This document shows positions 1 through 64,000 of a stretch of DNA of 64,000 nucleotides, in pieces (positions within the stretch are counted from its first letter, which is position 1; each line of letters begins with the position of its first letter). The notes beneath the pieces are model-generated. The model saw nothing but the letters and a program-made list of their open reading frames with translations, was not told the origin of the DNA and ran no database searches. The DNA is from Porphyra umbilicalis. Its lineage: Eukaryota; Rhodophyta; Bangiophyceae; Bangiales; Bangiaceae. Location of the stretch: NCBI GenBank assembly GCA_002049455.2, contig KV918770.1:186001-250000 (forward strand), in the 5' to 3' direction. The position numbers and the translations under genes are program-made.

Positions 1-131
1 TGGACGTGGGCGCGACACCATCCATGCGTGACAAGCAAGATTGATTGCCAAGCAACGAAACGGCGCGACACAAGGTAACGCAGGTCGTGCGCATCGACGA
101 CGCGCATGGCAAGGTGCGGCGACCGGGGCAT

Positions 132-776
132 ATGGACAAGGCCCAAGACCAGGCGAACCGCAAGCGTGCAGAAGCGGCTGCCTGCATGCGTCGTGAGGCG
201 GCCGCGCACGCGGCCGACGGACGAACCACATCGGCGGCCGCATCCAATCCGGTGCACCATGGCGATGTATTTGCGTCCGACGTCATCGTTGTGGACGGGG
301 ATGACCACGGAAGCCAGACGCGTCGGGCAGCAGCACTCGACGCCTGCCCGGCGCCGAGAAACACGGCTTCCATGCGCACCCAGTATGTGGCATTCAACAA
401 GACGCCGTCCCATGTGGCGACCATAACGCAAGAGGCAGTTGCTGCTCTCCGGCGCGCCAAGGACACAGCGCCTCAGGGCACCACGCCAATAAACCCTGAC
501 TTTGACGAGGAGGACGAGCTTCTGCGTCACGCGCGACGCCGCCGCACTGGCGCCGCGACCTCGTCCTCATCGGCGCCAAGCCCCCCTTCCCACCGCTGCC
601 AGCGTGCTGTGAATCGGCGCCGCATACCGACCCGCACCATCAATGGCTCCTCACCTTCTTCCACTGAGGTCGCGTCAGGCTTTCAGGAGAGTGATGACCC
701 TGACAACGACCTCGATGACATCTTTGGCAGCGGCACCGAGAAGTGCGTTCTCTTCTTTATGTGCTTCTGCGCCTGA
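132..776 (+). CDS. Hypothetical protein, possibly the 3' exon(s) of a gene entering from the left
   Basis: I do not recognise a family. The frame is open from near the window edge, and the first ATG in frame is at 132. The protein is rich in Ala, Arg and charged residues. It has a basic N-terminal stretch (RKRAEAAACMRREAAAH), a central segment around TPINPDFDEEDELLRHARRRR, and an acidic C-terminus (ESDDPDNDLDDIFGSG). A plausible intron with GTGCGT donor at 743 and acceptor ending ACAG at 844 (102 nt, after a T-rich tract) would replace the unspliced hydrophobic tail by KCRSSSND and end at 869. The codon mix is less repetitive than in the GC-rich blocks nearby, which favours real coding. The splice model is inference. 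Confidence 0.35.
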   Translation: MDKAQDQANRKRAEAAACMRREAAAHAADGRTTSAAASNPVHHGDVFASDVIVVDGDDHGSQTRRAAALDACPAPRNTASMRTQYVAFNKTPSHVATITQEAVAALRRAKDTAPQGTTPINPDFDEEDELLRHARRRRTGAATSSSSAPSPPSHRCQRAVNRRRIPTRTINGSSPSSTEVASGFQESDDPDNDLDDIFGSGTEKCVLFFMCFCA

Positions 777-888
777 GTGGGATTAGATGTACGACGGAAG
801 GAAAGGTTTTTTTGCCATAACTGTTGTTTTGTTCTTCGAAACAGGTGTCGCTCATCTTCCAACGATTAAATCTCGCCTCTCATAGTCA

Positions 889-2059
889 ATGAACCGACGG
901 TTTCTTTGCACGCGGCGCTACCGCCTGCTACGCCACCCACGCTGCACACCGTCACGCGGCTTACTCAGAACCGGCGGCCTCTCCATCGAGCGCGTGAAGA
1001 GCCGACCGACGGCCACGGCCGCCGCCGACCGCGCCCAAAGAGCGGCCGCCATCGCCATGGCGTGCGCCGTCCTCTCCTCGTCCTGCTCCAAATCGACCAC
1101 AGCAGGTGGCCGCACAGCGGTGACTTTTACCGCCGAGCTACCATCGGACGCTGGTGAGGACGCCGCCTCCGATGCAGTCGAAGATGCAGCGGTCGCTGCT
1201 GCGGACAGTCCGTCACACGCCGCTGCTGGCACGGCCGCAGCGTCGCCCGCCGGGAAGGTCGCTGCGCCGACCTCCGGCAAGGCCACCGGCACGGCCACAG
1301 CGGCGAGCTCGCCGACTGACACAGCCGCGGATGCGGCGGCGGGCTCAGCAGCGGGCGCGTCAAACCCCATGGCCGCGGGGGCGGCCGCCGGCACGGCTAC
1401 GGCGCCAGCTGCCGGCGAGGCCGCCGGAACGGCCGAGTCGGCAACGTCCGGAAAGGCCGCCGGCACGGCCGCGGCGGCCGGCGCGGCATGGGCCTCGGAA
1501 GCACGCGCTGCGGCGGGCTCGGCAGCAGGCGCGGCGGCGGGCGCGACAGCCCTCATGGCCGCGGCGGCGGCCGCCGGCACAGGTACGGCGCCAGCTGCTG
1601 GCAAGGCCTTTCGTAATATCCGAGGCGGCAACGTCCGGAAAGGCCGCCGGCACGGCCGCGGCGGCCGGCACTGCGGCGGGCTCGGCAGCACGCGCTGCGG
1701 TGGGCTCGGCAGCAGGCTCGGCAGCGGGCGCAACCGCCCGCATGGCTTCTGCGGCGGCCAGTGGCACGGCCAATGCGGTGGCCGGACCAGCACGCGCAAG
1801 AGGCAAAGCTGCTCCACCACCCGCGCCCTCCGCAGCCGCCCACGCGGCCACCGGCAGGGCCACTGTTTCTTCTTGCTGCGACGAGGACAACACGGGCGCC
1901 ACCTCGGCGGCGTCCAGCGAGAAACCCGACAGCCGACGCTTCGCCGGCAGCAGGGCGCGATACGCGGCGGGCAAAACGCTGCGTGATGGGGAAGGGGGAA
2001 GAGGTGGAGGCGGTGGGGCACTCGCCGTCTATATGCTGCCGTGCGGCCAGCCCATGTAA
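889..2059 (+). repeat. Ala/Gly/Thr-coding GC-rich degenerate repeat block (possible low-complexity protein)
   Basis: About 1.1 kb of GCC/GGC-rich sequence made of imperfect repeats. They read as Ala-rich units with periodic SGKAAGTAAAAG-type motifs in two successive plus-strand frames, and the change of frame falls near 1610. A segment around 1430-1480 (ACGTCCGGAAAGGCCGCCGG) recurs near 1630-1660, so at least one internal duplication happened. The frame that leaves the repeats ends in a less repetitive tail (SSCCDEDNTGATSAASSEKP) up to 2059. It could be a second exon of the upstream gene or a separate low-complexity gene. Several frames on both strands are open because of the base composition, so coding is unproven. 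Confidence 0.3.
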
Positions 2060-3130
2060 CACGCGCACGGTGCGGCAGGGGAAGCCCGGTCAAAGCATTG
2101 CGGGCCGCACGAGTGTCGCAGCGCAACGGATCTGGTGCTCACACATGCGAGCGCGGGGTGCGAGCTGATGCGGGCCTTAATACAAGCATCCGCACCACAC
2201 AAATGCAGATCAGGGCCGCTACCGCGTGCTCACGCGGGTTTCTCTAAGCCGGGTCTGAGAAGTCCTAGACATCCATCCAGCTTCCTAGCTCCTCACGCAG
2301 CCTGATAAGCCCGCGTAAGGATCCGTCGGCGAATTTCGGTACAAATGGTGCTGACCTAACTGCGACGTACGCGACAAGCTTTCGCAGCTAGGGTCGCGCA
2401 TCACGACACTTTTCAAGCTGATTGGGCGATGCTTGCCCAATCACGGCCTTTGGTACAAGCGCTGACCATCACACCCCCGTTGACGGCACGGAATACTCAC
2501 ATAGTTATTTTTCATCAGATGAGAGCAATAGTAGAGGATTTCACAGCACATTTCTCACGTGCCATTCAGGGCGCTGTACTGGTTACATTGAATTGTAAGT
2601 TCGGAAACAAGCTATTTACGACGCTATTGTGGCGGTCGGGGGTCTGACAGTTGGAAGGGGCGTGGCCCCTCAGCTGTGTACAGCACACCCCCGGGGGCCG
2701 TCTCAAAATATCCCGATCCGGGCCAGCAAGGGAATGATCTGTCCAGATCTCGGGCAGATCGGATTCGGTCGGGGGCGAGGCTTTTCCCCAGTGGTTTTCC
2801 CAACCCCCCTACTACTTGCTTGAACTTTTCGCTTTGGAGGGAGTTTTCTGTTTGGCGCATTTAGGGTGGCTACTCTGACCACCGGCGTTCGGTTTGGGAG
2901 AAGTTTATTGACAGCGGGGACGCCGTCCCCGTCGCCGTTTGATAAAACCAACTGTGCTGTCGACAGCGATTCCTTCCTGGGCTTTGCCGTGATCCTCTCC
3001 TCCCGTTCGGGGAAGGCTGGGATGTGGGTCGATTTCCGGGGCAGTTCCTTCGACGGACCGAACTGATCAAGAGGTCACTTCGGCCAGACGACGAACTAAC
3101 GTGGCGGTGCTTAGAACCGCTACAGCTATG
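2060..3130. other. No gene recognised
   Basis: Mixed-composition spacer. Short open frames only, no family recognised, no convincing RNA gene or element end. Confidence 0.5.
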
Positions 3131-3223
3131 ACACCCAATCATATTGGTGCGTGCAGGCCGTGGCACTGCATATTTACGACGCTATCACACCCAATCATAT
3201 TGGTGCCTGCAGGGCGTGGCACT
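3131..3223. repeat. Two direct copies of a 37-bp unit, 56 bp apart
   Basis: The segment at 3131-3167 (ACACCCAATCATATTGGTGC followed by TGCAGG and CGTGGCACT) recurs at 3187-3223 with two changes. Each copy contains a CCAAT and an ATTGG pentamer, and the first is preceded by GCTATG, the second by GCTATC. Just after the second copy lies the 12-bp palindrome CACTCGCGAGTG. It could be a small regulatory repeat or a mobile-element remnant. Confidence 0.6.
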
Positions 3224-3825
3224 CGCGAGTGGCACTTGCGAAGGACGTGGGACTGCACGCGGCACACGCCCACTCGAGGCTTCGCTGATCTCTTGATGAG
3301 GATGTGACAAGGCCCGATACACGGAGCCAAAGGACTGCTGGGCGGAAGCCAACGAGAAGGGCGCTCGGAAACACGCGCCCTCGTGGACTGAGCATGTGAG
3401 CCGCACCCACGCTGGTGTGCTTTACGCATACAGCGGTCACGCACATCCGACGCTGCCCCGCAGGCACGGGGACGTGCCAATCGAAAAACGGACAGTTCCT
3501 GGCTTGGTGGCCCCTTGAGTCAATAGCGCGAGGAGGTCGCCGTTCAGCTCCTGCACTCCTAGTGTGCCCTCATTCCGATGGCGGTGGCGGTGCGCGCTAT
3601 CGCGTTTGCTACCAGACCTTGCTACGTGACCGCTTATGTTCTGTGTCGCCCTCGTTGTCGTGGGGAGGGACGCTACACTGGAAACAAACTCGCACACCAG
3701 CACGACGACACGGACTTCTGGCCGCTAGGAAGTCAGTCGCACTACCACGCGCAACGTGCAACCCGCACAAACAGGGTGCAAAGACAACTTTCCCTTTCTA
3801 AAACGAAGTACACAGGTCGCTTGCC
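3224..3825. other. No gene recognised
   Basis: Spacer between the direct repeat and the 3' end of the Harbinger transposase gene. Nothing identifiable. Confidence 0.45.
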
Positions 3826-3845
3826 GGAAAAAAAACCTCGCTTGT

Positions 3846-3883
3846 AGGAAAAAAACAAACCGCACAGCGGGAGAAAAAAACAC
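3846..3883 (-). promoter_or_regulatory. ENE-like double U-tract hairpin after Harbinger transposase copy a
   Basis: Read on the minus strand, 22 bp after the transposase stop: a T-run, then the stem CCGC-TGT-GCGG, then a second T-run, then CCTAC. The plus-strand copy shows two A-runs. A third A-run (3827-3835) lies just beyond. Four other Harbinger gene ends in this window have the same arrangement with different stem bases. The layout of a U-rich internal loop between two stems matches the ENE family that clamps poly(A) tails; the assignment is inference. Confidence 0.5.
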
Positions 3884-3905
3884 TTTACGAGCACCAAGAC
3901 GAGCA

Positions 3906-4931
3906 TCACCCTGTGTGGGGCAGCAGGAACTGTTCGCGGTTGGGAAAGATATGCTCAGCCAAGTCGTCCCGCGACAGCTCCTGCTCATATTGGTCAAGGG
4001 CCTGCTGCCGCGCCTGAAATGACTGGAGCAGAATACCCGCTGCATTGACCGGATTGTTCACCAGAATACCAACAAGCTGCTCTTGGTCAGGGTCAGGGTC
4101 TTGCTCATGCATTCCGGCGGCCACTTCCCCTGCGGCCTCCGCCATGTGCGCCGCGCCGTCGTCAACGCCTTCGTTGGCCACGTCTGCGTACAGCCCCGCC
4201 GCTACGCGGCGCACGCTCACGTTGCCGAGACGATTCTGCTTGACCATGATGTTTTGCAGAATCGTGACCGCCCGCGCCGCTTGTCGGAGTTTCTCAACCG
4301 TGGTGAATCGTGCGGGGTGGAGCAACACGTTGAAGCGCCCCGTGAGGACTGCATAAAGGCGCTGAACATCTTTGCGTAAGGCTTCTTGTAGGCGATTGTA
4401 CGTGCGCTTCTTGGGCGTGTCGGCGTCAGGGTAGGGGGTGACGAAAGAGGCGTACCGCGGGTCGATTCTGTCGGCAAAGTAGGACGCAATCGTGCGTGGG
4501 CGGGTGCTGACTGTAAACGTCATCGTTGGGGCGGCCAGATGCCGGCAACGATGGCATGGTAGAGGGGTGATAGCTTGAGAACGTTGACGTCGTTGTTGCT
4601 GCCCGCCGCCCCAACGGTCACGTGCCATACGTATGTGTCCTCGTCGCGCAAAGTCGCGAGCACAACCGAGCGGTAGCCCTTGCGGTTCTGGTACTGGCCG
4701 TGCAGCGTTGTCGGGCACGAGCGCCACCGCCAATGCGAGCAATCGATTGAGCCCATACAGCCGGGCATTGCACGCGCCTTGTTCCGATCCAGGATGACGC
4801 GCAGCTCCGCGTCTGAGGCCGCGCGCAGGTAATAGGCGGCGTACTCCTCCACGACAAAGTCGATGAGCTTGTGGACGGCGATAGAGATGGTGGCCTTGCT
4901 CAATCGTACGTACTCGTCCGCGCGGTCTTAG
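3906..4931 (-). pseudogene. PIF/Harbinger transposase, C-terminal part (copy a, split gene)
   Basis: DDE_Tnp_4-type nuclease of PIF/Harbinger elements, which cuts and rejoins the transposon ends. This part encodes ADEYVRLSKATIS, the first catalytic region GCMGSIDCSHW, the second in GSNNDVNV, and the third in RKDVQRLYAVLTGRFNVLLHP. It ends in the family-typical tail SRDDLAEHIFPNREQFL and a stop at 3906. The frame changes between about 4500 and 4620, and the usual substrate-loop region there is disturbed, so the gene is broken. The N-terminal part lies at 16210-16639, beyond a copia insertion. The bases at the two edges (CTTAG at 4927-4931, CGTAG at 16210-16214) look like a target-site duplication with one change. 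The intact relative at 52766-54352 runs through this point as GEAADRADEYVRLS. Confidence 0.85.
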
Positions 4932-5349
4932 TGTTGGACTGTGATGCTCGTCGCCGACTCCGCATGCGGTTAGCGGTTGGACGATGGTCGGTGACCCTTA
5001 TGGTACCCCACATGGTACACTTGCAAGACGTGGTGAAGTTGCACACATCTGTGTTGGGTCATCTTGGGGCGTTACTTTTGGCATGTTTTGGATTTGATCT
5101 TCGCTTTGCTCTAGTTGCTTTTGATTTGGTGAGTGATTCGATTTGGTGCGAGGGCGTGGGCGTCGGTGTGGGCGCGAGAGGGGGGAGCACTTGGGCCGGT
5201 GGGGACTATTTGAGAGGTGCTCTCGGTTGGGAGAGGCGGGCGAACCTTAGGACAACCAACAAAGCACGTTCGCACACACACACACAAGCTCAAGCCACTC
5301 AACCACTTCACCGTGGTCCCCCAACCCCTATCCCCACTGCGTTTTAACA
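4932..5349 (+). repeat. copia-1 LTR1 (5' LTR, 418 bp)
   Basis: Begins TGTTGGACT and ends TTAACA, a short TGTT/AACA inverted pair. It contains a CA microsatellite (ACACACACACAC near 5275) and is followed directly by a primer-binding site. Confidence 0.9.
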
Positions 5350-5363
5350 GGTAATGGGCCCAG
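5350..5363 (+). promoter_or_regulatory. Primer-binding site, half-tRNA type
   Basis: GGTAATGGGCCCAG lies immediately after LTR1. It is complementary, with about one mismatch, to the anticodon arm of initiator tRNA-Met, as in Drosophila copia, where an internal tRNA-Met fragment primes reverse transcription. The second copia element has GGTAACGGGCCCAG at the same place. Confidence 0.7.
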
Positions 5364-5510
5364 AGCCGGGGCGGTGACAAGAGCAATGGGGGCCAGCTGG
5401 TGTCGCGGCGGTCGTGGCAAGTGCGATCAGGCCGAGGTCAAGGTTGCTCAAGGACGTGACGGTCAAAGCGAACGGCTCGGCAAGGTCAGGCGATACGACA
5501 AGACGACATC

Positions 5511-8500
5511 ATGGACGGAGGCGCTGCCGGCATGGGCGGCATCAAGATCGACATGTTGACGGAGACGAACTTCCACGAGTGGCGTCAGCGCATTAAGATG
5601 ATCCTCGCGCTGCGCGACCTGGACGATATGCTTGACGAAGACGGCAAGCCGACAAACGCGCAAGACCGCGAGTAGGCTGTCTGGGAGCGTCGAGCCACGA
5701 AGGCGAGTGCCATCATCGGGCTCACTGTTGAGTCTGAGCAGCTCGAGCACGTGTCGGGCTGCAAGACGACGGCGAAAATGTGGTCGACGCTGCAAGGTGT
5801 CTTCCAGCGCAAGAGTTTGATGAGCAAGATGAAGGCGCGATGCGAGTTCTACACCGTCGAAATGACCGTCGGCGAGGGCATGCTGGGCTACATCAACCGC
5901 GTGCGCAACCTCGGCGAGAACCTCAAGGCCATGGGCGGCGAGGTGACGGAGATGGACGTTGCCATGAGCGTCCTTGACAGGCTGACGTCCAAGTACGAGA
6001 ACCTGCTAGTGGCTCTCAACTCCAAGGGCGAGGACGAGCTGAGCCTCGACTTCGTCAAGAGCCGCTTACTTCAGGAGGAGCGGCGGCAGGCGGACAAGTC
6101 ACCGTCGACCAAGCGCGTTGGCGACATGGCACTCGTCGGCGCCAACTATCAAGGCCAAGGCAGCCCTGGTGACCTCTTTCAGATCGAGTGTTCCTGCTGC
6201 AATAAGTTTGGGCGTGTCTCTCACGATTGCCCAGAGCTCAAGGCCAAAAAGCAGAGACAGGACAAGGTGGGTTCGATTGCGGCTGACGATGGTAGCTACA
6301 GCGACGACGCCTTCTGTTTGGTGGGCAATGCGGCTGACACCGATGACATCTCCAAGTCGTGGCTTGTCGATTCTGCGGCGTCTGCACACATGTGCTGGAT
6401 GCGCGGGTGCTTCGACGACTACCAGACGACCACGGGACGCAGCGTCACCATGGGTGACAAGGGTTCCGTAGCCACGGCGGGCAACGGAACCGTCGTGCTC
6501 AATGTCATCGTTCACGGCAAGACGCGCAAAATCTAGGTAGAGGAGGTACTCCATGTTCCGACCATGGGCTTCAACCTCATGTCGGTCGGCATGATGGAGG
6601 AGCGTGGTGCGGCAGTTTCATTCAAGGGCGGTAAGACGATCATCAAGATAAGCGACAAGGTCGCTGCGTGCGGCACGCGGAAGATTGGGCTCTGCCACCT
6701 GCACATGGCCCCACTGTTGGATATTGCTGCGGTGGCCTCTCTTCAGCTCTGGCATGAGCGCCTTGAGCACGTCAACGTGGCTGGCGTTAAGCAGATGATC
6801 AACAACAAGGACATCGATGGACTCAAGTGCTCTTCCATGGCGGTCAAGGACGTCTGCCAGCCGTGCGTGTATGGGAAGGCGGCTATGACGCCTATGCCTA
6901 GTGCAGGAGGAGGTGGAGTCAGCAAGCGCCTGCAGCTCTTGCACTCGGACCTGGGCGGGCCAATGTCGGAGCTGTCGCGTGGCGGTGCGCTCTATTTTGA
7001 CACCTTCACTGACGACTTCTCCCGCTGGACAGAGGTGGTCTTCCTGAAGAAAAAGAGCGATCTGCTCTCTGAGTACAAGAAGTGGCCGACGAAGGCCCAG
7101 CTGCACACGGGAACCATGATCAAGATCCTACGCTCCGACAATGGCGGCGAGTATGTGTCGAATGCATTCAAGGCTCTTCACGATGAGAACGGCACGACGC
7201 ACCAGACCACAGTGCCCGACACGCCGCAGCAGAACGGGGTTGCTGAGCGGCTCAACCGAGTTCTCGTGGAGATGGCTCGCACCATGATGCGACACAAGGA
7301 CGTCGATCAGGATCTTTGGGCGGATGCCATCAAGACGGCGGTCTACATCAAGAACCGCGTCACCAGCCGGGCGCTTCCCATCGGCAACACGCCTTTTGAG
7401 CTGTGCAACGGGAATCAGCCCAACGTCAGCCACATGTGGGTGTTTGGGTTGACATGCTGGGTCTTGCTGCACAAGAGTCAAATCGACGGCACGTTTGGCG
7501 ACAAGGCGGCGACAGGCGTCTTCTTAGGCTATCCCGACGGCAGCAAGGCGTTCGAGGTCATCCTCGACGACGGCAAGGTCGTCAAGGCACGAAGTGTTGT
7601 GCTCGCCGAGACGAACGTAAGCGAGGTCGCAGAAGTTGCGGAGGAGCTTCCCGAAGACGAAGTTGTCGAAATCGAGACGGGTTTGCATTTTGCAAGCGAC
7701 GGAGAAGACGCAGATGCTGACAAAGACGACAAGGACGACAAGCAAGACGATGGATCTGACAAGTCCGCGGACGACAATCAAGGTTGTGGCGGCTCTCAAG
7801 ACACGCTGCGTCGGAGCGGCAGAGCGCGGGCACCACCTGTCGAGTACTGGCGACCGGTGAGCCTGGTTGCTCACGAGGCGCCCACGACGTACGTGCAAGC
7901 CGTTCAAGGGCAAGAATCGGCTAAGTGGCAGATTGTTATGGACGAGGAGATGGAAGCCATCCGCAAGAACAAGACTTGGCGCATGACGGACCGCCCGGCC
8001 AGTCGACGCGTGCTGAAGGGCAAGTGGGTTTACAAGATCAAGAACGAGGTTGACAAGAACGGGAACAACACGACGCGGCACAAGGCGCGCCTGTGCTTCA
8101 TGGGGAACCGGCAGATCAAGGGGCTCGACTCTAACCAGACGTTCGCCCCGGTGGCCAAGTTCACCACCATCCTATGCATCCTGGCGATGACGGCGGCGAA
8201 CGGGTGGCAGCTACATCAGATGGACGTCAAGACGGCATTCCTCAACGGCGACCTTGACGAGGAGGTCTTCATGGAGCAGCCAGACGGCTATGTCAATCCG
8301 ACGTATCCTGACAAGGTGTGTCGTCTCTTTCAAGCGCTGTATGGGCTGAAGCAAGCCCCCAAGATGTTGTCGCCAAGCTCGACGACTTCCTCAAGTCGCA
8401 AGGGTTTGACAACATTGACCCGGATGCATGCCTCCACCTCTTTATGGATGACGGCGAAATCATCATCGTCCTCGTGTACGTCGACGATATCCTGTTGGTG

Positions 8501-9436
8501 GCATCAAGCCTGGCGGCGATCTTCAAGATTACGGACGCTTTGCACAAGCGTTTTGAGATGAAGGACCTGGGCGAGGCGAAGGTCATCCTCGGGCTAAATA
8601 TTAGGCGTGACAAGGCGTTGGGCACCCTCAAGCTGTCGCAGGGCAAGTACGCGGGGCAAGTGCTGGAGAAGTTCGGGATGGCGGAGTGCAACCCGATCGG
8701 AACGCCGCTGGAGGTGGGCCTGCAGCTGGTAAAGGCCGACGAGAGCGCCGACGCGCTGCCTTATCGCGAAGCCGTCGGCAGCTTGATGTACCTGATGGTC
8801 GGGACACGTCCTGACCTCGCCTTCGCTATCGGGAAGCTGAGTCGGTTTGTCTCGTGCTGCGGCCAGGAGCATTTGGCGACAATCAAGCGCGTTCTACGGT
8901 ATGTCAAGAGTTCAATGGACAAGGGGCTGGTCTTCGACAAGAACTCTTCCTGTGTTCTACAAGGCTTTAGTGATGCCGACTGGGCGGTTGACCACGAGAC
9001 GCGACGTTCTACGACGGGCTTCACCTTCATATTTGGCGGAGCAGCCGTCAGCTGGGGTTCTAAGTTGCAGAACACGGTGGCGCTGTCGACGATGGAAGCC
9101 GAGTACATGGCTCTATGTGAGGCCAGCAAGGAAGCTGTTTGGCTCAACAAGATCTTGCAAAGCGTGGCATCTCAAGGGCTGCGAACGGCGATCTCGGGCG
9201 GGCCGATCAACATCAAGGTCGACAACAGCGGGTTCATTGACTTCTCCAAGAACCCCGTCGAGCACAAGCGCACCAAGCACATCGACATTCGATACCACTT
9301 CGTGCGCGAGGCCATCACGACGGACAAGGTGACACTGGAGCATTGTGCAGCCGACGACATGGTGGCGGACCCGATGAGGAAGGAGCTTGGCAAGACTAAA
9401 CACGACAAGCATGTCGAGGCCATGGCGTTTTGCTGA
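5511..9436 (+). mobile_element. copia-1 gag-pol (Ty1/copia polyprotein, fossil)
   Basis: Ty1/copia order of parts: gag with a UBN2-like capsid region (NFHEWRQRIKMILALRDL, about 5570) and a zinc-knuckle-like segment near 6190; aspartic protease (WLVDSAASAHMC, about 6360); integrase with HSDLGGP (about 6940), LRSDNGGEYV (about 7130) and QQNGVAERLN (about 7230); reverse transcriptase with QMDVKTAFLNGDLDEEV (about 8220) and LVYVDDILLV (about 8475); RNase H with DADWA and TMEAEYMALCEASKEAVW to the stop at 9436. Integrase before RT defines copia rather than gypsy. A purine tract (CAAGGAGGAG) precedes LTR2. It is broken, with about three or four breaks. Parts of it (RT end with RNase H, and integrase) recur in arm B at 31649-33423. 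Confidence 0.9.
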
Positions 9437-9471
9437 AAACAAGAGCAACCGCGGCAACAAGCAAGGAGGAG

Positions 9472-9889
9472 TGTTGGACTGTGATTCTCGCCGCCGACTC
9501 CACTGGCGGTTCGCGGATGGATGATGGTCGGCAACCCCTATGGTACCCCACATGGTACATTTGCAAGACGTCGTCAAGTTGCACACATTTGTGTTGGGTC
9601 ATCTTGGGGCGTTACTTTTGGCATGTTTTGGATTTGATCTTTGCTTTTCTCTAGTGGCTTTTGATTTGGTGAGTGATTCGATTTGGTGCGAGGGCGTGGG
9701 CGTCGGTGTGGGCGCGAGAGGGGGGAGCACTTGGGCCGGTGGGGACTATTTGAGAGGTGCTCTCGGTTCGGAGAGGCGGGCGAACCTTAGGACAACCAAC
9801 AAAGCACGTTCGCACACACACACACAAGCTCAAGCCACTCAACCACTTCACCGTGGTCCCCCAACCCCTATCCCCACTGCGTTTCATCA
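9472..9889 (+). repeat. copia-1 LTR2 (internal, 418 bp)
   Basis: Begins TGTTGGACT and ends CATCA, with the same length as LTR1 and LTR3. Its junction with the downstream chromovirus sequence (CGCCCCCTTCAGG) is also found in arm B at 31218-31230, so the junction is older than the A/B duplication. It is about 99% identical by eye to the arm-B LTR at 31231-31648 and more distant from LTR1. Confidence 0.85.
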
Positions 9890-11172
9890 CGCCCCCTTCA
9901 GGCGGCCGCCGCGCTGCAACTCTTTCCGGCCACGCTGCCCTTCCAGGGCATCGCATCGTACTTGTTCGGGACGCTGGCCAAGACGGCTGCCGGCCACGAG
10001 TACATCATGGTCATCACTGACCGGTTATCCAAGCTGGTACGCGCGATCCCGATGGGTCAGACCCGCGCCGTGGACTGTGCCTCCGCCATCCTGGACTACT
10101 GGATCGGGGTCTACGGCCCACCAGCTCGGGTCCTGTCGGATGGCGGACCCCAGTTCACCGCGCAGTTTTGGCACCAGGTGTGCAACCTGTTGTCCGTCGA
10201 GGCCAAGGTGACCACACCGTCGCGACCACAGAACAACGAGCAAGCGGAGCGGTTCAGCCGGAGAATGGGCCGCATCCTCGACCACTACGTCGTGGAGCAC
10301 CCCACCACGCGGGACCAGCTCCTACTGGCTCTAACGTTGGCCTATAACACACAGCCGCATGCGGCGACCATGGTCGCCCCGTTGGAGCTCGTCAACCCGT
10401 TGGGGGTTGCCAGTTGGTCCATCAAGGGCCTCACGCGAAAGAGTCGGTATCCAGAGACGGCGCAGCGGGGCTCTCACGCCGAAAAGAAAGAGCAGGCCGC
10501 CTTCCTGACGCGGATAGTACGCCTGATTTCACGGATCAGGGAGGTTCTCACGGCCGCCCAGCAGCGGTACAAGCGCAACCATGACGCGCGCATCCGGCCC
10601 CAACCGTCCGGACTGGAAGTCGGCGGGTCCGCCTTCAAGCGGCACCACGACTACAAGGGCAGCAAGCTCGGCCATCGGGCCCAAGGCCTCTTCCGCGTCG
10701 TCCTCATCGAGGGACCAACCGCGGTGCTCGGCATCAAGGGCGAACACCGCCGGGAGAATTCGTCCACCTCGTGCGCGCCCCATTGGGGCCCGCGGCCAAG
10801 CCACCACTGCACCCTGCATTGGACGCGACGGTTTGGCGCCATGGGCCTAGCCCCGATGGGCACACGTACTATATCGACCAGATCCTGGACTACGCCGTCG
10901 GCAAGGATGGCCCCCTCTTGGTCAAGGTGACCTGGAGCGGGTACGAGGATGCCACGTTGGAGGACGCCTCCGTTGCACCCCACGAGACCCTGCGGATGCA
11001 TCTGCGCCGCGCGAGCCGCCGGTGGCTCCCTCAAACGGCCGCGGACCGGCCCCCGCGCGTGACCGAGGACGACGCTGCAGCTGCCGCGGCCGATGCCACG
11101 CTCGCATTCTCGGTCGGGGGAGCGCCCGAGCACCCGGCGGCCACCGCCCCGCCGAGCGCCTTGCACCTCTGA
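9890..11172 (+). mobile_element. Ty3/gypsy chromovirus integrase fragment with C-terminal chromodomain (copy A)
   Basis: The protein region holds integrase core motifs (ITDRLSKLVRAIP, VLSDGGPQFTAQFW, RPQNNEQAERFSRR), then the GPY/F-like segment (GPFRV region), then a chromodomain (YYIDQILDYAVGKDGPLLVK, WSGYEDATLE) and a Pro/Ala tail ending at 11172. Chromodomains at the integrase C-terminus define chromoviruses and are thought to steer integration to modified chromatin. The 5' part of pol (protease, RT, RNase H, start of integrase) is missing, replaced by copia LTR2. It is broken, with about one break. The copy in arm B (29947-31158) looks open throughout. Confidence 0.85.
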
Positions 11173-11938
11173 GGGCGTGTCGCCGGTGGGGCGACGCCCA
11201 CGCGATGCTAGTGCAACAGTCGTCGCGGGGGGCGTGTCGCCGGTGGAACGACGCCACCGCGGTACAGGTGCAATGGTCGTGGCGGAGGGCGCGTCGCCGG
11301 TGGGGCGACGCCCCCGCAGTGCTGGCGCACCAGTCGTGGTGGAGGGCGTCTCGCCAGTGGGGCGACTCCCCCGCGGTGCGGGCGCACCGGTCGTAACGGG
11401 GCGCGTATCATCAATAGGGCGACGCCCCCGCGGTGCTTGTGCACCGTTCGTGGCGACGGCCGCGTCGCCGGTGGGGCGAAGCCCCGCGGTCCAGGTACCT
11501 CGGAACTGGCGGAGGGCGCGTCGCCGGTTGGACACATCCCGACATTGGCACCCACCGATTCGCGGTAGGCGTATCCCCAAGGGGGTGACGCCACCACGGT
11601 GCTGTCGCACCACACGTGGCGGAAAGTGCGTCGCCTAAGGGGCGACGCCCCAGCAGTGCTGGCGCACCAGTCGTGGCGGGGGGCGTGTCGCCAGTGGGGC
11701 GACTCCCCCGCGGTGCTGGTGCACCAGTCGTGACGGAGGGCGTGTCGCCACTGAGGCGACGCCCCCGCGGTGGTGGTGCACCGTTCGTGTCGAAAGGCGC
11801 GTCGCCGTTGGGGCGACGCCCCGCGTTCCAGGTCCCTTAGTGCTGGCGGAGGGCGCGTCGCCATGCGGTAACTCCTCCGCGGCACGGTCGCACCGGACGT
11901 CACGATGGGCGGATCGCCGGTTTGTCAACGCCCCGTGG
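11173..11938. repeat. 57-bp GC-rich minisatellite with internal hairpin (array A)
   Basis: About 13 degenerate units of 57 bp (19 codons). Each holds the inverted pair CGTCGCC-GGTGG-GGCGACG, then a CCCCGCGGTGCTGG-like spacer and a CACCAGTCGTGGCGG-like end. Read on plus it gives the 19-residue unit EGVSPVGRRPRGAGAPVVT. The array directly follows the integrase stop and separates it from the convergent antisense ORF. The arm-B array is longer (about 1.2 kb against 0.77 kb), so unit number changed after duplication. Confidence 0.85.
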
Positions 11939-12090
11939 TCCCGCGCAACAAACGCCCGGCGGGCCTATCCGGCTTTACTGCCTGCGCGCTACGTTGGCAC
12001 TACCGAAAATTCGACATAGGCGGGATCCACCAACGGGAACCCACCCTTCCGCAGCTGCGCGCGCACCGCCTGGTTCAGGCGAGCCGCGTG

Positions 12091-15000
12091 TCACGTCGGG
12101 CTCCCGGCCAACGGCCCGCCCACCTGCCGCGCGGCCCGGCCGTACTCCAGGAGCGCCAGCCCCGGAATCGTATACGTCACCTGACCCCAGTTCACCACCG
12201 GGTCGTCCCCCCACTCGGCCCACACGACCTCACGGAGGTCATTCGGACGAGGCGGCCCCGCCTGAGCGGTATGGGCCGTCCCCTTCAGGTAGAACGCCGA
12301 TACGGTGGCGTCCTGGCCACCCGACCCGCGCGACTGCCGCCGCGCGGCCACGTCCCGCCCGATGGTACGTGCCGCCACCCGCCGACCGGCGGGGTCGTCG
12401 TCCCCGCGCCGCCGCGTCCCGACGGCCGCCGCTGCCCCCCCGTCCACCGCGGCGTTGCCGCTCCCGCCGTCGGGACCCGGCGTCGTCTCGGCCGGCGGGG
12501 GATTATGTCCGGGGGCGTCCCGCCCGGGAACGGCGCGGGGGGGATCCCCCGCTAGCGGGGCACCCGACGAGGCCACGCGCGGCGCGGAGTCGGACGCTCC
12601 CGCCGGCGCCACAGGGACGCCATCCACAGCGACGCCAGCCCCCGACTCTGGCGTGGCCGGCGGCGCAGCTGGCGCGTGCCCCCGACGGGGGGGCACATTC
12701 TCCGGCTCCGCGGCGGTGGGCCCCACCACGTCGCTCGCCATCTCGGGCGCCGGCGCCAACGGCGGCGGGGGGGACTGCCAAGACATCGGCGCGAGCCCCG
12801 TCCGTGACGTGGTCGGGCACGCAGCGGACGTCACCGCTGGACACGGACGCGCAAGCGGGGCTCCGGCAGGCGCCGAAGCTCCCCCATCCGAAACCGGCTG
12901 CGCCGCGGGCGACAACCCCGGGGACGGAAGGGTCGGCAATGGGGCGGCCGCGGCAGGCGCGGAGGACCGCCCGGACCCCGGCAGCACCGGCGCGGGCGCA
13001 GTAGCTCCCCGCGACGGGGCCGGCGGCGCCGCGACCGGCACCTCCAGAGACGGCAGTGTCTGAGACGCGGTGACACCGGCAGGGGCCAGGGATCGGCCGG
13101 TCACCGGCGGACCCTCCGCCGACAACACCGGCGACGGCGTCGGCGGGGGCGCAGCGGGCGTTGGCTCCCGGCGCGGCCGCACCGGCGACGTCGCGGGTGT
13201 GGGCTCTCGGCGCGGCGGCGTCAGCGGGGCCTCACCCCCGCCACGTCTCGGATACTTACGTCCGTCGCCGGGAGACACTGGCGGTGGCGCCAGATGGCGG
13301 CGCCCGCCGCCATGGCCCCGACCGTACCCGGGACAGGGGTCATCACCCCAAGCGCCCTCGGACCCGGGCGCGCCGGCACCGTCGCCCCATCCGCCGGCCT
13401 GGCCGCCTCCGCGGTAGCCGCCGCCGTGGTGCCCTTCTCCGCGTTCGTCCCGGCCGTGGTACCCGGCGCTGTAGTACCCGTGGTACCCGCGGTCATCCGC
13501 GCCGCGGTATCCGCCGCCGTAGCGGTCGTAACCGCGGTCGTCACCCCCGGGGCACCCGCCGTCGCGGTATTCGCCGCCGCGGTCGCCACCGCTGTGATTC
13601 TTGCCGCCGCCGTACCCGCCGGCGCGGCCGTCGCAACCGCAATAATCGCCGTCGTACTCGCCGCTGCAGTCGTCGCTGCCGCGGTACCCGCCGCCGCGCT
13701 GGTGGTCACGGCGGTCGTACTCGCGGCCATCACCGCCGCGGTAGCCGCTGCCGCGGCCCTCCCCGCCGCGGTCGCCGCCGCTGCGGTACTTGCCGCTGCC
13801 GCAGCCGCCACCGCGGCGGTACTCGCAGTCGCGATCGCCAATGTCGCGGTATCCGCCGTCGCCGTAACCGCCGCCGCGGCTGCCGGCACTGTAGTACCCG
13901 CCGCCCCCGCGGTACCCGCCGCCGTTTTCGCCGCCGCTGTCGTCACGGCCGGGCTGACAGCTCCCGCCGTGGCGTGGGCCACTGGTGCCGGCCTTATGGC
14001 CGCCGGGCCAGGCAGCGCCACCGCCGGCCGGGTAGTCACGGCCCCCGCTGCCCCCAGCAAACGCCAGTGGCTCCCACCCCGTAGCGGCCGCACCGGCGGT
14101 GGGATACCGCTGGCCCCCGCCTCGGTCGGCCCCGCCGCGGCCGCCGGCACGCCCGGCCCTGCCGCCAAGCGATGCGGCACCCCCCGCGTCCGAAGGGGCG
14201 TCGGCGCTGCCCACTTGGGGCTCCGACCGCGGGGACTGCGGCGGACCTGCCCTGCCGGCCCCACGGGGCTCGGCGGACGCCGCCGGGAGCGGAGCACCGT
14301 ACCCGTCCCCTCCGATGTCCACGTAGGCGAACTGCGGCGGCAAGTCCGCCTCGAGGGCGGCCTTCGTGCACCCTAGCCCGGTCGGCGACGACGCGCAGGG
14401 CGCTACGCCCACCCAGTGGCGCTCGGCGCTCATCATCGTCCCCCGGTGGGCGTAGGGGATGGTGGGCGGTGCCTGACCCGGGGTGGAGTAAGGAAGGCGC
14501 TGGCGCGCAAGGCGCCACGGGACATGCGGCCTCGCCGCCAGGATGAGGCGCAGCGTGGTGGCCCGCCGAGTGTCCCCTTGGGCGAGGGTCACCGGCATAA
14601 AGCGGATGAGCGCCCACGTCGCCAAGGGCGGGGGCCGGAAGAAGCAGCGTTGCCGCTCGTACGCGGCGAAGACGGCGCTCACCATCGAGCAGGCCGCCGC
14701 AAGGCGGGCTACGCTAAGGAGGGGGTCCCTCGTCGCCGTGGCTAGGCGGTGCGCGTAGTGGGTGAAGACCCGCGGCAAGAACCAAGGAAGCAGCCGCGGC
14801 GCGGCGAAAACAAAGTCCCAGTCGAAGGGAGCCGGCGGCAGGAGGAACGTCCGGTCGGCCGACTCACGCAGCGGCAGGCGCATCGCGCCGTGGCCCGCGC
14901 GGGCCACCGGCGCTAGCCGCCCCATCATGCGGGCGTCCCGCCCGTTGGCCCAGTCGTCCCCGGGGACAGGAACGGAGGTGAGGAGGGGCTCACGCCCCAC

Positions 15001-15791
15001 CCAAAACTCCAACCCGACACTCACGTGCCCCCACGTCGTCTCCCGCAGCATCGGCAGCTGGCGCTGTAGCGCCACTAGCCACGCGAACCCCGCGGCGCCG
15101 TCGATGCAGAACATCTCAGTGACGTCTGCCATCGGCTCCGGCAGGAGTAGGGCGACCTCGTTCACCCGCAGAATGCGGCGGAAGTACTCGGCGGCGAGCG
15201 GGCGGTCGCCGGCGGCCAACGAATTCAAGACGTGCGGCGCCGCGTCCGGCGCCAAGTACCTGCCCGCCTCGCCCACATTGAGCATGCGGGTCCATGCCTC
15301 GTCGATGGCCGCCGTGTCGCCGGGAGCCGGCATGGCGCCCCCGGACGCGGCGCGCACCTTCGGCCAAAGGCCCTCGCCGTCCACGTCACAAGCGTCCGTG
15401 ACCTCGATCTGCACCCCGACTGGCAGCGGTGACGGGGCCGCCGGCGGCTGGAGAACAATTGTGTTAGGGACTGCGTTCCGTAGTCCCGGCGGAAGCACCC
15501 GAGGCGGCCGCGGCGTCGGTCGCATATGGTCCCGGTCGGGGACTCGGGCCCACGTCGCCGTTCGGAGAAGATTCTCCGCGAGCTCCGAGCGCGACCGCCC
15601 CCCGGACGCCGCCGACGACGCTGCCATCGCACCTCGTTCTGCCGACACGGGACGCCGCACCGCCGATCCGCCACGCCCGCAGCCGGCGGCCCTTGCCGCC
15701 GCGGCCGACGCCCTGCCTCCTGGCGCGCCTCCGGCCGCCGCCACCGCTCCGGCACCGCCCGGCACGGGAGGCGGCGTCGTCAAGCGGGGGC
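12091..15791 (-). mobile_element. Giant antisense ORF with RGG/YGG-rich domain next to chromovirus integrase (copy A)
   Basis: About 1.2 kaa, with no family recognised. Parts from the N-terminus: an Ala/Pro-rich lead; a globular region of roughly 450 residues (examples AENLLRTATWARVPDRDHMR, AGRYLAPDAAPHVLNSLAAG, VHYAHRL-like and WALIRFMPVTLAQGD) with regular hydrophobic spacing; about 250 residues of GGYRGGGGYYS, RGGDGREYDRRDHQRGGG and similar repeats; a Pro/Ala linker; and a short C-terminal block (TAQAGPPRPNDLREVVWAEW, NWGQVTYTIPGLALLEYG). It faces the integrase across the 57-bp array. Extra antisense ORFs between pol and the 3' LTR are known from plant Ty3/gypsy elements, which is the best model. 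At its 5' end the open frame runs on into LTR3 read backwards. It looks open over this length. It could also be a captured host gene. Confidence 0.6.
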
Positions 15792-16209
15792 TCTTGGACT
15801 GTGATGCTCGTCGCCGGCTCCAATGGCGGTTCGCGGATGGATGATGGTCGGAGACCCTTATGGTACGCCACATGGTACATTTGCAAGACGTGGTCAAGTT
15901 GCACACATTCGTGTTGGGTGATCTTGGGGCGTTACTTTTGGCATGTTTTGGATTTGATCTTCGCTTTGCTCTAGTGGCTTTTGATTTGGTGAGTGATTCG
16001 ATTTGGTGCGAGGGCGTGGGCGTCGGTGTGGGCGCGAGAGGGGGGAGCACTTGGGCCGGTGGGGACTATTTGAGAGGTGCTCTCGGTTGGGAGAGCCGGG
16101 CGAACCTTAGGACAACCAACAAAGCACGTTCGCACACACACACACAAGCTCAAGCCACTCAACCACTTCACCGTGGTCCCCCAACCCCTATCCCCACTGC
16201 GATTCAACA
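15792..16209 (+). repeat. copia-1 LTR3 (outer 3' LTR, 418 bp)
   Basis: Same length and orientation as LTR1, about 95% identical by eye, ending TTCAACA next to CGTAG. It truncates the antisense ORF; arm B carries no LTR at the matching site (about 18955). Confidence 0.85.
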
Positions 16210-16639
16210 CGTAGGTCTCGCCGTAAGCTAGCACGCGGCATGCGCCCACCACTTTCTGCAGCCCGTGCGACTGTGGCCTCCCCGTGGCGTTGACGTCGTG
16301 ACGCCAGAAGGGGCGGCCACGCAGCTTGTCATACATCTCGAGGAAGACGTCTCTGCCGACGCGAAAGCGCCTGGTGAACACCTCATCCCCGTATAGGGGC
16401 GGCCGTTCTTGTCACCAACAGTATTCCATCATAATGCGCTTGACGCCCATGTCGAGCCCGCGCTTCATGTTCGCGACGCGACCGGGAATCAGGCCTCGCT
16501 ACCGGCGCTGGCGTCGCTCCGCCACAGAGCGGCGCACCTCCAGGCACAGGGTGCGCAAGCGCTTCTCAGTCATCGAATTGCTCACGGCAAAAACAGAGGC
16601 CATCTCAAGGTCGTCGTCCATGACGTCCGCAGGCTGCAT
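16210..16639 (-). pseudogene. PIF/Harbinger transposase, N-terminal part (copy a, split gene)
   Basis: Starts at the ATG on the minus strand at 16639 (MQPADVMDDDLEMASVFAV). It reads through RSVAERRQRR and, after in-frame stops in the 16440-16500 region and near 16405, into VFTRRFRVGRDVFLEMYDKL, HDVNATGRPQSHGLQKVVGA and CRVLAYGETY. This aligns with residues 30-150 of the intact relative at 52766 (RFRVPRAVFRRIYLAVKD, INATGKLQAHPLQKVVAAFR, VIAYGEAADRADEYVRLS). The rest of the gene is at 3906-4931, so an 11.3-kb insertion separates the halves. The nonsense changes may have come before or after the insertion. Confidence 0.8.
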
Positions 16640-16908
16640 GGTCACACGACACGCGAGGTTGGCGGGCACTGGGGCGGGGCACAGGTGCAGGGGGCAGGGG
16701 GGCGACGTGCTGGCGCATGGTACGGGGACGGGGAAGGGGGAGGGCAGGGTGGTCATTCACGCACACCGCATGGGTGGATGTGTGGTGTCGTGATGCGGCC
16801 GTCGGGTGCAGTGGACGCGGTGCGATGATGGGTCGGTGGGCCTGGTCGATGGTACGGGTCTATGCCATTATATAGGCATTCGGCCCCTTGTCGTTCAACC
16901 GTGCGTCT
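16640..16908. other. Upstream region of split Harbinger gene, nothing further recognised
   Basis: G-rich on plus near 16680-16745, then CTATGCCATTATATAGGC near 16860, a TATA-like patch 220 bp from the transposase start on the opposite strand. No gene. Confidence 0.35.
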
Positions 16909-17340
16909 CGACCACCATCGAAACTGGGGCTACTGGGGGGGATGGGCAGCACGCTGTGGCCGCCCCCGTGCGGCTCCCCTGTCCCCACCCCGTAAATCGG
17001 CCATCCAGGCACAGGTGGCAGTCGAGGACCTCAATTTCAGGCCAGTGCGGAGGGGTTCCGGCCATCGTGGCTGCCGGCATCCTGATCGCTCCTCCCCACC
17101 CCCCTAATCGGCCCTTCGCGCACCGGTGGCCGTCGATGACCCTCAAAACTGGGCCGGCTGGGAGGGGTCCGGTCGCTGCGGCGGCTGCCGTGCGGCCAGC
17201 CGCTCCCCACGCCCGAAAACCGTCATCCACACAGTGGTTGCCACCGAGCACCCCGAAACTTGGGGCTGCTGGGAGGGGACCCGTCCCTGCCACCATCGCC
17301 AGGTACCTGCGGGGTTCCTTCCCCCCCGAAAATAGAGACA
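16909..17340. repeat. About four tandem units of 110 bp
   Basis: Degenerate units start near 16909, 17023, 17133 and 17244. Each has CGA(N)GACC, then a CAAAACTGGGGC-like block, GGGAGGGG, a variable core, CTCCCCAC and a CAC(A/C)GGTGGC(C/A)GT-like end. Short frames cross it, but stops and indels argue against coding. Confidence 0.6.
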
Positions 17341-18304
17341 AATGAGAGGGTGACCCTCTTGATCCATACTAGAAACAAGCGGCCTCACACCGACCGTGCT
17401 ATGGCTGGGCCTCGGTGTGGTCAGCCGCTCCACGCCTCGGCGCGCTGGCCCGTATGTTGATCATGCGTCACGTACTGTCTGAAGTATGACCGCAGGACGT
17501 TTGACGCACCCTGCATCGTCGCACCGTTTGAGATGTGATCGACTGATGAATCACATGCCCTGCCTCGCCCAAAGTTTCGCAAGACATGACACCATGTGAC
17601 AAACGACCATCGGCCTGCGTGTCATGGTCACCGGTCACGTTCTGACGCTTCGCGCAGGCCGGCAGTCACCTGTCCATCACACTCGTGCCCAAACGCCTCT
17701 CGGTCCAAATTCTACCACACGTGTTCCCACGCGACGTACCATCACCCGCTTTCCAGGGGCCCGCTGGCCACGTGAGTAGTGCCTGCTGCTGACACATGGC
17801 GGCGTCTTGCAGTGGCCGCGGGGACCAGCCGTCCCAAAATCTCTGCGACAGCAGACCGGGGCCCGACGCGGACCGCGTCGCCAGTCTGAGCCGCCGCTTC
17901 CAGCCATGGACCGGTGGGCCACTGTCGGACGCGCCAGGGAATCACGAAATGACATGTCGCTTCATACCACGGCATCGCTCCTGCCTCGTCATTCTCGGTC
18001 ATCCTCACCGATCGTACACCCCGCACGTGGCACCCTCTTGGAAGCGTTGGTGATCGTCGTTTGAGTGATTTCGAAGCTCCAAAACACCACATTGGCCTTC
18101 CAAGTTGCGTTTTGGGCGTCGAACGGCCCCCAGACGTTCCTATATCACCCCCGATATGTGAACTGTAGCACAACCCCGTAGCCACGGTCCCGGGGAGGGA
18201 AGCAACCCACCGCGGCCGCCCGAAGAACGTGCCCCCTATAGGATCACCCGATCCGGGAAGAGGGGCCGCCAAAGGTAGAAGACAACAGGCACGGTTTACT
18301 TGCC
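17341..18304. other. No gene recognised; probable far boundary of the arm-B chromovirus copy
   Basis: Unique-looking sequence of moderate GC. A minus-strand frame (17742-18272, 176 codons) has no recognisable motif. If the antisense ORF belongs to a chromovirus, its 3' LTR should lie here or in the adjacent repeats, but I could not find a matching pair. Confidence 0.4.
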
Positions 18305-18394
18305 GGCGACGACGGTGCCTCCCACCGTCGTCGCCCTTAGTCCTAAATCGGGCGAAAACCGTTGCGGCGGCCCAATTCCCCTAATAGGAATTGG
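18305..18394 (+). promoter_or_regulatory. Two adjacent perfect hairpins upstream of the antisense ORF (copy B)
   Basis: First hairpin: GGCGACGACGGTG (18305-18317) pairs fully with CACCGTCGTCGCC (18323-18335) over a 5-nt loop. Second: CCAATTCC (18372-18379) pairs with GGAATTGG (18387-18394) over 7 nt. They lie about 350-440 bp before the ATG at 18748. The role is unknown; a 5' leader structure or a promoter palindrome are possible. Confidence 0.5.
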
Positions 18395-18747
18395 CCCCGA
18401 CCGCCGACGAACCAATACAACCAAGTACAATACGAGGCAAGTCCCCCAATGCGATAAGAAGAGACGAGGGGGATCGCGGCTGCCGGGGCGCGCCTAACGT
18501 GGCGGCCCCTGGCGAGGCCACCCGGTGGCGCGCGCGGGCCTCAAAACCGCCACGGCGCGCGGCGCCCGGATTGGGCGCGGGGCCCACGCCACCGCTTCCC
18601 GCGTGGCCGTGTGGCCCGTGCCGCGCGTCCCGCTGCTTGCCACCCGCGGGCCGCGTTCCCCCGGTCCCCGTCAGGGGTTGTCAGCACCACCCCCGCCCGG
18701 TGCTGCTACATCACCCCCTCCCAAGCGGCCGACGTCCTCGGCGGCGC

Positions 18748-20824
18748 ATGGCGGGGGCGGCTCGAACCGGTGGCCCCGTGACGTGGTCAACGGCGGGGCG
18801 GCGCGCCCGAGTCGCGGCCGCGGCGTCAGCGGCGTCGGTCGGTGCGGCCACCGACGGGTGCCGCGCGCCGGGAGCCACCGCGGCGACAGTGGCGGCAAAG
18901 AGGACAGGCACCGCGCCCGAGGGTCCGTCGGGCATGGCAGGGCAACGCCCCCGCTTGACGACGCCGCCTCCCGTGCCGGGCGGTGCCGGAGCGGTGGCGG
19001 CGGCCGGAGGTTCGCCAGGAGGCGGGGCGTCGGCCGCGGCGGCAAGGGCCGCCGGCTGCGGGCGTGGCGGATCGGCGGTGCGGCGTCCCGTGTCGGCGGA
19101 GCGAGGTGCGATGGAAGCGTCGTCGGCGGCGTCCGGGGGGCGGTCGCGCTCGGAGCTCGCGGAGAATCTTCTCCGAACGGCGACGTGGGCCCGAGTCTCC
19201 GACCGGGACCATATGCGACCGACGCCGCGGCCGCCTCGGGTGCTTCCGCCGGGACTACGGAACGCAGTCCCTAACACAATTGTTCTCCAGCCGCCGGCGG
19301 CCCCGTCACCGCTGCCAGTCGGGGTGCAGATGGAGGTCACGGACGCTTGTGTCGTGGACGGCGAGGGCCTTTGGCCGAAGGTGCGCGCCGCGTCCGGGGG
19401 CGCCATGCCGGCTCCCGGCGACACGGCGGCCATCGACGAGGCATGGACCCGCATGCTCAATGTGGGCGAGGCGGGCAGGTACTTGGCGCCGGACGCGGCG
19501 CCGCACGTCTTGAATTCGTTGGCCGCCGGCGACCGCCCGCTCGCCGCAGAGTACTTCCGCCGCATTCTGCGGGTGAACGAGGTCGCCCTACTCCTGCCGG
19601 AGCCGATGGCAGACGTCACTGAGATGTTCTGCATCGACGGCGCCGCGGGGTTCGCGTGGCTAGTGGCGCTACAGCGCCAGCTGCCGATGCTGCGGGAGAC
19701 GACGTGGGGGCACGTGAGTGTCGGGTTGGAGTTTTGGGTGGGGCGTGAGCCCCTCCTCACCTCCGTTCCTGTCCCCGGGGACGACTGGGCCAACGGGCGG
19801 GACGCCCGCATGATGGGGCGGCTAGCGCCGGTGGCCCGCGCGGGCCACGGCGCGATGCGCCTGCCGCTGCGTGAGTCGGCCGACCGGACGTTCCTCCTGC
19901 CGCCGGCTCCCTTCGACTGGGACTTTGTTTTCGCCGCGCCGCGGCTGCTTCCTTGGTTCTTGCCGCGGGTCTTCACCCACTACGCGCACCGCCTAGCCAC
20001 GGCGACGAGGGACCCCCTCCTTAGCGTAGCCCGCCTTGCGGCGGCCTGCTCGATGGTGAGCGCCGTCTTCGCCGCGTACGAGCGGCAACGCTGCTTGTTC
20101 CGGCCCCCGCCCTTGGCGACGTGGGCGCTCATCCGCTTTATGCCGGTGACCCAAGCCCAAGGGGACACTCGGCGGGCCACCACGCTGCGCCTCATCCTGG
20201 CGGCGAGGCCGCATGTCCCGTGGCGCCTTGCGCGCCAGCGCCTTCCTTACTCCACCCCGGGTCAGGCACCGCCCACCATCCCCGACGCCCACCGGGGGAC
20301 GATGATGAGCGCCGAGCGCCACTGGGTGGGCGTAGCGCCCTGCGCGTCGTCGCCGACCGGGTTAGGGTGCACGAAGGCCGCCCTCGAGGCGGACTTGCCG
20401 CCGCAGTTCGCCTACGTGGACATCGGAGGGGACGGGTACGGTGCTCCGCTCCCGGCGGCGTCCGCCGAGCCCCGTGGGGCCGGCAGGGCAGGTCCGCCGC
20501 AGTCCCCGCGGTCGGAGCCCCAAGTGGGCAGCGCCGACGCCCCTTCGGACGCGGGGGGTGCCGCATCGCTTGGCGGCAGGGCCGGGCGTGCCGGCGGCCG
20601 CGGCGGGGCCGACCGAGGCGGGGGCCAGCGGTATCCCACCGCCGGTGCGGCCGCTACGGGGTGGGAGCCACTGGCGTTTGCTGGGGGCAGCGGGGGCCGT
20701 GACTACCCGGCCGGCGGTGGCGCTGCCTGGCCCGGCGGCCATAAGGCCGGCACCAGTGGCCCACGCCACGGCGGGGGCTGGCAGCCCGGCCGTGACGACA
20801 GCGGCGGCGAAAACGGCGGCGGGT
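18748..20824 (+). mobile_element. Giant RGG-rich ORF of the chromovirus block, first part (copy B)
   Basis: Matches the minus-strand ORF at 12091-15791, about 98-99% by eye, but here the natural 5' end is kept. The first in-frame ATG is at 18748 (CGCATGGCGG), followed by MAGAARTGGPVTWSTAGRRA, before the point where copy A is cut by LTR3. The globular region is complete. The frame is interrupted in the first Gly-rich repeats by insertion of copia-2 at 20825. The complementary strand is largely open too, an effect of base composition. Confidence 0.6.
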
Positions 20825-21223
20825 TGTTGAGGCAGCCCTCCAAGCCCGCGCAGGTAAGTCGGAGTTACCGCGGTTTGCGTTGATAATTCCGGGAGTACTT
20901 CTGCGGTCATCGGCTTGTTTGGCTGTGCCATTGTCATTCATTGCTGTATGTGTTTGATGTAATTACTTGTACTTGTATATTGAGGGCAGCTCCTTTTGGA
21001 GCTGAGCTCGGGGAGATTCTCGTGGGTTCGTCGAGGGGCGTCGCGATTTGTGGGGTGGTGAGAGCATGTACCCTCCAAGGGAGGGAGCACTGCGCTGGCG
21101 GGTGAGTGCGCCGGCAGAACGTGGCGAGAGAGGCACACGGAGTGTTTAGGAGCCTACTGGCCGCGCGCGTTAGACCGCTCTCGAGTAAAGCAACGTATCC
21201 ACCCAACTACCGCTGACTTCACA
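20825..21223 (+). repeat. copia-2 5' LTR (399 bp)
   Basis: Begins TGTTGAGGCAGCC and ends TTCACA. It contains the inverted pair AGCTCC-TTTT-GGAGCT near 20988-21003. Confidence 0.92.
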
Positions 21224-21237
21224 GGTAACGGGCCCAG
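21224..21237 (+). promoter_or_regulatory. copia-2 primer-binding site
   Basis: GGTAACGGGCCCAG directly abuts the 5' LTR. Same half-tRNA (initiator Met anticodon arm) class as copia-1, one base different from it. Confidence 0.65.
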
Positions 21238-21380
21238 CTGTCGCTGGTGGTAACCGTCGTCTTCCCTGGGGTCGCTGGTGAGACGACGTCCCTGAGATCA
21301 CGGTGTGTTTTGGCGTTGGGCGGGCGTGTTCTGCTCCCTTCGTCGTTAGTGCGGCGCTGTGCGGCGCCGAGGTCGTCAAC

Positions 21381-24300
21381 ATGGCAGACCACGGCCGCTA
21401 TGGCGGCCCGCGGTTTGCGCAGCTGCATGACGATTGCAAGGTGTGGGCAGCGTACCAGCGTGCGCAGCTCAAGAAGGAGAAGCTCTGGGCGGCGGTCGTA
21501 GCGGACCGACCGGCATCTTCGTCCGACGACAAGAATTCCGACCCGGTGGTCGACGCGTGGGACGCCATGAACGAGGCGGCGCTGGCGACCATCCAGATGT
21601 CGGTCAAGCCCAAGCACCTCAACACGGTCACGTTGGTGGACACGGCTAAAGAGGCGTGGGACGCGCTCAAGGTCATGTTCGAGGCGCGAGACAACGCGCA
21701 GCTGCTGCGGCTCATGGACAAGCTGAGCAGCCTCAAGAAGGGCGGCGACGAGAACATCATCAAGTTTGCGTCGCGCGCCAAGATGCTCCAGGACGAGCTC
21801 GCCATGCTCGGAAACCCGGTGGACGACAACACGCTTGCGCTGCGTGTCCTGGCAGGGCTCCCGGCAGAGTACGGGATGCTCAGGACGGTGTTCGAGAACA
21901 AGGACACTAAGCTCGTCAGGTCGGACGTGACGGCTAAGCTGCTTCAAGTCGAGCAGCGGAGCATTTCTGTCGGCACTTCCAAGCCTTCTGGCAGTGTCAA
22001 GTCACAAGCCTTTGCGGCAGCGGCGCCTAAGAAGTCGTTTGACAAGAAGTCGGTTGTGTGCTTCTACTGCAACAAGAAGGGACACATGCAGCGCGACTGC
22101 CACAAGAAGAAGGCAAAAGAGGCCAAGGGCAAGGGAAAGCCCGGCGGTGGTGGCGGTGAAGGCGGCCACGGCGGCGGGCCCCACGCGGGTGCCGCTCTGG
22201 CCTACACTGCTTCTACTGGTAATACCGGGAACAGCAAGACTCGGGGCAGCTCTCTGTGTTCATCAACTTGGGTGCTCTACTCTGGCGCAACCAGCCACAT
22301 GGCCGCCGGGGATAAGGGCTTCACCGTCCGGACGGCGGGAAGCGGGGCCGAGGTCACCTTGGCCGACGGCGAAAAGGTACCCATCAAGGGGCACGGCCAC
22401 GTCTCGATGGACGTTGGCAAGGGCAAAACCAAGACGATCATTGTGCTCGGGGAGGCCATACTCGTGCCGGACCTGAGCAGCAACCTGCTCTTGGTTCGAG
22501 CGGTTGACCGCAATCATGGTGCTGTAGTGTTTGTCGGAAACGCCTGTTACATCTTCAGCGACGGGGATGCCGTTCATTTGAGCGGAGTGCTCGACAAGGC
22601 GTCCGTTGTCGGCAAGGTCAACGACCTGGAGCAGTACGTGCTCAAGGTCACGCCGGTCAAGGCGTCGGCGTGCGCGGCATCGACGCGCATCGCTGGGGAG
22701 GCGGAGTTGTGGCATCGTCGGTTGAACCACTTGGGGTTGGAGAACCTCAAGCGGGCGGCCACAATGGTCGACGGCATGCCGTCGTCAGTGGCAGACGCCG
22801 AGCGCGTCATTTGCACGGTGTGTGTGCCGTGTGTGGACGGCAAGATGGTTCAGTCGCCCAGCCCCCGCTCGTCGACAGCGACAACCAAGTGCGAACTGGT
22901 GCACACCGACATTGGTGGCCCACTTACTGAGTCGCTGGGTGGCACTCTCTACTTTATGACGGCGCTGGAGGACTCGACGGGGCTCATCACAGCTACGCCT
23001 ATCAAGACAAAGGGGATGGCGCCGGAGTTGCTCAAGACGCACATCAAGCAACTTGAGACGCTGACGGGCGTGAAAGTGAAGCGTGTCCGTCACGACGGTG
23101 CAAAGGAGTACATCACGAACGACCTTAAGGCGTGGTACGAGGATAAGGGCATCACGTCTGAGATGATGGCGCCGTACAAGTCGCAGCAGAACGGCAAGGC
23201 GGAGCGGGTGAACCGCACGCTGATGGAGCGCGTGCGTGCTGCCCTGCTTGACTCCGGCGCGGAGGAAGAGCTGTGGGCCGAGGCGTTGGCCTCCGTTGTC
23301 CATGTGCTCAACCGATCTCCCACGGCGGGGCTCGATGTGACGCCGCTCGAGGCGCTGACGGGTCGACGCCCCAACGTCGCGGGATTCCGCGTTTGGGGGA
23401 GTCGGGCGTGGGCGCTCAAGCCGAAGAAGCAGCAGCGCAAGCTGGAGCCGAGGACCGACGTCGGCCGCTTTGTCGGCTACACTGTCGGTGGCAAGGCCTA
23501 CAGCATTCTCGAGGACGAGACAAACCAAGTCTTCGAGCGTCGGGACGTGCTGATTGAGGAGAACCCGGCGAAGGTCGAGACGTCAGCAGTCGGGTCAAGC
23601 GCTGGTCCCCGGCTGACTGCGGAATATGACGGCGACAAGGATGGCGCCACGGAAGGCGCAATGGACATGCTCGGCGCAGAAGGCGGGCACGACGACGAGT
23701 ACTCCCCCGACGACACCTCTGACAGCGACAACGAAGTCGGTCCTCCTTCCTTTGTCGGGGATAGCCAGGAGGAGGACGAGGACAGCGTCGGTGGCTCGAC
23801 ACCCGCAGCTGCTCAAGAACCTGCGGCCAGTGACAGGGTCACACCGGGGCCTCGTCGCTCGAAGCGCAAGCCAGCTCCTAAGGTAACATGGTGGGAGAAG
23901 GAACCCAAGGCGTACCTGGCAAGCGGTAACGCTTCCGTGGCTGAGGCGGGCTGGGACTTGCACAAGCCGCCTGCAAACGAGAAGAAGGCGCGCGCTCGTC
24001 CTGACTGGCCGCTGTGGAAGCAGGCCATTAAGGAGAAGGTGGCGGCACACAAGCACCTTGGCACCTGGTCCAAGACCAAGGGAAACAACAAGAATCACAA
24101 GGCCATCAAGACGCGATTCGTGTTCGACATGCAGCACGACGCGGAGGGCAAGCTGACGCGCTACAAGGCTCGACTCGTGGCCCAAGGGTTCAACCAGGTG
24201 CCCGGACGAGACTTTGACGAGACGTGGGCTCCGGTACCCAACGCGGCCACGACACGTGCTCTCTTTGCTGTGGCGGCAGCCATGGGCTGGGAGATTCACC

Positions 24301-25560
24301 ATGTCGACGTCAAGACAGCCTTCCTCAACGCCAAGATGGACAAGAAGATGTACATCAAACTCCCCGTCTGTGTCGAACCGGAGAAGCTGGAGGAGACGTG
24401 TCGGCTTAACCTGGCGCTCTACGGGACAAAGCAGGCGGGGCGGCTGTGGGGCATCAAGCTCGACAAAGAGCTCAAAAGAGATGGGGGCGGTCCGGTCCAT
24501 GGTGGAACCGTGCCTCTATGAGTGGCACCACCCCGTGCACGGGTGCATCTTCATCCTCGTGTTCGTCGACGACCTGATCGTGGCAGGCGAGAAACTGTCT
24601 GGGGTCGAGGCTGTCATGCGCTCCGTGTCTGCAGAGTTTGAGGTGCGCGACATGGGGGAGGTCAAGGACTTTATCGGCATGAAGGTCATGCGCAACCGGG
24701 CGGCCAAGAATCTGACGTTGAGCAACCCGGGGCACACCGCGACGCTGCTGGAGGCGTTCGGATTGGACAAGGCGACGCCAAACAAGACGCCGATGTCGTC
24801 GGCAATCAAGCTGACCAAGACAGGGGAGGGCCTGCTGCCAGAGGGCAGCCGCTACGCCGAGTTGGTCGGCTCCCTCCTCTACCTGTCTACCACGAAGAGG
24901 CCAGACATCGCCTTTGCCGCGGGGGTGCTGTCGCGCTTCATGTCCTGCCCTGAGGAGGACCACATGCGCGCGGCCAAAGGGGTTCTGCGCTACCTGCGCG
25001 GGACGACTCGCCTGGGTGTGGTCTACAGCGGCAGCGAGCCGCTGCAAGAGTTTGTCGACGCCGACTGGGCCGGCGACATCGACGGTCGTCGTTCGACAAC
25101 CGGCTTCGTCTTCACCTGCAATGGCGGGGCGATTGCGTGGCCAAGTAAGCGCCAGTCGACCGTGGCCACCTCGACGGCCGAGGCCGAGTACGTGGCCGCC
25201 GCAATGGCGACCAAGGAGGCGCTGTGGCTACGCAAGCTGCTGTCGGCTCTGGGCGTCGACGGTGGAGCCGTGGCGATGGAGGAGGACAACCAGTCCTGCC
25301 TGGCGCTGGTCAACAACCCCGAGGCGACGGGGCGGACCAAGCATGTCGACGTCGCCTACCACATGGTTCGCGACTACCAGGCGCGCGGGGATGTGGCCTT
25401 CTACTTCGTCCCGAGCGCCGACATGCCGGCGGATGGGCTCACCAAGCCGCTGCCGTCGCCGGCGTTCACGGCTTTCCGGGCTGCCGTCGGGGTTGGCGAA
25501 GACCTGGGCGCGGCTGAGCGGGACGCCGGGCCTGGCGACCCCCTGTTGGGGGAGTGCTGA
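21381..25560 (+). mobile_element. copia-2 gag-pol (Ty1/copia polyprotein)
   Basis: Starts MADHGRYGGPRFAQLHDDCK at the first ATG after the leader. Parts in order: UBN2-type gag (TLVDTAKEAWDALKVMFEA, about 21640); zinc knuckle CFYCNKKGHMQRDC (about 22060); protease region (SGATSHMA, about 22280); GAG-pre-integrase (LWHRRLNHLGLENL); integrase (HTDIGGPLTES about 22900, RHDGAKEY about 23090, QQNGKAERVNRT about 23185); an acidic linker; RT (HHVDVKTAFLNAKMDKKMY about 24300, LVFVDDLIVA about 24560); RNase H (DADWAGDIDGRRSTTGF, TAEAEYVAAAMATKEALWLR) to 25560. It looks nearly whole, with about one break. Confidence 0.92.
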
Positions 25561-26353
25561 GGCGCCATGGCGCCACTGGAGGCGTCCAGTGGCGCGGCCC
25601 CGGATTGTCGGCAGCGACCACCGCCGACCTTGCCGCGGGCCGGTGCCAGTCGTGGACGGTTGCGCTACCATCCACTTGTTTGGGGCCGGCGATGGGGCGC
25701 TGTTGCCTTGGGGGGACGGCCGGTTGGGACCGTCCTGGGGCGCTGTGGCGCCACTGGGGGCGACCAGTGCCGCAGCCGCGGTTTCCCGGCGATCGCCCGA
25801 CTCGATTTGGCATAAGTCGATTTTGGGGCGTTTGGCCGGGAGCAGTAGGCCTACTGCTCCCGACGGGCACGAGACGATTTTGGTGGCAGTCGATTTTGGT
25901 CGATTTTGGCCGGAAGTAGTAGGCCTACTGCTCCCGACGGGCCCGAATCGATTTTGGTGCAAGTCGAATTTGGTCGATTTTGGCCGGAAGTAGTGGGCCC
26001 CGATTTTGGCCGGGAGCAGTAGGCCTACTGCTCCCAGCGAGCAGACTTTGACGGGCCGCCGATGCGCCGGATCGTCTCCGTTCGAGACGCACGCGGGTGC
26101 GCTGCAATCACCTCGACGTCTGCTTCACGTCGATGGTGATTTTGGCGATTTTGGCCGAGGTCGATTGTACTTGGCCAAAATCGGGTCGACTCGGTGGGAG
26201 AAGTAGGCCTACTGCTCCCTCCGCCTCGACCCGATTTCGGCCAAGTCGATGAGATCGACTTCGCCGTTTTCTCTATCGCGAATGTTGGCGTAAGATCTCG
26301 CACTGTGGCCGTGACGAAGCGTCCATAGCGCGGACTGTGGGGCGCTGGGGGAG
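25561..26353 (+). repeat. copia-2 3' tail with four 24-bp palindromes
   Basis: Non-coding stretch between the pol stop and the 3' LTR. Palindromes built on AGTAGGCCTACT sit at 25838-25861, 25912-25935, 26012-26035 and 26196-26219. The first and third are perfect over 24 bp (GGGAGCAGTAGG and its complement). They are separated by CGATTTTGG(C/T)CG-type short repeats. Confidence 0.85.
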
Positions 26354-26752
26354 TGTTGAGGCTGCCCCCCAAGCCCGCGCAGGTAAGTCGGAGTTACCGC
26401 GGACTGCCTGGACAATTCCGGGAGTACTTCTGCGGTCATCGGCTTGTTTGGCTGTGCCATTGTCATTCATTGCTGTATCTGTGTGATGTAACTACTTTTA
26501 CTTGTATATTGAGTGCAGCTCCTTTTGGAGCTGAGCTCGGAGAGATTCTCGTGGGGTCATCGAGGGGCGTCGCGATTTGTGGGGTGGTGAGAGCATGTAC
26601 CCTCCAAGGGAGGGAGCACTGCGCTGGCGGGTGAGTGCGCCGGCAGAACGTGGCGAGAGAGGCATACGGAGGGTTTCGGAGCCTGCTGGCCTCGCGCCTC
26701 AGACCGCTCTCGAGTGAAGCAACGCATCCACCGAACTACCGCTCACTTCACA
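26354..26752 (+). repeat. copia-2 3' LTR (399 bp)
   Basis: Begins TGTTGAGGCTGCC, ends TTCACA, and is followed by the CGGGT duplication. Confidence 0.92.
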
Positions 26753-28590
26753 CGGGTACCGCGGGGGCGGCGGGTACTACAGTGCCGGCGGCCGCGGCGG
26801 CGGTTACGGCGACGGCGGATACCGCGACATTGGCGATCGCGACGGCGAGTACCGCGGCGGTGGCGGCTGCGGCAGCGGCAAGTACCGCAGCGGCGGCGAC
26901 CGCGGCGGGGAGGGCCGCGGCAGCGGCTACCGCGGCGGTGATGGCCGCGAGTACGACCGCCGTGACCACCAGCGCGGCGGCGGGTACCGCGGCAGCGACG
27001 ACTGCAGCGGCGAGTACGACGGCGATTATTGTGGTTGCGACGGCCGCGCCGGCGGGTACGGCGGCGGCAAGAATCACAGCGGTGGCGACCGCGGCGGCGA
27101 ATACCGCGACGGCGGGTGCCCCGGCGGTGACGACCGCGGTTACGACCGCTACGGCGGCGGATACCGCGGCGCGGATGACCGCGGGTACCACGGGTACTAC
27201 AGCGCCGGGTACCACGGCCGGGACGAACGCGGAGAAGGGCACCACGGCGGCGGCTACCGCGGAGGCGGCCAGGCCGGCGGATGGGGCGACGGTGCCGGCG
27301 CGCCCGGGTCCGAGGGCGCTTGGGGTGATGACCCCTGTCCCGGGTACGGCCAGGGCCACGGCGACGGGCGCCGCAATCTGGCGCCACCGCCAGTGTCTCC
27401 CGGCGACGGACGTAAGTATCCGAGACGTGGCGGGGGTGAGGCCCCGCTGACGCCGCCGCGCCGAGAGCACACACCCGCGGCGTCGCCGGTGCGGCCGTGC
27501 CGGGAGCCCACGCCCGCTGCGCCCCCGCCGACGCCGCCGCCGGTGTTGTCGGCGGAGGGTCCGCCGGTGTCCGGCCGATCCCTGGCCCCTGCCGGTGTCC
27601 CCGCGTCTCAGACCCTGCCGTCTCCGGAGGTGCCGGTCGCGGCGCCGCCGGCCCCGTCGCGGGGAGCTACTGCGCCCGCGCCGGTGCTGCCGGTGTCCGG
27701 GCGGTCCTCCGCGCCTGCCGCGGCTGCCCCGTTGCCGACCCTTCCGTCCCCGGGGTTGTCGCCCGCGGCGCAGCCGGTTTCGGATGAAGGAGCTTCGGCG
27801 CCTGCCGGAGCCCCGCTTCCGCGTCCGTGTCCAGCGGTTACGTCCGCTGCGTGCCCGACCACGTCACGGACGGGGCTCGCGCCGATGTCTTGGCAGTCCC
27901 CCCCGCCGCTGTTGGCGCCGGCGCCCGAGATGGCGAGCGACGTGGTGGGGCCCACCGCCGTGGAGCCGGCGAATGTGCCCCCCCGTCGGGGGCACGCGCC
28001 CGCTGCGTCGCCGGCCACGCCAGAGTCGGGGGCTGGTGTCGTTGTGGATGGCGTCCCTGTGGCGCCGGCGGGAGCGTCCGACTCCGCGCCGCGCGTGGCC
28101 ACGTCGGGTGCCCCGCTAGCGGGGGATCCCCCCCGCGCCGTTCCCGGGCGGGACGCCCCCGGACATAATCCCCCGCCGGCCGAGACGACGCCGGGTCCCG
28201 ACGGCGGGAGCGGCAACGCCGCGGTGGACGGGGGGGCAGCGGCGGCCGTCGGGACGCGGCGGCGCGGGGACGACGACCCCGCCGGTCGGCGGGTGGCGGC
28301 ACGTACCATCGGGCGGGACGTGGCCGCGGGGCGGCAGTCGCGCGGGTCGGGTGGCCAGGACGCCACCGTATCGGCGTTCTACCTGAAGGGGACGGCCCAT
28401 ACCGCTCAGGCGGGGCCGCCTCGTCCGAATGACCTCCGTGAGGTCGTGTGGGCCGAGTGGGGGGACGACCCGGTGGTGAACTGGGGTCAGGTGACGTAAA
28501 CGATTCTGGGGCTGGCGCTCCTGGAGTACGGCCTGGCCGCGCGGCAGGTGGGCGGGCCGTTGGCCGGGAGCCCGACGTGGCACGCGGCCC
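26753..28590 (+). mobile_element. Giant RGG-rich ORF of the chromovirus block, second part (copy B)
   Basis: Continues after copia-2: Gly-rich repeats (plus-strand GGC-GGT-TAC and GAC-CGC patterns to about 27350), the Pro/Ala linker, and the C-terminal block with GTAHTAQAGPPRPNDLREVV near 28400. It aligns with the complement of 12091-13960. The Gly-rich part reads as Ala/Thr repeats in another frame, which explains several long shadow frames. Confidence 0.6.
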
Positions 28591-28739
28591 GCCTGAACCA
28601 GGCGGTGCGCGCGCAGCTGCGGACGGGTGGGTTCCCGTTGGTGGATCCCGCCTATGTCGAATCTTCGGTAGTGTCAACGTGGCGCGCAGGCAGTAAAGCC
28701 GGATAGGCCCGCCGGGCGTTTGTTGCGCGGGACCACGGG
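28591..28739. other. Spacer between RGG-rich ORF and array B
   Basis: Matches the complement of 11939-12090 in arm A. It includes GGATAGGCCCGCCGGGCGTT in both arms. Confidence 0.7.
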
Positions 28740-29946
28740 GCGTTGACAAACCGGCGATCCGCCCATCGTGACGTCCGGTGCGACCGTGCCGCGGAGTTAC
28801 CGCACGGCGACGCGCCCTGCGCCAGCACCAAGGGACCTGGACCGCGCGGCGTCGCCCCACCGGCGACGCGCCCTTCGCCACGAACGGTGCACCACCACCG
28901 CGGGGGCGTCGCCTCAGTGGCGACACGCCCTCCGTCACGACTGGTGCACCAGCACCGCGGGGGAGTCGCCCCACTGGCGACGCGCCCTCCGCCACGACTG
29001 TTGCGCCAGCACAGCGGGGGCGTCGCCCCACCGGCGACGCGTCCTTCGCCACGTGTGGCGCAACAGCGCCGCGGGGGCGGCGCCCCAACGGCGACACGCC
29101 CGCTGCGGAACCGGTAAGCGGCGGCCCCGGTTGTGCCCCACCGGCGAGGCACCCTTCGCCACGACCGGTGCACCTGCACTGCGGGGGCGTCGTCCCACCG
29201 GCGACGCGTCCTCCGCCAAGACCGATGTACCTGGACCGCGGGGCGTCGCCCCACCTGCGACGCGCCCTCCGCCACGAACGGTGTACCAGCATCGCGGGGG
29301 CGTCGCCTCAGTGGCGACACGCCCTCCGTCACGACTGGTGCACCAGCACCGCGGGGGACTCGCCCCACTGGCGACACGCCCTTCGCCACGACTGGTGCGC
29401 CAGCACTGCTGGGGCGTGGCCCCACCGGCGACGCGCTTTCCGCCACGTGTGGTCCGACAGCACCGTGGGGGCGTCACCCTCTTGGGGAAACGCCTACCGC
29501 GAACCGGTGGACGCCAATGCCGGGATGTGTCCAACCGGCTACGCGCCCTCCGCCAGTACCGAGGTACCTGGACCGCGGGGTGTCGACCCACCGGCGACGC
29601 GCCCGTCGCCACGAACGGTGCACAAGCACCGCGGGGGCGTCGCCCCATTGTTGATACGCCCTGAGTAACGACCGGTGCGCCCGCACCGCGGGGGAGTTGC
29701 CACACTGGCGACACGCCCTCCACCACGACGGGGGTGCCAGCACTGCGGGGGCGTCGCCTAACTGGCGACACGCCCTCCACCACGACTGGTGCGCCAGCAC
29801 TGCGGGGGCGTCGCCCCACCGGCGACGCGCCCTCCGCCACGACCAGTGCACCTGCACCGCGGTGGCGTCGCCCCACCAGCGACGCGCCCCCCGCGACGAC
29901 TGTTGCACTAGCATCGCGTGGGCGTCGCCCCACCGGCGACACGCCC
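28740..29946. repeat. 57-bp GC-rich minisatellite with internal hairpin (array B)
   Basis: About 20 degenerate units of the same type as array A, here in inverse orientation: CACCGGCGACGCGCCCT-like starts, an internal GGCGAC/GTCGCC pair, and GGTGCACCAGCACCGCGGGG-like cores. It is longer than array A. Interspersed units (for example around 29110 and 29500) have diverged more. Confidence 0.85.
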
Positions 29947-31158
29947 TCAGAGGTGCGAGCCGCTCGGCAGGGCGGTGGCCGCCGGGTTCTCGGGCGCTCC
30001 CTCGACCGAGGGTGCGAGCGTGGCATCGGCCGCGGCGGCTGCAGCGTCGTCCTCGGTCACGCCCGGGGGCCGGTCGGCGGCCGTGTGAAGGAGCCCCCGG
30101 CGGCTCGCGCGGCGCAGATTCATCCGCAGGGTCTCGTGGGGTGCAACGGAGGCGTCCTCCAACGTGGCATCCTCGTACCCGCTCCAGGTCACCTTGACCA
30201 AGAGGGGGCCATCCTTGCCGACGGTGTGGTCCAGGATCTGGTCAATATAGTACGTGTGCCCATTGGGGCTAGGCCCATGGGGCCAAATCGTCGCGTCCAA
30301 TGCAGGGTGCAGTGGTGGCTCGGCCGCGGGCCCCGACGGGGCGCGCACGAGGTGGACGATGTTCTCCCGGCGGTGTTCGCCCTTGATGCCGAGCACCGCG
30401 GTTGGTCCCTCGATGCGGACGACGCGGAAGGGGCCTTGGGCCCGATGGCCGAGCTTTCTGCCCTTGTAGTCGTGGTGCCGCTTGAAGGCGGACCCGCCGA
30501 CTTCCAGTCCGGACGGTTGGGGCCGGATGCGCGCGTCATGGTTGCGCTTGTACCGCTGCTGGGCGGCCGTGAGAACCTCCCTGATCCGTGGAATCAGGCG
30601 TACTATCCGCGTCAGGAAGGCGGCCTGCTCTTTCTTTTCGGCGTGAGAGCCCCGCTGCGCCGTCTCTGGATACCGACTCTTTCGCGTGAGGCCCTTGATG
30701 GACCAACTGGCAACCCCCAACGGGTTGACGAGCTCCAACGGGGCGACCTTGGTCGCCGCATGCGGCTGTGTGTTGTAGGCCAACGTAAGAGCCAGTAGAA
30801 GCTGGTCCCACGTGGTGGGGTGCTCCACGACGTAGTGGTCGAGGATGCGGCCCATTCTCCGGCTGAACCGCTCCGCTTGCTCGTTGTTCTGTGGTCGCGA
30901 TGGTGTGGTCACCTTGGCCTCGACGGACAACAGGTTGCACACCTGGTGCCAAAACTGCGCGGTGAACTGGGGTCCGCCATCCGACAGGACCCGGTCTGGT
31001 GGGCCGTAGACCCCGATCCAGTAGTCCAGGAGGACGGAGGCACAGTCCACGGCGCGGGTCTGACCCATCGGGATCGCGCGTACCAGCTTGGATAACCGGT
31101 CAGTGATGACCATGATGTACTCGTGGCCGGCAGCCGTCTTGGCCAGCGTCCCGAACAA
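29947..31158 (-). mobile_element. Chromovirus integrase with chromodomain (copy B)
   Basis: Same region as 9962-11172, inverted. It has ITDRLSKLVRAIPMGQTRA, VLSDGGPQFTAQFWHQVCN, SRPQNNEQAERFSRRMGRIL, the core/GPY segment (KLGHRAQGPFRVVRIEGPT), and the chromodomain (YYIDQILDHTVGKDGPLLVK then VTWSGYEDATLEDASVAPHE). It looks open throughout. The 5' part of pol is absent, replaced by a copia LTR with the same junction as in copy A. Differences from copy A are few. Confidence 0.85.
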
Positions 31159-31230
31159 GTACGATGCGATGCCCTGGAAGGGCAGCGTGGCCGGAAAGAG
31201 TTGCAGCGCGGCGGCCGCCTGAAGGGGGCG

Positions 31231-31648
31231 TGATGAAACGCAGTGGGGATAGGGGTTGGGGGACCACGGTGAAGTGGTTGAGTGGCTTGAGCTTGTGTGT
31301 GTGTGTGCGAACGTGCTTTGTTGGTTGTCCTAAGGTTCGCCCGCCTCTCCCAACCGAGAGCACCTCTCAAATAGTCCCCACCGGCCCAAGTGCTCCCCCC
31401 TCTCGCGCCCACACCGACGCCCACGCCCTCGCACCAAATCGAATCACTCACCAAATCAAAAGCCACTAGAGAAAAGCAAAGATCAAATCCAAAACATGCC
31501 AAAAGTAACGCCCCAAGATGACCCAACACAAATGTGTGCAATTTGACGACGTCTTGCAAATGTACCATGTGGGGTACCATAGGGGTTGCCGACCATCATC
31601 CATCCGCGAACCGCCAGTGGAGTCGGCGGCGAGCATCACAGTCCAACA
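31231..31648 (-). repeat. copia-1-family LTR (418 bp), arm B
   Basis: Complement begins TGTTGGACT and ends CATCA; same length as LTR1-LTR3 and closest to LTR2. It borders the integrase on one side and copia RNase H on the other. Confidence 0.88.
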
Positions 31649-32496
31649 CTCCTCCTTGCTTGTTGCCGCGGTTGCTCTTGTTTTCAGCAAAGCCCCATGG
31701 CCTCGACATGCTTGTCGTGTTTAGTCTTGCCAAGCTCCTTCCTCATCGGGTCCGCCACCATGTCGTCAGCTGCACAATGCTCCAGTGTCACCTTGTCCGT
31801 CGTGATGGCCTCGCGCACGAAGTGGTATCGAATGTCGATGTGCTTGGTGCGCTTGTGCTCGACGGGGTTCTTGGAGAAGTCAATGAACCCGCTGTTGTCG
31901 ACCTTGATGTTGATCGGCCCGCCCGAGATCGCCGTTCGCAGCCCTTGAGATGCCACGCTTTGCAAGATCTTGTTGAGCCAAACAGCTTCCTTGCTGGCCT
32001 CACATAGAGCCATGTACTCGGCTTCCATCGTCGACAGCGCCACCGTGTTCTGCAACTTAGAACCCCAGCTGACGGCTGCTCCGCCAAATATGAAGGTGAA
32101 GCCCGTCGTAGAACGTCGCGTCTCGTGGTCAACCGCCCAGTCGGCATCACTAAAGCCTTGTAGAACACAGGAATAGTTCTTGTCGAAGACCAGCCCCTTG
32201 TCCATCGAACCCTTGACGTACCGTAGAACGCGCTTGATCGCCGCCCAATGCTCCTTGCCGTAGCACGAGACAAACCGACTCAGCTTCCCGATGGCGAAGG
32301 CGAGGTCAGGACGCGTCCCGACCATCAGGTACATCAAACTGCCGACGGCTTCGCGATAGGGCAGCGCGTCGTCGCTCTCAATGGCCTTGACCAGCTGCAG
32401 GCCCACCTCCAGCGGCGTTCCGATCGGGTTGCACTCCGCCATCCCGAACTTCTCCAGCACTTGCCCCACGTACTTGCCCTGCGACAGCTTGAGGGT
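31649..32496 (-). mobile_element. copia-1-family RT end and RNase H fragment, arm B
   Basis: Complement matches 8621-9471: LKLSQGKYVGQVLEKFGM, YLMVGTRPDLAFAIGKLSRF, DADWAVDHETRRSTTGF, STMEAEYMALCEASKEAVWL and the ADDMVADPMRKEL tail. It is truncated at 32496, where it meets copia integrase in the opposite orientation. Confidence 0.85.
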
Positions 32497-33423
32497 GCAG
32501 GAGGAGGTCGAGTCAGCAAGCGCCTGCAGCTCGTGCACTCGGACCTGGGCGGGCCAATGTCGGAGCTGTCGCGTGGCGGTGCGCTCTATTTTGGCACCTT
32601 CACTGACGACTTCTCCCGCTGGACAGACGTGGTCTTCCTGAAGAAAAAGAGCGATCTGCTCTCTGAGTACAAGAAGTGGCCGACGAAGGCCCAGCTGCAC
32701 ACGGGAACCAAGATCAAGATCCTACGCTCCGACAATGGCGGCGAGTATGTGTCGAATGCATGCAAGGCTCTTCACGATGAGAACGGCACGACGCACCAGA
32801 CCACGGTGCCCGACACGCCGCAGCAGAACGGGGTTGCTGAGCGGCTCAACCGAGTTCTCGTGGAGATGGCTCGCACCATGATGCGACACAAGGACGTCGA
32901 TCAGGATCTTTGGGCGGATGCCATCAAGACGGCGGTCTACATCAAGAACCGCGTCACCAGCCGGGCGCTTTCCGTCGGCAAGACACCTTTAGAGCTGTAA
33001 ACCGGTAACAAGCCCGACGTAAGCCACATGCGGGTGTTTGGGTCGACATGCTGGGTCGTGCTGCACAAGAGTCACATCGACGGCAAGTTTGGCGACAAGG
33101 CGGCGAAGGGCGTCTTCTTGGGCTATCCCGACGGCAGCAAGGCGTACAAGGTCATCCTCGACGACGGCAAGGTCGTCAAGGCACGAAGCGTCGTGTTCGC
33201 CGAGACGAATGTAAGCGAGGTGGCAGAAGTTTCGGAGGAGCTTCCCGAAGACGAAGTTGTCGGATTCGAGAAGGGTTTGCGCTCTGCAAGCGACGGCAAA
33301 GACGAAAATGCTGACAATGACGACAAGGACGACAAGCAAGACGATGGATCTGACAAGTCCGCGGACGACAATCAAGGTTGTGGCGGCTCTCAAGACACGC
33401 TGCGTCGGAGCGGCAGAGCGCGG
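32492..33423 (+). mobile_element. copia-1-family integrase fragment, arm B end, opposite orientation
   Basis: Matches 6898-7829: LVHSDLGGPMSELSRGGALY, ILRSDNGGEYVSNACKAL, QQNGVAERLNRVLVEMARTM and the acidic linker (DKSADDNQGCGGSQDTLRRS). It is broken, with about one break, and ends abruptly at a diverged LTR. The junction with the RT/RNase H fragment shares GGTGC (32492-32496). Confidence 0.85.
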
Positions 33424-33730
33424 TGTTGAAACGCAGTGGGGATGAGGGATGGGGGACCACGGTGAAGTGATTGAGTGGCTTGAGCTTGTGTGTGTGTGTG
33501 CGAGTCTCTCCAAAGCGCCCCTCTTCCCATCAAGGGCACTCCTCAAGTAATCAAAGTCGGAGCACGCAAGCCCACCACGCAGCCCAAGCAGCTCGCCCGC
33601 GCACGCGCCCGCCCACAGTGTGAATCAAAACGCTCACCAAATCAAAGCATCAGGGATCAAAGCAAAGCCCACGCAAATCAAAGCATCAGAAGCGCAAGAA
33701 CAAAAAATGTGAAACCGCAAAAATTTCACT
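33424..33730 (-). repeat. Diverged copia LTR of a related subfamily
   Basis: Starts TGTTGAAACGCAGTGGGGAT, the complement of a copia-1-type LTR end. The GTGTGTGTGTG microsatellite follows, then sequence that tracks the LTR loosely (CTCACCAAATCAAAGC against CTCACCAAATCAAAAGC in the 418-bp LTRs). The far end is not clear. Confidence 0.65.
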
Positions 33731-33789
33731 CAAAATCGCACGGGTACAAATGTCGAATGCACCACCGGTCACCAAACCGCGAGGAAGTC

Positions 33790-33910
33790 GCATGGGTAGC
33801 CTAGTGGGAAGTAAAACACCCACACTCATTAGGCGTGACCTTCGGATCGCATCCGGGAGTCGGGGTTCGAACCCTGTGAATACCTGGTTTCTTAAATTTT
33901 GCTTTTTACA
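33790..33910 (+). ncRNA. tRNA-like Pol III unit (SINE head or decayed tRNA)
   Basis: TAGCCTAGTGG at 33797-33807 fits the A-box consensus TRGYNNARNGG at every position, and GGTTCGAACCC at 33864-33874 fits the B-box. T-runs at 33897-33900 and 33905-33909 could end transcription. The acceptor and T stems do not pair well and the A-B spacing is long, so a tRNA-derived SINE is more likely than a working tRNA. No second copy was seen in the window. Confidence 0.4.
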
Positions 33911-34735
33911 GCGGCAGGGCTTACAGCGGCGTTGAGCATGACGTTCCAACATACATCCCCATCCCCCAGAGGCCCAGTGGCGCAGGGCCTGACGCGGACG
34001 AGGCGCCACGCGACCCCTCGATCCGGGCCCTCTAGAGGGGCCTGGAAGCTTTTGGAAGCTCCTTTGACCGGGGAAAGGCCCGGGGCCGAGATACGATCTC
34101 GGCCACTGTCGATATCCCACGAGGAATTCGATCGGAAACATGAAAATCTGTGGATAAGTCCCTAGTGATGTATTGGGCAATTTCAGTCCAAGCTGGCTTA
34201 AATCCAGGGACGATATCTCTCTTCCAGTGGAAGGGGGTCCCTTGATGCGTGGCAGGGTGCACCAGGACCCCGCACCAGGGACCGTGGCCCGCCGGGCCCC
34301 GGCCCCCCTACGACCGTCTCTTCCAGGGCCGGGATTGTGCACATCCTGTGTCGTGTTTCTGAGGGTATATGAGTGTATGCTTTGGGGTCATCGTGCGTAC
34401 TCGAATAAATCAGCGATGCGTTTGCGCTAGTTCCGGCGTTCTGGTGCGCTCTGCGCCCCGTGATCCAGGCGTTTGTGTTCTTTCTCCTTTGTGTCCCTCC
34501 ACATCCTGTGCTGGGTTCTCTGACGGGGCCGTGCGCCGTCGGCTTTGCGGGCAGAAACCACTACAGTACGAAGGGGCGCCCCCTGGGCTGCGGTCGCGCG
34601 CTCGTGCTCCGCGTGTGCGCGCTTCTCGTGTCGCGTGCTTTCTGCCGCCGGCGACGGCATATGAACACGCCGTCCGCCGGCGGCTCGTGCTCCCTCGCTC
34701 GTACATCCCAACGACCTCCCGCACGCATCCCCCCA
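33911..34735. other. No gene recognised
   Basis: Moderate GC. Short inverted pairs such as GGCCGAGAT-ACG-ATCTCGGCC (34082-34102) and CCAGGGAC/GTCCCTGG-type motifs. It leads into the hairpin repeat upstream of Harbinger copy b. Confidence 0.4.
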
Positions 34736-35011
34736 CCGTTGAGTTCTTCCCGCCCTTGCCGCCGGCGTGAGACGCCGGCGGCTGCCCCCCCCGCCCCCTT
34801 GCTACCGTTGAGTTTTTCCCGCTTTGCCGCCGACGTGGGACGTCGGCGGCTGCTCCCCCCCCCTCTCTGCTACCGTTTCGTTTTTCCCGCGCTTGCCGCC
34901 GGCGTGGCACGCCGGCGGCCATTTCCCCAACCCCCCCTTCTACCGTTGAGCTTTTTCCACCCTTGCCGCCGGCGAGGCCCGCCGGCAACGGTTCCCCGCC
35001 CTTCCCCCCGC
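34736..35011 (+). repeat. Four tandem units (68-70 bp), each with a hairpin and a TTTTTCCCGC motif
   Basis: Units start at 34736, 34805, 34873 and 34943. Each has CCGTTGAGTTTTTCCCGC followed by an inverted repeat. In units 1 and 3 the arms are GCCGCCGGCGT and ACGCCGGCGGC; in unit 2 both arms carry matching changes (GCCGCCGACGT and ACGTCGGCGGC) so pairing is kept. TTTCCCGC equals the E2F consensus TTTSSCGC. The array is 180-450 bp upstream of a Harbinger-type ORF start at 35191, so a promoter role is possible. Confidence 0.7.
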
Positions 35012-35190
35012 TTGTTTTTTTTTGCCACCGGCCACCTGCGCGTGGCGCTTTGCCCGCGTGCGCCGCCGGTGCTGCGTGGGCGCCGGCGGTGTGCCGTGTG
35101 CGCAACGGTGCCTCTTCCCCTCCGCCCCCCCCACCTCCCTGACCCTCGGCAAATCTGTTCAAGAGCCACCGCTTTCTTTCGCCTCCCACC

Positions 35191-36938
35191 ATGACCCGCA
35201 AGCCCGGCCCGGAGCGCGACGCGGAGCGGAGGAGGGACCAGCATCAACGGCAACAAGAGCGCCTCGCCGTGCTCGCGCGGTGCACGTGTTCGTGCCACCT
35301 CGGTGGGTGCCCGCCGTGCTCCACATCGTCACCGTCGTGCGGAGGACGGGCGCCATCACCGCCGCGCAACAACTTGGCGCCACCGGCTGTTCGGCACCCT
35401 CAACAAGCCGGCGGCAACTGGGGCGGGGGGCAAGGACGGGCGCCGTCGCCGCCGCACAACAACTGGGCACCGCCGCCTGGTCGGCACGCTTAACAAGCCG
35501 GCGGCAACTGAGGCGGGGGGCAAGGACGGGCGCCGTCGCCGCCGCGCAATAACTGCGTGCCTTCGGCTGATTCGCACCAACATCAAGCCGGCGGCAACTG
35601 GGGCGGGGGGCGAGGACGGGCGCTGTCGCCGCCGCGCAACAACTAGGCGCCGCCGGCTGGTCGGCACCCTCAACAAGCCGGCGGCTACTGAGGCGTGGGG
35701 CATGGACGGGCGCCGTCGCCGCCGCGCGACAGCTGAGCGCCGCCGGCTGACTTGCACCAAAATTAAGCCGGCGGCAGCTGGGACGGGGGGCAATGACGGG
35801 CGCCGTCGCCGCCGCGCAACAACTAGGCGCCGCCTGCCGATTCGCACCAATATCAAGCCGGCGGCAACAGGGGCGGGGGGCAAGGACTGGCGCCGTCGCC
35901 GCAGCGCAACAACTGGGGGCCACCGGCATATCCGCACCCACACCAAGTCGGCGGCAACTGGGACGCGGGACAAGGGTGGGCGACATCGTCACGGGGCAAC
36001 AACTGGGCGCCGCCGGCTGGTCGCCAGCCACAAAAACCCGGCGGCAACTGGGGCGCGGAAGAAGGACGAGGGCCGTCGCTGCCGCGCGACAGCTGGGGGC
36101 CGCTGGCTGATCGACACCCGCATCAAGTCGGCGGCAACTGGGGTGGGGCTCAAGTACGGGCGCCGTCGCCGCAGCGCAACGACTGGGCGCCGCCGGCTGA
36201 TCCGCACACACGCCAAGCCGGCGGCCGCTCGGGGCCGCCGCCTGGAGGTCTATCACCAAAAGGGGACGGCCATTGGAGCGGCGCGCAAGGACGGGCGTCG
36301 TTGCCGCCGCGCAGCGACTGGGTGCCGCCGGCTGGGCGGATCCGTCGTCAAGCCGGCGGCGGCGACGGACGACATGCGACGGGCGGGGGACCGCCGCCTG
36401 GAGGCGTGAACGGCGGCGGGCCGCCAGACCAAGGTCAACTCCTGCCGCAAGACGTGAGCGCGCCGCCGGCTCGCGGCTGTCTGCCGCTCGCCGCCGGCAG
36501 GTGCGCGCCGCCGCCAGACGGTGTGCCGCCTCAAGGCGGCGGCCAATCGCGTCGGGGCGAGGGACGGGCGGCGTTGCCGCCGCCAGCTTTTCGTGTGTTG
36601 CCACAAGCCGGCGGCAACCCCACACCTTCCGGGGCCACCCGCCGCGAAGGCGGTGGCTGGCAGGCGCCGCCGCCAGCCAACGGGCAGTCTGAAGCCGGCG
36701 GGGAGTCGGCACCGCCGGCTGCAGATCAACCGCAAGTTGGCGACGCGCAGCCTTTACCCGCCGAATGCCGGCCGCCGGCAGCCACCGTGCACCCCCCGCC
36801 CGTCCCGACGTTGAGTCCAGGGGCTCGGGGGGAGGCGTCAGCGGACACGCCGGCGGCGGGCCACGACAAGCCGGCGGGCCACGACAAGTCGGCGGGCCAG
36901 GACCAGCCGGCGGATCAGGACAGGCCGGCGAGCCAGTA
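35191..36938 (+). pseudogene. Pro/Gly/Gln-rich leader region of Harbinger copy b
   Basis: From the ATG at 35191 (MTRKPGPERDAERRRDQHQR) the frame reads a Pro/Gly/Asn/Gln-rich protein. It passes through ten 30-residue repeats (consensus near RAPSPPRNNWAPPADRHPHQ then AGGNWGGGQG) that contain several in-frame stops, then into GHDKPAGHDKSAGQDQPAD before a stop at about 36937. The SANT-like gene that follows uses another frame and has its own ATG at 37077. The region may be a decayed low-complexity N-terminal exon or a separate gene. The Pro-rich region upstream of the intact partner at 60390-61622 is comparable in composition and position. Confidence 0.35.
35361..36260. repeat. Ten tandem 90-bp units without any length change
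   Basis: The marker GCCGC(G/A)CAAC-like start recurs at 35361, 35451, 35541, 35631, 35721, 35811, 35901, 35991, 36081 and 36171, always exactly 90 bp apart. Units differ by base changes but show no indels. Each ends near AAGCCGGCGGCAACTGGGGC. A period of exactly 30 codons without indels suggests past selection on a protein frame. Confidence 0.85.
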
Positions 36939-37076
36939 AAGGCCGGCGGGCCAGGACAAGCCGGCGAGCTAGGACAAGCCGGCGGCAGCGACAGGCACGC
37001 CGCCGCCGGTGTACAAGTAGGGGACGTTGACGCCGTCGGCTGTGGCGTTGCTGCGCCGAGGTACGCACCCCCACCG

Positions 37077-38477
37077 ATGGGGACTGGGCTGAGGTGGACG
37101 GATGAGGAGCGTGTGGCGCTGTGCAAGGCGTACTTAAGCACGTCCCTGGACCCCGTCAAGAGGACGGACCAGAGTGGGTTGAAGTTCTGGGCCTCGGTCG
37201 TGGCGGCATGGAAGGGGCTGCTGACGGGGCGCCCTGGCGTCCGCCGGCGCACTGAACGCGGCGTTGGGGGGGTGCAGACGCAGTTGGACAAGATTCGCAA
37301 AGGCGGGAACGAGTTTGGCTCTCACTAAATGGCGGTCAATCGCATGGAGCTGAAGGGCAACCCAAGTGACGAGGACATGATCAGCGCTGCGATGGCGCGC
37401 TTCTGTGGCGCCAATGTGTACGAGACGATACGCAAGGACCGCACGGCGGACAAGGCCAAGGGCAAGGCGACCAAGCGCAAGGCCAAGCAAGTGCACTGCC
37501 CGGTGGTCCCGTGCTGGCGGGTGCTGCGGCACGTCGACAAGTTCAGCAAGGCCGCCGGGGCCGCCACAGCCAACGGCGGCGCCGCCGGTGCCGGATCAGC
37601 CGGCGGCTCTCCCGGCGGCCGCTCGACAAGCGACTCAGACGAGGACGGAGAGGACGTGGGTGCTGACGGCTACCAGTCGCGCCCGCGTTGTGCGAAGGCC
37701 GCCAAGCGTGACAAGGCGGCGGGCATCCTTGAGTCGCTTATGTTCAAGGCGAGAACCGACGCGCTGTCCGCGCTGGCGCAAGCAACGTCGGAGCGCACGA
37801 CCGTGGCTTTTTTTAACTCGGCAGAGACGCGCGACACGCCAGATGCTGTCGCGTTTCGTCGCGCGCATTCTCGCAAGCTGATGGCGGCGGCCGGCTTGGC
37901 GCTGTCCCCGCCGAATACTTTGTCGGAGGCGTCTCCGCCGCTGGCGTCTACAGAAGATGCGCCGGGGGCAGGGGAGTCTACACCCTCCACACCCGCGCTG
38001 ACATCATCGTCGACGCCGCGTATGCCGCCGGCGCAGGAGCCGCCGGCTGGCACGGCGGTGAAGCCGGCATCTTCGCCGGCGGCGAGTGCCCCTGGGGGTG
38101 CGCCGCCGGCGTCTGCGTTCAAGACGACGACTGCGACTGTGTCCTCTCCGGCGCCCTCGGCCGCCGGCTCCGGTGCACCTGGGGGTGCGCTGCCAGCGTC
38201 TGCGGTCAAGACGATGACTGCTACTGTGTCCTCACCGGCGGCCTCGGCCGCCGGCTCTGGTGCAGCAAGCCGTGGCCGGCGGTCGGTGTCGACAAAGCAG
38301 GCCAAGGCAGCGGCGGCTCTTGCCGCTGGGTCCAAGACACTCGACGATGAGAACGATGGCATTTATGTGGTGCCTGTTTTTCCTGTGTGCGACAATGGCG
38401 CGGGTTGTTCGGAGGACCGGCAAGACGCTGAGGGGGACGACTTGAGTGATGACGATAGGAACTCGGAGTACCAGTAG
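37077..38477 (+). pseudogene. Harbinger partner gene, Myb/SANT-like (copy b)
   Basis: PIF/Harbinger elements encode a DNA-binding partner with a Myb/SANT-like trihelix that brings the transposase to the ends and into the nucleus. Here MGTGLRWTDEERVALCKAYL opens the domain, with FWASVVAAWKGLL and QTQLDKIRKGGNEFGSH. A TAA at 37326-37328 interrupts it where the intact copy at 60390-61622 has Tyr (SHYLVVKN). The frame then goes on through MAVNRMELKGNPSDEDMISA, YETIRKDRTADKAKGKATKR and HCPVVPCWRVLRHVDKF. The C-terminal half is Ala/Ser-rich and contains two copies of a unit of about 28 residues (PGGALPASAVKTMTATVSSP). It stops at 38477, convergent with the transposase at 38894. Confidence 0.75.
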
Positions 38478-38512
38478 TGTGTTAGATTGCGTATTGGACA
38501 GCGACTTCAAAG

Positions 38513-38552
38513 AATTTTTGTTCCCCGTTGGGCAGGATTTTTTTGTTTCCTA
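38513..38552 (+). promoter_or_regulatory. ENE-like double U-tract hairpin after SANT gene b
   Basis: 35 bp after the stop: AAAGAA, a T-run, CCCC-GTTGGGCA-GG, a second T-run, then TTTCCTAC. It is nearly the same as the element after the transposase at 52766-54352. Confidence 0.5.
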
Positions 38553-38842
38553 CTTACTTCGTATTTGCGTCCAACAGAGAGTATCCCTCGCGCGTCGGTC
38601 CCGGGTAGCTCACCACGCCAGGAGCGGCAGAGGTCTGCGCGATAGCCGCGGCGCTGCTCGCCGTCACGCCGACTTTGCGCCGGTGCTGAGCTGCCGTGCT
38701 GTGCCTTTCGCACGCCGCCGCCGTCGGCGCGTCAGTAACAACTGGTGCGTGCGTGGCGGCGGCGGCCTATGCGCAGGTCTACCTCTCAAAAAGCAGCCAA
38801 GGCAGGCAGCACGAAACATGCTCAAGAAGACACACAGATGTA
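38553..38842. other. Intergenic space between convergent Harbinger ORFs
   Basis: GC-rich, no frame of interest. Contains GCCGCCGCCGTCGGC-type repeats near 38710. Confidence 0.4.
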
Positions 38843-38880
38843 AGGAAAAAAAAAACCGCGAGGCGGGAAAAAAAAAACTT
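38843..38880 (-). promoter_or_regulatory. ENE-like double U-tract hairpin after Harbinger transposase b
   Basis: On the minus strand, 14 bp after the stop: AAAG, ten T, CCCGC-CTC-GCGG, ten T, CCTTAC. The stem CCGC/GCGG equals that of copy a, but the triloop differs (CTC against TGT). AAG and CTT can close the outer stem. Confidence 0.55.
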
Positions 38881-38893
38881 TGTTCGTCTCTAG

Positions 38894-40861
38894 TTAAAGG
38901 TACGGCTCCAAACGCGTTGCTCTGTCCGCCCATACGTCCTCCGCCAGGTCATGCCTCAGCTTCAGGTGCTCCTTCTCGCTCCGCGTCTCTGCCCAAGCGC
39001 CTGACGCTTGCCCAAACGTGCCGACAGGTAGCCAGGCTACGTGTGCAATGGCGGGCGCAATGGCGGGGGGGGGATCACCGCCCCCCACAAGGCCGTCTCC
39101 ATCGTCCTGCATTCCCTCAGACCACCGCCGGCCGCCTGACAACAGCCGGCGGCAGCGGCCACCGCCACAACTCCCCCAGCACCCCCACCCGCAACCAAAT
39201 CTCCGCCGGCGGATCCATCACCGCCAGCGGCGGCCGCTCCTTCATTGCCGCCGCCGGCGTCACCGGTGGCAGCACCGTGCACTCCCCCGAGTACCGCCGC
39301 CCCGCCGCCGCCGCCGGCCGCCTGACCGGCGGCGGCGCCCGCCGCCGCCGCAGCTCCCCCAGCCCCCTTACACGCAATAAAATCACGGCCGGCAGATTCA
39401 TCACCACCGGCGGCGGCCGCTCCTTCAGTACCGCCGCCGGAGTTGCCGGCATTGCCGCCGTGCGCACCCACATCTCCCGCCGCCGCACCGCCGCCGGCCG
39501 CCTGACCGCCGGCGGCGCCCGCCGCCGCCGCAACTCCCCCAGCCCTCCCACTCGCAACCAGACAACCGCCGGTGGATCCGTCACAGCCGGCGGCGGCCGC
39601 TCCTCCATTTCCGCCGCCGGCGTTGCCGGCTGCGCCGCCGTTCCCACCCGCAGGCCCCGCCGCCCCGCAGCCGCCGGCCGCCTGACCGCCGGCGGCCATA
39701 CGGGTTCGGGACACATACCCGTCGCGTCGCTTTTCGGTGATCATGTTGTGCAGGATGGCCACCGCCTTAGTGACGGTGACCATCTGCTCAACGGTGGAGT
39801 ACTTGGCAGGGTGCAAAGCCACATGAAAACGTGCAGTAAGCACGGCATACAGTCGTTCGACATCTTTTCGCAGGGATTCTTGAAGTCGGTTAAATGTAAC
39901 CTCTACTTCTGTCGTGGGGTCAGGAAACGGAGAGACGAAAAACGCAAACCGAGGATAAATACCATCCACAAGATAATACAGGAGCGTGCGGGTCGTGCCG
40001 TTAGCAGATTAAGAGAATGTACGGGGCAACCATTCTCCGTTTGTAGCGGATAAATAGAAAGGGGAAACATGCATAACGTTTAGGTCGTTGTGAGATCCAG
40101 GACACCCCACAAATAAATGCCAAATCCAGAGGTCCTCATCATAAACGGTCTCCATCACCACGGAACGCTTCCCGTGACGATTCTGGTACATGCCAGCGAA
40201 CGCCTTAGAGCAGTTGCCTCACTGCCAGTGGCTCCAGTCAAGGGAGCCCATGCAAACGGGCATCCCGCGCTCAGCATTGCGCGTCAGAATGCGCTGCAGT
40301 TCTTCAGGGGTTGGGGGACGCAAATATGAGGGTCCAAACTCATCCACAATAAAGCGCATCAACTCTCGCACCGACATAGCAATAGTTGAAGCGGACAGTC
40401 GCATATATTCATCAGTCCTGTCCGGCGCCTCCCCATACACTATGACTCGAAAAGCCGCAACCACCTTTTGCAAGGGGTGAGCCTGGAGCCGGCCAGTCGC
40501 ATTGATGCGCTGCGCAAAAAAAAAGTCGGTCCTTCACGGCATTGTATATACGAAGAAACACGCTGCGCGGCACGCGGAACCGACGCTCAAAGTCACCCTC
40601 GGTGTAGACAGGCGGCTCCCGATTGAGACCAAAATAATCTCTCAGAATAGCACGCAAACCTGAGCGGAAGTTACGCCGCATGTTCGGCCGGCGGCCCGGC
40701 ACAGATGCAGCATAACGCGGCCGCCGGTGCACCCGAGACCCACGGGCACGCTTCTGCCGATGGCGCAACGCGTGTAGGTGTGCCGCAACCACCGAAGCAA
40801 TTTGTAGGTCCTCCCTATCCTCCAGCATCGCGTCTGCGGACAAATCAAAACGGTCGTCCAT
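38894..40861 (-). pseudogene. PIF/Harbinger transposase (copy b)
   Basis: Starts at the ATG on the minus strand at 40861 (MDDRFDLSADAMLEDREDLQ), homologous to the intact copy's N-terminus. Conserved blocks: RRNFRSGLRAILRDYFGL, DFERRFRVPRSVFLRIYNAV, KVVAAFRVIVYGEAPDRTDE, CMGSLDWSHW (first Asp), CPGSHNDLNVMHVSP (second Asp), RLQESLRKDVERLYAVLTAR (Glu), and the end LKLRHDLAEDVWADRATRLE. It is broken by a frame change in the A-run near 40510, a stop after DWSHWQ near 40219 and one or more near 40009. The C-terminal linker is expanded by GCC-rich Gly/Ala repeats (39120-39700) made of three or four units of about 190 bp. Confidence 0.85.
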
Positions 40862-41600
40862 CGCGCGAAGAAGACGGTCGCCACAACGGTGGCGGCGGAC
40901 GGCCGTCGACGACGACGGCGCCGCCCTGACGGTACCACCTGCACTCGGATCTCCCCAGCACCCCACAGAAAACACACCGCACGGACAGAGCAGATTTCCT
41001 TTCGCCCACCCCCCCGGCAGACCGTTTCAATGCCCCCCGCTGGACCCCCGAAACTGTCGCATCCCGGGGTGGAGGTACGGTCGCCTGTGGTCGCGTGCTC
41101 GATGCGACGGTCCGTCGCAGTCGCGATGCCGTTGCAAACGGTGAGCGCTCGAACGCTCTCCCGCGACACAAAGTGCATGGTTTGTCACTGCAGTTTTCTA
41201 AAAAGCCGGATGCCACGACACAAGCCTTTCGAACGGCGGCCAAAGCAGCGCCAGCCAATGAGAGAGCGGAACAAGATGGGGAGAAGCGCTTCGACTCCCC
41301 AAATCGTGCAGAGAATGGGGTACAAGGGCCTCACCCCCCATTTTCTGCCCGCTGAATCTGTGTGTACTTATATGATTCCGATCAACTAGATTCGCGTTTT
41401 CTTTCTTCGATTTGGGGTGCCCGACGTTGCTGTGGAGCCGTCCCCAACCCCAAGAGCCTAAATAGAGCCACGTGGAGCATGTGGGAGACACGTTTCTGAC
41501 ACGTATACACATTCGGACTTGGAGATGACGTTGTTCAAGACAGGAAACTCTAGCATTGATCAGGGTGCGTCAAAGCTGAGGCCAGTCTGACGCAGGCATC
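40862..41600. other. Upstream region of transposase b, no gene recognised
   Basis: A CCAATGAGAG box at about 41252 and CTGATTGGCTG at about 41602 stand at the edges of this stretch. GCGGGCAGAAA occurs here on the minus strand (about 41350) and at 34549 on plus, far upstream of the partner gene; this could be part of terminal repeats, but I could not extend it. Confidence 0.35.
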
Positions 41601-41623
41601 TGATTGGCTGTATTTGACACGTC

Positions 41624-42325
41624 ATGGCGCCTTCGAGGCCCAGTCTGTCGAGCCGTCTGGCGGCGCTCACAGCCGTTTTCGGGACCCTGCCCAATCACCC
41701 CCCAGAGAACCACAGCCCGAACAGCCGCTCCGTCCACCCTCGCCACACTCCCTCGCCCCCCGCCAGCCTCGCCACCTCCGCTACGCCCGCCGCCCCCGCC
41801 GACCCCATCGCCCCTGCCGCCACCCTTACAGCTACTGGCTCCTTGGCCATCGCCCTGGGTGCCGTTGCCGGCGCCGTCGCCGAGACTGCAGTCGTCGCTG
41901 CGGCGCCGCCCCCGCCCCCGCCCCCGACGCTGCCGCCGCCGCCGTGGCTAAGCCGCCGCTTCAGTGCCACGCTGACCCCCGCCACCAACGCCGGCGCCTC
42001 CCACGCCGCCGTGGCTCGGCCGCCGCTGCGGAGCCGCCCCCGCCCCCGGCACGGCCACTGCCGCCGCCGCCGCCGCCGCCGCCGCCGCCCCCGCCACCGC
42101 CGCCGCCGCTGCCGCCGCCGCCGCCGAACGCCTGTGCATCACTGTGACGGCCGCCGCCGCCTCCCACACCGCCGTGGCTCGGCCGCCGCTGCGGCGCTGC
42201 GCCCGCCCGCGGCACCGCTTTCGCCGCCGCCGCCGCAATCGCCGCTCAGCCGCCGCTGCGGCGCCTTCCTGTCGCCACCGCCCCTGTTGTCGCGCGGGCT
42301 GCCGCTGCAGTCATGGTGGGGGTGA
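41624..42325 (+). CDS. Low-complexity candidate ORF in a C-rich block
   Basis: The ATG has a good context (GTCATGGCGCC) and follows an ATTGG box at 41606. The N-terminal 100 residues are moderately complex (MAPSRPSLSSRLAALTAVFG, then a hydrophobic Ala-rich stretch LAIALGAVAGAVAETAVVAAA). The rest is Pro runs and Arg-rich translation of GCC repeats. Other frames are equally open. No family recognised; this may be only a GC-rich repeat block. Confidence 0.2.
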   Translation: MAPSRPSLSSRLAALTAVFGTLPNHPPENHSPNSRSVHPRHTPSPPASLATSATPAAPADPIAPAATLTATGSLAIALGAVAGAVAETAVVAAAPPPPPPPTLPPPPWLSRRFSATLTPATNAGASHAAVARPPLRSRPRPRHGHCRRRRRRRRRPRHRRRRCRRRRRTPVHHCDGRRRLPHRRGSAAAAALRPPAAPLSPPPPQSPLSRRCGAFLSPPPLLSRGLPLQSWWG

Positions 42326-42719
42326 CGCCGCCGCTGCCCCCGTTGCCACCCCTGCCACCGCCGCCCCGTTGCTCTTGCCTCCGCCGCCTCTGCCGTCGCT
42401 CTGGCTGCCGTCGCCATCGCCGCGGCAGAGGTCGCCTCTGCGGCAGGCCTGGGGTGTGCCACCCACGCGCCGCCATACGGGGACCTGTGTCGCAGGCCCG
42501 TCGGCGGCGGAGATGGCGCCGTGCCGTGGCGACCAGGGCGATCCTGGTGGTGGTGGGGAGGCGCCTGCCACGGTAGATGCTGTGTCTTTTACCAAGGGGT
42601 GTGCGGAGTTTCTGGTGGGAGTGTCTGGTCTCGTCCAGGAAGCGTGGAGCTGCTGCAGTGGGCTTCTGGGGGGATGCTGCGTGACCTCTCATGTAGTGTT
42701 TTCGGGGTCTAGAAAACAA

Positions 42720-43180
42720 CAGGAAGGAAGTGTTTGCGACCTAGCCAGTACCATCAACGTTCCCAGCACTCTCAATAGGACCTGACAGGACTGAGAGAAA
42801 AAGGTACAAGACCCATGTGTCACCATGATATGTCGTGCGAACCAACGTAGGTCCGTTCCAGATTGCTCTCCCAGGGTCTCTCCAAATCGGTCCAGACGGG
42901 GGGTGCCGATGACACTTCTTCAGAATACATGAGTAACGCCATTTTTTTTTCTCCGTCGTTCCTGAGTCTATCGATGGCGCTATGAACAGTGGTATAGGTG
43001 GCTAAGCGCACAGACGACTTTTTCGTGTTCATTTTCACCCCTCAACATGACAGAATCTGACAACAGCCTCCCAACCTCTCGCAGCCCACAACCTGCTGCC
43101 CAGCATCTGAGAGCCTGTCCCTACACCCCCTAGGTCTCTCAGCAAGCACACAAAGTAATACAAACCCCAACGCAGATAGT
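42720..43180. other. No gene recognised
   Basis: AT-richer spacer between a C-rich block (41640-42700) and a G-rich block (43180-43750). Confidence 0.4.
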
Positions 43181-43750
43181 GGTCAACAGGAGCAGCAACA
43201 GCTAGCGGGAGGAGTAGCACCCGGGTAGCGGCGGCGGGCAGGCAGCAGCTGAAGAGGGGGAGGGGGCTGGGGACAGTGGCGACCGCGGGGTGGCGGCGGC
43301 AGGGATGACGGGCGCTGAAGATAGTGGCAGCAGGGGGAAGCAGGCAGCAGCGGGGGCGACCGAGCGTCGGCCCGGAAGCGGTAGTGACGTGGAAGGGGCA
43401 CCCCGGCTGCGCCAGCGGCCGAGCAGCGGCGGAAGCTGGGGAGAGAGGCTACTGGCAGAGGCAACCGACAGCAGGAAGTAGCGACGGCGGCAGCGGCGGC
43501 GGCGGTGGCGGTGGCGGTGGCCGAGCCAGGCGAGGACAGGCCAGGCGGGTGCCGCAAGCAATGGGCTGGGCGGTTCTGACAGGCAGCGATTGCAGCCGAG
43601 GGGGGGGAAGCAGCGCCGCGGGTTGCAGGCGGCAACGAATGGGGCAAGCAGCGGGGGGGGCGGGCGGCGGGGGGGGTGAATGGTGGGGGGGGGCGGGTGG
43701 CGGGGGTGACGGCAACGGGGGGTGCAGGCGGCAGGGGGGGGAGTGCCTTT
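43180..43750 (-). repeat. Strand-skewed G-rich low-complexity block
   Basis: Plus strand rich in GGCGGC, GGGGGG and GCAGC. Long Pro-rich minus-strand frames are composition effects. Several runs of four or more G lie close together and could form G-quadruplexes. Confidence 0.5.
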
Positions 43751-43901
43751 CTTCGTACCCTGACATGCGCCTGGATGGTCCGGTCCTCCCCGCAGTGGGG
43801 CTGAAAACGAGGGTGCATGTATATGAAATCGGAGGCTCTCATTGGTCAAGGAAGCTGCCACTGCGTTTACTCTTCCGGTCCACTAAAATATTCTAGTTAG
43901 C

Positions 43902-44105
43902 TTGGATGCAGCTTTGATGGACCCTCGTCGGCGGTTCTGCCCACTCGCTTTTTCGGGTTACTTCTTGGTACCTACCAGGCGACACAGGCGCGAGCTGTGT
44001 CGCCAAGAAGTCGCCAACGGGGGCTACAAAGAGAGTCATACGGTGGATCCAAGGGGACACCCAAGCAAACGGATAGCTAACCGGTTTGTCCGGTTTCAGG
44101 CATAA
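43902..44105 (+). other. Short conserved-looking segment, left partner of an inverted pair
   Basis: Reads MDPRRRFCPLAFSGYFLVPT in an open frame. The segment CGTCGGCGGTTCTGCC...CGCTTTTT...GGTTACTT recurs in inverse orientation at 45985-46148, where it reads SIDQRRRFCHRAFLVTF. Together they flank the GCC block at 44220-45660. Confidence 0.4.
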
Positions 44106-44219
44106 TCTGCGAAACATATTTACCACTGATTTTGGGTATATGTTTCAGTACTATTTGGCGGATGCAGATTTGTTGATCCAATTTTGTGCCAATCAATGAC
44201 TGACACGCGACCAACCATA

Positions 44220-45660
44220 TCAGGAGGACACGTTGAGGCGGCGCTTCCCGCCGCCGCCCCACCGCCGGTGCAGCCCGCCACCTTGTGGCCGGCAACCGCC
44301 GCCGTCGCCCCGCCGTCGCCCGACGGCGGCCGGCCGCGCCCAGGCACCGTCGCAGAGTCGCCTCCGCCGTGTCGGTGCCCCCGTCGGCAGCCGCGGCGGC
44401 GCCCCCGCGCGGGGTGCCTGTCGCCCGCGGGCGCGAAAACCGCGACAGCCGCCGCGGCGCCGCCCTCTGCCGCCGCTGGCGGGCGCCCCCCACCCGGGGT
44501 CGACGCGGCGCCGGCGACGCCGCCCCCCCCCCAGCCGCGCGCACCTCCTTGGCCGCCAAGACCGCCGCCGCCGCCGCGTCGCTGTCGCCGCCCACCGCCG
44601 CGGCTTGCTGCCGCCGCCGCCGACACCGCGCACCGCCACAGCACGTCCGCCTTCTCCCCCGCACCGGCAACGCGGCAGCTGCGGCCTCCGACTGCCTCAT
44701 CGCCGCCGCCCCTTGCCGCCGCCGCCGCCTTGTGCATTGGCGGCGGCGGCGGCGACGCGTGGCGGCGGCGGCCGACGCCGCCGCAACGCCCGACACCGCC
44801 GCGGCTTGCCGCCGCCGCCGTCGACTCCGCGCAACCCCGCCGCACGTCCGCCCCCCCCCCGCGCCGACAACGCGGCAGCCGCGGCCGCCTAGTGCCGTAT
44901 CGCCGCTGCCTCTTGCCGCCGCCGCCGCCTTGTGCATTGAAGGCGGCGGCGACGACGCGTGGCGGCGGCGGCCGACGCCGCCGCAGCGCCCGACTCCGCC
45001 GCGGCTTACCGCCGCCGCCGCCAACTCCGCGCACCCCCCCGCACGTTGGCCCCCCACGGCCCCCCCGTGGCGGGAGGCCGCGGACGCGATCTCGCTCCTC
45101 GCCGCCGCCGCTGCCTGCCGCCTAACCGCAGCCGGCCGCGTACCGCGCCGGCACTCCGCTGCCACACGTCGCCGCCGAACCGCCGCCGCCCGCCGCAGCC
45201 CGCCGCCGCCGTCCCGCCGCCAGAGGCCGTCGCGACCGACCGCCCCGGCGGGCCGGCCTAACCGCGGCCGCCACCGGTGCGCCATTCCGCCGCCACCTCT
45301 GCAGCCCCGCCGTCGCCGGTCCGGCGAAGCTACCGTCCCGGCGGCGGCCTCCGACACCGCCGCCACTCTTCGGCGGCGCCAGCGGACGCCGCCGTGTCCG
45401 CCGCCTTGGCCGCGACCCACAGCGGCCGCCCCCACCGCCGCCCCGCCTCCTTCCCCCCCCTCCCTCCCTCAGCCGCCGCCGTCTGCTCCGAAGCCATGTC
45501 CACCGCCATCACCACCGCAACCGCACAGGCCGCGACCAGAGTCGGTGCGAACGCGCAGGCGGCGGGGGCGGGGGTTTGCCGCCGGCCGCGAGGGGTGCCC
45601 TTCGCGGCATCGGAAGTGGCGGTTGGTGTCTGTTCCGCCCCCCCACGTGCTCTGGGGGCA
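44220..45660. repeat. GCC/CCG-rich low-complexity block
   Basis: Nearly pure trinucleotide-biased sequence with repeats of about 200 bp: GCCGCCGCCGCCTTGTGCATTG appears near 44715 and 44915, followed by CGACGCGTGGCGGCGGCGGCC in both. All frames on both strands are open over long stretches, so none can be called a gene. Confidence 0.6.
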
Positions 45661-45959
45661 TTTATGGGAGAAGTGGCGACCGCCAACCAATCATATTACT
45701 GGAAACACACGGGTACACGAGCAGAACAATGCGGACATGGCTCTGATCCAATGAAAATCGTCTCAAAACACCTCGCCGCAGGGCGGAAACACTCAACCTC
45801 GGACGTCGAGGCCGGTCGCTGCTGTCCTCACCATTCCGCGCTGACAGTGATCTCGCCTGAGTGCACCAGGGGCGAGGCCCCTCCTGAACTCGTGAAATTG
45901 CATCATTACAGTGATACACAATCCTGGGACTTGGCCGTATGAGCTTGATTCTCGTTGTC

Positions 45960-46148
45960 TTAGCCGTCGGACATGCCATCCGAACCGAATAATTGTGTCT
46001 CCAGATCCCCGACAGGCCATTCTAAGTCGTAGGCTGCGGTTTCGATGGGGCACCACACTGTGTCGCCCTCAAATCGCTTGAAAGTAACCAAAAAAGCGCG
46101 ATGGCAGAACCGCCGACGCTGATCAATGCTAGTATTACCAAGGTTCAC
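45960..46148 (-). other. Short conserved-looking segment, right partner of an inverted pair
   Basis: Minus-strand frame MNLGNTSIDQRRRFCHRAFL, then FKRFEGDTVWCPIETAAYDL. See the left partner at 43902. An open question is whether these are the ends of one mobile element or two copies of a small dispersed element. Confidence 0.4.
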
Positions 46149-46634
46149 GTTGTTGGGTGTGCTCTCAGAGCAAGCCCAGCGGTGCGCACCAACACCATAA
46201 TATGGTGAATTATGCTGGGTTCGTGGCGTGATGTGAGTGCTCCGCTATACTTTGGTGTAGCCGATAATCGTTGTGCTCCAGCGGCGCGCGCACCATGACG
46301 CGGAATCGTCGAGAAAGTGGGGCGCATACTAGACGTGTACTAAGACGCGTACTAGGATAAATTTCATGTACTGCAGGCCCGATTGCCTTACTGGCATCAA
46401 TTCGGAGCGGCGGCCGTGGGGGGGGGGCCGAACGCACGTCATCTGGGGGGGGGGGGTTCCAGAACGTGGGCTACAAGTCCCACGTGCTGGCCCCATGGGA
46501 TGTACCAGGTAAATCATGCCAGATTCGTGGCCTTGTAGCCCCTGCAGAAGCAGGCTACAAGTGACGCGCACACAAGGAAATCGGGTGTGTCTTCGTCGTT
46601 TCGCCGCGTGCCAGGGCCAGTCAGGACGGGTTTG
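46149..46634. other. No gene recognised
   Basis: Moderate GC with two G-runs near 46418 and 46445. GCAGAAGCAGGCTACAAGTGACG and GTGGGCTACAAGTCCCACG are short local echoes. Confidence 0.35.
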
Positions 46635-46796
46635 TCACACATCAATCTGTGTCGGGCGTCCCTGGACTGCCAGAAGCCACCAGCGTTCAGCACGTAGATG
46701 CAAAAGCTCAGGGGGTCACACATCAATCTGTGTGGGGCGTCCCTGGCCAGCCAGAAGCCACCAGCGTTCAGCACGTAGACGCAGAAGCTCTGTGGG
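46635..46796 (-). repeat. Two tandem 81-bp units
   Basis: Units 46635-46715 and 46716-46796 both start TCACACATCAATCTGTG and hold CCAGAAGCCACCAGCGTTCA. 81 bp is 27 codons, and the minus strand is open across both (unit SFC(V/I)YVLNAGGFW, RDA, HRLMCD), in a 97-codon frame from 46807 to 46514. Confidence 0.8.
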
Positions 46797-46879
46797 TCAT
46801 ACCTCACTTTCTTTGCTGATGGTGGGTGGCTTGGCGATGGGCTGACTGTTCGTGGGCGTGCTACATAGTGATGGGCGGG

Positions 46880-47760
46880 TGTCTGTCAGGAGGTGGCCTG
46901 GTGGCAGCACGCGGACGGCGCGCAGGGGGTGGCCAGGCGGTGGCAAGGCGGTGGCCTGGTGGCGGGCAGGTGGTTGGTTGGCGGTGGGCTGGCGGTAGGA
47001 AAGTGGGCGGTGGGCGGTGGGGTGGTGGGGGGTAGGCTGTGCGCTGGTCGCAGGTTGGCATTGGGTCGTCGGCGGGGAAGTGGCGGCGGGTTCGCGGCGG
47101 TAAGGCTGTGGATCGGCAGTGCGCAAGTGGCGCCGGGCTGGCGACGGCAAGGCGGGGCGTCCGCGGACGGCAAGCGGGAGCCGGCTGGCGGCGCCAAGGC
47201 GGTGGATCGCGGTGCGCACGTGGCGGCAGGCTGGCGGCGGCAAGGCGGGGCGTCCGCGGCGTGCAAGAGGGGACGGGCTGGCGGCGGCAAGGCGGCGGAT
47301 CGGCGGCGCGCAAGGGGCGGCGGACTGGCGGCGGGCAGGCGAGGGGTCGGCGGCGGGCAAGTGGTGGCGGGCTTGCGGAAGGCAGGCGGTGGATCAGCGG
47401 GAGGGAATTTGCGGCGGGCCGACAGCGGGCGGGTGCGGGGTCGGCGGCGGGCAAGTGGTGGCGGGCTGGCGGCGGCAAGACAGGGTGTCGGTGATGAGTA
47501 GTCGGTGTTCTGGTGGCGGTTACATCGGGGGCGGGCGGCTGGTTGGTGGCGGGCGAGTGGGAAGCAAGCGAGTGCGGGGCAAGAGGAGGGCAAGTGGCGT
47601 CTAAGTGACGGGCAAGTGGCACGCAAATGGCGGGCTGGCGGCAAGCAGGAGGCGACCAAGTGGCGGGCGGGCGGACCGGTGATAGTAGCCGGTGGTTGGG
47701 GTGGTCGGGGGCTGGGGGGGGAGGCGGGGGGGGGGGAGGTAGGGACGGTTGGGGCGGCGG
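46880..47760 (+). repeat. G-rich degenerate minisatellite
   Basis: About 0.9 kb of short repeats around GGCGGGCAAGTGGTGGCGGG and GGCTGGCGGCGGCAAGGCGG, with a strong G over C skew on plus. Long frames on both strands are composition effects. High G-quadruplex potential on the plus strand. Confidence 0.65.
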
Positions 47761-48177
47761 CAGCGTCGGATTCGTGGAGGGCAGCCCCTGGAAGCCCCCG
47801 GAAGCGCAATATACACCACCACTTTCCCAGCAACGTAATTGATCCAGGCAACGTCACTTAGGACATGCTCGTCGCTCAGAAACAACCACAATCTGGCTGT
47901 CATAGAGGTCTACGTTTCATGTCTGGGACGCAGTTCTTGTCTATACTGCGAGAGTGCAGTGGTTCGTCGCGGTCTAAAACGCGAATATCGTTTCTATACT
48001 ATATTGGAAGTTTTGCAGTGTGGAGGGGGGTCGAATATGGCCTAGTACATGCCATTTCAGCCTGTACTGGACGCGTTCGGAGGCAATTTGAAAACTGTGG
48101 GTACCGGCGCCAGTACAGCCAATCAGCATATGCCCCACTTTGCAGACGATGTTGTGCTGGATTCTTCGCATCCATTG
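47761..48177. other. No gene recognised; target region of the mariner
   Basis: Moderate GC, no family recognised. CAATCAGCATATG lies close to the insertion site. Confidence 0.35.
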
Positions 48178-48179
48178 TA

Positions 48180-48206
48180 CAGGGGGGTTCCAAAAGTTTA
48201 CGATCG
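48180..48206 (+). repeat. mariner left terminal inverted repeat
   Basis: 27 bp, perfect complement of 49454-49480; TA at 48178-48179. Confidence 0.93.
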
Positions 48207-48294
48207 GATGGGCCATTCCGCCCAGGAACCAGGTCAACCAATCGACATCTGGTCTAGGAAAAGTGGCCTCTAGAGGCAGTTTATTGCGATTGAC

Positions 48295-49338
48295 TTAGTA
48301 CTTGGTCGAGTGGCCACTCGCTACCGCTAGAGCCCCCACCCTCCGCGGCATGCCCTCCGACAAACCCGCAAAGAGAGAGTCAGGCAGACGGTCCCACTCC
48401 TCGCACAAGGCATCAAACAACATGTCCAACGTGGTGGGTGGCGTCGGGCGGGCACGCAGACGCCGCTCGAGGACGCTCCAAACGTTCTCAATCGGGTTCA
48501 TGTCTGGACTCTGAGGAGCCCAGTCGACGCGCTCCAGTCCGTGCAAAGCCATGTAGAAGCGCACCGCACGAGCCCTGTGGGGCCCACAGTTGTCGTCGAG
48601 CAGCTTGAAGTTGCTTGTCCCACCGTGCTTGGTCTCCACAAACGGGAGAAGGTGGTTGTGCAGAATGTCGATATACTTGTGTTGGTTCAAACGCCCCTCC
48701 ACGCGTACCAGGGGCGTCCTGCCGCGCGCAGAGAAGCCCCCCCACACCGACAGGCTCAGCCGACCCGACTTAAAGGATGGGCGGAGGCATGCGGGCAGGT
48801 AGCGCTCCGTCGGACGCCGCCAGACGTGTGCTTCGCCTCGCGCTGGCCGCACCGTAAAAGTGCTCTCGTCGGCAAAAGCAACCTTACCCCAGTCCTCGGG
48901 GGTCCAGCTACTCTTTTCTCGCGCCCACTTCCGTCGCAGGGCCACGTGGCGGCGCGTCAAAAACGGCTTGGTTACTGCGGCATAGCTCCGCAGGCAGGCG
49001 CGGTGGAGGTAGCGACGCACGGTGCTCTCGCTCACCGGGCGAGCCACCGATTGGTTGAAATCTTGTGTCAGCTGGGCCAGGGACCAGCTGCGGTGGCGGT
49101 AGACCAGCAACTGCAACATGCGGGCGTCACGAGCGGAGAGGAGGCGGGGGCGACCGCTGCGGCGGCGGCGCCCAGCTGTCCCCTCGCGCCGAACCCGCGC
49201 GGCAATGGTCGCTACAGTGCTCAAAGGCAACTTGAGATGGGAGGCAATGAAGGCATTGGAAAAAGATGAGTTTACCAAAACAGCTATAGCCGCCCGGGTG
49301 GCGGCGGGCACCTCCTTGGAGCCCTTGCGGCGCGACAT
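48295..49338 (-). CDS. Tc1/mariner transposase, DD34E
   Basis: 347 residues, a usual length for Tc1-like enzymes, which cut out and reinsert the element at TA. Residues 1-115 form the paired DNA-binding region with two helix-turn-helix parts (SFSNAFIASHLKLPLSTVAT and WSLAQLTQDFNQSVARPVSE) joined by a GRPR AT-hook-like motif (62-65, SGRPRLLSARD). Catalytic residues are D157 (VAFADESTF), D249 (KLLDDNCGPHRA) and E284 (SPDMNPIENVW), with 34 residues between the last two. The ATG at 49338 is the natural start (MSRRKGSKEVPAATRAAIAV). No stops or frame changes. The stop at 48295 is about 90 bp inside the left repeat. Confidence 0.95.
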   Translation of the reverse strand: MSRRKGSKEVPAATRAAIAVLVNSSFSNAFIASHLKLPLSTVATIAARVRREGTAGRRRRSGRPRLLSARDARMLQLLVYRHRSWSLAQLTQDFNQSVARPVSESTVRRYLHRACLRSYAAVTKPFLTRRHVALRRKWAREKSSWTPEDWGKVAFADESTFTVRPARGEAHVWRRPTERYLPACLRPSFKSGRLSLSVWGGFSARGRTPLVRVEGRLNQHKYIDILHNHLLPFVETKHGGTSNFKLLDDNCGPHRARAVRFYMALHGLERVDWAPQSPDMNPIENVWSVLERRLRARPTPPTTLDMLFDALCEEWDRLPDSLFAGLSEGMPRRVGALAVASGHSTKY

Positions 49339-49453
49339 GGTTGCGACTGGGGAGGAAGACGACGGATCCCCCCCCCCCCCCCCCCCCCCTCAGTGGCATC
49401 GAATTGGGCGGATTTCCGGGGGTCGGGCGATCGTCTGAGCCTGGAAATCCGAG

Positions 49454-49480
49454 CGATCGTAAACTTTTGGAACCCCCCTG
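49454..49480 (-). repeat. mariner right terminal inverted repeat
   Basis: 27 bp, perfect complement of the left end; TA at 49481-49482. Confidence 0.93.
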
Positions 49481-49482
49481 TA

Positions 49483-51600
49483 CACCTTCCATCCAATTGT
49501 TAGCGAAGCTTCTAGTAGGGATCCATTCGCGTTCTCAACGCTCAGTCAGCCACGTTGCATGAAATTGATGGCCCTGGTCTGTTTGATGTTCACCCTCTAG
49601 GCCATTTGAATGGATTATCCCATCTGTACGCCCAATCACGCGTACCCACGTTTCAGCATTTGATGGCCTACGATCGCTCTGGTCCAGAAGGATTACACAT
49701 GCGAGCGATTACAGCTTCCTCCAAAAGCGTTTACAGATACCTTCCTGGAGCCCCCACTGTATTCCACACAAGAGCCCCGAAATGGTCAGCAGCGCGCATC
49801 TTTGCGGCCATGTCAGCACCGCGTCTCCGCCCTCTTCCGTCGTCTCGCCATCTCGCCCCTCCGTCGGGCCCTTCACAGCACCCCTCCATCGTCGTCACCG
49901 AACCACCGTGCTCTCTCTTGGACGCGCTCGCCACATCCGCCCCTTTCTTTGCCCCCGCGCGCCGCATCCGCCCATTTCTTTCCCCCCCCCCCCTCCCCCC
50001 CTCCGCACACCATGCACGTTGCGCTGCACGCAGGTACGTTTTTTCCTCAATGTGTTCCTCGTCCTTCCCCGTCCCCCCCCCGAGCCCCAGCCGGGGTGTT
50101 TACTCTTCTGTTATTCTTTTCTTGAGGCATCTGATCGCCTCTGCTTTCGACCTCCCCCTGCGTGTGGCGGCGCGCCGGGTGCTGCGCTTGAATGCCTTGC
50201 TGACCACTTCTTTGTGCTGAGAATCATACGCAAAGATGAAGATATCAAATGGGGACCGACAATGGGGACGCTTTAACTGGAGAAGAGAAAGGGACACAAC
50301 AACAACTGGGGAAGAGGAAAGGGACCCAACGACGTCGTGGTCAGAAGAGCGAAGGAGCAGAACGAAAGGCCTAATTACAGTGCTGAAGCTCGGAATTCTA
50401 TGGCAGCATCAAAAAGAGACGCTCCCCCGATGTACAACCCATATGCTGAATAATGCATCACATGATAAGTTAATTGCTCTGTCAGTCACCCCAACAATAT
50501 TTGTAGAGTGGGTGAAGCAGCTCGCTCAGGTGACGGGAAACAAACTTGGCGCCTTAGGATAGAATCCTCATTGTTTGAGCAGACGTTTTCTTGGAGTTGG
50601 ACACACCGTTTGACTCAGCTCATCGAGATTTGTCCTGCGAGGCTATCTCCAAGTCAATCTGATCGAATGACAAGAACTGGTGGATGCGCACTGGTCACTA
50701 CAGTGCATTCTCGTTATAACGTCCACCCTGATTCACATAAATCTGCCAGATTGAAGTTTAAAGTCGCTTGTATCCGATTCGCTCAAGAGATCTGAAGCCT
50801 TCGAACTATGCTGCGGCGGCTCGGCTTTCGAGGCTTCCTTTCAGTCTTGTCGCGTGCGATTGGACCGTGAAGGGCGTTGTCACGATCATAATTAATTATC
50901 TGGCAACGTCCCCCACTGCCCCAGCGCCTTTTTTCGGTCAGAATCCTGAGACCGTTACCTGTCGGCTCACTCCGTCCTCACATTGTCTGATATGGAGCCG
51001 AACTGTCCCACACCACCAGGCCCCGCACCACCAAATTTGGAACTGACAGAGGCTGTCCGCTCCAGAAGCCATGGCTTTTGAACAGCATCTGGCGCCTCAA
51101 TTCGTTACCCAGCGCGCATATGATCTACGCCAACTTCGGTTTTGTTTCGCATAAGTCTCTTGTATCCGTGGACGTTATAACGAGAATGCACTGTACTGAC
51201 TTTTTCCCAGAATGTGTGTCTGTGTTCTCACGAAAAGTGGAAGCTTCGCTACCTGGTCCCTGCCCTGGGGGACCAGCTTGTATCATTTCCATCCGTCCAC
51301 TGGCCTGCTTCTACACCATGCAGGAGGCCTTGATGGTGTGCCACAGCACTTTAAAGGCCCGAGCAGTGCGTCCCCCTCAGCGACGCTAGTCGAGGCTGCC
51401 CCCGGACGCCAGCTCGGAGCTCGCCGCAGGTGGCGCACGCGCCCCAAAACGAATGCGATGACGCCGCTGTAGCGCGGTAGCTGTTCGGCCGCCCCTAATG
51501 GTAGCATCATGGAGCACGAGGGGGGCCGTGTCAGTGAGAGCAAACCCTGCAACGTCGGCCCCAAGTCATATTTGCGAAACGTGGCGCAACGTGGCGCAAA
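49483..51600. other. AT-richer region, no gene recognised
   Basis: Lower GC than the rest of the window. Frames are short; a Ser/Pro-rich one (49555-50220) has no family features and lies over C-runs. Confidence 0.45.
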
Positions 51601-51619
51601 CGTGTCTCATTATTAAGGA

Positions 51620-51788
51620 AATGGGGCCGGAACGCTCCCGCATCAACGTCTCCGACCCCATTTAGGCATCATTTCGCCCAAAGCAAATGACGTAAGTACA
51701 ACGCATATGTTGCTTTCAGAAATGGGGCCCGTGCCGGACCGACCCCATTCCCGACCGGAAATGGGGTCGGACCGAAGCCGACCCCATT
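51620..51788. repeat. Three AATGGGG...CCCCATT inverted pairs in series
   Basis: Pairs at 51620-51630/51652-51662, 51721-51731/51739-51749 and 51760-51770/51778-51788. The last is a perfect 11-bp hairpin (AATGGGGTCGG, 7-nt loop). A doubled ACGTGGCGCA motif (about 51580-51600) sits just upstream. Confidence 0.7.
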
Positions 51789-51799
51789 CTTCTATGCTC

Positions 51800-52765
51800 T
51801 CTCATTGGTCGAACGATTCGAAATAGTATAGAAGATAGCACGCTTAAGCGAGCAACGTGTGGGTCCACGATCAGCCCCGGTTTTTCACAGTCATTCAGAA
51901 ACTAGAAATTGTCGATCTGGACCACTCCTCTCGAAAGCGGACCCACGGCTCGCGAGATATTTTGGTTACGGCGTGCACAGAGGGAAGCGCGTTGGATCTT
52001 TTTGCGCCTGCGTGGCTCCCACGCATCGCTCACAGAGCAATCTGAGAGGGGTGGGGCTGTCGACCCAGGGGTGCTGCGCCTGCGTAGGGCCTCCCTGGGG
52101 GCCCACGTGGAGGGAGGTCGTGGCGCGAGGGCGGCGCGGGCCGTCGACAGCGCCGCGTGGAGGGGCGAGATCGGGCCGGTCGCTGTGCCACAGCTATTGG
52201 GGCGCCCTGACAGGAGCCTGAGGGGGTCCTGCAGCCTGAATGGTCGCGCCTGGATGGGGGGGGCCGCGATCGGCACCGTTTGGAGGGGGGTGGCCGCCCA
52301 GCCACCGTGCATCAGTGGCAGGGGCGCCCGCACGAGCGCTGCCTGGGGGGGGTGGTGGCAGGGCATCCCGGCGTGCATCAGCGGTGGGGGGGTGCGCTGG
52401 GGTGGCTGTCCGCAGTAGTCGGCCGGACACGCCATTCAGAGGACGGCACGGGCCGCCCGCTGATTGCCACCGCCGTCGTCACCCCCATCCCGCCGCCGCC
52501 GATTTTTGTCCACCCACCACACCCGTGAGCACGGCCGACGCGGCCCCTCCTCCATCGCGCCGGCCACGCGCTCTGCTCTCACCGCTGGGCTCCATCCCAC
52601 TCCCCCCCCCTCCTCGATCTCGCTGGGCACGCGCGCTGCTCGCACCGCTCGTCCCCCCTCCCCCCCCCTCCTCCCTTTCCACGACGCACTAGGCGCCCCT
52701 GCTGTTGTTCCCCATTCCCACCCCGCGCCCCACGGGGTCCGGTCGTCTGCGTCCCTGCCTTCAGT
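51800..52765. other. Upstream region of the intact Harbinger transposase
   Basis: ATTGG box at 51805; G-rich on plus from 52060 to 52430, then a C-rich polypyrimidine stretch (52450-52700) with short repeats (CTCGATCTCGCTGGGCACGCGC and variants near 52560 and 52610). It probably holds the promoter and 5' leader. No gene recognised. Confidence 0.35.
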
Positions 52766-54352
52766 ATGGACGTCGAGGAGGAGGAGGTCTCGGCCACCGC
52801 CGCCCTGCTGGCCGAGGACGACGGCGCGGATGTTGCTGCTGTGGTGCAGGCGCACGTCAATGTGCTCATGGCGGTGCGCCGACGCGCGCGCGCCAAGCGC
52901 ATCGCGCGACGATGGCTCTATCGTGGCTCCACCGCGGGGCGCCGTGGCAACAAGCGCCGCGACTTTGCGGCCGGTGTGCACGCCATTTTGCGAGACTACT
53001 TCGGTGTTGGCGGTCTGCTTCCTATCTACGATGACCGGGACTTTGAGACGCGGTTCCGTGTCCCCCGCGCCGTCTTTCGGCGTATCTATTTGGCTGTCAA
53101 GGACGAGCCTTTCTTCCAACAACGCATTAATGCGACGGGCAAGCTGCAAGCGCATCCACTGCAGAAGGTGGTGGCAGCCTTTCGCGTGATCGCCTACGGC
53201 GAGGCGGCCGACCGAGCGGACGAGTACGTGCGCCTGTCCCGGACGGTGATCGCCAAGTCGACCAAGTTGCTGATGGAGTTTATTGTCAAGCGATGGGGAC
53301 CTACCTACCTGCGACGACCGAACCAAGACGAGCTCAACACCATTATGGAGCGCAACAAGGAGCGCGGGATGCCGGGGTGCATGGGCTCCCTCGACTGTTG
53401 CCATTGGGAGTGGCACCAGTGCCCGACGGGGATGGCGGGGGCGTACCAGAGTCGCAAGGGCAAGAGGGGCATCGTCGTAGAAGCTGTGTGTGACGAGGAC
53501 CTGTGGGTGTGGCACCTGTTTGTAGGGGCCCCCGGCAGTCTTAACGACATCAACGTCATGCAGCAGTCGCCGCTGTACCTGGACGTCACTGGCGGCCGGT
53601 GGCCGCCGCGCGGCACGCTCTTTACTATCAATGGCCGCACCCGCACGCTACCCTACTACCTTGTCGACGGGATTTACCCGCGCTACGCTTTTCTGATGTC
53701 GCCGCACCCCAAGCCGTCCACCGAGGAGCAGACGACGTTCAACCGCCTCCAAGAGGCCATCCGGAAGGACGTGGAGCGGCTGTTTGGCGTATTGATGAAG
53801 CGCTTTCATGTTGCGCTCCACCCTGGGCGCTACCGCTCTGTGTCGCAGCTAGTGACGACCTACAAGGCCATTTGCATTCTGCACAACATGTGTGTGGAGA
53901 GTCGACGTAGCAACTTTTTGAGTCGCCGTCGACGTGCGGCGGGGGGTGATGATGGGACTAACTGTGGCGTAGGTGGCGATGCTGGCGGCGGGTCAGATGG
54001 TGGGGAAGGACAGAGCGGTGGGGCACCAGCTGGCGGCACTGCTGCCGCCGGGGCACTTGCACCTGGCGGCGGCAGCGGCGGTGGCGTCGGCGGTGTTATT
54101 GCTGCCGCCGGGGCTCCAGCACCTGGCGGTGGCGTCGGCGGCGTCGCTGCGGCAATGGACAACTTTGACGCCGTCGGCAACGCGCCTCCTGCTCTTAATC
54201 CTGTCGCCCACCCGCCTGCCGCCGGCATGGCTGCCATTTTTGATGCTTGGGCTGAGACGCAGAACGTGGAGGAGAACGAGCGCTTGCGAGCCGACCTGAC
54301 TGCGGACATTTATCGCGACCGAGGCGAACTGCTTGCCCCGTACGTTGGGTGA
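52766..54352 (+). CDS. PIF/Harbinger transposase, intact (copy c)
   Basis: 528 residues without interruption. N-terminal acidic start (MDVEEEEVSATAALLAEDDG), a basic patch (RRRARAKRIARRW, about 38-50), the PIF helix-turn-helix-like region (DFETRFRVPRAVFRRIYLAV, about 92-112), and the DDE_Tnp_4 nuclease. Catalytic residues: D210 (GCMGSLDCCHWEW), D261 (GAPGSLNDINVM) and E337 (RKDVERLFGVLMKRFHVAL). The C-terminal linker is Gly/Ala-rich (about 395-470), followed by the conserved end ENERLRADLTADIYRDRGEL. It is followed 33 bp later by the double T-run element. The nearest SANT-like partner is convergent at 60390-61622, about 6 kb away, with a histone-like gene between; in copy b the two genes are 0.4 kb apart. 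Confidence 0.93.
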   Translation: MDVEEEEVSATAALLAEDDGADVAAVVQAHVNVLMAVRRRARAKRIARRWLYRGSTAGRRGNKRRDFAAGVHAILRDYFGVGGLLPIYDDRDFETRFRVPRAVFRRIYLAVKDEPFFQQRINATGKLQAHPLQKVVAAFRVIAYGEAADRADEYVRLSRTVIAKSTKLLMEFIVKRWGPTYLRRPNQDELNTIMERNKERGMPGCMGSLDCCHWEWHQCPTGMAGAYQSRKGKRGIVVEAVCDEDLWVWHLFVGAPGSLNDINVMQQSPLYLDVTGGRWPPRGTLFTINGRTRTLPYYLVDGIYPRYAFLMSPHPKPSTEEQTTFNRLQEAIRKDVERLFGVLMKRFHVALHPGRYRSVSQLVTTYKAICILHNMCVESRRSNFLSRRRRAAGGDDGTNCGVGGDAGGGSDGGEGQSGGAPAGGTAAAGALAPGGGSGGGVGGVIAAAGAPAPGGGVGGVAAAMDNFDAVGNAPPALNPVAHPPAAGMAAIFDAWAETQNVEENERLRADLTADIYRDRGELLAPYVG

Positions 54353-54384
54353 CGTGATGTAGGGCGTAGTAGAGTAGACACAAA

Positions 54385-54423
54385 GGTTTTTTTTTCCCGC
54401 TGGGCAGGGTTTTTTTTTCCTAC
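54385..54423 (+). promoter_or_regulatory. ENE-like double U-tract hairpin after Harbinger transposase c
   Basis: AAAGG, nine T, CCC-GCTGGGCA-GGG, nine T, CCTAC. Outer stem GG/CC, symmetric U-rich internal loop, inner stem CCC/GGG. The clearest of the five examples. Confidence 0.6.
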
Positions 54424-54429
54424 ACACCT

Positions 54430-54802
54430 TCGTAACGATCGTGTCCACGGCGGGAGGCCCCCAGCGCCGGTAGCCCCGAGCGCCTGGCCGACTGGTACGG
54501 CGGGGGATCCCCCGGGTTTCTTCAGCCGCGGTCGTCGCTGAGGGCCGCCCCCGCCGGCCCGCCGCGGCCTCCACACGGTGCCGACCCGTGGTGACGCTCC
54601 CGCGACGGCGGCAGCGCCCGAAGGCGGGTCGCCGACTCCGCCGCCGACGCCGCTGCCGCCGCTGACCCCGCGCCACAGGCGAGGCCACTCAGCACGCAGC
54701 CGTTGCCGCCGGCGCGTGCAGACGGCCAACTGTGTGCCTGCGGCGGCGGCGGGGGGCGCGACCGAGGCGTCCGCGGTGGCGGCAGGCAGCGGCAGTAGTC
54801 CG

Positions 54803-54853
<51 letters not shown>

Positions 54854-54859
54854 GCCGCC

Positions 54860-54892
<33 letters not shown>

Positions 54893-55620
54893 GCCGCCGC
54901 CGCCGTCGCCGCTGCTGCCGCAGCCGCGGCCGTAGCCGCCGCCGTCGCCGTTCATGGCGCCGTTGAGCGCGACCAACGCCGCCCCCTGCGCTTGGGCGGC
55001 GTCGAGGCTGGCGGCGAGCGCACGTGCGGCGGCGGGAGGGTACGCGACGGCTGCGCCGAGGCGGCCACCGGGGGGGACGTCACGGAGGTGGCAGGCAGCG
55101 GCAGCGGGCCGCCGCCGCCGCCGCCGCCGCCACCGCCGCCGCCACCGCCGCCACCGCCGCCGCTGCCGCCGCCGCCGCCCCCGCCCCCGCCCCCGCCGCC
55201 GTCGCCGCCGCCGCCCCCGCCCCCGCCGCCGTCGCCGCTGCCGCCGTCGCAGCCGCCGGTGCAGCCGCCGCCGCAGCTGCTGCCGCCGCCGTCGCCGCTC
55301 ATGGCGCCGTTGCCCGCCACCGACGCCGCCCACTGTGCTTGGGCGGCGTAGAGGCTGGCGGCGAGCGCACGTGCGTCGGCGGGAGGGTACGGAGCGCACG
55401 CGCCGCGGCGGCGGAGCGGCACCAGGCGACTAAGCCACGGAGATTGCCGGCGGTCGCCTCGCGGGGGGGCGGGGGGGGAGGATTGCGGGCAGCAGCACGG
55501 TGGGCAGGGCGGCGGCCTGCGGTGGGGGCGGCACTCGTGCCAAGTGCCGCACGATGGTGGCGCGTGCGAGCTTCGCAAGATCTTGTGGCTCGATACACTG
55601 CCGATCGACATTATTATTTA
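54430..55620. repeat. GCC microsatellite and GC-rich block
   Basis: GCC-triplet runs at about 54800-54920 and 55110-55260, between two copies of a segment containing GGCGGCGTCGAGGCTGGCGGCGAGCGCACGTGCGGCGGCG (about 55000) and the related form near 55345; these two diverged copies are about 350 bp apart. Poly-Ala, poly-Pro or poly-Gly frames are composition effects. Confidence 0.65.
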
Positions 55621-55639
55621 ACTTGCTTCTGTCGTCACC

Positions 55640-56215
55640 GCTCGCCATGAAAATCAAGCACAAACAATTCATTGCCACACGTGTCCTGACGACGCCACAG
55701 TCCAATGACATGGCTTCACTCAGAGGAGGTACACATGTCACGAACGTGCGGAAAGTCATGTGATTCCTCACATGACCACAACGACCAATCAAAACACTTG
55801 TATCCATTATATGATGCAAGGCTTTGAACAGTGTGTTTGATGATTAACAAATGTAAGTGATCCCATTGGTTTTCAAGGCTCTCGAAGAATGATGTCCCAC
55901 AGTTGACGGACGCCAGAAACTCACGTGATTCCTTACATGACTTCAAGAACCAATCAGACCACTCGTATCTGCCATACATTGCAAGACATGGCCCCTCGTC
56001 GTTCTCGATTAACATGTCTAAGCCATTCCATTGGTTGTCGTGGCGCTGTTTCAATGCCCACAGTGGGCGAACGACATAGAATCACACGGTCCCGAACGTA
56101 TATTTACCAAGATCCAATCAGAACACTTGCATCTATCTTACAATGCACAGCTCTCAACCGCGTCGCTGGCGAATAGCGTTTCCGTGCACCCCATTGGTTG
56201 CCGTGACGCAGTGTG
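55640..56215 (+). promoter_or_regulatory. Degenerate repeats (about 160 bp) with paired CCAAT boxes, upstream of the H3-like gene
   Basis: Three to four units, clearest from 55745, 55919 and 56079. Each opens with a TCA(T/C)GTGATTCCT(C/T)ACATGAC-like block, then CCAATCA(A/G)A(A/C)CACT(T/C)GTATC, then an inverted box CATTGGTT about 85-110 bp later. CCAAT boxes are common in histone promoters. The array ends about 460 bp before a TATA box. Confidence 0.55.
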
Positions 56216-56674
56216 AACGACGTAGTCGAGTGGATGGCTGCGAATGAGATCTACGGCGGCGACAGCGGGACCTGCAGGGAGCTGGGGGGAGGCGGGTTGT
56301 CACCCGAAGATCGCTCCCGGGGGGGGGGCGATCAGCTGGGGCGATCTGTGGTCATCGATCCCGCATTGAGTGGGGCGTCAGCGACCGGGTGGCGCGGTTC
56401 TTTGGATAAGCATTCCTTTCTCTGGCAATAATTTTCGCACTTTCTTGGACACTAACTCACGAAGATGAGAAGAAATGTACATTTCCACGCTTGAACGGAG
56501 TCATGGAGACGGCGGATTCGGATGACTCTGCGAGCCCAATACAAAGGCGAAGGAATGTCCCCACAGATGCATCCACTATGAGTTGCGGAGGGGTTTCTGG
56601 TCCTGCCCAGGTGGTCTCTGGCAGGCAGTGGCCGTGCCCGTCACCCAGGGCACCCAGGGGAGACCCATTCCAGG
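56216..56674. other. Promoter-proximal region of the H3-like gene
   Basis: No frame of interest; moderate GC, with an AT-richer patch near 56425-56490. Confidence 0.35.
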
Positions 56675-56680
56675 TATAAA
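56675..56680 (+). promoter_or_regulatory. TATA box of the histone H3-like gene
   Basis: TATAAA within GGTATAAAGAGGAG. A start site about 30 bp on would fall near 56705, next to TCATTCC. Confidence 0.5.
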
Positions 56681-56759
56681 GAGGAGCCCATCCCGGCCAT
56701 CTCCTCGCGGCGTCATTCCGCAGTATCGTCCCTTCTGCCCGCCCCCTTCCCCACCCCCG

Positions 56760-56960
56760 CCCCGCCTACCTCTACCGGCGGTGCGGCCTGCCCCCGCCTC
56801 GCCGACTGTGGTCTGGGGTTGACCTGTCCCCCCCGGCACCCCGCCGCCCTCCCCCCCCCGCCCCGCCAACCTCTACCGGTGGTGCGACCTGCCCCCGCCG
56901 CGCCGACTGTGGTCTGGCGTGGACCTGCCCCCCCCCTCACCCCGCCTCAACTCCCCCCCC
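56760..56960 (+). repeat. Two tandem units of 101 bp in the H3-like leader
   Basis: Units start at 56760 and 56861 (CCCCGCC(T/A)ACCTCTACCGG, then CGCCGACTGTGGTCTGG and GACCTG). Between them and up to 57018 runs a C-rich tract that ends in CCGCCAG just before the ATG, so part of it could be an intron. Confidence 0.7.
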
Positions 56961-57018
56961 CCTGCCCCCCCTCTCCTCTGCCACCTGTGGCGGCTACTAC
57001 ACCTGCGCCCCGCCAGCA

Positions 57019-57432
57019 ATGGCGCGGACGAAGCAGACGGCGCGGCGGTCCACTGGCGGCAAGGCCCCGGCTTCTCTGGCCAGGGCTGCCGCCAGGCGGG
57101 CGACCAAGTCCAAGGCCGGTGGCAAGGCCGCAGTCAAGCGCCGTTACCGGCCTGGGACGGTCGCCCTGCGGGACATCCGCAAATTCCAGCGGTCGGGGGA
57201 GCTGCTTATCAGCAAGCTCCCCTTCCAGCGCCTGGTGCGCGAGATTGCGCAGGAGTACACTAACTCTCCTCGCTTTTCGGCGTCTGCTGTGTTGGCGCTG
57301 CAGGAGGCGTCCGAGGCCTACCTGGTGGGCCTCTTCCAGGACGCCCAACTGTGCGCCATCCACGGCAAGCGTGTGACTGTCATGTAGAAGGACATCCAGC
57401 TTGCTCGCCGCATCCGCGGCGAGCGGGCGTAG
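57019..57432 (+). pseudogene. Divergent histone H3-like gene with in-frame UAG
   Basis: Nucleosome core histone H3 homologue. The tail starts [21 protein letters not shown]4 and K14 are kept, K9 is Arg, and the segment around K27 is replaced ([17 protein letters not shown]). The core is well kept: [62 protein letters not shown]. Loop 1 has normal H3 length, so it is not CENP-A. K56 is Arg and K79 is Thr. A TAG at 57385-57387 stands where H3 has Pro121, after which KDIQLARRIRGERA follows exactly to a second TAG at 57430. The perfectly kept end suggests a very recent nonsense change, read-through, or a truncated but useful product lacking the last helix end. It lies between convergent Harbinger-type genes. 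A TATA box and CCAAT array upstream argue against a plain retrocopy. Confidence 0.85.
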
Positions 57433-57560
57433 CTCGTGCTTTGTGGGGATGTGCTTGCGTTGAGTTTACTACATTCATTAACTTCTTTGAGAGACGCGGC
57501 GCTCGAGTGGGATGGAGATGAGGTAGGAGGTGGGACATAGGCGCCAAAAAAAAAAAAAAG
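57433..57560. other. 3' flank of the H3-like gene
   Basis: Contains an A-run (about 57547-57561). No clear histone 3' stem-loop seen. Confidence 0.4.
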
Positions 57561-59300
57561 AAACGTCGAGCGAAGCCGCGGCTCTCGCACCCGCGTCGCC
57601 GCCCACGGGAAGCAGCGGGCGAGCCACCGCCGGCGCGTCGTGCCGTCGGCGCCTTCGGCGGCGGCCGCCGCCGCGTGGAGCCCCGCGGCGGCGGCGGTGA
57701 CGGCGGCGGCCGACGGGCGGCGGCCGCGGCGGTGGCGGCGGCGGCCACCGCACGGGCGGCGCACGCGGGCGGCGGGGCGCCCGTCCACCTGCGGCGGCGG
57801 CGACGGCGGCGGCGACGCGGGCGCCGCCGGCGGCCCGTCGGTCGGCCGCCGGGCCAGCCGGCCAACGGCCGCGACGCGGCGGTGGAAACGCTGTCGATGC
57901 GACCATGCTGGGGCGGCGCCCCCCCTCCCCCCCCCACCCCCCCACGGCGCGACGGCCGCCTCACCGCCCGCAACGCTGCGGCCGCTACCGCCGGCGGCGG
58001 CGGCGGCGGCCATGGCCCGCGGCTTCGTCGACGCTGCGAGTGCGCCGCCCACGTCTGGGCCGACGTCGGCCGTGGGCGTGGCCGCCGTCTGGGGTGCGGG
58101 GGCAGCGGCGCGGGGCGCCGTGGGGTGGCCACGGGCGCGCCACCGCCGCCTACACCGCCGCCGCCGCCTGCGCCGCCGCCGCCGGCACCGCCGCCGCCGC
58201 GGCCGCGGTGTCCGCGACGGGCACCACTACCCGTAACGACAGCAACGGCGGCGGCCGCGGCAGCGCCGCCGTCTGGGGTGGGGGGGCAGCGGCGCGGGAC
58301 ACCGTGAGGTGGCCACGGGCGCGCCACCGCCGCCTACACCGCCGCCGCCGCCTACACCGCCGCCGCCGCCTACACCGCCGCCGCCGCCTACGCCGCCGCC
58401 GCCGCCAGCGCCGCCGCCGCGGCCGCGATGTCCGCGACGAGCACCACTGCCCGAAACGACAGCAACGGCGGCGGCCGCGGCAGCGCCGCCGCCGACGAAC
58501 CGGTGGCAGCCGCCGCCGCCGCCGCGGGCGACGGGGCGTGGTCTACCCCCACCCACGAGCCCCCGCTGGTCACCGCGGCGCCACCTCGTCGGCCGCCGCC
58601 GCCTCGGCCGCGGCCGCCGCCGCGGTGGTGACGTCGGCCAGCGACATGGACGCGGCGGCGCCAGCGTCGCCCCCCCCCCCCCACGAGCGGCGTCCGGCGC
58701 GTCGCCATCGCCACCGCCATCCGCCGCCGCCGCCGAGATCGCCGCCGCCGGCCGGCGTGGCCGTCGGTGCCTGCCCGGAAGCGACGACGCCGAGCACCCC
58801 GGCGTCGGGCTGGCGGCCGTGTCGTCGGCGCCGCCCCGCGGCGCCGACGAAGAGCGCAAACGCGTCGGGGTGGCGGCCGTCCCGCCGCCGTCGCCTGGCG
58901 GGGCCGACGCCGAGGGCATAGGCGGCGGGCTGGCGACCGTGCCGCCGCCGTCGCCCGGCAGGGCCGACGCCGAGCGCGCCAGCGGGGCGCCGAAGGCCGT
59001 GTCGCCGTGGCCGCCCGGCAGCGCCACCACACGGATCGCGCCTGCGGCGGGCTGGTGGCCGAAGGCACCAGCAGTGGCCGGCGGCCGGCGACGGCGCGGC
59101 AGCAAAGAGCGCCGCCGCGTCGGCGGGCGCCGCCATCGGGGCGGGGGGGGGGGTACAGGCGACCCTGGCGGCGAAGCGACAGGGACGGAGGGACGCTCAT
59201 GGAGGAGAGGGGGAGGGGGTGCGGCGGATCGGCGTCGGAGGGGCGGCACTCGCGCAGTGGTGATCAGCACGCGGGGAAGCGAAAATCCCCCGCGCTCTCC
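57561..59300. repeat. GCC/GGC-rich block with a tandem duplication
   Basis: Composition-driven block with all frames open. A segment of about 184 bp starting GCCGCCGTCTGGGGTG occurs at 58081 and 58265, the second copy longer through extra CCGCCGCCGCCTACA units. Later GCGCCGAC..GGCGGCCGTG.CG-type units of about 60 bp repeat from 58780 to 59010. No supportable gene. Confidence 0.65.
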
Positions 59301-59633
59301 AGTCCCAATTGAACGGTGGCGTTGAGCTACGAAGCACGGAGAGCAGGACATGTACATATGCTTGCGCCACAAAATTTGCAAACGCGAGACGGGCGTCTTT
59401 GGGGGGCTGTACGGTCGATCTCGCGACCAGAAATTTGAACATACCAACATACTCCGAATACCACTCAGTTTTCGCAAAAACCTATTTTTATTTCATTGTC
59501 GCACTGTCATGCTGGCCATGTACATTCGATGAGTTCTATTGGCGCTCACCGATCGCAATGCGTTCAGTTCCGGCTCCGAAGTCGGGGCTGCGCACAAGTG
59601 CGGACGGGCGGCCCACGCCGGGCAGCCCCGCTC
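59301..59633. other. AT-richer spacer, no gene recognised
   Basis: Short drop in GC between two repeat blocks. Nothing identifiable. Confidence 0.4.
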
Positions 59634-60041
59634 GCCCGGGGCTGCGTCTGCCCACCTGTTGCCCGCCGCCGTCGGCGCCGCGCCGGCGCCGCGCTCCCCT
59701 CGCCCGCGGCTGCGTCTGCCCGCCTGTTGCCCCCCGCCGTCGCCCCCGCGCTGGCGCCGCCCTCTCTTCGCCCGCGGCTGCCGCTGCGCGCCTGTTGCCC
59801 GCCGCCGTCGGCGCCGCGCAGGCGCCGCGCTCCCCTCGCCCGCGGCTGCGTCTGCCCGCCTGTTGCCCCCCGCCGTCGCCCCCGCGCTGGCGCCGCCCTC
59901 TCTTCGCCCGCGGCTGCCGCTGCGCGCCTGTTGCCCGCCGCCGTCGGCGCCGCGCCGGCGCCGCGCTCCCCTCGCCCGCGGCTGCGTCTGCCCGCCTGTT
60001 GCCCCCCGCCGTCGCCCCCGCGCTGGCGCCGCGCTCCCTTC
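59634..60041. repeat. Six 68-bp units with strict A-B alternation
   Basis: Units start at 59634, 59702, 59770, 59838, 59906 and 59974. Odd units carry GTTGCCCGCCGCCGTCGGCG, even units GTTGCCCCCCGCCGTCGCCC and CGCTGGCGCC. The real repeat is thus a 136-bp dimer, as in higher-order satellites. 68 is not a multiple of three, so the frame rotates and coding is unlikely. Confidence 0.9.
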
Positions 60042-60288
60042 GCCTGCGAGTTTTGCGGTGCCGAGGGCCGGGGTTTAGCGACGCTGCCGACCAGGCGGGG
60101 CGTATGGGGGAGGGGGAGGCGAGCGTTGGCGGGGACGGGTTGGTGTTGGACTCTGCGACGCGCGAGGCGTTGGGCTGATGGAGGGGCGGCAGCACAAAGC
60201 GGAGACGCCGCACGACTGCGTGTGGTCCGTCGCTGGTTGCTTGCCGCAGGCGGAGGTCGACTGTGTGCACCGAGAAAGGCATAAGTAT

Positions 60289-60328
60289 AGGAAATAAAAA
60301 ACCCCGAAGAGGGATAAAAAAAAAACCT
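60289..60328 (-). promoter_or_regulatory. ENE-like double U-tract hairpin after SANT gene d
   Basis: On the minus strand, 62 bp after the stop: AAAGG, ten T, ATCCC-TCTTC-GGGG, then TTTTTTATTTCCTA. Same order of parts as the other four, with a different inner stem and loop. Confidence 0.5.
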
Positions 60329-60389
60329 TTCGTTGTCATCGAGCTGCTGCTACATGTCACAAAGCACAAAGCAATACACAGTCGCTACG

Positions 60390-61622
60390 CTACTCAGTGT
60401 CCGTGGTGGTGGTGGTGGTCGTGTCAGACTCGCTACTTTGGTCAAGGCCGCGGGTTGTATCCAGCTGCTTGTTGAGAGCCGCAGAAGCGGCCCGCTGCTT
60501 TGCGGCTTGCGACTTGCGGCCACGCTGGTTGTCGCCCCCCCCGCTGCCGCGCGCCGGCGGCGCCGCCGGCGACTCAGCCTCCGCCGCCAGAGCCGTTGCA
60601 GCAGCAGTATCTGCTGCCACAGGCGCCGCCGGCGGGTCCTCCCCCGGCGGCGCGTTAGCTCCGGCGGCAGAGCCGCCCGCCGGCGGCGCCGACGACGACG
60701 CATCAGCCGCGAGAGTCGTGACTTCCATGGCGGCCACGCCGTCGTCAACTTCCACAACATGGATCTCCTTAACAGCACTGCGTGCCGGCGGCGCAGGCGT
60801 GGGAGCCGGTGCAGGGGGCGCCGCCAGGCCAGCAGCTTGCATCATCTTGCGCATAACAGCTTGCCGGTACTGGGCCGCCTCGGGCGTGTTACGCATCGCG
60901 GGAGAGTCAAAAAAGCAAAGCGCAGTGCGCTCTTGCTGCGCAACGGTCAGCTTGTCCACCGCCGCCGTGCTCGCCTTCACCTGCTTCTCCATGCCGGCGT
61001 CCTCCGACCGCATCAGCTTGGCGGCCTTGATGCCGCCCGGTCGGCGCTGATACCCCTTGTTGCGGGAGTTCGGGCTGCTCGTGCTCCCGCTCTCGCCGTC
61101 CTCGTCAGAAGAGTCGTCCAGGTCCACACTCGCGTCGTCCGCCGTGTTGGCCGCGCCGCTGAACTTGTCAGATGTGCGCAAAACTCGCCAGCATCCCACC
61201 CACTTGCAGTGCGCCAGTTTGGCTTTGCGTTTGGCCGTCTTGCCCTTGCGCTTGTCCTTCTCCCGGTCGCTGCGAATGGACTCGTAGATGTCCAGCGAGC
61301 AGTACCGCGCGACCGCACCGCTGATGATGTCCTCCTCCGTCAGGTTCCCGGTAGTTTGCATATTCTTGACCACCAGGTAGTGAGAGGTAAACGAGCTCAC
61401 CCCCTTCCGGATCTTCTTGAACTGCTTCTCCAACGCGCTCACGTTGCGCTTGACGCGCAGGGGCCCCTTCTTGGTCATCAGGTCCGTCCACTTCTCGTGC
61501 ACAGCCGCCCACAGCTGGTCCTTGGAGCGACCAGTGGCGGTCACAGGGTCCTCGCTCACCTCCAGGTAGGCCCTACACAGCGGCACGCGGTCCTCGTCCG
61601 TCCATCCCAGGCTGGAGCCCAT
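60390..61622 (-). CDS. Harbinger partner protein, Myb/SANT-like, intact (copy d)
   Basis: 410 residues from the ATG at 61622; the same ATG-SANT arrangement (MGSSLGWTDEDRVPLCRAYL) occurs in copy b, which supports this start. The trihelix-like domain covers about residues 1-150: QLWAAVHEKWTDLM, VSALEKQFKKIRKGVSSFTS, HYLVVKNMQTTGNLTEEDII, YESIRSDREKDKRKGKTAKR and CKWVGCWRVLRTSDKF. A basic RKGKTAKRKAK run may be a nuclear signal. Then follow an acidic Ser stretch (DDSSDEDGESGS), a helical segment (KQVKASTAAVDKLTVAQQER, CFFDSPAMRNTPEAAQYRQA) and an Ala/Pro-rich C-terminus ending ESDTTTTTTTDTE. The likely role is binding element ends and recruiting the transposase, known for PIF/Harbinger. Convergent with the transposase at 52766-54352. 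Confidence 0.85.
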   Translation of the reverse strand: MGSSLGWTDEDRVPLCRAYLEVSEDPVTATGRSKDQLWAAVHEKWTDLMTKKGPLRVKRNVSALEKQFKKIRKGVSSFTSHYLVVKNMQTTGNLTEEDIISGAVARYCSLDIYESIRSDREKDKRKGKTAKRKAKLAHCKWVGCWRVLRTSDKFSGAANTADDASVDLDDSSDEDGESGSTSSPNSRNKGYQRRPGGIKAAKLMRSEDAGMEKQVKASTAAVDKLTVAQQERTALCFFDSPAMRNTPEAAQYRQAVMRKMMQAAGLAAPPAPAPTPAPPARSAVKEIHVVEVDDGVAAMEVTTLAADASSSAPPAGGSAAGANAPPGEDPPAAPVAADTAAATALAAEAESPAAPPARGSGGGDNQRGRKSQAAKQRAASAALNKQLDTTRGLDQSSESDTTTTTTTDTE

Positions 61623-61642
61623 GGACTTGGGGAGGTTGTAGT

Positions 61643-63066
61643 TCACTGCTGGAACGGCGGCGTCAGGTAGAGAGGGGCCTGCTGGGGAGGCTGGGGGGGA
61701 GCAGGCACCAGCACAAACGTCGAGGGGGGCGGGGCTTGGTGCCCGCCTACCACGTACAGAGGCTGGCGAGCTGCCTCCTGCGGCGTCGGCTGCGGCGTCG
61801 GCTGCGGCGTCGGCTGCGGGGCTGGGTGGCTCCCGATCACGTACAGAGGTTGGCGCGCTGGCTCCTGCGGCGTCGGCTGCAGCGAGGGCTGCGGCGGCGC
61901 GGGCAACAACATCAACAGCGAAGGCGTGCTCTGCGGCTGAGCCGTCGTCAACGCCCACTGGTACGCGTGCCCGCCGTGTGGCTTGGCGGGTGACTCGCCG
62001 CTCCAGAGCGCCGGACGGTGGAACACCGGGTACGGCGGCGGCCGCCACGCGGAAGACCAGCTACCGGTGGGGTCGTACCCACCGGTTGGCCACGGCTCGC
62101 CCGCGCTGGCGTACCCGTGGGCACACGAGGACGGGGGTGGCGGCGGCCAAGAGCCGTACGAGCGCCGGTGGTCGTCGACCGGTGGCCCCGGTGGCCAACA
62201 CCTTGGGTCGTCAGACGGGCCCGCCGGTCGTCGCGGGGGGCTCCAGCGAGGGGATCCGTGTCCGGGGCCCGCCGGTCGTTGCGGAGGGCTGCACCGTCGA
62301 GGGCCGCGTGGGGCGCCCGCTGGTCCTCGCTGCGGGCTCCACCACGGGGGGGGGGGGGGCCCTGTGGGGGGCCCGCCGGGCGTCGAGGGGGGCTGCGCCA
62401 AGGGGGCCCGCGTGGCGGGCCCGCTGGTCGACGAGGCGGGCTCCACCGACGGGGGTACTCGCCGCCGGCTTGAGGGTGATAACGCCCGTCGTCGTCGACG
62501 CGTCGACGAACACGTCGGTCGTCAGGATCGGCGTGGTCGGCGTCAGGTCCGAGGCGGCGGGGGTGAGGAGGGCAGGGCAGCCGGTGTGGTGCCGGAGGCC
62601 GGCCGCCTTGATTAAGCGGCCGGCCAACACCCCGGCCGGCAGGAGGGGGGCGGGAGTGATTGCGGGGAGGGGAGGGCCCGAAAGCGCGGGGCGGTGGGGG
62701 GGGAGGCGCGTACATGGAGCCGTCCTCCCTGGGACCAGCGAAGCTCGTTGACCCGAGGCGGGAAGGGCGGCAGGGTGCAGCGCACCGTTCAGCAGGTGGG
62801 GGGGGGGGGGGGGGGGCGTCCGTGGTGCCGTGGTCACACGGCCCCGCGCAGGTGCAAGGCGGAGAGGGCGGGGTGACAGCGCGACCGTTGCGCTGCCGCT
62901 GCGCTCGGCGTCGTCGCGTGTCGTTGGCGCCCTTCACACGCGTCATGAGCGCGGTTACAGAGGGGGGGAGGGGTGGGCGCGGTGGGTGGAGGGGAGGGGT
63001 GGGCGGGATGGCAGCCGGAGCGCGCGCGCTGCACAGACGTCCCACCACACCGGCGCGATTGCGCAC
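61643..63066 (-). other. Pro/Gln-rich open region upstream of SANT gene d
   Basis: Minus-strand frames rich in Pro, Arg and Gly (PPRRPAGPPRGPPWRSPPRR), then a Pro/Gln-rich part with a repeated unit (TPQEPARQPLYVIGSH, TPQEAARQPLYVVGGH) ending in PPFQQ and a stop at 61643. It is in another frame from the SANT gene. A 17-19 nt G-run lies near 62800. It could be a separate low-complexity gene, an upstream exon, or untranslated leader; the comparable region in copy b is 35191-36938. Confidence 0.3.
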
Positions 63067-64000
63067 ACAGAGGAGACGCGTCCCCGCCGCCCGCCCAATC
63101 CCACCTGCCGTCCGACGGCGGGTGAGCGAGTGTGGGGGGACTGCGTCAGCCTGGCCCGCCCCGCAGGAGACCTGGCTCCCAGAAACTGGTCACGGTTGAG
63201 AACCGACCAGCGCGCATGCGTCTCGTCGTCCCACGTGCAGCCCGTCCACAGAGGCGCCGTGCCCGCCCGATAAAATATGAACGAGCGGGTGGGACGAGCC
63301 GGAGAGACCCGCCACGGCAGCCTGACAACGCAGACCCGTTTACAGGCGGGAATCATACGCCCCTACGCCACACACGTTGGACGGCTGGGGGGTCGAGCGG
63401 CACGCGTCAGACTGACACGCCGGGCGCGGCACACGTCGGACGGCTGAGGGGCCGCGAGGCGGCCCCTGACGAGTCGCGGCGCTGAATGCCGTCACGCCTC
63501 CTGAGCCAGCGAGGGCGTTGGCGCGGCGGCCGTTCCAACGTCAAAAGGATGACCAGTTGGTCACGTGACCGGCTGGCCATCCGTTCTGAGGCGTCGCCGT
63601 GTCCACCCAATGCGCAGAGCGCTTCGCACCCCTCCAGTGGCCCACTCACGCACGATCTCATCCGATGACGCGACCCAGCTTCAACCGAGCATTGTGCAAG
63701 TGGCACCGAAACCGACAGTTTGTGGCGTCGACTAGTCACCGAAAGTGCAGCTTTTGAGAAAAGTGATGCCATCCAGGACGACAGATTGGTTCGATTCACT
63801 GGATCAGCCAATGACTGCACTTCCCTCCAAACTGGGCGGTTTCAAAACAGCTCCCGAGAGTGTCGACGGCAACGACATCTGACCTGTTGATATCTCGCGA
63901 CGAGCCTTCCGCACAATGCGGATCGTGCCAGTGGCGACGCCCGCTCTCCAGTTTTTCCGCCCAGCCGCTTACCGCTTCTTCTGTGGCCCGATCCAATCCG
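63067..64000. other. No gene recognised; contains a 24-bp palindrome
   Basis: Sparse end of the window. At 63553-63576 lies a near-palindrome with the perfect core GGTCACGTGACC (E-box CACGTG in the middle). No gene family recognised. Confidence 0.4.

Follow-up and report, generated by a model that had tools for sequence, protein, structure and literature searches.

In the red alga Porphyra umbilicalis, the genes of a PIF/Harbinger-type transposon family are followed by a short element consisting of a U-run, a GC hairpin and a second U-run, and this element is a trait of the family. It lies on the coding strand just downstream from the stop codon, behind both the transposase gene and its partner gene. 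From the sequence, it seems fairly likely that these elements are 3'-UTR ENE-type structures of this PIF/Harbinger-type clade, which take up the poly(A) tail into a triple helix and so protect the mRNAs.

Five elements and their genes

The stretch analysed, referred to here as the window, comprises 64,000 nucleotides of contig KV918770.1. The five U-run/hairpin/U-run elements described in an earlier note on this DNA were all confirmed by reading the sequence, each on the coding strand. Element 1 (3846..3883, minus strand) lies behind a transposase gene and reads U7-CU-hairpin CCGC-UGU-GCGG-UUUG-U7; element 2 (38513..38552, plus strand) lies behind a partner gene and has interrupted U-runs (CCCCGUUGGGCAGG); element 3 (38843..38880, minus strand), behind a broken-frame transposase gene, reads U10-C-CCGC-CUC-GCGG-U10; element 4 (54385..54423, plus strand), behind an intact transposase gene, reads U9-CCCGC-UGG-GC(A)GGG-U9; and element 5 (60289..60328, minus strand), behind a partner gene, reads U10-A-UCCC-UCUUC-GGGG-U6-A-U3. 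Their R1 scores are 45, 47.7, 52.2, 64.9 and 40.5 bits, respectively, all five being members of the training set. The U-runs of elements 1 and 5 are also interrupted, and element 3 is the same as at the intact-looking copies L011, L033 and L037. An extra U8 run is present at 3828, beside element 1.

The claimed placement shortly 3' of stop codons also held: the distance from the stop to the first U-run is 25, 37, 16, 34 and 64 nt for elements 1 to 5, behind a PIF/Harbinger-type transposase in three cases and the partner gene in two. The upstream stop is TGA for elements 1 and 4, TAG for elements 2 and 5 and, for element 3, the TAA of a fragment with a conserved C-terminus. Profile HMMs built from homologues place the transposase before elements 1, 3 and 4 and the partner gene before elements 2 and 5, on the same strand.

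A DDE transposase of the Plant_tran/DDE_Tnp_4 kind is present, with Pfam matches over the cut-offs. The transposase gene before element 4 (52529..54352, plus strand) is an open frame with a stop (PF04827, 204.2 bits; PF13359, 58.6 bits, both over the cut-offs; HMM E 3.8e-288), and the one before element 1 (3906..4997, minus strand) consists of two open pieces (HMM E 8.5e-72 and 2.1e-49; PF04827, 63.3 bits on 3906-4628). The transposase gene before element 3 (38897..41026, minus strand) has broken frames, five open pieces of which match the transposase HMM, and it pairs with the partner gene at 36693..38477 (plus strand), which is in two open pieces (HMM E 3.9e-25 and 5.2e-70); Pfam gave no match for 37329-38477, a piece of this gene. 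The partner gene before element 5 (60390..62060, minus strand; own HMM E 7.9e-280) is NAM-associated by a Pfam match just above the cut-off (PF14303, 30.8 bits against 27.7, on 60390-61622), with no match to a SANT/Myb domain; "SANT" is the label given to it in the earlier note.

The partner gene adjoins the transposase gene in convergent order. Elements 2 and 3 mark the ends of the two genes that face each other in a decayed, frame-broken transposon (36693-41026). Elements 4 and 5 are probably parts of a single composite transposon (52529-62060), since this convergent arrangement of two genes, separated by a gap of comparable size that contains both elements, is repeated elsewhere (e.g., C28:237668/243648). 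The five sites thus represent about three insertions. PIF/Harbinger transposons have terminal inverted repeats and a 3-bp target duplication. No terminal repeats were recognised among the inverted repeats listed (25 of 763, 25 of 93 and 10 of 10).

A search of both strands of the window for T5+ N8-22 T5+ returned six places: the five elements and 33702-33723 (minus strand), a T-run pair without a matching hairpin. A stricter two-stem descriptor matches two of the five elements (at 54387 and 38846) and nothing else in the window; across 20 Markov shuffles it found no place at T>=5 or T>=6, and a mean of 0.3 (maximum 2) at T>=4. No further copy of the element turned up in the rest of the window, which also contains Copia and Tc1/mariner-type ORFs. 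The seven Rfam matches, all sub-threshold, include none at the five sites.

A trait of one transposase clade

In the 83.8-Mb genome there are 393 occurrences of the pattern GG-T6+-N8-22-T6+-CC, compared with 20 of the reversed pattern and 16 of a CC...CC control version; the genome-wide survey rests on such patterns and on individual loci. Many sites are near-identical copies from few families. The element lies behind all 12 of the other transposase 3' ends of the clade that were picked without regard to it, so that the absence after other Harbinger ORFs that the earlier note had named as a refutation was not observed. It is missing at all eight loci of another DDE_Tnp_4 clade (22-27% identity). 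It is not equally common away from gene ends, either: among 26 U-run pairs sampled on contig C1 (ten further T-rich places lie outside the sample), 15 of the 16 element-like pairs, but none of the ten others, follow a Harbinger gene on the same strand, and the single exception faces a Harbinger gene. The elements persist between compared transposases that are 36-72% identical, a range that leaves out family M (self-match only). In tblastn searches of viral contigs (32 candidate stretches) and prokaryote genome contigs (114), no relatives were confirmed.

Hairpin, U-tracts and basal stem

The bases of the upper stem vary while pairing is preserved, as had been proposed from the five sites: the stem averages 4.29 bp, against 3.73 in shuffles (none of 500 as high), and 4.27 against 4.06 when the halves are swapped (2/1000). 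Stem sequences differ behind transposases of the same clade in three of the four cases tested. The main hairpin, CCCGYUGGGCAGGG, is conserved in sequence as well, which pairing alone would not demand. The U-tracts are long, with a median of 8 on the shorter side, and of 42 distinct flank pairs, 29 have G and C directly abutting the U-runs (-1/+1). The lengths of the 5' and 3' U-runs are not correlated (rho -0.13, P 0.42).

The lower stem, AAAGG opposite CCU(U), is conserved, and covariation is absent from it (1.64 vs 1.64 permuted, permutation P 0.53, 42 distinct flank pairs). It forms in the free fold for three of eight sites; element 4 folds into AGG/CCU, a U9 loop and the upper stem, and elements 1 and 2 fold without an ENE shape. 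Folding energies are unexceptional and do not distinguish the element from shuffled sequences (z -2.07 to +1.46, eight sites). RNAalifold predicted no pair on the element alignment, and column-based covariation in a MAFFT alignment of 44 sites was no better than in shuffles; this alignment was set aside as a test, because varying U-run and stem lengths misalign the columns, but it lends no support.

Sequence downstream and alternative explanations

Among 28 family representatives, the 3' U-run is followed by CCU, then by a stretch richer in A (+4 to +9) and next by a zone rich in T (+10 to +26), with an excess of T downstream in 24 of the 28 families. This make-up looks like that of a cleavage/poly(A) site, and the poly(A) tail probably begins just past the element. 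After element 4, the composition profile places the putative cleavage/poly(A) zone and the T-richer zone at 54422..54444 (plus strand).

Given this cleavage-site-like composition, the element sits where a polyadenylation signal would. A serious rival, which we nevertheless consider unlikely, is thus that it is itself such a signal, the hairpin bringing an A-rich box (CAAAGG) to the cleavage site between U-rich flanks, with no triplex involved. The conservation of the 5' AAAGG, without covariation with the 3' CCUU, would also fit. However, an ordinary host signal should also be found at host genes, whereas the element-like places sampled on C1 are linked to Harbinger genes, even the exception facing one, and two long U-runs around freely varying stems exceed what such a signal needs. 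Less probable still is that a U-rich RNA-binding protein recognises the element, the hairpin displaying two U-tracts to it, and controls the stability, export or translation of both mRNAs. Conserved U-runs of uncorrelated length, and a hairpin more conserved than its pairing requires, are as expected for a protein site, but the G-C bases that border both ends of each U-run, and the nearness to the inferred tail, fit a triplex better. A role in DNA or transcription, as a terminator or barrier between convergent genes or as a transposition site, might be suggested by how often elements face each other between two convergent genes (C11:344956/346415 is an example, in addition to the pair on C28), but is very improbable given that every element is bound to a gene end and to the coding strand and that stem pairing is preserved. 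Functionless baggage, frequent merely through transposon multiplication, would account for near-identical sites from few families, but is hardly credible for an element that survives between transposases of such divergence with stems that change and yet pair, and whose long T-runs would be expected to decay at the T content of the window (17%).

A putative clamp on the poly(A) tail

For the favoured ENE-type structure, the following mechanism can be proposed. Two U-tracts of about 8-10 nt would be kept face to face by the short GC hairpin on one side and a short AGG/CCU base on the other; polyadenylation would start a few nucleotides past the 3' U-tract, and the tail would fold back between the two tracts to give U.A-U triples. 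This triplex would hide the tail from deadenylases, and the hidden tail would stabilise the transposase and partner mRNAs. The proposal that both Harbinger genes carry an ENE is partly supported, by the architecture, which matches that of an ENE, but not by the lower stem, with its lack of covariation, or by the uncorrelated U-run lengths. A long-stack poly(A) clamp, in which two short GC clamps enclose an unbroken stack of 8-10 U.A-U triples, lying no more than about 10 nt from the poly(A) sites and co-stabilising the mRNAs of both genes, is conceivable and is put forward tentatively. A third U-run, and hence a second domain, may be present in one family.

Comparison with known ENEs

The ENE of KSHV PAN clamps the poly(A) tail in a U-rich internal loop; it has short U-tracts, belongs to a viral nuclear RNA and lies further from the tail than is predicted for the Harbinger elements. 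MALAT1 and MEN-beta resemble these elements in having a stem between two U-tracts and, as proposed here, an A-rich third strand, which is genome-encoded in their case; unlike them, they are non-coding RNAs with no transposon link. TE-borne ENEs also have a U-rich internal loop in transposon mRNAs, near the poly(A) tail, as is predicted for the Harbinger elements. Tycowski et al., in 2016, reportedly predicted no TE-borne stack of more than five triples, whereas at the median Harbinger site both U-tracts are at least 8 nt long. The earlier statement that ENEs use exactly this shape was too sweeping: the lower stems here are short and the U-tracts longer than in those TE-borne ENEs.

The KSHV PAN ENE is named in both PMC10855403 and PMC12501189, and in MALAT1 a single C+.G-C triple accompanies nine U.A-U triples (PMC11411715). 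The TE-borne set of Tycowski et al. comprises about 200 motifs, mostly from plants and fungi, according to PMC12501189; the rice hAT dENE TWIFB1, which belongs to it, is named in PMC10855403. The ENE of Evade (Copia93, Arabidopsis) depends on both of its U-tracts as well as on the G-C pairs that abut them; it has stem-held U-tracts with these pairs beside them in a transposon 3' UTR near the tail, as would the Harbinger elements if their lower stem and tail site are as proposed, and tail clamping is proposed or shown there (PMC12501189). Evade is an LTR retrotransposon from a land plant and has its four U-tracts within a single long spacer, whereas here a DNA transposon carries one hairpin and two U-tracts on each of two genes. 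In the open-licence literature, no report was found that links an ENE with Harbinger or with red algae, or that treats a triple helix of ENE and poly(A) tail in connection with a DNA transposon.

Significance

TE-borne ENEs are already known; what would be new is their presence in Harbinger, on both genes, in a red alga and with U-tracts past the five-triple limit mentioned above. With several hundred natural variants in one genome, the U-run lengths and stems that survive could be worked out. If this reading is true, poly(A)-tail clamping would be standard equipment on both genes of a red-algal Harbinger-type clade; it would thus extend beyond the viruses, two mammalian lncRNAs and plant and fungal TEs in which it is known, and past that limit.

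The element in the window

The earlier note described five U-run/hairpin/U-run elements in the window (contig C10:186001–250000 of an 83.8 Mb assembly in 665 contigs; 66% G+C), and direct reading of the sequence found them as described, at 3846–3883 (−), 38513–38552 (+), 38843–38880 (−), 54385–54423 (+) and 60289–60328 (−) (sites 1–5). Both genes of the Harbinger-type elements carry it, as that note had also claimed: HMM matches place sites 1, 3 and 4 behind the transposase (25, 16 and 34 nt after the stop, respectively) and sites 2 and 5 behind the convergent partner gene (37 and 64 nt). Only one other place in the window has two runs of at least five T separated by 8–22 nt (33702–33723 (−)), with no matching hairpin between its T-runs. 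A strict two-stem descriptor matches two of the five sites and nowhere else in the window. A covariance model scores the five at 40.5–64.9 bits and the next-best place at 15.5 bits, scores that are informative for the rest of the window only, because the five sites belong to the training set. The model places no site at the window's two Copia-type pol ORFs (6564–8561 (+) and 21381–24521 (+)) or its Tc1/mariner-type transposase ORF (48295–49338 (−)).

One broken element accounts for sites 2 and 3, which lie at its facing gene ends. A single composite element of about 10 kb probably has sites 4 and 5 at its ends, because the same pair recurs on contig C28, where the gap holding both U-run/hairpin elements is similar in size. 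In the window, this gap of about 6 kb (54430–60280) contains GC-rich tandem repeats (e.g. 59631–60048, period 68/136) and ORFs without a Pfam match.

Among the 120 relatives listed for the window transposase is a Pyropia yezoensis protein (red alga; 48% identity), and the host is probably a Bangiales red alga, perhaps Porphyra. Environmental sets contain three relatives 100% identical to the window's partner protein, and a partner-gene relative (68% identity) is present in the transcriptome-derived set P0149; such genes are, therefore, expressed somewhere. Another DDE_Tnp_4 family, with a 442-aa frame, occurs in the genome at C5:316446, C9:275651, C22:436892 and nine more places; the identical score of all 12 probably reflects a recent burst.

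Association with Harbinger-type genes

The element is not due to chance and is tied to one clade. Genome-wide, T7-CCCGC-N2-8-GG-T7 has 66 matches, versus none for the pattern backwards; AAAGG-T6-N8-22-T6 matches 126 times on the forward strand and 498 times on the reverse (nesting inflates the reverse count), versus 3 and 0 backwards; and GG-T6-N8-22-T6-CC, with both ends fixed, has 393 versus 20. The CC...CC version has 16 matches, many of them T-rich.

A hairpin-blind sample was taken from the T6-N8-22-T6 places listed on contig C1, reaching to 915 kb (at least 36 distinct places); ten T-rich places were set aside by eye and 26 examined (L009, L039–L063). A same-strand transposase or partner HMM match lies upstream of 15 of the 26, all element-like by eye. 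Among the 11 without a match, only L055 is element-like, and it faces L054, which has a transposase. In this C1 sample, 15 of the 16 element-like places and none of the other ten have a Harbinger gene upstream. Since element-likeness had been judged by eye, the test was repeated with covariance model R2, whose 27 training sites all lie outside C1, although its independence is partial because it shares families with C1. R2 matches 15 of the 25 loci L039–L063, namely all 14 Harbinger-positive loci and L055 (weakest: L054, E 0.065; L042, E 0.011), and none of the remaining ten at E up to 0.5.

The element follows other Harbinger ORFs too: it is present at all 12 transposase 3' ends chosen blind to it (66–94% identity to the window's transposase), in much decayed form at two (L105 and L114). 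R2 matches none of the eight other-clade loci with the best PF13359 matches (22–27% identity to element-bearing transposases); one of these, L003, has a T5 pair.

Stems, U-runs and folding

The earlier note's view that stems vary while pairing is kept holds more widely, and the layout is the same with quite different stems: CCCG-UCA-CGGG, GCCA-UCA-UGGC, CCUGCC-UUU-GGCAGG, CCUGCC-UUUU-GGCGGG and C-CCCU-ACA-AGGG all occur. Three of four unusual-stem sites checked lie behind a transposase on the correct strand; the fourth, L119, has no match. Pairwise identity among seven transposases, taken from families whose elements differ, is 36–72%. For 38 distinct inner strings found after Harbinger genes, the best stem has 4.29 bp on average, versus 3.73 in letter shuffles (0/500 as high). 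In 62 distinct strings from rows listed among the 393 matches, it averages 4.27 bp, versus 3.64 when shuffled and 4.06 with 3' halves swapped (2/1000 as high).

Lower-stem sequence is conserved: in 29 of 42 distinct flank pairs, a G precedes and a C follows the U-runs. The lower stem does not covary, however (mean 1.64 bp versus 1.64 permuted, P 0.53). The lengths of the 5' and 3' U-runs are uncorrelated (rho −0.13, P 0.42; 38 strings). Eight sites were folded freely (z-scores −2.07 to +1.46): 54378, 60287 and L010 form lower stem, U-loop and upper stem, 38837, L049 and L012 the hairpin only, and the decayed sites 38506 and 3840 fold differently.

In the site 1 family (window 3828–3880 (−) and C21:46852–46909 (−)), there is a third U-run, in the order U7, hairpin, U7, CCUACAAGCGAGG, U8, CC. 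Given this order, pairing of CCU with AGG could close another hairpin, with the middle U-run common to the two, and this family may be a double-domain version. T-run pairs of a different kind flank CCATGCATGTCCC at two loci (L034:1826–1869 (−) and L053 (−)), with no Harbinger HMM match just upstream at either; the L053 pair does not match the element model.

Predicted position of the poly(A) tail and proposed function

Where a U/GU-rich element lies downstream of a cleavage site, the sequence is expected to show an A-richer stretch and then a T-rich zone. In 28 family representatives (downstream identity <62%, from 68 sites), the 3' U-run is followed by CCU, then by A at 0.345 (+4 to +9) and T at 0.376 (+10 to +26), T falling to 0.18–0.19 farther downstream; T is higher at +10 to +26 than at +46 to +90 in 24 of the 28. 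With less strict thinning (49 sites), A reaches 0.59 at +8. This cleavage-site-like composition suggests that the poly(A) tail would begin no more than about 10 nt beyond the U-run.

The element is, on this reading, a candidate ENE (element for nuclear expression) of transposon mRNAs, with two U-tracts held opposite each other beside the putative tail, the arrangement that defines an ENE. The main doubt is that an A-rich box, hairpin and U-runs could instead constitute a polyadenylation signal, which the lack of lower-stem covariation favours; the link to one transposon clade and a freely chosen stem argue against this. The shorter U-run has a median length of 8 (56 sites, excluding three rows with the unrelated inner string GTGGTGCCTG). 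Predicted stacks of transposon-borne ENEs reportedly never exceed five triples in Tycowski's 2016 work. Long stacks are nevertheless possible, given a structure with 11 consecutive triples, announced in the title of a work that both PMC10855403 and PMC11411715 list as a reference.

About 200 transposon-borne ENEs are known (PMC12501189, citing Tycowski 2016). According to PMC12501189, the ENE of the Arabidopsis retrotransposon Evade melts biphasically with A20 and depends on both U-tracts as well as on the G-C pairs that abut them; when it is lost, the RNA is less stable and new insertions are fewer. No literature linking ENEs with Harbinger or with red algae was found in an open-licence library. 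If the mechanism holds, an ENE in Harbinger-type elements of a red alga would be a variant of the known transposon-borne ENEs; even if it fails, a conserved 3'-UTR structure is well supported.
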